DNA of 44,099 nt from Baffinella frigidus (lineage: Eukaryota > Cryptophyceae > Cryptomonadales > Baffinellaceae), in the NCBI GenBank assembly GCA_026770585.1, contig MU646376.1, positions 702,389 to 746,487 on the forward strand, in the 5' to 3' direction. Position numbers and translations under genes: made by a program. Below the pieces are notes generated by a model. It saw only the letters and a program-made list of their open reading frames with translations. It was not told the DNA's origin and did not search any database. Positions 1-44,099 of this stretch are shown here, in pieces. The stretch's first letter is position 1. Each line of letters begins with the position of its first letter.

Positions 1-21
1 CCTTCGTAGCCCGCTGTGTGG

Positions 22-41
22 AGATGCCCCTCGTACAGAAC
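22..41 (-). pseudogene. Possible next Kelch-gene exon, cut short by a repeat
   Basis: After acceptor GCGCAG (47-42) the minus strand reads VLYEGHL in phase 0, which would follow K4. It then runs into the end of a family-C foldback element occupying 1-21. It may be a disrupted exon or only a decayed copy. Confidence 0.25.
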
Positions 42-134
42 CTGCGCGGTTCAGGCAACCGTGGTGCGTGGATCGGGGTCTTCCCAAACGGGGCGAACCA
101 TACAATGTTTGTTGGGGGGGGGAAGGGCAGAAAC

Positions 135-212
135 CGGGCGGCAGTTATCGATGCAGCGCCACCAGACGTCGTTCATGAAGTTGTCGTTTCGGTCGACTCC
201 CCCGAAGACAAC
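135..212 (-). CDS. Kelch gene exon K4: core of Kelch blade
   Basis: Acceptor GAGCAG at 218-213 and donor CGCCCG|GTTTCT at 134 bound 78 nt, phase 0 to 0. The 26 codons read VVFGGVDRNDNFMNDVWWRC and then IDNCRP, which matches the Kelch consensus (hydrophobic run, GG, then a F-NDVW strand). It joins K3 without a phase shift to give GATMLVVFGG. Confidence 0.72.
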
Positions 213-3200
213 CTGCTCGATGCAAAGGGTTAACCACACACCGGACTTCAAAGGGTTCCTTAACCACACAGCGGACTTCGATGGGATTTCTTCCTTAACC
301 ACACAGCGGACTTCGATCGGATTTCTTTCTTAACCACACAGCAGACTTTGATGGGATTTTGAATAACCCCTAAGCGATACGACCTAGGACCCTACAGCAG
401 GCAACCCGAAGGGACATAGGGGGGTTCCTGCGGATAAGATGACGGAAACTCGGACTCCCAGCGCCCGAAAATCCCTTCGTGGCCCGCTGTGTGGTACTCG
501 CTACTAAAAGGGATTGCAGACTTTCTTTCAGGAATTAGCGCTGTGCGGTCCAACCCTACTGTACTAGCGGGCCCGTCGTGAAGGTTAATAGATTTTTGGA
601 AGAACAAGAACAAGAACAAGGTTGAGGTGTGGCGAGACCAGCATAGTCTCGCCAACTTGAGAATAGTCTTATCCGGGGAAACCTACTTTTCTTTCATTTG
701 ATTCCAATGAAAATTACTACACGAATGATTTAACATTACTTGTAAGACCGAATTGTGTAGTAATTTTGATTGCCATCAAATGAAAGAAAATAGGTTTCCC
801 CGGATAAAGTCGGTCAACTCGAGTGCGCCAGAGCTAGGATTTGAGAGGCGGCAGGACCAGCATACAGTACTGCTGTTCCAAAGAGCATGTGACCACCCTA
901 GGGGCGGCGCGTGCACTCATGTGAGGGTTCAGTAGTGAGTACCAGCACGGTGGCGCCGACGTAGGCAGAGCTAGGACACCGCCGCCGCCAGAGCGAGAGT
1001 AATCTTATCTCAGAAAACGAGTTCTAAAACTCGTTTTCCTTAAGTCAATTTCCCTACAAATTTGTCAACTTATGCGGAGAGTAAAGAATAAGTTGACGAA
1101 TTTGTAGGGGAATTGACTTAAGAAAACGAGTTTTAGAACTCGCTTTCTGAGATAAAATCCCGAAAGGGTTGGGTGGGGAGTACCAGCATGGTGGCGCCGA
1201 CGTAACTGCTCCGAAGGGGGGTGTCGTACACGATCATCGAATGCCCGCGCCGCGGCGGAGGGCCCCCCGCGCTGTACCCTGTGCGGCAACGCGTGTACGG
1301 TTAGGCTTGTGCCGCCTCACCATCTATTATATATTTCTTCGGCGGAGCCCCCCCCGCGCTGTACCCTGTAGTTCAGGGTTTAGGGTTCAGGGTTCAGGGT
1401 TCAGGGTTCAGGGTTCAGGGTTCAGGGTTGAGGGTCCCGTTGATTGATGAGGGTTCAGGATTCAGGATTAAGGGTTCAAGGTTCAGGATCTAGGGTTCAG
1501 GTTCAGGGTTTAGGGTTTAGGTTCATTGAATACCCGCGCCGCGGCGGGGGGGCGCCCCCCCCCTCCGCGCTGTACCCTGACGTTCAGGGTTTAGGGTGCA
1601 GGGTTCAGGGTTTAAGGGTTCAGGGTTCAGGGTTCAGGATCCTGTTGATTGTTGAGGGTTTGGGGTTTGGGGTCCCGTTGATGGTGCAGGGCTTAGGGTC
1701 TAGGGTTCCCGGTGTACCCTGCGGAGACTCCACATAGACCGAGGCAGAGCTACAGGAGTACCTCGCTCATAAGAAAACGCCCCCCCCTAGGACCCTACAG
1801 TAGGCCTATGCCTAGGGCCCTATGGTGATCCTAGGGGGGTGGACGTTCCTTATGAGCGAGGTACCCCTGTAGGGGGGACGCACCGCCGCCAGCGCCGTAG
1901 CTCTGTCTCGGTTTATCCAGGCTCACCAATCTGGCTCTTCCCCACTCCAAAGTTGACAGACGTGTACCGGAACGTCTGCGTTGTCAACTTACGAATAGTC
2001 CGCCAAATGGAGTGTCAACTTACGAATAGTCCGCCAAACGGAGTGTCAACTTACGAATAGTCCGCCAACCGGCGTGAGGCACGTACCGCGGCCGGCGCCC
2101 GAGTTGGTATCACAGCGCCCCTCAAATTCTGCGTGTCAACTTACCAACAGTCCGCCAGCCGGCGTGTCAACTTACGAATAGTCCGCCAACCAGAATGAGG
2201 CAGAGCCAGGGGGGACCACTTAGCAGCGACCGAGGACCTTTTCACCTTGAATTCAAGGTGAAATTCCGGTTAGGTTAGAGGGCAATGGACAAGATTCCAG
2301 TACAAATAGTTTAGATGGACTGTATCCATGAAGCCCCCGGTGGCTGCAAAGTGGCTGGGTACCTGTCCAGCCGCTTATTCCCCTACGGATATGCCCCTAC
2401 GGATTGCCTACCGTAGGGTCCTATGGCTTATCGCTTAGGGGTTATTCAAAATCCCTAAGTGGAGTACCGCGGCCGGCGCCCGAGTTGATGTCGCAGCGTC
2501 CCTTCTCGACTGCGAGGAGGCACGGCCCGCACCCGTCTGGGTCCTTCGCCGAGACCTTCGGCCCGGGCGTCCATCCTGGAACCGGTTTGGGGGTTTAGGG
2601 TTTGGGGTTTGGGGTTTGGGGTTTGGGGTTTGGAGTTTGGGGTTTGGGGTATGGGGTTTAGGGTTTAGGGTTTAGGTAAACCCGAATCCAGGGGATGCAT
2701 CCCGAGCGTCAGGGTGACACCACGGGAACACGGAAAACGCATCGATTCTAGGGTGAGTTCAGGATCGATGTTAGGGTGATGCTAGGAGGCGTACCGCGGT
2801 CCGTAGGTCACGACGTATTCTACTGTCACGGGCATACCGCTGTCGAGCGAAAGAAGAACGATTTGAAAAGCCAGGTCCGGATTCCGGACCTGCCTTCTCA
2901 TTTTAAAAGTCCAGTGCCTTGAGGATTCAGGGGAAAGTTTTAAAACTCTGTAAAATTGTGTCCCGTCCTCGCTCGGCAGCGGTAGGGAAACGGTTTGCAC
3001 CAGGAACGGGATGCATGATAGATGTGTAGGCGGTATAGCTACATGAAAAAGTCCTGATCACTGACGGCCACAATTTCTACAAGAATGTGGTTGAAAATTA
3101 GGACTGTTGATTTGTCAGGAGGCGTACAGTTTCTGCAGCAAGGGTTTGGGCGGGTGCGTGTTCAGTGTCCTTACCCAAATGTGACACACATACTCGTGCT

Positions 3201-4100
3201 AAGCATCGACCCCTGGAGTAGCTTAATCCGGGGACATGTTTAATTTAAAAGGAAATACAAGGAAATGGGTCCCTGTTTGTTCATAGGAGTTGCGCAAAGG
3301 TCAATTAGGGCCTTGAGCAAATTTAATTCGGGCCAGAATCCGGTTTGATAGGCCATTTTTAAAAAAATAAACATGTTCCCGGATGAAGGTCTGAGTTCCG
3401 AGGTCCGAGTTCCGAGTTCTTGGTTCTGAGTTCCGTTTGGTGTCACCAATTTGGTGAGACCGGGCTCTTGTCCGCTCCAAAGTTGACCGATTTTTACCAC
3501 ACACCTAGCATGTCAACTTAAGAATAGTCAGCAAACCGGACTGAGGCAGAGCTGGAAAACACGATTCAGGAAGAATTTTTGAAGGCTTTCCAGCACAAAC
3601 CAAGTCACCTGAAAAAGGCGAGGCAGAACCAGCGTGTTACAGGAATAAGAGGTCGAAAGGAGGGGTTGATGTGGGGTGAGTCCTCCGCACGACTGTTCAC
3701 CAAACCTGGGCAGGTTTTGTACCAGGATGATGACTAAACCGGGGAGGCTTTGTTGGCAGGAAAATCTGTGTTCATCATTCGTGGGACGCTCGGTTGGCGG
3801 GGAGGCATGGAAGCGTCAAGGCACAGCGGGGAAGTGACCTTGCAGGACGTCAAAGCAGGCCTGCGGCCCAGGAATCTCCCCGTAAATGTTCAAGTTTGTC
3901 GACGCAGACCGCGGGCAGATCTGCCCGAGCCCGGTCTCGATGCTCTCACAGAGCGTATCGCACTGCGGGAGATCGCACGTGATGTACGGCGGGATCGCCA
4001 TCTCCTTCCAGACGTTCGTCCCCCCACACCGCCACACCATCGCAACCGCCACCAACAACCCAGCCGCCCCCGCCCCCCGCCGCTCCCGCCCTCCCCGCAT
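135..4100 (-). CDS. Secreted Kelch-repeat protein, 5' part (exons K1-K4, gene continues off the left edge)
   Basis: Four exons on the minus strand join in phase: 4100-3839, 2575-2468, 1278-1184 and 212-135. Junction phases are 1, 1 and 0, and all introns are GT-AG. The product starts with a hydrophobic signal-like segment, has a cysteine-rich stretch, then enters a Kelch repeat: RRGHSMIVYD at the end of one blade and GATMLVVFGGVDRNDNFMND across the K3/K4 junction, followed by VW. Kelch blades form beta-propellers that bind proteins or glycans, and the signal segment suggests secretion or a lumenal domain. Only about one blade is inside the window. The gene diverges from the plus-strand gene starting at 4582. 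I recognise the Kelch pattern but not a specific orthologue. Confidence 0.68.
225..494. mobile_element. Family C element with three tandem partial left ends
   Basis: The full element is 334-494 (CCACACAGCAGACTTTG to CCCGCTGTGTGG), with interior TACGACCTAGGACCCTACAG. Before it, 231-333 has three extra copies of the left ~35 bp, each starting TTAACCACACA. Position 1-21 is the right end of another copy. Confidence 0.82.
669..807. mobile_element. Family A-like foldback element (target duplication AGTC)
   Basis: Termini TTATCCGGGGAAACCTA and its inverse, arms ~30 bp, unique centre. AGTC flanks it at 665-668 and 808-811. It shares the TTATC end and 4-bp duplication size with family A but not its interior. 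Confidence 0.85.
1005..1155. mobile_element. Family A foldback element, copy 1 (4-bp target duplication AATC)
   Basis: Nearly the whole 151 bp is an inverted repeat (arms of ~65 bp around TGCGGAGAGTAAAGAA). Ends are TTATCTCAG/CTGAGATAA. AATC flanks it at 1001-1004 and 1156-1159. It lies in the intron after K3. Confidence 0.9.
1184..1278 (-). CDS. Kelch gene exon K3: start of Kelch blade
   Basis: Acceptor GCACAG at 1284-1279 and donor ATGCTG|GTACTC at 1183 bound 95 nt, phase 1 in and phase 0 out. The 31 codons include PPPRRGHSMIVYD, the classic Kelch 'PxxRxGHsmvvy' strand, and end SSYVGATML. A foldback element (1005-1155) lies 28 bp downstream in the next intron. Decayed copies of both exon ends occur nearby (see pseudogene entry 925-1720). 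Confidence 0.66.
1372..1720 (-). repeat. G-rich heptamers (GGGTTCA, GGGTTTA)
   Basis: On the coding strand of the Kelch gene these read CCCTAAA/CCCTGAA, the same sense as in the plus-strand gene. A second block is at 2587-2672 (GGGGTTT). Confidence 0.88.
1898..2209 (+). mobile_element. Family E element (TAGCTCTG termini) with expanded 26-bp tandem
   Basis: TAGCTCTGTCTCGG, AAAGTTGACAGACGTGTACC and a GAGGCAGAGCC end are present. The GTGTCAACTTACGAATAGTC (CGCCAA) unit is repeated about five times between 1978 and 2190. Confidence 0.75.
2468..2575 (-). CDS. Kelch gene exon K2: Cys-containing segment
   Basis: Acceptor TTCCAG at 2581-2576 and donor CGCG|GTAC at 2467 bound 108 nt. In phase 1 it reads 35 codons including DPDGCGPCLLAVEKGRCDIN, which continues the cysteine-rich region of K1. 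The phase matches K1 (out 1) and K3 (in 1). The same donor neighbourhood (GGCGCCGGCCGCG|GTAC) recurs at 2086-2106 as a decayed copy. Confidence 0.6.
3432..3552 (+). mobile_element. Family E element
   Basis: It includes CACCAATTTGGTGAGACCGG, AAAGTTGACCGATTTTTACC and ends CTGAGGCAGAGCTGG. The left terminus is blurred. Confidence 0.7.
3839..4100 (-). CDS. Kelch gene exon K1: signal peptide and Cys-rich N-terminus
   Basis: ATG at 4100-4098 opens 87 codons plus one base before a GT donor at 3838-3837. Residues ~13-22 (AGLLVAVAMVW) form a short hydrophobic core after a basic MRGGRERR start, as in a signal peptide. A cysteine-rich stretch follows (TCDLPQCDTLCESIETG, then QICP and QACFDVLQ). The frame continues a few codons past the donor before a stop. 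The phase-1 end matches the acceptor phase of K2. The plus strand is also open here, but its translation is proline- and arginine-rich and not protein-like. Confidence 0.6.
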
Positions 4101-4581
4101 CTTCTCACTTTACAGATTCCCCACGCCGCAGGGGTCTCCCCCGGGGCGCGCTCACGCGCCACACGTCGCCAGTCCACCCAACTCCCGGGCAGCGTTTCAG
4201 TCTCAGAACGCCCGAGAAGGCGCCAGCTGGGCCGCTGTGAAGGCGAGTAGCGCCGCCTGTCTCAAAAAGGCCCACGGAGCCTACTCCATCTCCTCTTCCC
4301 ACACAGGGAAACCGCCGTGGCCGCAATGGCCGGATCAGCGGTGATCTCCCAGCGGGATAAAGAGGAAGTGGGCCCGAGAGTGCGCTGTCTTCCCCGTCCC
4401 AAGTGCCCCCTGCCCCGCCGAGGCCCGTTGACGGATAGGTCCGGGTTATTCAAGTTATCCTATCGAGTTGCGAGGGGTCCGAAAGGGGACCCCTCGTTTT
4501 GACCATCAATTTGACCTCTTGGTGAGCTGAGGCAAGAAGATCTTGAGAATCGGCGCAAGAATCGGCGTGGGTGAACCCGGG
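4101..4581. promoter_or_regulatory. Divergent intergenic region with both 5' UTRs
   Basis: This is the only heptamer-free, GC-rich gap between two oppositely oriented start codons (4100 minus, 4582 plus). It should hold both transcription starts. I see no TATA box or other clear core element, so the assignment rests on gene layout alone. Confidence 0.45.
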
Positions 4582-5106
4582 ATGGCGGGTCTGCGGCTGG
4601 AGGCCTTGGCACTAGTTATCGCCTTCCTGCCCTGGCTCGCCACTGGCTCGCTGTTCGGAAGTGGAGCTTCCAAGCACGCATGCCAACTCTCCATCAGCGC
4701 CCCGCTGCATGGCGAGGTCTTCCAGGCCGCCGCCTGCCCTGTCGGAATCTCGGGGGAGAAAGGCACCAACAGAGTGGTATGGGTGGTTCTGAGCGGGTCG
4801 GCGGCGTGCATCCCCGGGATCACAGCGACAGTAAAGATCGACGGGGTCGCACTCCCGCCTGCGCAGCTCGCACGCACAGAGGACGGCGACCGCAGCCAAC
4901 TTCGCGCGTCGATCCCCGTCAACGTCTCGCTCGGGGAGCACTCCATCTTCCTCAAATCAAAGGGCGACGCGGGGGTCGAGGACTCGCGGGCGAGCGCGAC
5001 GTTCACGCTGGCGGAATACAGGGACAACTTCGCGACGCGGGTCGTGCAAGGGATCGGGATCGGACTCCCAATCAGAGACCCGCTCTCCCGGGATCTGCTC
5101 GTCGTG
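4582..5106 (+). CDS. E1: signal peptide plus Ig-like beta-sandwich domain
   Basis: ATG at 4582 has a good context (CGGGATGG). An in-frame TTG 39 nt upstream is not a start. Residues 1-24 ([20 protein letters not shown]) form a strong signal peptide. The rest alternates hydrophobic strands with cysteines ([49 protein letters not shown]), a pattern like the Ig-like domains placed before glycan-modifying enzymes in algae. The 3' end is uncertain: GT donors lie at 5101, 5104 and 5107 (all phase 0), just before a repeat beginning at 5130. The frame stays open to 5256, but that tail translates transposon sequence. Confidence 0.7.
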
Positions 5107-8100
5107 GTGACCACCCACCGATCCATCAAACGGGGGACTCTGGTTCGTGGCAGGGACCAAGTGGACTTGCCGAGTTCCTTCCCGTCATCCGATTTGTACC
5201 AGGGAGTCGCCCTGATCGAGAAAAACTTCTCCACACACCACCAGCCCTCATCGTGAGAGCAAATCGCCTTTTTGAACCCCCTTGATTTGTACTGGAGGAC
5301 GCCGGAATCCGGCGACCTGCGGCACAAATCACGGTTCGCGACAAGGAGGATTCGCTCCCACTCTCAGGGCTGATGGCAAAACCGGACGACGGAAACGCAC
5401 TCGGTAAGCCCACCTCGGAGGCGTGGTGGACCCTGCCACGAACAAGACCATCAGTCTCCGAGGTTGCTCAAATAGTGCTATGTTTTTCTTTTCTTTCAAA
5501 AGTTGGTTTTTGGTACAAAATTTGTCAACTTAAGTCGCAGCGACCCCAGATCTGTGGTCCCTGCAAGGTGAAAAGAAAATATTCCAGACCACTATTTGAG
5601 CAACCTCGGAGGGCTAGTGGGAGTCCCCCGTACTTATCTCAGAAAACGAGTTCGAAAACTCGTTTTCTTAAGTCAATTCCCCTATAAATTTGTCAACTTA
5701 TGCGGAGAGTAAAGAATAAGTTGACCAATTTGTAGGGGGATTGACTTAAGAAAACGAGTTTTAGAACTCGTTTTCTGAGATGAGTACGACGGTTGACTGA
5801 TCCGGGCAGCGTTTGTACCAGGACGATGACCAAACCGGGCACGGTTAGTACCATGCTCCATTCTTTATGACGGCGCCTTCCCCCACACAAACGGAGCCCC
5901 CCCCTCCACCCACCAGCCCTCTGAGAGGGAGCAAATTGTCTTTTCGAGTCCCCTTATGTGTACCATAGGTCGTCGGAATCCGACGGCCTCCAGTACGTAT
6001 CAAGGGAAATGAAACAGGCGATTTCCTCCCATTCTGAGGGCTCGTGGACAAACGGCCGTTTGTAAACAGCGCCTTCACCTCCATCTACGCTAGATGGGAA
6101 GGGGGTCAATCGCAAAAGTCAACACCCATGAGGCCTCGAGTCAACTTTTCCAACTTCCAGGAATTTCATCAGGTCCCTCCACAGATTCTGCCTCAGAAAC
6201 TGTCCATCTAAACGATTTGTGTTACAAATCGAAGAGTTTTAAAGCTTCCAAATGTACAGAATGGCTCCAAGCCCCACTGAAATCTGAGATAGAATCTATG
6301 ACGCGATCAACTTTCCTGGAACCTGCACGTACGGCAACTTTTGATTGACCGCCATCACCTCTAAAGTAGAACCGCCCCATCTCCTCCTCCCGAGCAGGAG
6401 TGCGGTAGCATGGAGCTGTCGAAGTGCATCAGATGCACTTCGAATGAGCTCATCGGGCCCCTTCATAGATTCCATCTCAGAAACTGTCCATCTAAACGAT
6501 TGATGGTACACATCGAACAGGTTTAAAACTCTAAATGTACAGAATGGCTCCAAGCCTCACTGAAATCTGAGATAGAGTCTATGGAGAGACGCGATGCGAG
6601 CGGGGGGGGGTCCATTTCCGGAAAAGACGATTTGGTCCGGTTCTGAGGGTTGACCAGCGCTCTCCACCCCCAACAGGAGTGTGGTAGCTTGGAGCTTTCT
6701 GAGTGCATCGAATGGGGGGGGGGCGTCCATAACCTGATGGGACCCCCCCCCCCCCTCTTGCGGAGCAGGAGCGTCCTGGGGCAGCCACTCGGTGGACTAC
6801 GAACCTTTCATCAAAAGTCAACTTACCTGAAGACAATTAACTTGAAGGATTTTTCTATGCAAATTGGTCCCGTAACAACCCGGAATCAAGGGTCAACGAA
6901 ACCCTCGAAGCCCACCGTGTGGTCCGAGTGCGCCTCCCCCCCCCCTAAACGGGGTCTTTGCCTCCATACCCCCCCCCCTCCGAGCAGGAGTGCGGTAGCA
7001 TGGAGCTTTCAGCATGTATATCGAGCGGGGGGAAATCCGTTTCCGGAAAAGACGATTTGGTCCGGTTCTGAGGGTTGGTGGTGACCGGCGCTCTCCACCC
7101 CCAACAGGAGTGTGGTAGCTTGGAGCTTTCTGAGTGCATCGAGCGGGGGGAGGCTGTGGGTGATGGGGTGTCGATCGATGGGCTGCTCCTTTCTGAGGAC
7201 TGTGGATGGATGGTGGATGAGGTGGGTTGGGAAAGATGGATAGACAGACAGACAGATAGATAGATAGATAGAAGATAGAAAGATAGATAGATAGATGGAT
7301 AGATAGATAGGATGACTGCGGGTGGATGGCGGATGAGGTGGGTTGGGAGAGGGGCTGTGAGTACGCTGTGTGTTGATTGATTGATGCTGGATGGCTGGAT
7401 TGATGGATGGATGGATGGATGGATGGATGGATGGATGGATTCATTGATTGATAGACAGACAGACACATGGATAGATAGATAGATAGATAGATTGATTGAT
7501 TGATTGATTGATTGATTCATTCATTCATTCATTCATTCAAAGATGGAAAGATTGATAGCTAGAGCTAAGTAAGTTATCTAGGTGCTCCTTTCTGAGGACT
7601 GTGCGTGGCTGGCAGAGGAGGTGAGTTTCGTTGCGGAAGCCCCCAGTTCTGAAGGCCTTTCTCGCCCCGCTTTTATTAGGCGTTTTGTACGGCCAAAGGC
7701 CTCAAAGAGGGGCGAGAAAGTCTCTCAGGACTGAAGGCTTGCAAAACTAGGTTGGGGCAGGGTTGGGCTGTGAAAACGCTGGATTGATTGATTGGTTGAT
7801 TGAATCCTTGATTGCAAGATTGCAAGATTGATAGCCAGAGGTTAGTACGTCAACTAGTGTTGTAGCTAAAGTTTGCCATCGGGTTGGGATCCCGTTGGCT
7901 GGCCCACCGCGTACTGCACTCTGAGCTAGAACATTTGACCTCAGTCAACTCTCCCTGAAAGCCAGTGCATTTAAGTCAAATACCTGCTCCCAGAGCAGGT
8001 CCATCTAAACGAAATGGCAACTTACTGCCGAGGATCAGCTTTGTTGACTTAAGGTAAAATATCCTGGCTGGCAGTGCACTGTGATCACGTGACAAGCTCA

Positions 8101-9123
8101 AATCAAAACGTTGGCAGCCTCAGGAGGAAGCGCGCGGGACGCGAGACCGGCTGCGCGAATGGCGGCGCGCGGTCGTGGCGCGTCTCACACAAAACAGCAC
8201 TCGAGCACGTCTCACGCAAAACTCACAAAGTTCGCCGACGGATCGTCTCACACAAAACTCACCGACGGATCGTCTCACACACATCTCGCCAGCGGAAACA
8301 CGGAATAACGCGCACGCGTCCGCGTCCTGGAGGTGTGTCCGGAGGGACAAGACAGCCTCCGTTCCGGTCGTGTGGAAGGACGTGCTGTCGGACGCGACTG
8401 TTTCGGTGTATGAACACGTCCTTCTATTCGACCCGGGAGCGCTGGCGGTGAAACCTACACCCTACACCCTACACCCTGCACCCTACACCCTATACCCTAC
8501 ACCCTGCACCCTACACCCTATACCCTGCACCCTACACCCTACACCCCACACCCTACATTCTATACCTTACACCCTACACCCTACACCCTACACCCTACAC
8601 CCTACACTCCACACCCTGAACCCTGAACCCTAAACACTGAACCCTGAACCCTACACATTAACCACCAAACCCCAAACCCTGAACCCTGAACCCTACACCT
8701 GAAACCTGAAACCCAAACACTCAACACTGAATCCTGAATTCCTTCTTCGCTTCTTCTTCATTACTCTCGAGTCGTAAGTTCAGTCATCCAATAGTCTATG
8801 AGCCTGATCACGGACCCGCCTCAGAAACCCTAATCTGTTGATCCTTAAACCCCAAGTCCTAACCCCCGATCCCCTTAACCCCAAACTCCTCAACCCCAAA
8901 CCCCAAACCCCAAACCCCAAACTCCAAACCCCAACCCCCAAACCCCAAACCCTCAACCCTAAGCAAGACGCCTCGTCATTTTGGCTGACGACGCTCCTGC
9001 CCGCGATCGGTCGATCGATTTGTTCGACAGATAGATGGATAGATAGATAGATAGATAGATGGATGGATGGATGAATAGATAGATAGATAGATGGATAGAT
9101 ATCTAGATAGATGGATAGATATC

Positions 9124-9162
<39 letters not shown>

Positions 9163-9415
9163 ACCCATTTGAGTTGGGACAGGGTCTAAGCTTTCAACCC
9201 TGAAGCAGGACGCCGCGTCATTTTGGCTGGCGACGCTTCTGCGTGCGATGCTCCTGCGATTGATCGATTGATTGATTGATTGATCGATATCTAGATAGAT
9301 ATTTAGATAGATATCTAGATGGATATCCAGATTGATTGATCAATAGATAGATGGATAGATTGATTGATAGATAGATACTTAGATAGATTCAAGATAGACA
9401 GAAACTTAGACAGAT

Positions 9416-9458
<43 letters not shown>

Positions 9459-10296
9459 ACCAACTTCAGTTGGGACAGGGTCTAAGCCTTCAACCCTGAA
9501 GCAGGATGCCTCGTCATTTCGGCTGACGACGCTCCTACGAGCGATGCGTCGCAACGGCGCACAGCTTGCGGTAACCCCTAAACCCCAAACCCCATCCTCT
9601 CAACCCTAAACCCTAAACCTTCAACCCTCAACCCTAAACCCTAAACCATAAACCATAAACCATAAACCCTACAAAGTAAAACCCAAACCCCAACCCCTCA
9701 ACCCTAAACCCTTATCCCCAAACCCTCAACCCTAAACCCTCGATCCTCAACCCTAAACCCTACAAACAAAACAAAACAACTTACATCCTCACCACCAGCT
9801 TGCGCCACGCTCTAAACGATACATCACGAACCCTCATCCATAGATCCAAACTCTAAACCCCAAACGCCAATCCCCAAACCCCCGCAGGTTCTAGCCATCG
9901 AGTACAGCGGCGCCCCCCGGCACCCCCTACCACACGGTGGACTACGAACCTTTCATCAAAAGTCAACTTGCCTGAAGACAATCAACTTTCAGGGGTTTTC
10001 TAATGCAAACTGGACAGGTAACACCCGGAATTCCGGGCCCAACGAAACCCTGGAAGCCCACTGTGTGGCACCTCTCCCTACCCTGCGCCCGAGCTTCTCA
10101 CAACCGTGCTAAGGCATCAGTGAAGGAGCATAACCCCGGCAGGTGTCCTAGACCCTAACCCCCAACCCCCAAAACCCCTGCAGGTTCCAGCGATCGAGTA
10201 CAGCGCCGGTCCCCATAACCATACTAATGGGTCAATAAAGGGCATAACCCCCCCAGGTATCCTAGACACTAACCCCCAGATGCCATGGTGTTGCCG

Positions 10297-10334
<38 letters not shown>

Positions 10335-13300
10335 CCTCTGTCTCTCTCTGTGCAGGTTCCGGCCATCGAGTACAGCGGCGGTCCCCGGCACCCCCTACAC
10401 CACGACCCAGCCTGCAGTGCGCGCCTGGTACCCCAACCCCTACATCTAGAGTTCAGGGTTTAGGGTTTCACTCCTGAACCAGGGCGACCCAGCCTGTAGC
10501 TCGCGCCTGGTACCCAAACCCGTTTGTGTTCGCGGTTTGGACGGGCCTGGCGTGGTTCATACAGGTATGTCCCCGCAACTCAAGGCTCAAGGGCCTCATT
10601 TAGGACCTGTGCCGAGAGTAACCACACGGTGGACTACGGACCTTTCATCAAAAGTCAACTACGGACCTTTCATCAAACGTCAACGAACCCTGCGGGCTGT
10701 TGACTCTAAGGATTTTCACATGCAAATTTGGTCACGTTTCCGCTAAATCTGGGGGTCCCGAAACCCTCGAAGCCCACCGTGTGATAGAGAAGAAGAAGAG
10801 AAAAGTTATGTCCCCGGCCCCCCTACAACGCGACCCAGCCTGTAGTGCGCGCCTGGTACTCTAACCCCTACATGTAGGGTTGAGGGTTGAGGGTGGCGGA
10901 TTGGCGGAGCCTCTGCTCACAGTGGTCCCCCATCTTTAACCCCATCCCGTAAACCCCAACCCTAAACCATCAACCCTAAACCATCAACCCTAAACCATCA
11001 ACCCTAGGCCCTAAACCCCAAACCCTAAACCTACACCCTGAACCCTAAACCTCAACCCCTAAACCCTAAACCCTAACAGTTATCAGAGGTGCAAGCGAGC
11101 CCTCTTCTGGTAGTGGGAGCATCAACCCCTAAAACTTAAAACCTACACCCTAAGCCCCCTACCATAAACCCTCAATCCCTCCAGGTATCGGCGGTCCATA
11201 CGAGCCCTCTGCTGGTGGTGGGAACATCGCTTTGGTCGTGTCTCTGGGCCTCACTCGGGAACCACACGGATCTCGCGTCTATGGGGGAGGGGTGGTGTGC
11301 TTTTGCAAGCAAAGGTTCCCCCCTCAGGGTTTAGGGTTTAGGATTTAGCAGCACAGTGTATTAGTAATACTTATTATTAGTGCCCGACATTCCCCCTCGC
11401 CCACTGCCTTCGATGGAGGTTTCGACCAGAATTGTTATGAACTGGGTTTCATCTAGAACGAACGGGGGTTCAACCAGAATTGTTATGAACGGGGTTTCAA
11501 CCAGAACGAATGGGGTTTCAACCAGATTGGTTATTCCTTATCCATGGGTATGAAACCCGAATTTCGCGTCTCTGGGGGACGTGTGGTCGCCTTTGAAAGC
11601 CAAGGTCAACCCCTCAGGGTTTGGGGTTTAGGGTTTAGCAGCACAGTGTATTAGGGATACTCATTATTAGCGCCCTACATTTCTTGGTTGCCCCCCCGCC
11701 CAGTGGTCTTCGAACTGGGTTTCGACTGGAATTCTGGTCGAAATTCCGGTTATTCCTTAGCAATGGGTATGAAACCCTAATTTCGCGTCTCTGGGTGGGG
11801 CTTGGTGTGCCTTTGGAAGCCGTGGTTGGGCCCATGTCTCCCGTATCCGTTATTCCTTATCGTCGATATCTCCTTTATCGTCCTTATCTTCCGCTTAATC
11901 CTTTTACTCAATTCTTTTCTGAGAGAAGAACCGCGCACGGTCGTTGAGTCTTCTTCCGTCGTCTTTGTCTTTTCTTCTTCTCCGTTTCCTTCTTTATTGC
12001 GCTCAAGCCTGGAATTGAGTGATCCCAAAGTCTATGAGCCCTGTGACGGACCCGTCTCGGCACATCTTGAGCTCAAAGTGGTGTCAGTTTATCCGATAAC
12101 TGAATCAGTTCCTTTTCAATAGGAGATTGGATAGGAGAAATTAGCGAGGGCGTAGTAAAATTAATTAGGCCTCCTGATTAAATTAAAGCGCCTATGTGGG
12201 AACTGATTTAGTTATCTTTCGAGATGAAGTTAATTTTGGTATGAACAAACCCTGCTCGGATGGGGTGTCGCGCTAGCCCCAAACCCCAAACCCCAAACCC
12301 CAAACCCCAAACCCCAAACCCCAAACCCCAAACCCCCCAAACCCCAAACCCCAAACCCCAAACCCCAAACCCCAAACCCCAAACCCCAAACCNNNNNNNN
12401 NNNNNNNCCCAAACCCCAAACCCCAAACCCCAAACCCCAAACCCCAAACCCCAAACCCTACACGCAGGGGGTGTGGGCGCGTGCAACGCCAGCCAAGGGT
12501 GCATCGTGGTGGATGAGGCGCCTCTCTCCCTCTCGCCCGCTGCCCTCTCTGCTCTCCCTGCCGCCTCTCCGTCTCCGGCTAGCGGTACAACTACTTTTGG
12601 TTCCACAACCACTTTTGGTTCCACAACCACTTTTGGTTTCACAACCACTTTTGGTTCCGCAACCACTTTTGGATCACTCTACTCGGGCTATGTTTGGATG
12701 ACTCGACTCGATCCGCTTTTGGATCAATCTAGTTCCCGCGTCCTTTTGGAGGAAACCGTGCATTTCTGGGTGTGTAAGATGCGCCGAGGATCGGCATTCG
12801 TCAGCCATCGAAGGCTGCTCGGCTGCCCTATTCTGGTACAAATGTTTACGAATGTTTACAACCCCACATGTAAACAGGTTCCTCCAGCATTCTCGATTGG
12901 TCCCGGAGGACTGAAACAGTACATTTCTGGGCGTGCAGGACGCGCGGAGGATCGGCATTCATCAGCTGTCGAAGGCTTCTTGCCTGCAATCGATTTCAAT
13001 AAAGCAAGGTTGGAAGAAATTATTTTGTTACGAATAATAAATTGCAAGCATGATTCGTAATCGCTCACGCGGCTCCTCGGCCTCTACTCCTCATTTCAGA
13101 ACGCGACGTTTTGTTTCGTGGTACTAAACGAGTGTGCGGGGCCAGGTGAGACGCAGCCCCTCGTCCTGTCCACGTCCAGGCGTGTACCGTGAACCGAAAA
13201 CCTCGGTACAAACTTAAAACACAGACTTGTATCTGAAATTTGTATTTATGTCCTGGGCGTGTAGGATGCGCGGAGGATCGGCGTAATGTCGCGTTCTGAA

Positions 13301-16300
13301 ACGGTGTATCCCCTCGGGACACTACGAGGAACCGCAGCACCGGATATCCAGTGTAACGTGACAAACAATTGCTGGCTTTTGGCGTGTTTCCTTAGAAAAA
13401 ATCCAGTAGGTGACTTTAGATGGTTATCCGTAGTGTTTTGAGTGGAATGTCCTGGGCGTGTAGGCTGCGCCAAGGACCGGCATTCATCTGCTGTCGAAGG
13501 CTTTTCGGCTGCAATCGATTTAAATAACGTAAGGTGAGAAGAAATTATTTTGTTTCGAATAATAAATCGCAAGCATAATTCGTGATCGCTAACGCGAGGA
13601 GGCTCCTCGAATAGGATGCGCGGAGGATCGGCATATGTCAGCTGTCGAAGGCTTTTCTGCTGCGCGGCTCCTCGGCCTCTGCGACTGGTGATTGTCCACT
13701 GCTTGACGAAAATTAAATGTTTAATTAAATAATTGAATATTTGACTAAATGTTGAATTGAATAATTAAATATCTAACTAAATAATTAATTCGATTTTGAA
13801 GTGGGTGGGTGATTAATTGATCGGTTGTTTGACTGATGATAGATTTATTTTTGAGCCCCAACGCTGCTAAACTCTTAACTCTAAACCCTAAGCTTTCCAC
13901 TCTAAACCCTGAACCCTAAACCTTAAACCCTAAACCCTAAACCCTCAACCCTCAACCCTCAACCCTAAACTCTAAACCCCAAACACCAAACCCCAAACTC
14001 CAAACCCCAAACCCTAAACCACAAACCCCAAACCCTTACCCCCAGATCCCACACCCGAAACCCGAAACCCCAAACCCCAAACCCTCAACCCCAAACGCAG
14101 GCCTGAGGACGAGTGGCCGAGCTTCGCTGCGACGAAGAGCCCTCCAGGGGTAACCACAACCCTAAACCCTAGACTCTAAACCCGAAATCCGAAACTCTCA
14201 CCCATAACCCATAACCCCCAACCCCTAACCCCAACCCCTGCACGTGGTTACCCCTGAGGGGCAGGGGTAACCGCTAGCTCCGTCCTTTTTGCTTTACACA
14301 ACGTCAGGATTCCTAGCTCTGGCCCAGTCTTATGTGGGCTCACCAATTTCGTGAGCCCGGGCTCTTTCCTGCTCCAAATTTGACGGATTTGTACCAGAAA
14401 CCCAGCATGTCATCTTGACCAAGAGCCATCCAGGGGTAACCCTAACCCTAAACCCTAGACTCCAAACCCTAAACCCTAAACCCTAAACCCCAGACTCTAA
14501 ACCCTAAACCCTAAACCCTGAACTCTAGACTCCAAACCCTAAACCCCACCCCCTAACCCCTCACCCCTAACCCCTAAACCCTAACCCCTAACCCTTAACC
14601 CCTCACCCCTCACCCCTCACCCCTCACCCCTAACCCCTAAACCCTAACCCCCAACCCCTGCACCCTAAACCCCAAACCAAGAACCACCATCTTGAAAGAA
14701 CCAGGCAGCTTTTGTACCAGGCCGGTGAGCAAATAGCATAGGAAAACGGTTTTAATTTAAAGTTTCTGACAGTGAAATTTACTGCTCAGAATGAGTTTTA
14801 CTTATAATTTTAAAGCAATCGTGTAGTAACTTTCATTAAATCCAAAAGATTTAAATTAAAGCCGTTTTCCTGTGAAATCGGGCCGGTTCAGCACCAGGAC
14901 GGTCAAACCCCGAGCCCTAACCCCTCAGTAAGTAACTTGAGTGTCAAACCATCCAAGCGGTTCCACCCTAACCCCTACCCCCCCTTCAACCCCACACCCC
15001 AACAACAAAACCACAAACCCTACACCCAAAACCCACCCCCCCAAAACTAGGTGCGGTTCGACTCACCCGAGCGGTTCAGTCAACCGTGATCTCATCCGGA
15101 CGAGTATTCATCATGAATACGATTTGGGTGTATCTTGAGGGGTAAAAATAAGACAGTCGTCTATCTAAACTTGATTTAGAGCCGTAAGATACACCAAAAT
15201 CGGATCGGAGATCCCCGAAATCGTATTTATCATGAACACTCGACGGGATTAAATCCGACCCTAACCGTGGTCCGACCCTAACCGCTGCACCCGACGCCCT
15301 AAAACCACAACCCTACACAAGGTGCGGTTTGATTCTCCGGAGCGGTTCAGCGTGTACAAGAACGGCTCTGTCGTGCCAGCCTCTCCCCGCGCCGCGCTCC
15401 TCCACCGCATCATCGCCCTCCTGGTACCCTCCACCCTTGGAACAGCAACCCTATGATCAGGGTCGCTTGCGGGAAGCCAGGGTCGGTTTGGCTGAACTCT
15501 CCGCCGTAAGTCGACATTTTCGGGGTTTTGTTTGAATCACAAAGTGCAAGACCGGCTCTGTGGCCCCTGCGTCCCCCCGATCCGCGCTTCTCTACCGCAT
15601 CGACGCCCTCCTGGTAGCGTTCAGGGTTCAGGGCTTGGGGCTGCTTCCTGGTGGGGTGTAGGGTGTAGGGTGTAGGGTGTAGGGTGTAGGGTTTAGGGTG
15701 TAGGGTGTAGTGTGTAGGGTTCGGGGAGGTGGTACCGGCGGAGAAGAGCATAGAGAAGTAGGCGATGTTCGAGTGAACGGCTCGGTCGTCCCTGCCTCTC
15801 ACCGCGCTTCTCCACCGTTTCTCCACCCTCCTGGTAGGGCTTACGCTTCAGGGTTTCGTTAGTTGGGTATGCTGCGGGCCTGTCTCGCCCGATTTTTTTT
15901 CATTTGATTCATGGGCCTGTCTCGCCCGTTTGGTTTGGTGTTTGATGGGGGCTGTCTCGCCCGATTTAGAACGGCGCGGTGGTCCCTGCGACCCCCCGCT
16001 CGGTTCAAACTGAGTGGCCTCGTCCATGAATTTGTTCTTCGGGCCTTTGTCGCCAGAGTTGAGATGAATCCCTCGCCACACTCGCTCCGAAGATGTTTGT
16101 GTTGTTGGGTGTCTCACCCGATTTGTTTTCAGTTTGTCTACGTACAAAACACATTTTTTTATTTATCTTAATTTTGTTTTGTTTTGTTTTGTTTTGATTT
16201 GATTTGATTTGGGAAACTCCGTGGATGGCAGGGGGACGCGGGGCTGCTGGAGGGCCGAAGCGTCCTCGATCTCGCAGGTTTCAGCCCCAACGAAACCTTC

Positions 16301-19300
16301 CTATACAGCGGACTTCGAAGGGATTTTGAATAACCCCTAAGCGATAAGACCTAGGACCCTACGGTAGGCAACCCGTAGGGGCATAGGGGGGTTCCTATGG
16401 ATAAGGTAATGGAAACTCAGGTACTGAGTGCCCGAAAATCCCTTTGTAGCCCGCTGTGTGGTAAATATCCGTGTACGGGGATTCGAATATCCACCCTGGA
16501 GTCAACTTGGGTGCAAATCTTAAGTCAATCTCCCACAAATGCACTCGGATGCTGAGTGCATTTGTATGCGAGTTGACTTGAGAAACCATCGATTTGCCCA
16601 TACGTTGCCTCCGGGGTGGTGAGTACCACGAAACTAAATGGACCGTCCTGCGAAGCGTCCTCATCCTAATCCCGCCGAGTTTTCATAATGATTACGATTT
16701 TGGTGTATCTTAAGGGTAGAAATAAGACCTTCGTCTATACCTAGACTTCATTTAGAGCCTTAAGATACACCTAAATCGGATTGGAGATCCCCGAAATCGT
16801 ATTTATCATGAATACTCGTCCTGATGAGATCGGGTTCGTTTCTCAGTCGAGCTTTGACTCAGTCTTTTTGGTCTCACAAATTTTGGTGGAACGGGCTCCT
16901 TTTGCCCCAAAGTTGACGGATTGGTACCACACACCCAGCATGTCAACTTAGGAATAGTCCGTCAACCCGACTGAAGCATAGTTTCTTGGTCGGAACAATA
17001 CCTAAACACCAATCCCTAAACCCCACACCATAAACATTTAGTAAAGCCCGCATTCCCACATTTAAACCCCAATCTCTACACCCGTTGGTCGGATAGCGAA
17101 GGGGTCAACGGATCTTTTCAATCCGGGTACGAATTCAAAAATTGGTACGAGTCGTGTCACACTTGTGGGGGCTTGACTGCACGAACTTGTAGTCAAGCCA
17201 GAAATTGCCCGATCCATTTGCCCCTTCGCTATCCGAGCAAGGAGGAGGTGCAGGGATCGCTGGTCTCGCTTCTCTGGAAAAGGGCGCCGCGCGAGCCACC
17301 CTTTTTTGCACCAAAGTTGACGGATTCGTACCACACACCCAGCATGTCAACTTAAGCATAGTCCCCAAACCCCAAACCCTACGCCAGGAGGCGCAGGGGT
17401 CGCTAGTCTCGCTTCGTTGGAAATGGGCGCCGCGCGCGTAACGCTCCTCGACTCTGACCCGCAGCTACTCGACGCGGTTTTCCCCCAACACCCCTAACCC
17501 CTAAACCCCAAACTCTAAACTCTGAACCCCAGGCCCACCATCCGGTGACTTTCAGAAACGCTGTTTGGTTCAACCTGGTTCGATTTAGTTTTTGTGTGGG
17601 ATGGTCGGCACTCGCGGTTTAGGGTTTCGGGTTTAGGGTTTATAGTTTAGGGTTTAGGGTTACTAACGCTCCTGGACTCTGACCCGCAGCTTCTCGAACT
17701 TCCCTCAGGCCCATCTTTCAGAATTCAGTTTGGTTTGGTTTAAAATCACATTGGTTTGGTTCAAATCGTTTTGTGTGGGGTGGGGTGGGGTGGGGTGGTT
17801 TGCTGATGTATACTCGCGCGAGCAACCCTCCTGGACTCTGACTGGCAGCTGCTCAACGCGGTTGCCCCCAGGCCCCTTCACCCTCTACCTGTGATTTTCA
17901 AAAACGCGTTTTGGTTTTGTTTAAAAAAAATCAAATCGGGTCGGTTTTGTTGTGGATCATGATGTGTTTGTGGGATGGTATGGGTGTGGTTTGTTGTTGC
18001 GCTATTGTTGTAGCTTTGCCATGGCGCAAACCACATCCCTCCACCAACCCTCACGGGAGGACCAAATCGTCGATTTGAAGATCTCGGATTTCCCCTACGG
18101 AGGGGCCGGATTCGACCCCTCTGTCCGAAGGAAATGGCTCAACAAAGTCGATTTGGTCCGAAAGGGAGGGAGGGTGGCTAGCGTAGCACGAAAGCAACAT
18201 TGCTTCCCCCCTTTGGCTCCCCTCAACCTTAAAACCTGAAACCAAGAACCTGAAACCTAAAACCTAAAAACTAAATCCTAAATCCTAAAACCTAAAACCT
18301 AAAACCTAAAACACTCCACCATAAACACTAAAAAATAAAAAATAAACACTCAACACTCAACACAAACCCTAAACCCTAAACCCAAAACCCAAAACCCCAA
18401 ACGCAAACCCCTCATCCCCAAACCGCATCCCAGGTTAACGAGGCCATGCAGCGCTTGGACGACACCCCTGCAGAAACAGAAGGAGCAGGAGAAGCAACAC
18501 ACGAACAAGGAGAAGAAGGGGAACAAGGAGAAAACAAAGAAAAACGTGGACGGCGAAGAGGGAGAGGAGGAGGAGAAGGAGAAGAAAACGGAGCAGAAAA
18601 TGGAAAAGAAGGAGGAAGAGGAGGGCAAGGAGGGGGGGGGGAGGTGCGGGGGGGGGGGGGAGGAAGAGTGCTGGGGCGACGAGGAGGAGGGGGTGGTGGC
18701 GCGGGGCTCCGGTGGGGCGATTGCCTCCGGACATTACACTCCTCAATCGGAGACTTCTCCGGCGAAGCTGTAAACTCTACACCCTAAAGCTCAAAGTCCT
18801 AAGCCCTAAGCACAACGCATCAGCCCTGGTGCACGGGGGTCCTGCATGACGAACCCCTTAACCCTCAACTGCCTCCGGACGTTACATATCGGACCACACG
18901 GTGGACTACGGACCTTTCAACAAAAGTCAACTTGCCCAGAGATAATTAACTTCAAGGATCCTCGATCGGAGACTTCTCCGGCGCAGCTGACGTGGGAACC
19001 CTAACCCCTAAACCCCACACCCTAAACCCTCAACCCTCAACCCTATACCATGAACCTTGGACCATAAGCCATAAACCCTATGAACGCACCCAACACCCCA
19101 CACCACACCCTGAACCCAAACCCCACACCCTGAACCCCACACCCCAAACCCCAAACCCCAAACCCCAAACCCCAAACCCCAAACCCCAATCTCCAAACCC
19201 CAACCCCCAAACCCCAATCTCCAAACCCCAAACCCCAGGGGGGAGGGTACGACGTGGTGGCTAGGGATTCCCTTCTTCTTCTTCTTCTTCTTCTTTATTA

Positions 19301-22300
19301 CTCTCGATACATGTCCTAAAACGAGGCCCTCGAGCCTTGAGTTGAGAGATACAAAAAGTCTATGAGCCTCAAGAAACGGACCCGCCTCGGAAACGTGGGG
19401 AGGCACAATGTGCTGCTCGCGCTCGGGATCCTTCAACATAAACCCTGTAACATAAACCTTAAATCCTCCATCCTAAACCATGAACCATAAACCATAAACC
19501 ATGAGCCATAGACCATAAATCATAAACCATAAACCATACACCATAAACCATAAACCATAAACCATAAACCATAAACCATAAACCATAAACCATAACACCA
19601 CACCCCACACCCCACACCCCACACCCCACACCCTAACCCCAAACCCTAAACCCCAAACCCTGAACACTAGGAGAGGAGACACGACGTGGTGCTCGCGCTC
19701 GGGATCCTTCAACATAAACCCTATAACATAAACCTTAAATCCTCCATCCTAAACCATAAACCATAAACCATAAACCATAAACCATAGACCATGAACCATA
19801 AACCATAAACCATAAACCATAACCCATAAACCATAACCCATAAACCATAAACCATACACCATAAACCATACACCATAAACCATACACCATAAACCATAAA
19901 CCATAAACCATAAACCATAAACCATACACCATAAACCATAAACCATAAACCATAAACCATAAACCATAAACCATAAACCATACACCATAAACCATACACC
20001 ATAAACCATACACCATAAACCATAAACCATAAACCATAAACCATAAACCATAAACCATAAACCCTAACACCACACCCCACACCCCACACCCTAACCCCAA
20101 AACCCAAACCCCAAACCCTGAACACTAGGAGAGGAGACACGACGTGGTGCTCGCGCTAGGGATCCTCCCATGGATCATGTCATGCACCCAACGGTCCCCG
20201 CCCCCCGAATATCGCCAAGTACACAACGTATACGAAGACAACCTTATCTCAGAAAACGAGTTCTAAAACTCGTTTTCTTAAGTCAATTCCCCTACAAATT
20301 TGTCAACTTATGCGGAGAGTAAAGAATAAGTTGACGAATTTGTAGGGGAATTGACTGAAGAAAACGAGTTCTATAACAAAACGAGTTTTAGAACTCGTTT
20401 TCTGAGATAAAACCAACAGCGTATGTTTGTCTTCGTATACGTTGTTTGTCTTGGTATACGATGTATACTTGGTGATGTATGACTCTGGATATGTCACTTG
20501 AAGTCCTCGTGCTCGGGTGCTCGCACTCGGGATCCTCCCGTGGATCATGTCATGCACACATATAACGTATACGAGAACGGGGGCCGGACCGTCCTGGTCC
20601 GGCCCCCGTCCTCGTATACGTTGTCTACCGTATACGAAGAGTTTGTCTTCGCATACGTTGTGTACTCAGTGATCTATGACTCTGGGTAGGTCTCTTGAGA
20701 GCATCTTCTCCGCTCGTTGTTTGTTGAGATCCCACTCGAGAATGCTGGAGGATCCTATTTGCATGTGGGGTTGTAAATAGTTGTACCAGGATAGGGTATT
20801 CCAACCTCGTGACTGTGCTAATTTTGCAGAGTTACGTGACCAATCTCACGAAAGTTACTACACAAATATTACAACTCACTTTTGAATAGGTCCCTCTAGC
20901 ATTCTCGTGTGGTCAGTCATGTCCCCCCGCGCCCCTGTCTTTGTTTGCAGAATTTTCAGATATCGGTCACGTCCTGCACGCCCCTGTGGTTGTCTGCTGA
21001 GATCTGTCTTTGTTTGCTAGATAAGGATTTAGGAGAACAACCTGTGGTTGTCTTCAAATCTATCGACATACCAATGCATACAAATATGTAACAGAGGCCA
21101 CACAGTGGACTACGGACCTTTCGATCAAAAGTCAACTCACCATGTGGGCAGTTAACTTCAAGGATTGTTAAATGAAAATTTGGTCACGTTACCGCTAAAT
21201 CTACGGGTCTTGAAACCCTCGAAGCCCACCGAGTGTGGAGACGTATACTTAGCAGATATACGTGTTTGTGCGCAGAGATCCTTCTTTCTCACACGCAAAC
21301 CAAAGCCCCAAAACTGAGCCCGAAACCCGAAACCCGAAACCCTAAACTCTTAACCCTAAACCCTAAACCCTAAACCCTAACTTGCAGATTCCGGAGCATC
21401 CACGCAGCAATCGGTCTCACCCTATCCTACCCTAAATCCTGAACCCTAAACCCTGAACCCTAAACTCCAAACTCCAAACCCTGAACCCTAAACCCTGAGC
21501 CCTAAACCCTGAACCCTAAATCCTAAACCCCAAACCCCAAACCCCAAACCCCAAACCCCAAACCCCAAACCCCAAACCCCAACCCCCAAACCCCAAACCC
21601 CAAACCCCAAGCCCTAAACCCCAAAACCTAATCCCTAAACCAGAGCAACCAGTGTGGTGGCTCCAGAGCAAAATGTGAACTGTTTCGACCCTAGAGCCAC
21701 CCAACGCAAGAGTGCAAGACTGACCTGGGGGGAACAGTCAGTTCACACGGAATTTGTACCAACTTCCGAAACTTCGACTTTCTCTGGGGAGAATGTCAAC
21801 TTATGAACTTTCAGAATACCCAGATGCTGGGCCTTTTCCTGTAAGCCAGTCAGCTCTTCTCTCTTGCGTGGCCAGTCCTCACAAGTGATCTGCTTGGGTC
21901 CTTAACCACTCGCACGCACAACGGAACTTTCCCCATCGTTTGGGTCCAGCGGACCTCTCGGGAAGCTATGAGGCACGTCTTGCCCGGATATTTGGACATG
22001 ACGTGACCAAAATTGCTGACTTTTGGCGTGTTTCCTCAGAGACAATCCAACAATTAACTTGAGAATGTTCCCCGTAGTGTTCCGAGTAGTTTGCCCCAGG
22101 TGTGAGAACAGAAACAGCAAATAGTTCACTTTGAGCTGCGATTTCAAACTTCGTGGTAGCGATTTTGCGGAGCGTTGTAAAGCGACTTTTGGTTTTAGGT
22201 CTTTTAAAAGATTGATTTTGGTGGATGGTCTTGGGCAGGAAGACTGGCGGGGATGACGCGGGAGTGTCTGGCGGTACTCGGCCAAACCAAACCAAATTGA

Positions 22301-25300
22301 ATTGAATTGAATTGAATCAAAATGGTTAAGATCAAATTGAATTAAATTCATCCCGACCGTGGTATCACACAAACCGCATTTCATTCCCCCTTCTGGATGC
22401 TCGTGCCTGCAATGTTTGACTTTGAGGGACTACCACACAGCGGGCAACGAAGGCATTTTCGGGCGCTGAGAGCCCGAGTTTCCGGTGCCTTATCCGCAGG
22501 AGCCCCCCTATGCCCCTATGGGTTGCCTACTGTAGGATCCTAGGTCTTGTCGCGTAGGTGTTATTCAAACTCCCTTTGAAGTCCGCTGTGTGGGTGACTG
22601 CGTCAAATATTGCAGGAACGAACATGCTATAGGTTTGGGTGAGCTGCGCAGCATCAACTTAGCCGATCAAAGTCACATTTCTCGCCGAAAGTCAACTCCA
22701 AGGCACCGTCGTGAAAAAGTCCCCCGTGCGACGGTTGACTGAACCGAACACGTTTTGTACCAGGACGGTGACTAATCCGGGCAGGCTTAGTACCAGGATA
22801 ATTCTTGATTAGTCAACTGCTGTGTGCAGGTGGAGTGGATGTCGGCCGAGGATGAAATGGTCGTTAACAGGTTGTGAGCCCCACCACCATTACAACAATC
22901 AAACCCGTGTATTTATTTTTTGAAATTTGGCGCTTCGTTTTTTTGAGCTATTCCGGTAGGTCTTGTCGCGTTTTCGATTTCGCGACTGCCAGACTTCACG
23001 ACTTCATTTGTACCATGAGATTTAAAACGGTGTGTTTTAAAACGTTTTACGACCTTTGAAACCTTTTTGAAGTCTGAAATCTTGAAATCTCGAAGTCGAA
23101 AACGCGACAAGTCCTACCGGAATAGCTCTACGTTTAAAATTTCAAAACGGTTATCCAATTCCGAGCATTTTCGTTGTGACATTGAGCGGGGGGGTTTCAG
23201 GTTTTGATTGCGTGGCGCGTGGTTGTTGAATGTGTGGTTTCCCGATTTTGGAGCAGGCAGCTTGTGATTGGGGTTGATTGAAATTTTAATTGCGTTTTGA
23301 TTGCGTGATTTTGAGAAAAGCAAACCACGTGTGGCAGGCAAACTTGTGGTCGGGGTGCAGGACCACAAGAACTCATTTTTTTTGGCATTGGGCGCTTTCT
23401 TTACATTTTGATTGCGTGGCCACGCAATCAAAACGTGAAAGGCGTGTAAGATGTATTTTTAAATGTGTGGTTTTGTTTATTTTGAGCAGGCAACTTGTGG
23501 TCGGGATGAAGGAGCACTGGACGGCCGCGCACCTCCACAGGGCCCTTGCCGCCCACTTCGCCTCCGTCCGGGTGCGGAAACCCTACTCCCCACACCCGAA
23601 ACAATATGTACCTCAAGGACAAACCCTGCACCACAAACAAAAACGTGCGTTGCGCGTGCAGGGTCTAGGATTTCAGGGGGGTTAGGTTGTAGGGTTCAGG
23701 GTTTGGGAGGAGAGGGAAGCACTTGACGGCCGCGGACCTCCAACGGGCGATACCCGTTGAGGCTAAAGGGCCTATCTAGGGCCTGTATCGAGAGTAATGA
23801 AGAAGAAAGAAGAGAAGATGCAAAAGAAGAAGAGAAGAGCAGGGCCCTCGCCGCCCACTTTGCGTCCGTCCGGGTTTGAGGGTTTAGGGTTCAGGGTGTT
23901 TGGGGTCCAGGGGTTGTTGTTCATTTACATTTTTAACAACCCCTGGTCCAGGGGTTGTTGTTCATTTACATATGTTGCGGGTTTAGGGTTTTCGGGTTTC
24001 GGGTTTAGGGTTTTGGGGTTTTCGGGTTGAGGGTTGACACCTCCACTGGGCGAAGTCTCTGTCCACTTAGCAGCCACCGGGGGCTTCACGGACACAGTGC
24101 ATCTAAACCATTTGTACTAGAATCTTATCCATTGCCCTGGATTCCCACCAGAATTTTGCCTTGATTTTACGGCGAAAATGACCTTGGCCGTTACTAAAAA
24201 GGCGCGGCCCACTTCGCCTCCGTTTGGGTGCGAAAACCCATGTCCTACACCCTTGAACACTGAACACTGAACACTGAACTCTGAACTCTGAACACTGAAC
24301 ACTGAACACTGAACACTGAACACTGAACACTGCACACTGCACACTGCACACTGCACACTGCACCCGAAACCTGAAATCCGAAACCCGAAACCCGAAACCT
24401 GAAACTCTAAACCCGAGAACAATCATAACTGAACAACGAATCCTGAACCCTGGACCCTACAATCGACGCGGTATATATTCCAGAAAACTAGCCTCTCTAA
24501 AACCCAATTTGGAATGCACAGGTGTTGGCATCCATGGTGTTTTTCCCCATAAATCCATCGACGTAGCATGCTTTCCAGAAAATTGGAATCTCTGAAAGCC
24601 AACGTGGAACGCACAGGTGTTGGCATTATTCCAGAAACGTCGATGGATTAATTTTAGAGAATCTGATTTGACTTTCTACAAACAATCTACAAACCAGTTA
24701 AACCAGTGCGGAATGCACAGGTGTTGGCAGCCATCTCTTCGACGAGAGACGTGTACCTTGAAGAGGTCCTCAAACCTGCAAACGTAAACCTGTCTTCAGT
24801 CGTTCTATTATCCGTGGTACAACCCACATTCCAGAACCTTTGATTATCTCACAACCAATGTAGAATTCTAAAAACCAATGTGGATTTTTCTGAAAAGCAA
24901 TGCGGAATTCAGGTGTTGGCAGGCATCTCCCCAACGAGAGACGTGTACCTTGCGTGCAAGACCCCGCGCGCGCTCGCCTCTCTCCCCGGTACAACCCTAC
25001 CACACAGCGGGCTACGGAGGGGGTTTCGGCCATTTTTTTTGTTTTGCCCTCTGGGCGCATGGCACGTTGTGTTTTCCCGACAAGAGACGTGTACAGTGGA
25101 CCTACCCTAACACATACCCGTCGGGGCCGGACTGATTGAGTATGTGTGGAGGGTATGTATGCGTTATGGTGTCCACCCTTCAGGCATACTTCCTTGCAGG
25201 GGGAAATCGGGGGCCGGCCGAAGGAGTTTGTGTGGAGGGTAAGTATGTGTTACGGTAGCCTGTGTTAGGGTAGGTGGACTGTACCTGGCGTGCACGACCA

Positions 25301-28300
25301 CGCAAGCTCTCGCCTCTCTCCGAACAGACTCTGTTCGTGGCCTACCCTAAACCTACCCTAAACCCTAAACCCTCAAACCGTGTCCTGCCCTAAACACTCA
25401 ACCCTCAACCCCAAACCCCAAACCCCAAACCCCAAACCCCAAACCCCAAACCCCAAACCCCAAACCCCAAACCATAAACCCTAATTCTTCAAACCTGAGC
25501 TCTAAACCCCAAACCCCAAACCCCAAACCAGCGCATGGGTACGACCTATCGGACGTGTGGCCGCTGCCCCCTCAGCCACAACGGGTATCGCACCCTAATC
25601 TTCGTATACGTTGCATACTTGGTGATATACGACTCTGGGTAGGTCCCTTGAGATTATCTTCTCTCTCGTGTGACCTCCCCAGAGCCCACCTCTCACCACC
25701 CTAAACACCCTGAAGTCTAAACCCTCAAAACCGGGCGGAGGTCAAGTGGGCTGTCAGGGCCCTGTGCCCCCCCCATTTGCCATACACGTGCGGCACCGGA
25801 CGAGAAGACCCAACGTCCGCGAGCGGTAAGGAAGAGTGTTCTCCAGCACGGTCGCCATGTATGCACCCCCACAGAGGCTTTCTCTATCGATCTCTCTCGC
25901 TCTCTCCCCCTCCCTCTCTCTATCTCTCTCGCTCCCTGTTACGCACCCCCCCGCGTGTACTGAGCACACTGGTCTTGTTCTTCTTCTTCTTCTTTACTTT
26001 CGATACAGGTCCGAAATGAGGCCCTTGAGCCTTGAGTTGAGTGATACAAAAGTCTATGGGCCTTAAGAAACCGGCGCACCTCGGAGACGTGAGCTATGCC
26101 ATTTGGCATATCTGCTAACCATGCGTATCCACACGGTGGGCTTCGAGGGTTGCCTACCGTAGGGTCCTAGGTCGTATCGCTTCGGGGTGATTCAAAATCC
26201 CTTCGTAGCCCGCTGTGTGGATAAGGGTGATCAATCTGGAGTCTCTTGGTCGCGTGCAGGCGGCGCACCCCGAGGCGAACAACGTGGCAGAGTGTGGCGG
26301 CGTGTGTCAAGCGTCAGTCCTCTCGTACGCTGGCGCCTTTGAGGTTCCACCCTCAACCCTGAGCCCAAAACCTTAACCTCAACCTAAACCTGAACCTAAA
26401 CACTACACTCTGAATCATACACCCGAAACCCGAAACTCTAAGAGACAACCTTCAACCACAAAACCCTAAACCCCTCCGTCCCGAAACCATAAACCATAAA
26501 CACCAAACACCAAACACCAAAACCCAAAACCCAAAACCCAAACCCTAAACCTGGAACCCTACACCCCAAACCAAAACCCCTAAACCCTAAACCCTAGACC
26601 CTAGACCCTAGACCCTGAACACTCTACTACATGGGCAGACGCATCAAAGCAAGCCGCATTCGTCAACGACGACAAGAACCCTAAACTCCAAACCACAAAA
26701 CCCACACCCTAAACCCCAAACCCTAAACACTACACCCTCAAATAAATAAATAAATAAATAGATAAATCTCCAATTCTAAACCCTCAACCCCAAACCCTAA
26801 AGCCTGAAACCTAAACTCTAAACCCCAAACCCTCAACCCCAAACCCGCAACCCAAAATCCTAAACCCCAAACCCTGAACCCCAAACCCTAAACCCTAAAC
26901 CCTCAACAGACGAAGCACAGCAAGCTGGACTTCGTCAACGACGGTCTACTCGATTCTCGCGGAATCCTCCTCCCCCTCGGTCTACACCCTAAACCCTGAA
27001 CACGTCCTCCCGCGCCGGCACGTCCTAAACCTCAAACCCCACACCTTCTGCTGACGACACACCCTGATCCCTGATCCTTGAACCCTGAAACCCGAAGCCT
27101 CAGCGCCAGACGCAACGCCAGTCATGTCCGCTGCCGCCCAAACCCTAAACCCTAAACCCTAAACCCTAAACCCTAAACCCTAAACCCTAAACCCTAAACC
27201 CTAAACCCTAAACCCGGAATCTTAAACCCTAAACCGTAATGCTACACCCTAAACCCTAAACCCTACACCCGAAACCCTTAACTTTAAACCCTGCAGCCTA
27301 ATACCTAAATCTTAAACCCGGAATCCCAACCCCTCAACCTTGAATGCTACACCCTAAACCCTCAACCCCAAAGCCAAAACCCCAACCCCTAACCTCAAAC
27401 CCCTAACCCCTAAACCCTAAACCCCAAACTGGCGACAGGCACGACGACCGACACGTCCCCCGGCACGCCCCTGGCGCTGACGTTCCATCGAAACATGCTC
27501 ATCAGCTCGCTTGAGCTCTTTTCGGGTAAACCCTACACCCTGCACCCTTCACCCTACACCCAACACCCTACACCCTACACCCTACACCCTGCACCCTACA
27601 CCCTACACCCTGCACCCTACAGCCTACATCCTACACCCTACACCCTAAAATCTGCACCCTGGACCCTAAACCCACGTTTATCAGATCGATTGGGCTCTTT
27701 TCAGATGCCTGCCCTGCGCGCTGTTTATCCTAGATGCTAAACCCTAAACCCTGAGCCCCGAACCCTAAACCCCAAACCCCAAACCCTAAACCCTAAATCC
27801 TAAACCCCAAGCCCTAAACCCTAAACCTCAAACCCTCAACACTAAACCCTAAACCCTAAACCCTAAACCCCACACCCCAAACCCTAAACCCTAAACCCTA
27901 AACCCTAAACCCTAAACCCTAAACCCTAAACCCTACACCCCAAACCCTGAACCCTAAAGCCCAAACCCTAAACCCACAGGGCTGGGATCGAGGGATCGGA
28001 GGGTGGGCGACCTTTCTGTCTGGAAGTTGACGGACAACTTCATGCTCAGACATAGCCTCTGGGGGTTGACAAGCACTACATGTAAAATACATGCATAGGC
28101 AGCCTATACATGTATTGTAGACTCCTGTTACAAAACATGCACACCGTGTCGGTATTAACGTAGGTCTCTTCATCGTGCACTCTAGCCCCTAAACCCTCAA
28201 CCCTACACCCTAACATTGAAACCCAGGGCTTGGAGCGAGGGATCGGAGGGTGCGCGACTTTTCCGTCTGGAAGTTGAGCGATGCCTTCATGCCCTACCTC

Positions 28301-31300
28301 GCAAAGGTGGAAACCCCATCTCCCAGAACCCCAAACACTAACAACCCTAAACCCCAACTCTTGCATGCCGTACCTTGCAGCGGCGTCACTTCCTATTGCA
28401 GCTACCAGTTGCAACTTGAAATGCAGTTGTATAGTTTCTACATGCACTGTAACAGGAGTCTGCAATACATGTATATCCTGTTATTTGCAGCCTGCGATGC
28501 CTTTATGCCCTACCTCGCAAAGGTCTAGCTCTGTCCCACTCACAATTGGGCTCGCCATTTTTTCGCCTCCCCCCGAAATTTCGTAGGTAAATTTCATGGG
28601 GGGGGGGGGGGGGTCAAAATTCACCTACGAAATTTCGGGGGGGGCGAAATAATGGCGAGCCCGAATTTAGTGGGACAGAGCTAGAAGGTGACACCCCGCG
28701 AAGCTCAGGTGCACCGGTTTCTTGGAAATGTAAGGTGCAACGGTTTCTTGAAACGGTTTCCTGGTGTAACGGTTTCTTGAAAATGTAAAGTCATCTGGGT
28801 GTCAACTTTAGTCTGCGTCTTGAAAGTGCTCGGACTCACCACATTAGTGAGAGCCCAAATAGACAGAGACAGCGCCAAGGGCCTTCGCATCCACGCTCTG
28901 TAGCATCCTGCGTCTCATCCATGCTCTGCACCCTAAACCCTAAACCCTAAACCCTAAACCCTAAACCCAAAACCGTCACGGGCTGTCGCGTCCGTTGAAC
29001 AGGTGCGGTTTGGTGTTTCGTGTAGCAGGTCCCACCAACCTTCACAGTCGGACCAAATCGAAGATTGTTTTGGGCCATTTCCTTCGGACAGAGGGGTCGA
29101 ATCCGACCCCTCCGTAGGGGAAACCCGAGATCTTAAAATCGACGATTTGTTCCCCTCCCGTGATGGTTGGCGGTCACTTCACCCGCCCCAACTGGTGTGT
29201 GCGGTCGCGCTCGGCTGGATTCTGCTCTGCAACACCCATGATTCCGTGGATTTACGGGTGTCTCATAAACTGCATTTGTTTGTGGCAGGTGTTATGTACG
29301 TTTTGGTGTTTGGTGTGGAAAACCATATACTCTAAACCCTCAACCCTCAACCCTAAACCCTAAACCCTAAAACCGTAAACCCGAAACCCGAAACCAGATA
29401 TACTGTGAAACGGGGCTTCCAGCTGATACGGCCGCGTGTGTGCAATGGTATCCTAAGCCCTAAACACTAAACCCTAAACCAAACACCCTAAACACTCAAC
29501 CCTAAACCCTTAACCCCACACCCCAAACCACAAACCCTAAACACCAAACCCTCAACCCCAAACCCCAAACCCCAAACCCCAAACACCAAACACCAAACAC
29601 CAAACACCAAACACCAAACACCAAACACCAAACACCAGACACCAAACCCCAAACACCAAACACCAAACACCAAACACCAAACCCCAAACCCCAAACACCA
29701 AACACCAAACACCAAACACCAAACACCAAACACCAAACACCAAACACCAGACCCCAAACCCTGAACCCACAACTCTAAGCCCTAAACCCTAAACCGTAAT
29801 CCCCCCTTTTCCCATTCGCCAGCATGCGTCCACTGGTACCCTCAACCCGATCAATTCTTTCAGGCAAATCATGAAAATGTCTTTCGAACCAAATCGGGGA
29901 TTGGGACAACATCTGACGCGGTGTGGTGTCATCCCGTATGTGGCCAGTAGGCGCATACGCCCTACCGTAGGGCCATAGGACCTGCCTAGGACCTCTATGG
30001 GATCAATTTTGACCCCATGGCCACATGGATATGCCCAGATGAACACATGTGAAACGGTGCGCTATTCTGTACCCAGATCAGCACATGTTGAAACGGTGCG
30101 GTGTGGTGTATCATCAGGTTAGAAGCCACGAACCAGAGCTCATAACCGTGTCAAGAAAAATGCAGAGATGACTGAATCTGTTCTTTTTCGATAGAAGGTT
30201 GAATGGGAGAAAATAGTTAGGGCATAGTAAATTCAATTAGACCTCCTACTTAAATGAAAACGCTAATTCGGGAACTGATTCAGTTATCTTTCAAGATGAA
30301 AGTAACCGCTTACTTCGAGTAGCGTGATTCCCACTTCATCAGATCCGAAACGGGGTCTACAGATCAACACATCTCAAACGGTGTGGTGTTAGGTGTTCAC
30401 ATCAACACGTCTGAAGTGGGGTGCTGCGTTCATCCTCAGGTCGAAAGGAGGTGGAGATAGAATCCATCCGGGAAAAGCTCGTAAGAGCGGCAGACACGGG
30501 GTACAATATGTAGTATAATACGGGAGGCATGTGCGGCGCTGACGCTGGTTGTTGGGCAATAAATTACCAATCTCTCTCAGGTCGAAAACGGGATCAATGG
30601 TCGTGACCGCGGACATGTCATTCCAACCCTTCTCCAACTGGGTCACCATCAACAACGAAGCTTGCCACCACGCCAGCTCATTTGAAATGGTAAATCCCTC
30701 CCAGGTGGCCAAATGTGGCGACCCGTAGACTTTTGGCGAAATTTGGCGACCCGTAGACTTTTGGCGAAATTTGGCGACTCGTATACTTTTGGCGACTTGA
30801 GCCCAGGGGTAATGTTGGGGTCATTCCAACCCTTTGCAAACTGGGTCACCATTAACAACGAGGCTTGCCACCGAACCACGCTGGAGGTCTGTCCTGGGTT
30901 AAGCTTGAGGGTTTAGAGCTAGGAGGTTTTGCTGGGGGTTTAGAGCTAGGAGGTCTTGCTGGGAGTTTAGAGGTTGGCGGTCTTGCTGGTTAGAGGTGTT
31001 GGGGTTTGAGGTCTTGGGGTTTAAGGTCTTGGGGTTTAGAGCTACGAGGTCTTGTCCCGCCTTGGTCCGGTTGACTATTCTCAAGTTGAGGATGGGACTG
31101 CGATTGCCAAGCACGTTTGCTGTGTTGGGGTTTCTCCCTTGTTTCGCGGTTTAACCCCAGCACCAATCCCTAAACTCTAAATTATAAACAGCCTTAAACC
31201 CTAAACCCTAAACAACCCTGAACAACAATAAACCCTAAACCCTTAACTAAACCATAAACCCTAACCACTAAACACTGAACACTGAACACTGAACCCACAA

Positions 31301-34300
31301 CACACTATGCCGAGAACTCAAAACCCAAACCCCCAAACCTTAAACTAAGCCCTAAACCCTAACCACTCTGAACTCAACCCTGAACACTGAACCCACAACA
31401 CTATGCCGTGAACCCTCAAACCTGGCGTGTCACACAGGCGGATGGAGTGCCTCTCGGAGCGATTGGCGAGGAGTGCTCAGCCTGGCAACCGGTCCTCGAC
31501 CCTAAGCCCTAAACCCAAAACCCCAAACCCCAAACCCTAAACCCTAAACTCTAAACCCTAAACCCTAAACCCTGAACCCTCAATCCTGGACCCTAAACCC
31601 CAAACCCCAAACCCCAAACCCCAAACCCCAAACCCCAAACCCCAAACCCCAATCCCCAATCCCCACACCTCAAACCCCAAACCCAAAACGTGAGGCAGGT
31701 GAGCGGTCTGGAGGCAGACGGCGAGGACGAGGTTGGGGAAAGTCCCCCCGAGGTACCGTCCCACACAAAAATACGTGTTCCCGTTTCGTGAATTTCCGGT
31801 GGGGGGCCAAAATTCACATTGTAAATGGGGGGGGGGGGCGAATTAATGAGGAGCCCAAATCAAGTGGGACATAGCTAGATGTTGGGGAGAGTCTCCCCGA
31901 GGTGCCGTCCCACTTGATTTGGAGACTCCGTGTTCAACGTCCAGGGTGCAGGGTTCAGGGTGTTGGGCTCTGAGTTTGGGGTGTAGAGTTTGCCTGATGG
32001 CTCCTCCTAGCTCTGTCCCACTTGATATGGGCTTTGACGTTGCGGACCCCCGAAGTGCCATCGAACACTCATATCCGGGAACACGTATTATTTTTCTTTT
32101 AAGAATCTGCCCGATAATTACTACGTAATCATTTTATTTGTGGAGTAATTTTCGCAGGGTTTTCCTGATGGATGCTGTCACTGTGAGGCACTCACGACTT
32201 TTGACTAACTCGACGTTTTCATAGTGCTGGTCCTGTCTGGTTCATGTATCGTCCCTTTGAAAAACGCTGCCTGTTTTAATATATAATAGTTTAATATATA
32301 TCATTTTAGTCAATAGCCGTTGGGGGACGTGCAGACCGTACACTCCAAACCTCAAACCCTGAACTCTCAACCCCAAACCCCAAACCCCAAACCCCAAACA
32401 CCAAACACCAAACACCAAACACCAAACCCCAAACACCAAACCCCAAACCATAAACCCTAAACCGCGACTGTTGGGGGACGTGCAGGTGCAAGGGAACCGA
32501 GTCGTGTCCTCGAACGATCGCGTCCAACTGTCCTTCGATCCGATCTGGGCGTGGGGCCTTCTCATCCTTGTCCACGACCGCGCTACAGGTATTGCAGAAT
32601 CACTAATCACTAGACCCTAATCTTTAGACCCTCATCACTATACCCTAATCCCTAGACCCGAATCCCTAGACCCGAATCCTTAGACTCTCTAGACGCTAAT
32701 CCTTAGACCCTTAGCCTTCGACCATCATGCTTACCTCACCCCCCTTCCCCCTTACAATCACGCAGCAATGAGTACCTAGTGCTGCCTCAGTCGACTCGGG
32801 CGTGGAGCCTTCTCATTCTCCTCGCGCCTGGCCAATATCCCCTAAGTGGCCAGTAGGCTCATACGCCCTACCGTAGGGCCCTAGGACCTGCCTAGGACCT
32901 GGCTTGGGTCTTTTAAGACCCCCTGACCACTTCAGGGATACGCACGACCGTGCCAATGTTACGATTTCGTGCCCTAACGTCCTCTTATACCTGTCACGTC
33001 CGCATATTAAGAGTGTCACGTCCTCTTATACCTGTCACGTCCACTTATTGAGGGGGTCACGTCCTCGTTTGGCAGATGAAAATACGGAGGCACTGGTCAA
33101 CGAGATCCGCGTGTGGTAAACACTCAACCCCAAACCCTACACCCCAAACCCTCAACCCTAAACCAAAACCCCAAAACCAAAACCCCCCCAAAACCCAACA
33201 CCAAAACCCCAAACCCCAAACCCCAAACCCCAAACCCCANNNNNNNNNNNNNNNNNNNNNNNNNNNNNNNNNNNNNNNNNNNNNNNNNNNNNNNNNNNNN
33301 NNNNNNNNNNNNNNNNNNNNNNNNNNNNNNNNNNNNNNNNNNNNNNNNNNNNNNNNNNNNNNNNNNNNNNNNNNNNNNNNNNNNNNNNNNNNNNNNNNNN
33401 NNNNNNNNNNNNNNNNNNNNNNNNNNNNNNNNNNNNNNNNNNNNNNNNNNNNNNNNNNNNNNNNNNNNNNNNNNNNNNNNNNNNNNNNNNNNNNNNNNNN
33501 NNNNNNNNNNNNNNNNNNNNNNNNNNNNNNNNNNNNNNNNNNNNNNNNNNNNNNNNNNNNNNNNNNNNNNNNNNNNNNNNNNNNNNNNNNNNNNNNNNNN
33601 NNNNNNNNNNNNNNNNNNNNNNNNNNNNNNNNNNNNNNNNNNNNNNNNNNNNNNNNNNNNNNNNNNNNNNNNNNNNNNNNNNNNNNNNNNNNNNNNNNNN
33701 NNNNNNNNNNNNNNNNNNNNNNNNNNNNNNNNNNNNNNNNNNNNNNNNNNNNNNNNNNNNNNNNNNNNNNNNNNNNNNNNNNNNNNNNNNNNNNNNNNNN
33801 NNNNNNNNNNNNNNNNNNNNNNNNNNNNNNNNNNNNNNNNNNNNNNNNNNNNNNNNNNNNNNNNNNNNNNNNNNNNNNNNNNNNNNNNNNNNNNNNNNNN
33901 NNNNNNNNNNNNNNNNNNNNNNNNNNNNNNNNNNNNNNNNNNNNNNNNNNNNNNNNNNNNNNNNNNNNNNNNNNNNNNNNNNNNNNNNNNNNNNNNNNNN
34001 NNNNNNNNNNNNNNNNNNNNNNNNNNNNNNNNNNNNNNNNNNNNNNNNNNNNNNNNNNNNNNNNNNNNNNNNNNNNNNNNNNNNNNNNNCCCTCTCCCGA
34101 ATACCGGTGACCGAACAATCTGAATGTTTTCGATGCTGGTACTAAACCGACAATTTTTGTCTGGCGTTGTTTTCGTGCGGGCCACTCGGGAGGCTTTGAA
34201 GCACGTCTTGCCCGGATATTTGGACATCACGTGACCAAAATTGCTGACTTTTGGCGTGTTTCCTTGGAAATAATCCAATAATTAACTTGAGAATGTTCCC

Positions 34301-37300
34301 CGTAGTGCTCCGAGTGGTTCGCCCCCTCCCCGAGAACCGGCGACCCCGTGCGTACTTGTTCTTCTTCTTTAGTACTCTCGATACAGGACCTGAATAGGCC
34401 CTTTAGCCTTGAGTTGAGTGATACCATAGTCTATGAGCCTTAAGAAACGAGCCCGCCTCGAAAAAACAACTGGAGCTTTGCCAAATCGGGATTTAGCATA
34501 GCTCTCGGCACCGCCAGATTGAGAGCTGAGCCTTCGTACGCACCCGGCAGACCCAACGAAGTAAAAGTCTGCATGAGCATTCAGTGAAAATGCATGCACA
34601 GAACATGAATGTACAGCAATTGGTGAAAAAATAAATGCATTTAGTGAAAATAATTGTTTTGCAGGTGAGAGACCGCCTGCATGCACTCAAGACTTCGCTC
34701 GACTCGTACTGCAACTACTTCACAACACGGTACTCATTTCAGAAGCGTTCAGTCATGGAGGCCTTTCTCACCCCCTGAGAGGGTTTGTGGTCCAAATTTT
34801 ACAATTCGCCAAGGTAAAAGTGTTTTGTATACTTTTAGATTTATCTCCTTTTGACATTTCAATCGAGACTTCGCTCGATTCGTACTGCAAATGCTCGACA
34901 ACACGATGCGGGGTTCGGTGTTTGGGGTTTATGGTTTGGTGTTTAGGGTTAGGGGTGTCGGGGGGGGAGCGAGAGACAGAGAGGGGGGGAGAGCGAGAGA
35001 CAGAGACGACGGTGCGGGGTCTACTCAGTCCCTGCTGGCTGAATTTGATTTCAAAATGATTTCAAAATCAAGTTCAGAATTGATTTCAAAATCAAGTTCA
35101 GAATTTTATTTTGACTCGTGAATATGATTTTGATTGTGGGCCAGGAACGTGATCGTCTGCAGTTTCAAAGTCAAAAATATATATATTTCAATATGAAATC
35201 ACCAAAACAAAATCCGAAATCGCCACGTGGAGACAGGCCGCTGTCGGTAGGTTCCAAGTTAATTTCGGAACAAGACAGATTCTGTCCCGCTATCTTAGGC
35301 TTCCCACGCCGAAGATAAGCGTGTATATTCTATTTTGGGCGTACAGTGATGCTATCCTACGCCTTTTCATGTGGACAGCTTCTGGTATGTTCCGAGATGA
35401 AAGTGGTGTGTGTGCTGTTCGATTCGCTGTTCGTCAAAAGTGAACTCATGTCAACTTCCGAAACTAGGTTCGAAGTGGTTTTCGTGAACCGCGGCTCGAC
35501 CTACCCTCCGCTGGATGCTTACCTCGATCAGCTCTTGGAGGCAGGTTCACCCCGGATCCGGGGTCTCTGTCAGGGTAAATATCAAGTCTAAAATCGATGA
35601 GTTGGTCCAACCGTGGGGGTTGGTGGACCTTGCTTAGCTCATAGAGGCAGGTTCACCCCTGATCACTGAACTCTAAACATTGAACACTCAACCCCGAACA
35701 ATGAACACTGAACACTGAACACTGAACACTGAACACTGAACACTGAACACTGAACACTGAACACTGAACACTGAACACCGAACACTGAACACCGAACACT
35801 GAACACTGAACACTGAACACTGAACACCGAACACTGAACACTGACCCCTGAACACTGAACCCCGAACAATGAACACTGAACCCTGAACACTGAACCCCGA
35901 ACAATGAACACTGAACCCTGAACACTGAACCCCGAACAATGAACACTGAACAATGAACAATGAACACTGAACACTGAACTCTGAACTCTGAACTCTGAAA
36001 CCCAAGACACTATTGCTGGTTGGTCCCGAATCAATCATGGTTGAAGCTGGTTGACCCCGACACCCTACCACGCCAGAGGGCTCGAGGGAAACCGACACTT
36101 TATCCACGCCAGATCTGGCGTCGTTGACTCAAGAATTCAGGAGATTTCCGGTGAAATATTTCAAATGTGGACGTTTCGAGCCCTCTGGCGTGGCCTTGGT
36201 ACCCTCCGCTCTATGCCTACCTTGCTCAGCTGATGGAATCAGGCTGGATTTAGATTTTAGGGTTTAGGGTTGGGGATTTAGGGTTAGGGATTTAGGATGG
36301 GATTTAGGGTTCAGGGGTTATGGTGTTGGGTGTCGGGTTGCTGACTGCCTTGCTCCGCTGAGGGGAGGCAGGTTGACCCGTGAACCCTGAACCCCGTGCA
36401 TAGTCGTGGATGCTGCATCATCCCGCATAATCGTGGATGCTGCATCATCCCGAAACCTCGAACCCCAAACCCCAAACCCCAAACCCCAAACCCCAAACCC
36501 CAAACCCCAAACCCCAAAACCCCCAAACCCCAAACCCCAAACCACAAAACTCAACCCCCACAGGGGTCTGCGAAAACAACGCGCTGGGAACGTTCGCGCC
36601 GTTTCAGTGCGAAGAGACGCCCGAAACCCAGGTGCGTCCTCAGCCCAAGGCAGTCATAGAGTCCTCTTATTCGCTTTAAGGCCGTCTACTTGCCCTAAGG
36701 CAGTCACCCGATCCTGGTGGGCAGTGTTGAAAAAGTTGATTTATGCAGTCAACTTTTGGGATGTGACCCGAGTTATGGGCTTTCTGGTCTTCTGTTGCTC
36801 GCGAAGGTGTGCGTTGTTGCTGTTTTTCTTCTCAGGGGGTGTATTTTTTTCTCAAGAGGTGTGTTTTTCGTTGTGAAGAGGTGTGTTTTTCTTCTCAACA
36901 GGTGTGTCTTTCGTTGTGAAGAGGTTTCTTTTTTTGAAAAGGTGTGTTTTTCTGCGCAGAACAAGGACGTGCCCGTCTCCGTCAACCTTTGCATCAAGAA
37001 GGTGACTTTTGCCACCCCGATGTTTTCCGCCACCCCGAATGATGCGCTTGTTGATAGACTCAGGGTTGGTTGGCTCAACGGATTTTCATTCATCACATCC
37101 ACCGGGGCACGATCTGGGAGGCGACACGCGAGAGCAGAAAGATGCTCTAGAGAGTCACCTACCCAGAGTCATATATCACCGAGTATACAACAGTATACGA
37201 AGATAATTGTGCTCACGCCGACTGCGGGTGCCACGCGGTGGACTACGGAGTTCCCACCACCCTGAACAAAAACGATCGTGTCCAACAAATTTGTACCAAA

Positions 37301-40300
37301 AATGCATTTCACATTCACGGTACAGTGAATGTGTCAGCTTGCAAGCAACGTTTCGTTCACCACCCTAGATTTTACGCAGAGCAATTGTAAAAAACAATGG
37401 CTCTAGTAGAGTCCCTGTCAGGGACTTTCGATCCACTTTTGGCGTGTATTCCCTCAAAGATCCGAGAAATTGACTTTTGCGAATGCTCCTCGTCTGATCT
37501 TGGGTGCCGTACCGCGTTTCTGCCAACAATGGTTTCGCCCTGTCTTTGGTGTTAACTTTCGAAAGTGGCGAAGAAGAGTCGAAAGTTGACGCCTTTTCCT
37601 GAAAGTTGACGCCTTTACCCGTCGAAAGTTGACGTCTTTTCCTGAAAGTTGACTCCTTTTCCAGAAAGTTGACTCATTTCCCTGAAAGTTGACTCATTTT
37701 CCTGAAAGTTGACTCCTTTTTCTGAAAGTTGACGCCTTTTCCTGAAAGTTGACGCCTCTTCCTGAAAGTTGACGCCTTTTCCTAAAAGTTGACGTCTTTC
37801 CCTGTGGGTGCAGTACCGAGTCGCACGGGGACGTGGAGCGAGCAACAACTTCTACGCGGTGAGATGTCAACTTTTGGATCTTGAGATGTCAACTTTTGGT
37901 GAGATGTCAACTTTTGGATCTTCTCTGACATTGTTGCGTGCAACCGCAATCTACGGTCTGTTTGTGTGTGTGGTCAATTGCGTCTCTAGTGTGTTGAGGA
38001 GGTCAATGTCTGCGATTCTGGCACAGTTTGTCGTTTGACTCAACACAGTGATGGACACAGCCACGATTCTCAGGACACGTCACGTTCCCGCCCGGCACCA
38101 CTCGGTGGACTACGAACCTTTCATCAAAAGTCAACTTGCCTTGATGCAATTAATTTTAAAGGATTTTCTGGTGTAATTTGGTCACGCGACACCCTGAATT
38201 CCAGCCCCTACAAAACCTTTGTAGCCCACCGTGTGGCTAGCTCTGTCTCAGTCTATCTGGTCACACCAGGAGGACAGGGCACTATCCCGCCCGGTAGTAA
38301 CGCGTGTCGTGCCAACAATGGACAACGGTTTTGCTCTGCCGGCGGTGTCAACTTTCGAAAGTGGCGAAGAAGAGTCGAAAGTTGACGCCTTTTCCCGTGC
38401 TACCACGGGCAGGTTACGGACCCGGATATCGCCTTCGACTTCTCAGCAGGTGCATCCTAGCTCTAAAGTTGACGGATTTGTCGCAGCTCCAAAGTTGACG
38501 GATTTGTACCGCAAACCAAGTCTGTCAACTTGAGAATAGTCGGTCAACCCGAGTGAGGCAGAGCAGCTGTCGCCTTCGACTTCTCCGCTGGTGCATCTCA
38601 CCTCTGCCTCACTCCGAGTCACTCGGGTTGGCCGACTATTCTCAAGTTGACATGCTGGGTGTGCGGTACAAATCCGTCAACTTTGGAGTGAGAAAGAGCC
38701 CGGGCTCACCAGATTGGTGGGCCCAAATGGACTGAGACAGAGCTAGGTCATCTCAGAGGGGTCATTTGACTTCCCAGCAGTTGAATCCCAGGTGGAAACA
38801 AGCTCAATTCAATTACCTTTTTTCTGTCTTAGGTGTGGGTTTCGTGCTATGGTGAAGCTAAGTCGAGGCTAAGATAGCAAATGTGGCCCTCAAGATCGCC
38901 GCTGGTGCACCAGCAGCTCCACACAGCGGACTGCAAAGATATTTCGTGTGAACACTCCATACGTGGATACGCCGTATCACCCTACGGTTGGCTATCCGCT
39001 TGTGAACCCCGCAGCTGTTGACTAACTCGAGTCTTCCTGGATGATGGCGTAAACCTTAACCCTGAATCCTTAACCCGTAACCCGAAACCCAAAACCCGAA
39101 ACCCGAAACCCGAACCCGAAACCCGAACCCATCCCGCGGCAATTTCCTCGAGTAGGTGTACATGCCGTACGTGCTCCGTATGCCAAGCGCTCCAATGCTC
39201 ATCACTTTTGGCCTGTTTCCCGGGTAGAATCAATTTTGCTCGAAGATCGTGTTGCAAAATGAAATAACGAACTTCTGACCTGGCGTGGTGTACATGCCGT
39301 TCCTCGCGCAGCACCACTAACAAACTCCTGGTTGACACAAACCCCAAACACTTATAAACTCTATCTCAGGCAGCCGTCCATCTAAACCATTTCCGGTATG
39401 AAACGATGGGATTTAAGCTTATCCCATCTTCGTATACGTTGTATACTTGGTGATATACGACTCTGGGTAGGTCCCTCGAGAGTATCTTCTCACTCGTGTG
39501 ACCTCCCCAAATCAAGGCAACCAACCAACCCTGAGTGAATCAAGTGAGTGCAGACCCGTCGCGAGGCGATGTGCTGGAGGAGGTGTACATGCCCTTCCTC
39601 GCGCAACACCACGCGTATGAATGCGTCGGCCCCCACTGGCGCACCGACGTCATTCCGGTATGTCACTCCGCTTCACCACTCAGGGTGTAGAGTTCAGAGG
39701 CTAGGGCATATTGGCGCACTGACGTCCTTCCGGTATATCACTCCGGTTCAGAACTCAGGGTTTGGGGTTCGGGTTGAGGGTTGAGGGTTCAAACTGGCGC
39801 ACCGGCGTCATTCTGATGGGGTTCGGGTTTACGTGGGGGGCTCAGGAGGATGTGTGCATGCCTTTCTTCGCGCAGCACCACGAGTACCAATGCGTCGGCC
39901 CCCACTGGCGCACCGACGTCATTCCGGTGGGCTTCGGGTTTAAGTTTTCGGGGTTTCTGGAGTGGGCTTCGGCTCGAAGGTTTCGGGGTTAGGGTATCCC
40001 TTAAGTGGCGAGTAGGTTCATACGCCCTACGGTAGGACCCTAGGACCTGCATAGGGCGAGTTAGGTCGATTGATTGCCCGCCCGCCACTTGAGGGATACT
40101 GGCGCACCGACGTCATCCCCGCCGGCAGGCTCGTGAACGCCCGCGTGACCGGTCACGCGGACGCCGAAGCCAACTGTCCGAGGTGACTGCCTTGCGTGTG
40201 CCTTCTTCACAACACCACTGAGGCGGTGGTAATCTGGCTAGATGTGAACCCCAGGGCTTCAGGTTTCGGGGTCATGTGTCAGCGTGGGGTTTGAGCCTAG

Positions 40301-43300
40301 GTTTTAAGGGTTCGGGGTTTCTGGTGCACAGGCTTTATTGCGGTGGGCTTCGGGATCAGGCGTGCATGTTTCATCGCGCATGGTTATTTTCAAAGCAAAT
40401 CATGAACCCGCTCGTGATGCAGGATTACATGCCGCTCAAGTCCTTCGCAATGATGACAGACTGCTGCTGGAGCGTCGGGAAACGCAACGGCCTCTCCGAA
40501 TGGCGGTCTGTCTCCTCTTTCGGATAACATACCCCCGGGACATCACCCTCTAGACTTTCTTTTCAGAAGTGATGCCGACTACGGAAGGGCGAGGTGTCTG
40601 GCCATTGCGGGATCGAATCAACCCTAAAGGTCCCAAAGCCGGTCTCTCCGAATGGCGGTTAGTGCCGCTTGGAAAACGTAACGGGTTATGCTATCTGCTC
40701 ACTCGAGTGTCACCGAACTCGAAAAAGCGCGGTCCCTAGAAAAGCCCCAGCCTCGTTACAAAAGTTGTTGATGCCCAAAGTCAATCCCAGGGAAATGGCT
40801 GGGAGGAAGTTGAACTTTTCTAGGGTTCCAGGAGCCTTCGGGGCTACCGTAGTCAAATACCGTATGCTAGCTACCCTGAACACAACGTTTTTTTTGAGAA
40901 ACAATCTTCTGTGCACCACTCGAGAATGCTGGAGGAACCTATGTACATGTTGGGGTTGTGAATCTTTGTATCAGGATAGGAAATTCCAACTTCGTGACTG
41001 TGCTAATTTCGCAGCGTTACGTGACCAATCTCGAAACTGCCGCGTGAAGATCTCTCGAGAATAACAACACACACCATCCCACGGACCTAAGCTTCTGCGA
41101 ATCTGATCCAACGGGTGGTTGTGAATGGTCGTTTTCAGGTCTCCTGGCGGGCGGGTGGTGTCACAAACTCCACCGATGCATACATGGCGTCCGTGTTGGG
41201 ATTGACAAAGGACTCTCTTAGTACGTAACCCCTGCACTATATGAGGTACTATATGTGTTTTGGTACCCACCCAAAAGCCATGCATTCTGCGCCGGGGGGC
41301 TGTATATATGTATGTAAGATATGGCAAAAAAACGTTTTTCGCACGTGCGGTAAAAAAAAGACCACAAGCGACATGTTCTCCAGATTCCGAGTGAACCACT
41401 CTTTGGTATAACACAGGCCTCGCGCCTCATGCAGGTCTCCTGGGGGGCGGGTGGTGTCACTCGTGAACGCTGCCATCGACACTACTTTCGAGGCAAGCAC
41501 CCTACACCCTACACCCTACACCCTACACCCTACACCCTACACCCTACACCCTACGCCCCACACCCACCACCCCTCGTCTGTGGAGAACGAGGTGCCCCAA
41601 ACCCTCCACCATCCACACTCCTCGCTCTGTCTGATCAAAACTGTGCTTGCCATAAAAGTATTGAACGCTGCCATCGACACCACTTTCGAGGCACGCATTC
41701 CGCTCCACACCTTCCTTCGTCCTCCCTATCAATCTCGAGCTTAGAATCGAGTGATCCATCGACACCACTTTCGAGGCAAGCACTCCTCGCTCTGTCTGAT
41801 CAAAACGTGCCATAAAAGTATTCTTTTATGTGCGTGCCATAAAAGTATTGTTGTTGCCCTTTTGTACTGGAGTTTCTGTTCTTGATGTGTTTTATGGCGA
41901 GCCCGGTTTTGATCGTGGGGTTGGTGGACGCTGCAATCGACACTTTCCAAGCAAGCATTCTGTCCTACAACTCGTCACCTCACATAATCTACCTCAGATT
42001 TTATTTTTTCACTTACATCGCGGTATTATTCATAACCTGAAATTACGCGCTCTTACCAAACGGTTCCAGCGTCCAGGGCAAATCTGAGGTAAATTTACTG
42101 CAGGTGTTTAAACCCTAAAACCCTAAGCCCTAAACCCTAAATCCTGAACCCTAAACCCTGAAACCTAAACCATAAACCATAAACCATAAACCATAAACCA
42201 TAAACCATAAACCATAAACCCTACACCTACACCAGGTGTGCAAAAGCTCGTTGAAGAGGTCGTTGACCAACGCCTCTTGCACTTGGCAAGCAGGATGGCC
42301 CCGTATGCGTCAAGTCACACAGCGGGCTACCAAGGGATTTGCGGCCCATTTCGGGCCGAGTTTCCGTTACCTTATCTGTAGGAACCCCCCTATGTCCCGA
42401 CTGATTGCCTACTGTAGGGTCCTAGGTCTTATCGCTTAGGGGTGACTTAAAATCCCTTCGAAGTCCGCTGTGTGGATGGCCCTGTATGCGTCAATCCACG
42501 TAGACTGGAGTCCCGACACCCAACACAATACACCTCGTAAAAGTGTCTTAAAATGTATTCAGGTACTATCTACACGCTGAAAGTGCGGGACCAACCAACC
42601 TGGTTGGTGTGCAAGAGCTCTTTTCAGTACCCACGCTTTTCGCACTCGGCACGCACGATGGCCCCAATACACGTCGGCCAACATCATCTCTCCCGTAAAA
42701 GTGTTTTTCACGTACATCGTGGTACTATTTACAACCTAAAAGTAACAAACGGTTCCAACGTCCAGGGCAAATCTGAGATGCGTTTTATGCAGGTGTGCAA
42801 GAGCTCTTTTCAGTACCAGCGATTCTCGCACTCGGCACGCACGATGGCGCCATACGCGTCAATTCACGTCGACTGGAGCTACGACCCCTACGACCTGCCT
42901 CCGGACCAAGAATACTACCGCAAGGTGTGTTTTGTCGTAGATTTCGGCTTGGCTGGGATTCGGGGTCAGCCGCACAGCGGGCTACGAAAGGATTTTCGGC
43001 AGCAATCCCTATGACCTTCCTCCGGACCAAGAATACTACCGCAAGGTCTATTTCAGGGTTGCGCCTTGTGTTTTGGGAGCGCTCATCTCAGTCTATTTGG
43101 GCCCACCAATTCGGTGAGCCAGGGCTCTTTTCCGCCCCGGAGTTGACGGATGTGTACTACACAGCCAGCATGTCAACTTGAGAATGATCCGCCAGCCCGA
43201 CTGAAGCAGAGCTAGGAACGCTTGCCTGGAAAGCAGAGCTAGGATGTGGGTGGTGCCGCGAAGCGTGGCTAGGGATCCCATAGGAACGATGATACTAACC

Positions 43301-43588
43301 CCAAACCTCTCAACCGTGAACCATAAACCATAAACCATATACAATAAACCATATACAATTCACCATAAACCGTAAACAATAAACCGTACACCACAAATTA
43401 TAAGCCATAAATTCTGAACCCGAACCCCAAACCCTACACTCTCAACCATAAACACCAAACAGCAAACACCAAACACCAAACCACAAACCCCACCACCTAA
43501 ACCCCAAACCCTTACGCCTCCGGCAGATGATCCGGCCAAACTCTGAGACGCTCTTCACAGTTTTCTCGTCTCGCTCTCAGCAAGCCAC
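4582..43588 (+). CDS. Candidate giant gene: signal peptide, Ig-like domain, methyltransferase-like core, GT-A glycosyltransferase (32 candidate exons E1-E32)
   Basis: The model is secretory signal and Ig-like fold (E1), poorly resolved linker exons (E2-E5), class I methyltransferase-like core (E6-E10, possibly to E14), linker (E15-E20), then a GT-A glycosyltransferase (E21-E32). E6 to E27 join in continuous phase using AG acceptors and GT donors; E30 uses a GC donor. Intron phase was used to choose between alternatives at E20 and E29, and E27/E28 is unresolved. E11-E32 total 1658 nt (~552 codons) in 20.8 kb. Such a protein would act in the Golgi or secretory route on an extracellular glycan. 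It may be one gene or two adjacent genes split between E10 and E11. The E32 donor shows that it continues beyond the window. Confidence 0.6.
5130..5631. mobile_element. Composite foldback element inserted just after E1
   Basis: Perfect 11-bp ends ACGGGGGACTC / GAGTCCCCCGT. Inside are imperfect inverted arms (TTCGTGGCAGGG near 5143 and inverted near 5430) and a nested inverted pair CTCCGAGGTTGCTCAAATAG at 5456 and inverted to 5611. The interior block 5200-5400 is related to 5880-6075. Confidence 0.7.
5634..5783. mobile_element. Family A foldback element, copy 2 (target duplication GTAC)
   Basis: Same 150-bp palindromic structure as copy 1. GTAC flanks it at 5630-5633 and 5784-5787. One mismatch in the right terminus (CTGAGATGA). 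It abuts the end of the composite element 5130-5631. Confidence 0.9.
6160..7150. repeat. Interleaved duplicated blocks
   Basis: ACTGTCCATCTAAACGAT...GAATGGCTCCAAGC occurs at ~6195-6300 and ~6480-6585. GGAGTGYGGTAGCWTGGAGC occurs at 6398, 6676, 6984 and 7106. CCGGAAAAGACGATTTGGTC occurs at 6618 and 7042. A family-B element lies within. No gene is supported. Confidence 0.7.
6785..6922. mobile_element. Family B element (CCACACGGTGG termini)
   Basis: Ends CCACTCGGTGGACTACG and CCCACCGTGTGG. The interior contains CTTTCATCAAAAGTCAACTT and ACAATTAACTTGAAGGAT, as in the other copies. Confidence 0.8.
7234..7545 (+). repeat. GATA/GATG/GATT tetranucleotide arrays
   Basis: GATA units (7255-7310), GATG (7400-7440), GATA (7469-7490), GATT (7491-7517) and ATTC (7517-7540). 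The Ser/Ile-rich frames over this are artefacts. Confidence 0.92.
8293..8447 (+). CDS. E2: candidate exon
   Basis: The acceptor CTCGCCAG ends at 8292 and the donor GCG|GTGAAA starts at 8448. The frame reads [20 protein letters not shown] then [14 protein letters not shown], which is clearly protein-like, and ends in phase 0. The 5' end is uncertain: this acceptor gives entry phase 1, and an alternative AG at 8332 gives phase 2. Neither joins directly to E1, so an intermediate exon is missing. No family is recognised. Confidence 0.5.
8448..8720 (+). repeat. (CCCTACA)n-type heptamer array
   Basis: Starting one base after the E2 donor, CCCTACA units with CCCTGCA, CCCTATA and CCCTGAA variants run to about 8720. 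They read in other frames as [11 protein letters not shown]-type peptides, which are artefacts. Confidence 0.9.
8744..8832 (+). repeat. SINE-like family F, copy
   Basis: CTTCTTC-rich start, ATTACTCTCGA, AGTCTATGAGCCTGATCACG, GACCCGCCTCAGAAA. No A-tail or RNA polymerase III boxes are evident, so 'SINE-like' refers only to its oriented, non-palindromic form. Confidence 0.6.
9028..9460 (+). repeat. GATA-type tetranucleotide arrays in a duplicated unit
   Basis: Arrays at 9028-9162 and 9255-9462 each end ATAAACCCATTTGAGTTGG or close to it, then AGGGTCTAAGC and a CGTCATTTYGGCTGRCGACG block. A third such block at 8965-8995 shows the unit is repeated three times. Confidence 0.85.
9570..9870 (+). repeat. 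CCCTAAA/CCCTCAA/CCATAAA heptamers
   Basis: Mixed heptamers with a GATACATCACGAACCCTCAT interruption; nothing else is seen. Confidence 0.8.
9930..10068. mobile_element. Family B element inside an E3 copy
   Basis: CCACACGGTGGACTACGAAC to CCCACTGTGTGG, 139 bp. It interrupts the E3 copy that begins at 9888. Confidence 0.82.
10356..10427 (+). CDS. E3: candidate exon with strong pyrimidine tract
   Basis: A (CT)n tract and TGTGCAG precede 10356, and the donor CTG|GTACCC follows 10427. In phase 0 it reads [20 protein letters not shown] then SARL, in phase with E2. Four decayed copies nearby keep either this acceptor or this donor, which supports the boundaries. The other two frames are also open, so the reading frame is only likely. 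Confidence 0.5.
10622..10783. mobile_element. Family B element inside a SINE-like repeat
   Basis: CCACACGGTGG to CCCACCGTGTG with an internal partial duplication of GGACCTTTCATCAAA. The flanks AGGACCTGTGCCGAGAGTA (left) and AGAGAAGAAGAAGAG (right) are the two halves of an inverted family-F copy. Confidence 0.82.
11080..11109 (+). pseudogene. 30-nt duplicate of E4
   Basis: It is preceded by AACAG and followed by GTAGTG, with 22 of 30 bases matching E4. It could be a decayed copy or an alternative exon, since length and both splice sites are kept. Confidence 0.45.
11185..11214 (+). CDS. E4: candidate 30-nt micro-exon
   Basis: It is bounded by CTCCAG| and CTG|GTGGTG. Phase 0 gives [10 protein letters not shown] and phase 1 gives [10 protein letters not shown]. 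Phase 0 follows E3, while phase 1 suits E5 better, so the frame is unresolved. A same-length copy with matching boundaries lies at 11080-11109. Confidence 0.35.
11955..12065 (+). repeat. SINE-like family F, copy
   Basis: CTTTTCTTCTTC start, AATTGAGTGATCCCAAAGTC, TATGAGCC and GACCCGTCTCGGCAC. Confidence 0.65.
12095..12216. mobile_element. Foldback element H, copy 1
   Basis: 122 bp with ends GATAACTGAATCAGTTCC / GGGAACTGATTTAGTTATC. The right flank TTTCGAGATGAAG is shared with copy 2. Confidence 0.75.
12278..12460 (+). repeat. (CCCCAAA)n array with 15-N gap (12393-12407)
   Basis: About 25 near-perfect CCCCAAA units precede the E5 acceptor. Open frames across it are artefacts. Confidence 0.95.
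12468..12584 (+). CDS. E5: candidate exon, Ala/Ser/Pro-rich end
   Basis: Acceptor CACGCAG and donor GCTAGCG|GTACAA bound 117 nt. Phase 1 reads [20 protein letters not shown] followed by an Ala/Ser/Pro stretch; phase 0 is also open but Arg/Leu/Pro-rich. Exit phase does not match E6, so an exon is probably missing between 12585 and 14100. Confidence 0.4.
12775..13685. repeat. Cluster of GCGCGGAGGATCGGCATTCA repeats
   Basis: Units at about 12775-12830, 12930-13080, 13255-13290, 13450-13610 and 13612-13685 share GTGTAGGATGCGCGGAGGAT, CAGCTGTCGAAGGCTTTT and GCAATCGATTT. An inverted copy of the 20738 repeat (CCTCCAGCATTCTCGA) lies at 12838-12905. This fills the E5-E6 gap; no exon is supported. Confidence 0.7.
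14101..14149 (+). CDS. E6: short exon
   Basis: Acceptor ACGCAG| and donor CAGGG|GTAACC. The only open reading is phase 2 in and phase 0 out: [16 protein letters not shown]. It joins E7 in phase. A copy of its 3' end with the donor occurs at 14424-14438. Confidence 0.5.
14308..14420 (+). mobile_element. Family E element, truncated at right
   Basis: CTAGCTCTGGCCCAGTC to CAGCATGTCATCTTGACC. The right end is replaced by an E6 3'-end copy. Confidence 0.7.
14740..14871. mobile_element. Foldback element, AT-rich
   Basis: Inverted 22-bp ends AGGAAAACGGTTTTAATTTA / TAAATTAAAGCCGTTTTCCT, single copy in the window. Confidence 0.7.
15088..15253. mobile_element. Foldback element G, copy 1
   Basis: Arms GATCTCATCCGGACGAGTAT and its inverse, with the GTGTATCTT..AAGATACACC inner pair. 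It interrupts an E7 copy at 15079. Confidence 0.8.
15322..15423 (+). CDS. E7: N-terminal part of the methyltransferase-like domain
   Basis: It is 102 nt, phase 0 to 0, bounded by ACACAAG| and CTG|GTACCC. It reads [20 protein letters not shown], then [14 protein letters not shown], an amphipathic run that would sit just before the cofactor-binding strand in E8. Three partial copies surround it. Confidence 0.68.
16232..16277 (+). CDS. E8: first beta-strand of the methyltransferase-like fold
   Basis: Acceptor GGCAG| and donor CTCGCAG|GTTTCA, phase 0 in and phase 1 out. It reads [15 protein letters not shown], the strand and first part of SAM-binding motif I as seen in class I methyltransferases (hydrophobic-LDL-). 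If the donor is ignored the frame runs on as [11 protein letters not shown] into a family-C element at 16303. Confidence 0.65.
16303..16461. mobile_element. Family C element after E8
   Basis: Left end is CTATACAGCGGACTTCG (terminal CCAC altered) and right end GCCCGCTGTGTGG. It starts 26 bp after the E8 donor. Confidence 0.78.
16659..16830. mobile_element. Foldback element G, copy 2
   Basis: Same layout as 15088-15253: GATTTTGGTGTATCTTAAGG, AGATACACCTAAATCGGATT, and right arm AATACTCGTCCTGATGAGAT. Confidence 0.8.
16855..16983 (+). mobile_element. Family E element
   Basis: It runs from TGACTCAGTC through AAAGTTGACGGATTGGTACC to CGACTGAAGCATAG. A partial copy lies at 17303-17360. Confidence 0.7.
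17254..17862 (+). pseudogene. Decayed copies of E9
   Basis: 17254-17302 copies the 5' end with its GTGCAG acceptor. 17663-17705 reads [12 protein letters not shown] and 17822-17862 reads [13 protein letters not shown]; both lack the first half. All are separated by heptamers and TTTGGTT-rich sequence. Confidence 0.72.
17397..17476 (+). CDS. E9: helix and second strand of the methyltransferase-like fold
   Basis: Acceptor GGCGCAG| and donor GACGCG|GTTTTC, phase 1 in and phase 0 out. It reads [20 protein letters not shown] then PQLLDA. This is the helix after motif I and the acidic end of strand 2 that normally binds the SAM ribose (LLDSD). The join with E8 gives [12 protein letters not shown], two or three residues short of a normal Gly-rich loop. 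Confidence 0.7.
18046..18172. mobile_element. Foldback element I, copy 1
   Basis: TCACGGGAGGACCAAATCGT at the left and TCGATTTGGTCCGAAAGGGA at the right, with an inner GGGGCCGGATTCGACCCC palindrome. Confidence 0.72.
18434..18769 (+). CDS. E10: continuation of methyltransferase-like domain with large low-complexity insert
   Basis: Acceptor ATCCCAG| and donor GAAGCT|GTAAAC, phase 0 to 0, 112 codons. It begins [17 protein letters not shown], so E9/E10 reads [15 protein letters not shown] Glu/Gly/Arg/Lys-rich tract without family resemblance follows (about residues 15-90). The end is [20 protein letters not shown]. All three frames are open across the purine-rich tract, so a frameshift there would be hard to see. 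The partial copy at 18870-18990 supports the frame of the end. Confidence 0.6.
18870..18990 (+). pseudogene. Copy of the E10 3' end, split by a foldback element
   Basis: GCCTCCGGACGTTACAT (18870-18886) and TCGATCGGAGACTTCTCCGG (from 18962) correspond to adjacent E10 sequence. A truncated family-B element (18893-18960) separates them. A GTGGGA donor follows GCTGAC, as at the E10 end. Confidence 0.7.
18893..18960. mobile_element. Truncated family B element inside an E10 copy
   Basis: It has the left terminus CCACACGGTGGACTACGGAC and runs to TTAACTTCAAGGATC without a right terminus. Confidence 0.72.
18995..19250 (+). repeat. CCCTAAC/CCCCAAA heptamers
   Basis: They run on from the E10 copy; 19140-19240 is nearly pure CCCCAAA. 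Confidence 0.85.
19268..19400 (+). repeat. SINE-like family F, copy
   Basis: (CTT)n, TTACTCTCGATACATGTCC, GAGCCTTGAGTTGAGAGATA, AGTCTATGAGCC, GACCCGCCTCGGAAACG. Confidence 0.75.
19470..20135 (+). repeat. (CCATAAA)n arrays in a duplicated unit
   Basis: Two units (19412-19705 and 19690-20170) each contain GCTCGCGCTCGGGATCCT, TCAACATAAACC, then CCATAAA heptamers with CCATACA variants, then CACCACACCCC and AACACTAGGAGAGGAGACAC. The second array is about 320 bp. Confidence 0.92.
20223..20710. repeat. GTATACG-rich repeat cluster
   Basis: Repeated CTTCGTATACGTTGT and TGTATACTTGGTGATGTATG, ACTCTGG segments occur at 20223-20500 (interrupted by the family-A element) and 20625-20710. Between them (20570-20625) is a strong hairpin, GTATACGAGAACGGGGGCCG and its complement. 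Further copies: 25598-25665, 37150-37205 (inverted) and 39428-39505. Confidence 0.72.
20244..20410. mobile_element. Family A foldback element, copy 3 (target duplication AACC)
   Basis: 167 bp, with an extra ~17-bp partial duplication in the right arm. AACC flanks it at 20240-20243 and 20411-20414. It is inserted into a TATACGAAGACAA repeat, whose halves lie on either side. Confidence 0.9.
20738..20850 (+). repeat. Dispersed repeat L, copy 1
   Basis: CACTCGAGAATGCTGGAGGA, GGGGTTGTAAATAGTTGTAC and GTGACTGTGCTAATTTTGCA are shared with 40915-41035, and inverted with 12838-12905. Confidence 0.72.
21098..21238. mobile_element. Family B element
   Basis: CCACACAGTGGACTACGGAC to CCCACCGAGTGTGG, 141 bp, full-length in the E10-E11 intron. 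Confidence 0.82.
21958..22100 (+). repeat. Dispersed repeat K, copy 1
   Basis: GAGGCACGTCTTGCCCGGAT, GACGTGACCAAAATTGCTGA, CTTTTGGCGTGTTTCCT and CCCCGTAGTGTTCCGAG are shared almost exactly with 34183-34325. A diverged copy lies at 13345-13450. Confidence 0.75.
22433..22593. mobile_element. Family C element
   Basis: CCACACAGCGGGCAACG to GTCCGCTGTGTGG, 161 bp. The interior carries GGGTTGCCTACTGTAGGATC and CTTATCCGCAGGAGCCCCCC, as in 334-494 inverted. Confidence 0.82.
22830..22870 (+). CDS. E11: short exon
   Basis: TGTGCAG| to AACAG|GTTGTG, phase 0 in and phase 2 out, reading [13 protein letters not shown]. The final AG completes an Arg codon with the first base of E12, giving MVVNRQLVVGM. Function is unassigned; it could be part of the C-terminal half of the methyltransferase-like domain. 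Confidence 0.6.
22945..23127. mobile_element. Foldback element J
   Basis: Ends GAGCTATTCCGGTAGGTCTT and inverted, arms ~38 bp, extending more weakly to about 22913-23150. It lies between E11 and E12. Confidence 0.75.
23237..24235 (+). pseudogene. Decayed copies of E12
   Basis: 5' copies with CAG|GCA..CTTGTG lie at 23250-23280 and 23330-23375. 3' copies lie at 23713-23751 ([11 protein letters not shown]), 23842-23872 ([11 protein letters not shown] plus GTTTGA) and 24195-24225. The 23713 and 23842 pieces are two halves of one copy, split by an inverted SINE-like repeat (23755-23840). Confidence 0.72.
23490..23571 (+). CDS. E12: helix-rich exon
   Basis: GAGCAG| to TCCGG|GTGCGG, phase 2 in and phase 0 out. 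It reads [20 protein letters not shown] then AHFASVR, probably one or two helices. Four decayed copies lie on both sides. Joins to E11 and E13 keep phase. Confidence 0.65.
24245..24420 (+). repeat. (CACTGAA)n array
   Basis: Heptamers of ACACTGA and ACACTGC grade into CCCGAAA at the right end. Confidence 0.9.
24522..25340 (+). pseudogene. Decayed copies of E13
   Basis: ACAG|GTGTTGGCA starts recur at 24519, 24614 and 24720; the last continues as [13 protein letters not shown]. Internal or 3' pieces lie at 25082-25100 (TRDVYSG) and 25270-25335 ([14 protein letters not shown]). The intact exon is in the middle. Confidence 0.72.
24913..24988 (+). CDS. E13: exon, possible late strand of the methyltransferase-like fold
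   Basis: ATTCAG| to CCCCG|GTACAA, phase 0 in and phase 1 out, reading [20 protein letters not shown] then [20 protein letters not shown] resembles the late strand and helix of small-molecule or protein methyltransferases (gg-vylask-r). That is inference only. Confidence 0.65.
25340..25530 (+). repeat. (CCCCAAA)n array before E14
   Basis: Near-pure at 25405-25470, reaching the E14 acceptor. Confidence 0.9.
25532..25584 (+). CDS. E14: short exon
   Basis: ACCAG| to CAACGG|GTATCG, phase 1 in and phase 0 out, reading [17 protein letters not shown]. Joined to E13 it gives [17 protein letters not shown]. The other frames are also open, so the choice rests on phase continuity. Confidence 0.5.
25975..26093 (+). 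repeat. SINE-like family F, copy
   Basis: TTGTTC(TTC)n, ACTTTCGATACAGGTCCGAA, TTGAGTTGAGTGATACAAAA, GCGCACCTCGGAGACGTGAG. Confidence 0.75.
26129..26220. mobile_element. Hybrid family B/C element
   Basis: The left end CCACACGGTGGGCTTCGAGGG is the family-B type, while the rest (TTGCCTACCGTAGGGTCCTA to GCCCGCTGTGTGG) is family C. It is 92 bp. Confidence 0.72.
26260..26343 (+). CDS. E15: exon with Cys pair
   Basis: CGTGCAG| to TTTGAG|GTTCCA, 84 nt, phase 0 to 0. It reads [20 protein letters not shown] then LSYAGAFE. No family is recognised. An additional possible exon upstream (25776-25826, ending GCG|GTAAGG) did not fit as clearly and is not included. Confidence 0.6.
26345..27438 (+). repeat. 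Heptamer-rich introns around E16
   Basis: CCCTAAA-type units fill both introns. 27140-27215 is ten perfect CCCTAAA telomere-type units, and 26743-26765 is a short (AAAT)n. Confidence 0.9.
26910..26979 (+). CDS. E16: exon
   Basis: CAACAG| to CCCTCG|GTCTAC, phase 0 in and phase 1 out, reading [20 protein letters not shown] then LPL. A copy of its 5' end follows GGCAG at 26635 (THQSKPHSS). Unassigned linker between the two catalytic modules. Confidence 0.58.
27439..27525 (+). CDS. E17: exon
   Basis: GCGACAG| to TCGG|GTAAAC, phase 1 to 1. It reads [20 protein letters not shown] then ISSLELFS. The donor runs straight into a CCCTACA array. A decayed copy of the 3' end lies at 27671-27705. Confidence 0.62.
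27527..27960 (+). repeat. CCCTACA then CCCTAAA arrays after E17
   Basis: CCCTACA units run 27529-27660; perfect CCCTAAA units are frequent at 27840-27945. Confidence 0.9.
27979..28524 (+). pseudogene. Decayed copies of E18
   Basis: 27979-28050 copies the exon 5' part with its CACAG acceptor ([18 protein letters not shown]). 28494-28524 copies the 3' part (DAFMPYLAK with GTCTAG). 28364-28380 is a short scrap. The last copy abuts a foldback element at 28525. Confidence 0.74.
28227..28306 (+). CDS. E18: exon
   Basis: CCCAG| to GCAAAG|GTGGAA, phase 1 in and phase 0 out. It reads [20 protein letters not shown] then MPYLAK, giving [10 protein letters not shown] across the E17 junction. Confidence 0.62.
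28525..28684. mobile_element. Family E-related long foldback element
   Basis: Near-perfect hairpin of 160 bp with ends TAGCTCTGTCCCACT / AGTGGGACAGAGCTA and arms carrying CCGAAATTTCGTAGGT. The ends match family E. A related shorter copy is at 31757-31878, and an end fragment lies near 31905-32030. Confidence 0.85.
29033..29165. mobile_element. Foldback element I, copy 2 (opposite orientation)
   Basis: CCTTCACAGTCGGACCAAAT to CCCCTCCCGTGATGG. It is the reverse complement of copy 1, with the inner GGGGTCGAATCCGACCCC. Confidence 0.72.
29333..29800 (+). repeat. Heptamers with (CCAAACA)n core
   Basis: 29540-29760 consists of CCAAACA and CCCCAAA units. Confidence 0.9.
29931..30033. mobile_element. 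Family D element, diverged
   Basis: It has the GTGGCCAGTAGG, CATACGCCCTACCGTAGGG and GACCTGCCTAGGACC core, with ends ATCCCGTATGTGGCC / GGCCACATGGATAT. Confidence 0.72.
30167..30288. mobile_element. Foldback element H, copy 2
   Basis: Also exactly 122 bp: GATGACTGAATCTGTTC to GGGAACTGATTCAGTTATC, ~75-80% similar to copy 1 by eye. Confidence 0.75.
30713..30800 (+). repeat. 28-bp tandem repeat
   Basis: Three units of GGCGACCCGTAGACTTTTGG(CGAAATTT). It lies between two ~60-bp copies of the CAACCCTT..AACTGGGTCACC sequence (30625 and 30827). Confidence 0.82.
31160..31690 (+). repeat. Mixed heptamers, ending in (CCCCAAA)n
   Basis: 31190-31420 is irregular, with a duplicated ACACTATGCCG segment. 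31595-31690 is near-pure CCCCAAA. Confidence 0.85.
32486..32588 (+). CDS. E19: exon
   Basis: CGTGCAG| to CTACAG|GTATTG, phase 0 in and phase 1 out. It reads [20 protein letters not shown] then [14 protein letters not shown], with a hydrophobic run [10 protein letters not shown]. Partial copies are at 32320-32337 (5' flank) and 32797-32832 ([11 protein letters not shown]). Confidence 0.62.
32836..32940. mobile_element. Family D element
   Basis: 105 bp with ends TATCCCCTAAGTGG / CCACTTCAGGGATA and the CTACCGTAGGGCCCTAGGAC core. It lies between E19 and E20. Confidence 0.82.
33076..33110 (+). CDS. E20: short exon before the assembly gap
   Basis: TTTGGCAG| to ATCCGC|GTGTGG, phase 1 in and phase 0 out, reading [11 protein letters not shown]. 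Its first two bases complete an Asp codon with E19 ([13 protein letters not shown]). A second donor five bases later (GTGTG|GTAAAC) looks stronger but gives phase 2 and a stop in E21. I chose the first; another exon could lie in the gap. Confidence 0.5.
33240..34089. other. Assembly gap of 850 N
   Basis: It follows a CCCCAAA array (33185-33239), so the gap probably marks an unassembled heptamer array. The long open frames spanning it are artefacts. Confidence 0.95.
34183..34325 (+). repeat. Dispersed repeat K, copy 2
   Basis: It starts ACTCGGGAGGCTTTGAAGCA and is about 90% identical to 21958-22100, so this family may have been active more recently than most. Confidence 0.75.
34357..34470 (+). 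repeat. SINE-like family F, copy
   Basis: TTGTTCTTCTTC, GTACTCTCGATACAGGACC, GTTGAGTGATACCATAGTCT, GCCCGCCTCGAAAAA. Inverted partial copies are at 10583-10800 (split) and 23755-23840. Confidence 0.75.
34665..34729 (+). CDS. E21: start of the GT-A glycosyltransferase domain
   Basis: TTTTGCAG| to ACACG|GTACTC, phase 0 in and phase 2 out. It reads [20 protein letters not shown] plus T. RDRLHALK corresponds to the 'NRDRL..L' segment right after strand 1 of this bacterial glycosyltransferase family, as I recall it. A partial copy lies at 34864-34905. Confidence 0.72.
35468..35544 (+). CDS. E22: GT-A strand with conserved NxxSTYPPL motif
   Basis: ACTAG| to GGCAG|GTTCAC, phase 2 in and phase 1 out. 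It reads [20 protein letters not shown] then QLLEA. In bacterial relatives the equivalent is 'vvIiDNnSTYPPLleyl', the strand-loop that binds the nucleotide-sugar base. Asp-Asn of the family is replaced by Val-Asn-Arg-Gly here. Confidence 0.78.
35600..36374 (+). pseudogene. Decayed copies of E22 3' end
   Basis: Copies at 35618-35653, 36188-36225 ([14 protein letters not shown]) and 36338-36373 carry the end of E22. Two of them keep GAGGCAG|GTTCAC or GTTGAC. They are separated by a CACTGAA array (35670-35998) and a foldback segment. Confidence 0.72.
35670..35998 (+). repeat. (CACTGAA)n array
   Basis: About 45 ACACTGA-type units with a higher-order repeat (CCCCGAACAATGAACACTGA) in the second half. 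Confidence 0.92.
36460..36555 (+). repeat. (CCCCAAA)n array before E23
   Basis: It runs up to the E23 acceptor. Confidence 0.9.
36564..36631 (+). CDS. E23: GT-A domain exon, Cys-rich
   Basis: CCCACAG| to ACCCAG|GTGCGT, phase 1 in and phase 0 out, reading [20 protein letters not shown] then TQ. It sits where a short loop before strand 3 is expected and looks like a lineage-specific insert. Confidence 0.65.
36960..37001 (+). CDS. E24: 42-nt GT-A domain exon
   Basis: TGCGCAG| to AAGAAG|GTGACT, phase 0 to 0: [14 protein letters not shown]. It probably contributes the strand before the donor-site helix. The upstream 100 bp is a T-rich tandem of GGTGTGTTTTTCGTTGTGAA-like units that also serves as pyrimidine tract. 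Confidence 0.65.
37555..37800 (+). repeat. ~20-bp tandem repeat GAAAGTTGACGCCTTTTCCT
   Basis: About 12 units with CGCC/CTCC/CTCA variants precede E25. The GAAAGTTGAC core also occurs at 38365-38390, next to an E25-like scrap. Confidence 0.92.
37814..37858 (+). CDS. E25: 45-nt GT-A domain exon
   Basis: GGTGCAG| to TACGCG|GTGAGA, phase 0 to 0: [15 protein letters not shown]. It leads into the TDPDI strand of E26 (NNFYAVTDPDI), as in family members reading 'yyvlTDPDl'. Related scraps around 37503-37540 and 38296-38330 share the CGT..GCCAACAATGG core. Confidence 0.65.
38098..38236. mobile_element. Family B element
   Basis: CCACTCGGTGGACTACGAAC to CCCACCGTGTGG, 139 bp, between E25 and E26. A further left-end fragment (CCACGCGGTGGACTACGGAG) lies at 37231-37250. 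Confidence 0.82.
38413..38449 (+). CDS. E26: catalytic DxD-type motif exon (TDPDI)
   Basis: GGGCAG| to TCAGCAG|GTGCAT, phase 0 in and phase 1 out: [15 protein letters not shown] is the metal/nucleotide-binding DxD equivalent of this GT-A family. At 37 nt this motif has its own exon. Decayed copies at 38566-38591 (AVAFDFSA plus GTGCAT), 38763-38791 and 38884-38915 follow it. Confidence 0.75.
38458..38746. mobile_element. Two family E elements in inverted orientation
   Basis: 38458-38565 reads forward (TAGCTCTAAAGTTGACGG to GAGGCAGAGCA). 38602-38746 reads reverse (CTCTGCCTCACTCC to ACTGAGACAGAGCTAG). They flank a copy of the E26 3' end. Confidence 0.78.
38566..38915 (+). pseudogene. Decayed copies of E26
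   Basis: GTCGCCTTCGACTTCTCCGC|TGGTGCAT (38571-38598) is nearly identical to the E26 3' end and donor. TCATTTGACTTCCCAGCAG (38763-38781) and a weaker copy near 38884 follow. Their order with inserted elements (38602-38746) suggests repeated rounds of duplication and insertion. Confidence 0.68.
39145..39930 (+). pseudogene. Multiple copies of E27, including one nearly full-length
   Basis: 39285-39318 reads [11 protein letters not shown] before a stop. 39843-39931 is a long copy ([20 protein letters not shown] then WRTDVIP, followed by GTGGGC). Shorter WRTDVIP copies are at 39706-39735 and 39797-39822. The 39843 copy has an open frame and might be used as an alternative exon. Confidence 0.75.
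39554..39657 (+). CDS. E27: GT-A acceptor-site exon with WRTDVIP
   Basis: GTGCAG| to ATTCCG|GTATGT, phase 1 in and phase 0 out. It reads [20 protein letters not shown] then [14 protein letters not shown]. In bacterial relatives the counterpart is '-dfl..l...l..y...-KVGlsLrIDDLP'. Five further copies of parts of this exon lie between 39145 and 40100. Confidence 0.72.
39995..40098. mobile_element. Family D element abutting E28
   Basis: 104 bp with ends TATCCCTTAAGTGG / CCACTTGAGGGATA. The right end touches the frame of E28. Confidence 0.85.
40100..40182 (+). CDS. E28: GT-A exon abutting a foldback element; 5' end unresolved
   Basis: The frame begins [20 protein letters not shown], then DAEANCP, with donor CCGAG|GTGACT (phase 2 out). 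The first seven residues repeat the end of E27. A family-D element ends two bases earlier (40098), and its inverted repeat supplies an AG (40092-40093) that would be in phase. Using it would duplicate WRTDVIP in the protein. Alternatively E27 uses an earlier donor (GAATGC|GTCGGC). Confidence 0.55.
40332..40505 (+). CDS. E29: GT-A domain exon
   Basis: The donor ATGGCG|GTCTGT (phase 2) is firm. The acceptor GTGCACAG| at 40331 was chosen because it matches E28 phase. It gives [30 protein letters not shown], then [20 protein letters not shown] and RNGLSEW. A shorter version from GATGCAG at 40421 is possible but is out of phase with E28. A partial copy ([15 protein letters not shown]) lies at 40645-40690. 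Confidence 0.58.
40915..41035 (+). repeat. Dispersed repeat L, copy 2
   Basis: CACTCGAGAATGCTGGAGGA through GCAGCGTTACGTGACCAATC. It lies in the E29-E30 intron. Confidence 0.72.
41139..41965 (+). pseudogene. Decayed copies of E30
   Basis: 41139-41170 copies the exon start with its TTTCAG acceptor (SPGGRVVS, then a stop later). 41660-41697, 41752-41782 and 41920-41958 copy the AAIDTTFEA end. These are interspersed with a CCATAAAAGTATT-containing repeat. Confidence 0.75.
41435..41492 (+). CDS. E30: AIDTTF motif exon with GC-AG intron
   Basis: CATGCAG| to TTCGAG|GCAAGC, phase 2 in and phase 0 out: [19 protein letters not shown]. 'IDTTF' is the hallmark near the catalytic base of this GT-A family ('ApIDTTFaLYr'). 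No GT follows the exon; GCAAGC fits the minor GC-AG donor class. Copies at 41663-41693, 41755-41778 and 41923-41956 keep GAGGCA or CAAGCA at the same place. Confidence 0.75.
42105..42234 (+). repeat. CCCTAAA/CCATAAA heptamers
   Basis: They end at the acceptor of the first E31 copy (ACCAG). Confidence 0.85.
42316..42475. mobile_element. Family C element inside an E31 copy
   Basis: CACACAGCGGGCTACC to GTCCGCTGTGTGG. Flanks share ~20 bp of E31-derived sequence (ATGGCCCCGTATGCGTCAA left, ATGGCCCTGTATGCGTCAA right). Left-end scraps of the same family lie at 25006, 38924 and 42970. Confidence 0.82.
42793..42924 (+). CDS. E31: C-terminal part of the glycosyltransferase
   Basis: TATGCAG| to CGCAAG|GTGTGT, 132 nt, phase 0 to 0. 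It reads [40 protein letters not shown], then YYRK. It aligns by eye with bacterial '-iRta-PY-arHlpWY-d---l-eEe-yY', so DTTFE/VCKSSF continues the motif from E30. His-Val-Asp-Trp replaces the usual His-x-Pro-Trp. Confidence 0.78.
43084..43215 (+). mobile_element. Family E element
   Basis: ATCTCAGTCTATTTGGGCCC to GACTGAAGCAGAGCTAG, with the shared GAGTTGACGGATGTGTACTA core. It lies between E31 and E32. Confidence 0.78.
43290..43515 (+). repeat. CCATAAA and CCAAACA heptamers before E32
   Basis: Irregular units of AACCATAAACCATATACAAT type. Confidence 0.85.
43527..43588 (+). CDS. E32: last exon in the window
   Basis: CGGCAG| to GCCAC|GTAACC, phase 0 in and phase 2 out: [20 protein letters not shown]. 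Only this frame is open and it matches E31. Family members end soon after the equivalent point, so the stop codon is probably in the next exon, beyond the window. Confidence 0.58.
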
Positions 43589-43589
43589 G

Positions 43590-44099
43590 TAACCCCGAAA
43601 CCCTGACCCCCAAACCCCAAACCCTAAACCCTGAGCCCCGAACCTTAAACCCTAAACCCTAAACCCTAAACCACAAACCACAAACCACAAACCCTGAACC
43701 CTAAGCCCTAAACCCTAAACCCTAAACCCTAAACCACAAACCCTAAACCCTAAACCCTAAACCCTAAACCACAAACCCTAACGCCCAAATCCTAAACCTG
43801 AAATCCGAAACCCGAAACCCGAAACCCAAAACACCAGACCCGAAACCCGAAACACCAAACCCGAAACGCGTAACCCGAAACCCGAAACCCGAAACATCAA
43901 ACCCGAAATCCGAAATCCAAAACCCGAAATCCGAAACCTGAACCCGAAACACCAAACCCGAAACCCGAAACCCGAACGCCGAAACCCGAAACTCGTATCC
44001 CTAAACCCTAAACCCTAAACCCTAAACCCTGAACCCTAAACCCTAAACCCTAAACCCTAAACCCTAAACCCTAAACCCTAAACCCTAAACCCTAAACCC
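43590..44099 (+). repeat. Heptamers to the window edge
   Basis: CCCTAAA and CCACAAA (43605-43790), CCCGAAA (43795-43990), then ~15 near-perfect CCCTAAA units to 44099. They form the intron after E32. Confidence 0.9.

Follow-up and report, generated by a model that had tools for sequence, protein, structure and literature searches.

Partial exon copies in the introns of a 34-exon gene

The stretch of DNA analysed here (the window) comprises 44,099 nt of Baffinella frigidus contig MU646376.1 (GCA_026770585.1; positions 702,389 to 746,487, forward strand). It holds a plus-strand gene, which we modelled by hand from splice sites and phases as 34 exons, and an opposite-strand gene with exons K2 and K3. 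Two badly bounded exons, E6 and E7, were excluded ahead of the tests, so that 32 exons were tested; our numbering was not matched to that of the preliminary description of this DNA. The 970-residue concatenation of the modelled plus-strand exons matched no Pfam family, nor did the first exon taken singly, and Rfam gave no match at the gathering threshold.

Copies were sought with heptamer arrays and tandem repeats masked, a score of at least 30 being required and matches within 2.5 kb being counted as local. The exons with their copies are listed below by window position; exons E3 to E31 and E33 are supported by splice sites and phase.

10356..10427, +, exon E3 (24 protein letters)
9888..9936, +, E3 5' fragment, upstream, interrupted by a dispersed inverted-repeat element from ~9929
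10184..10214, +, E3 5' fragment, upstream
10099..10278, +, probable tandem junction: intron unit 10099-10164 recurs at 10214-10278; the first unit ends within an E3 fragment
10485..10509, +, E3 3' fragment with GT, downstream
10810..10855, +, E3 3' fragment with ~40 bp of intron co-duplicated
11185..11234, +, exon E4
11081..11123, +, E4 5' fragment, upstream
15351..15423, +, exon E5
15544..15613, +, E5 near-full copy, downstream
15775..15833, +, E5 3' fragment, downstream
23490..23571, +, exon E10
23341..23366, +, E10 5' fragment, upstream
23718..23748, +, E10 middle fragment, downstream (polarity exception)
23840..23873, +, E10 3' fragment, downstream
24204..24223, +, E10 3' fragment, downstream, with a similar intron flank too
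24913..24987, +, exon E11
24721..24760, +, E11 5' fragment, upstream, intron flank co-duplicated
25076..25094, +, E11 middle fragment, downstream (polarity exception)
25280..25321, +, E11 3' fragment, downstream
26910..26979, +, exon E14
26639..26671, +, E14 5' fragment, upstream
27439..27525, +, exon E15
27680..27702, +, E15 3' fragment, downstream
28227..28306, +, exon E16
27980..28045, +, E16 5' fragment, upstream
28494..28522, +, E16 3' fragment, downstream, ahead of an inverted-repeat element (28524-28685)
30581..30689, +, exon E18
30820..30872, +, E18 inner fragment, closer to the 3' end, downstream
31699..31752, +, exon E20
31878..31901, +, E20 3' fragment, downstream
32486..32588, +, exon E21
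32798..32819, +, E21 3'-side fragment, downstream
34665..34729, +, exon E23
34860..34905, +, E23 3' fragment, downstream
35468..35544, +, exon E24
36200..36237, +, E24 3'-side fragment, downstream
38413..38449, +, exon E28
38570..38588, +, E28 3' fragment, downstream
39554..39657, +, exon E29
39135..39166, +, E29 5'-side fragment, upstream
39287..39317, +, E29 5'-side fragment, upstream
39712..39732, +, E29 3' fragment, downstream, intron flank co-duplicated
39793..39813, +, E29 3' fragment, downstream
39845..39926, +, E29 long 3' copy with GT (79% of the exon, 90% identical)
40098..40119, +, E29 3' fragment, adjoining a dispersed element (~39995-40099)
40423..40505, +, exon E31
40640..40657, +, E31 3' fragment, downstream
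41433..41495, +, exon E32 (re-chosen, 20 protein letters; first choice 41139-41221); downstream border without GT, perhaps with a GC donor slightly inside
41137..41164, +, E32 5' fragment, upstream
41662..41693, +, E32 3' fragment, downstream
41756..41778, +, E32 3' fragment, downstream
41924..41944, +, E32 3'-side fragment, downstream
42793..42924, +, exon E33
42266..42318, +, E33 5'-side fragment, upstream
42475..42510, +, E33 middle fragment, upstream (polarity exception)
42607..42675, +, E33 5' fragment, upstream
43007..43045, +, E33 3' fragment, downstream
2468..2575, -, exon K2 of the opposite-strand gene
2087..2122, -, K2 3' fragment, downstream on the minus strand
1184..1278, -, exon K3 of the opposite-strand gene
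1340..1365, -, K3 5' fragment, upstream on the minus strand
1528..1576, -, K3 5' fragment, upstream on the minus strand
943..963, -, K3 3' fragment, downstream on the minus strand

The copies are direct, local and present in other genes

A direct local partial copy was found for 18 of the 32 exons (35 matches), compared with inverted copies for two exons (2 matches). When exons were instead compared with flanks belonging to exons three or more places off, 21 of 870 pairs matched, some of these flanks overlapping the exon's own. About 31% of exon bases have a local copy at 80% identity or more. The preliminary description, which had reported partial copies of most exons in the adjoining introns, in direct orientation and also for K2 and K3, is borne out on these points, with four fragments found for K2 and K3.

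None of 65 exon segments has a copy 8-10.5 kb away (intron segments: 41/603); the exon copies are therefore local. An origin as a dispersed transposable element or introner, for which scattered copies would be expected, was rejected on the same figure. The bias in orientation is general: across 21 sources, direct pairs within 1 kb outnumber inverted pairs by 221 to 16, and direct pairs prevail in each of 20 stretches, which come from the window and 14 further loci. Since introns also copy themselves (local direct copies for 25/65 exon segments and for 136/431 non-dispersed intron segments, the latter count including matches to exons), exons seem to be caught up in a general duplication process rather than singled out. 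Copy-to-copy spacing today is mostly 150-370 bp, with some copies only 80-130 bp apart and no N between them.

The partial exon copies are genuine and extend beyond the window locus, being also present in a myosin locus and in three of six kinase loci, which speaks against a merely local oddity. Queries for the polarity, codon, change-polarisation and stop tests in these other genes were profile matches or stretches chosen by eye, not exact exons. The four exons of the myosin locus (L017) were chosen after repeats were visible; against Pfam, one lies above the cut-off, two give weak hits under it, and the fourth (8271-8434) is unmatched. Kinase loci were taken from the match list for at least two nearby matches before their sequence was viewed; copies were found in 5 of 14 exons, and three of the six loci have no exon copies.

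Fragments are polar and sorted by parent exon

As first described, the copies are usually one-ended, retaining either end of the exon. Beyond that observation, we found a new regularity: copies with the exon's 5' end lie upstream of it and copies with its 3' end downstream, in 36 of 39 fragments of the plus-strand gene (Fisher 2.8e-7). E32 was re-chosen after this polarity had been noticed, and its original choice would add one exception. All four fragments of K2 and K3, on the opposite strand, obey the rule, as do all 18 in the myosin and three kinase loci (Fisher 3e-5), including 9/9 from kinases, giving 58 of 61 in total. Without the L017 exon that has no Pfam match, 17 other-gene exons remain, 8 of them with copies, and 15/15 fragments are polar. 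Some copies derive from other copies, so the fragments are non-independent. Among the 19 window introns that hold fragments, 13 contain a single kind, and in all six with both kinds the fragments are sorted by parent exon.

Whole copies are few (4 of 39 fragments cover at least 80% of the parent exon and one covers 90%), whereas random duplications would be expected to give 28-58% whole copies, depending on whether the observed spacing or 0.4 of it is used; were the expectation only 20%, the deficit at 80% coverage would be non-significant (p 0.09). Full-length copies with both splice sites, as for mutually exclusive or functional tandem exons, were not found among the fragments, the E5 copy being a possible exception. 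Wrap-around homology was present in 75 of 187 local direct pairs and absent from 112, compared with 3.4% in controls. A repeated tandem duplication of exon-plus-intron blocks, as originally suggested, agrees with orientation, polarity, order and wrap-around homology, but the duplicated unit is mostly not a whole exon plus intron.

Divergence and exon borders

Pooled differences between exon and copy fall on 141 of 712 third positions (19.8%) and 102 of 1420 first and second positions (7.2%), a ratio of 2.76 (approximate 95% interval 2.1-3.6; two tests pooled by hand). This exceeds the 2:1 limit that would be expected for a freely drifting copy next to a constrained exon. GC class and CpG context were both tested as sources of the excess, and neither accounts for it. 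Exon-only changes are all at third positions (19/19), while copy-only changes number 23, 24 and 43 at positions 1, 2 and 3 (compared pairs overlap); changes that an exon underwent after one copy arose and before the next did explain some of the copies' position-3 excess. Copies of the same exon vary in divergence. Most copies had been thought to carry stops or frameshifts, which did not hold in the aligned parts: among 50 fragments from the window and other genes, one has an in-frame stop and seven a frameshift.

Homology mostly stops at the exon border. Only 3 of 34 border-reaching fragments show at least 70% ungapped identity over the 20 bp beyond it, in a test for which eight borders were placed by eye, three of the eight lacking AG or GT at one end; the border dinucleotide is retained in 26 of the 34. 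When gaps were allowed, the flanks of 9 of 29 window fragments lie above the 95% control level, a few of these flanks holding other copies.

Origin of the copies

The partial, broken exon copies point to frequent small tandem duplications cutting through exons, and we consider it probable that they are the remains of direct events with at least one breakpoint inside an exon. Tandem duplication with one breakpoint within the exon predicts the polarity: duplicating intron plus exon start would place an extra exon start upstream of the complete exon, and duplicating exon end plus intron an extra exon end downstream. We further infer a filter at splice sites. Half exons could persist because a single splice site would let the splicing machinery ignore them, whereas duplicates of an entire exon would generally end up spliced in, and selection would remove them. 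Nested rounds of duplication would yield several copies per exon, which later insertions (arrays and small inverted-repeat elements) would spread apart. The duplications themselves may stem from break repair, e.g. staggered breaks filled in and then end-joined. Intron inflation as a by-product, as proposed in the preliminary description, is plausible. If the process is genome-wide, small tandem duplications would be preserved as a legible fossil record in which exons serve as anchors for breakpoints and order; it would show how a gene's own exons can feed intron growth and allow duplicates with one splice site to be compared cleanly with those with two for tolerance by splicing, and gene finders may predict false exons in such genomes.

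A forward simulation, crude in that it used drifting copies, random introns, no arrays and invented rates, gave polarity in 70 of 77 fragments when tandem duplication was combined with a whole-exon filter; the unfiltered version is uninformative on polarity, full copies always being coded upstream and ties classed as 3'. The filtered simulation also left 19/77 fragments with at least 80% coverage, above the observed proportion; with the p value for a 20% expectation, this makes for a weak test of the splice-site filter. Codon and flank figures were not reproduced by these drifting copies (third-position ratio ~1.7, against ~2.8 observed; flanks aligning in 41/57, against the 3/34 observed). 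Flanks duplicated together with the exon ought to align to this day, and their failure to do so counts against the tandem reading, as do the third-position excess, the single stop in 50 fragments, the 112 pairs lacking wrap-around homology and the three kinase loci without copies.

Other origins would accommodate parts of this pattern. It is rather unlikely that a genome-wide process in this lineage copies exon ends, bounded on one side by the splice site, into the adjoining intron, where they then change like coding sequence; if true, this would differ from ordinary DNA tandem duplication, and might involve an exchange at exons with a diverged copy of the gene, say, or a period during which the copies were translated. 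An unlikely source is a diverged allele or paralogue, entering by unequal exchange or template switching where exons still match and introns have diverged. Jumping back between gene copies would yield identical polarity, and the coding-like differences, the single stop and homology ending at borders with the dinucleotide kept fit such a source, but copies 80-130 bp apart would require many short switches, some copies retain their own exon's intron flank, and the single further myosin locus found (C50, partly N) gave only chance-like DNA matches to the C20 exon and its copies. The third-position excess and low stop count would also suit alternative or once-functional exons, under selection for a time and truncated afterwards, as would the near-full E5 copy and the long E29 copy with its donor; we hold this improbable, because random deletions would truncate copies without making them polar, as 58/61 fragments are, and because exon-only changes are confined to third positions while copy-only changes are equal at positions 1 and 2 (23/24), even if position 3 (43) still shows an excess.

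An assembly artefact, with alternative allele contigs set side by side in introns, would likewise predict polarity and sorted order if an allele contig ended within collapsed exons, and the assembly is gappy, many of the stretches examined being N. It is nevertheless quite improbable, given copies so close without intervening N, their unequal divergence within one exon, and the 13/19 introns holding one kind of fragment where paired 3' and 5' fragments would be expected. Slippage or recombination between heptamer arrays duplicating exon blocks, the mechanism first put forward, appears highly improbable. Arrays are very common, and the earlier statement that they separate the copies is right in places; in general, breakpoints lie inside exons, and a masked array lies within 15 bp of only 2 of 34 interior breakpoints, not above the 4.4% at random intron positions. 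Copy density shows no clear relation to array density (Spearman 0.33, p 0.15, 20 stretches): direct pairs are absent from one locus despite its 41 heptamers, and another locus has nine such pairs but a single heptamer. Interstitial telomeric sequences are telomere-type heptamer arrays within chromosomes; here the arrays are spread genome-wide (53,120 matches of a 21-mer) and do not mark exon-copy breakpoints.

Comparison with known systems

In the open-access texts consulted, neither the polarity rule nor such a copy density is described. According to PMC8355091, fill-in by CST-Pol alpha followed by end joining creates small tandem duplications, which that paper calls the most frequent type of short (<100 bp) human-genome insertion. 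Those copies, like ours, are direct, local, tandem and homology-independent, whereas spacing is larger here and copies reach ~30% of exon bases; any link to this repair would be by analogy. Tandem exon duplication, as covered in PMC9013439 and PMC12343006 (Exonize), also places exon-like sequence in introns of the same gene, with partial and intronic matches as known classes; the copies here differ in being mostly one-ended and polar. In PMC9013439, exonic bases with homologs at 80% identity amount to ~2% in human, 0.08% in fly and 0.06% in worm, against 31% and 28% here, obtained by a different method from few genes. In the model of PMC3443670, in which introns are gained through tandem genomic duplication at AGGT, exonic sequence beside AG/GT sites is similarly duplicated. 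By our reasoning, an intron formed in that way would show first the copied start of the downstream exon and then the copied end of the upstream one, and we dropped the model because the fragment order is the reverse in 6/6 window introns.

Gene model of the plus strand

The assembly from which the window derives (G000; 382 Mb, eukaryotic) is rich in telomere-type heptamers. A 21-mer of three CCCTAAA units matched it 53,120 times vs 27 for the reversed control, and Tandem Repeats Finder returned 132 rows for the window, many with a period of 7, reflecting dense arrays. The plus-strand gene was modelled by reading splice sites and phases from a start at 4582 to an end at ~43,580, giving 34 exons (E1–E34), mostly 40–110 bp. 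Because a Pfam search with the joined protein yielded no match, support for the model comes from splice signals, open frames and the chaining of phases; border or phase is uncertain for E2, E6, E7, E30, E32, E34 and the E22/E23 junction, and the tests exclude E6 and E7. The first exon begins with a putative signal-peptide-like stretch, and the minus-strand open frame has a similar start, both calls being made by eye. The two divergent genes start here:

4582–5252, plus strand, first exon of the modelled gene
3816–4109, minus strand, open frame of the divergent gene

Three exon ends, with borders set by eye, possibly carry GC instead of GT donors (E32 at 41495, k1 of the kinase locus L028 and m3 of the myosin locus L017), and GC-AG introns may therefore be used here.

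Partial exon copies are local, direct and polar

The preliminary description had reported partial copies of most exons in the neighbouring introns. We searched for them within 2.5 kb at a score of at least 30, after masking arrays and tandem repeats and, in the target, every exon under test. Direct copies were found for 18 of 32 exons (35 matches), and minus-strand copies for 2 of 32. Counted by bases (at least 80% identity, score 34), direct copies cover 892 of 2853 exon bases (31%) and inverted ones 36 (1.3%). The copies are close: at 8–10.5 kb none of 65 exon segments had a copy, vs 41 of 603 intron segments, which include dispersed elements. Local direct copies were found for 25 of 65 exon segments vs 136 of 431 intron segments (dispersed repeats removed, shadows included). 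Exons (without E1) make up 7.7% of unmasked bases between 5300 and 43600 but take part in 28 of the window's 75 local direct pairs. Slower change of exons can explain part of this over-representation, one partner in each such pair being under constraint.

Each fragment was classed by the nearer exon end and by its side of the exon. At a score of at least 28, the window gene has 12 upstream fragments of 5′ ends and 24 downstream fragments of 3′ ends, with one upstream/3′ and two downstream/5′ (Fisher p = 2.8e-7); all three exceptions are middle pieces reaching neither exon end. In the divergent gene, 4 of 4 fragments of K2 and K3 lie in the direction expected for their strand. Wherever an intron holds both kinds (6 of 6), the 3′ fragment of the upstream exon precedes the 5′ fragment of the downstream exon. 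The reported copies thus stand, and the claim is exceeded by this polarity rule and by the occurrence of copies in other genes.

Copies in other genes

A Myosin_head profile search gave four matches, three on contig C50 and one on contig C20, the latter inside L017. Among the four L017 exons tested, one exceeded the Myosin_head cut-off, one matched Myosin_head weakly, one matched an IQ motif weakly and one had no match; in all four, copies of the 5′ end lie upstream or copies of the 3′ end lie downstream. Six kinase loci were taken from a list of protein-kinase matches (at least two nearby matches) and chosen before their sequence was seen. Together with L017 they comprise 18 exons, 9 with direct copies (18 fragments) and none with inverted ones, and all 18 fragments follow the polarity (7 upstream/5′, 11 downstream/3′). 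Among the kinase loci alone, 3 of 6 hold copies; these belong to 5 of 14 exons, and 9 of 9 fragments are polar. By bases, 752 of 2705 (28%) in the other genes have a direct copy vs 0 an inverted one. Of the 20 stretches compared, 5 lie in the window and 15 in 14 other loci; direct local pairs outnumber inverted ones in every one of them (row sum 198 vs 15). At L017:192–768 a myosin exon segment (FTLKHYAAEVVYDAMGFCFKNKS) occurs three times in succession, at 192, 422 and 697; one of the three is frameshifted. The stretches taken from G000 contigs contain much N; L001, L002, L005, L006, L019 and L020, for example, consist entirely of it.

Probable tandem duplication and its rivals

If a segment spanning from intron into exon were duplicated in tandem, the complete exon would be the copy retaining both ends, and the spare piece would necessarily lie on the side of whichever exon end it bears. 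This polarity is not expected from dispersed insertion, from inversion or from full copies truncated at random. The 221 local direct pairs (vs 16 inverted) have a median spacing of 237 bp and a median identity of 88%, and DNA between the copies matches DNA beyond them in 75 of 187 testable pairs, vs 3.4% in swapped controls. One junction is readable: intron 10099–10164 is repeated at 10214–10278, and the end of the first unit falls within an E3 fragment. Whole copies are scarce, with at least 80% of the exon covered in 4 of 39 fragments; random duplications at the observed spacing, or at 0.4 of it, would include the whole exon in 28–58% of cases, and the deficit is not significant if 20% is expected (p = 0.09). 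Our inference is that a half exon, having a single splice site, is tolerated, and that a whole one mostly is not. A crude forward simulation of tandem duplication and drift with a whole-exon filter gave 70 of 77 polar fragments and 19 of 77 near-whole ones, above the observed share.

The flanks fit less simply. Among 34 fragments at an exon border, 26 retain the splice dinucleotide and in 3 the adjoining 20 bp remain at least 70% identical, vs 41 of 57 simulated fragments with flank identity kept. In gapped alignment, 9 of 29 flanks were more similar than the 95% control level, some of them inflated by neighbouring copies; single clear cases of a co-duplicated flank are E3 at 10810, E11 at 24721 and E29 at 39712. 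Insertions account for some of the places where homology seems to end at the splice site. After the fragment of E16 at 28494, for example, an inverted-repeat element (28524–28685) directly adjoins the copy's donor and lies between two AAGGT copies, which may represent a 5-bp target duplication at a site resembling a splice site. Heavy turnover beside splice sites may account for the remaining loss, which still leaves room for a diverged gene copy as a less likely source of the copies.

Repeats at several sites in the window were observed as follows:

16305–16463, 22431–22589, 26147–26222, 42316–42478 and 360–502, dispersed intronic family of up to ~160 bp, both orientations, inverted-repeat ends (CACAGCGGGCT / AGCCCGCTGTG), ~80–96% alike
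9929–10069, 21097–21235, 38094–38237, 6780–6922 and 18893–18959, second small inverted-repeat family with ends CCACACGGTGGACTACG, one member interrupting an E3 shadow
1001–1157, 5629–5788 and 20240–20412, near-palindromic ~150-bp repeat, 87–95% identity among the three sites

Codon positions

Exons and copies differ at codon positions 1, 2 and 3 by 8.6, 7.1 and 20.0% in the window and by 6.3, 6.2 and 19.4% in the other genes; codons with a single change comprise 114 silent and 84 changed. By our reasoning, a freely drifting copy beside a silently changing exon yields a position-3 excess of at most 2:1. The pooled ratio is ~2.8 vs ~1.7 in the simulation, and neither CpG nor GC class explained the excess. 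In stretches covered by two copies, exon-only changes number 0/0/19 at positions 1/2/3 and changes private to one copy 23/24/43. The copies therefore change equally at positions 1 and 2, as expected of free drift, and exon change between the births of the two copies makes up at least part of the position-3 excess. Stops in the copies are a weaker feature than described earlier, where most copies were said to have stops or frameshifts.

Comparison with known systems

Small tandem duplications arising by fill-in with end joining are a recognised class of mutation (PMC8355091). According to the Exonize report (PMC12343006), partial, inter-boundary and intronic duplications occur in more vertebrate genes than full exon duplications. 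Tandemly duplicated exons and exon remnants in introns have likewise been described before, which makes the kind of event a familiar one. At 80% identity, such homologs cover ~2% of exonic bases in human, 0.08% in fly and 0.06% in worm, according to PMC9013439, whose survey method is unlike that behind our 31% and 28%. In the AGGT intron-gain model, as we read it (PMC3443670), the order inside introns is opposite to that seen here. In the open-access literature searched, we found no account of the density, polarity and sorting of exon copies; within that literature, these appear to be the new part.

Heptamer arrays

Recombination or slippage between heptamers had been suspected as the motor of duplication, a mechanism that our data do not support. 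Arrays lie within 15 bp of 2 of 34 interior breakpoints vs 4.4% of random positions, the Spearman coefficient between array density and copy coverage is 0.33 (p = 0.15), and no pairs accompany the 41 heptamers of stretch L032, vs nine direct pairs beside one heptamer in L029. As far as this sample shows, the arrays are therefore bystanders or separators. Across eight loci (window 5300–43600, L017 and L027–L032), sense-strand heptamers are mostly C-rich (309 CCCTAAA vs 36 TTTAGGG), with the orientation reversed in L027 and almost even in L030. An array of TTTAGGG presents an AG in each 7-base unit and CCCTAAA has neither AG nor GT; selection by splicing could therefore act on array orientation.
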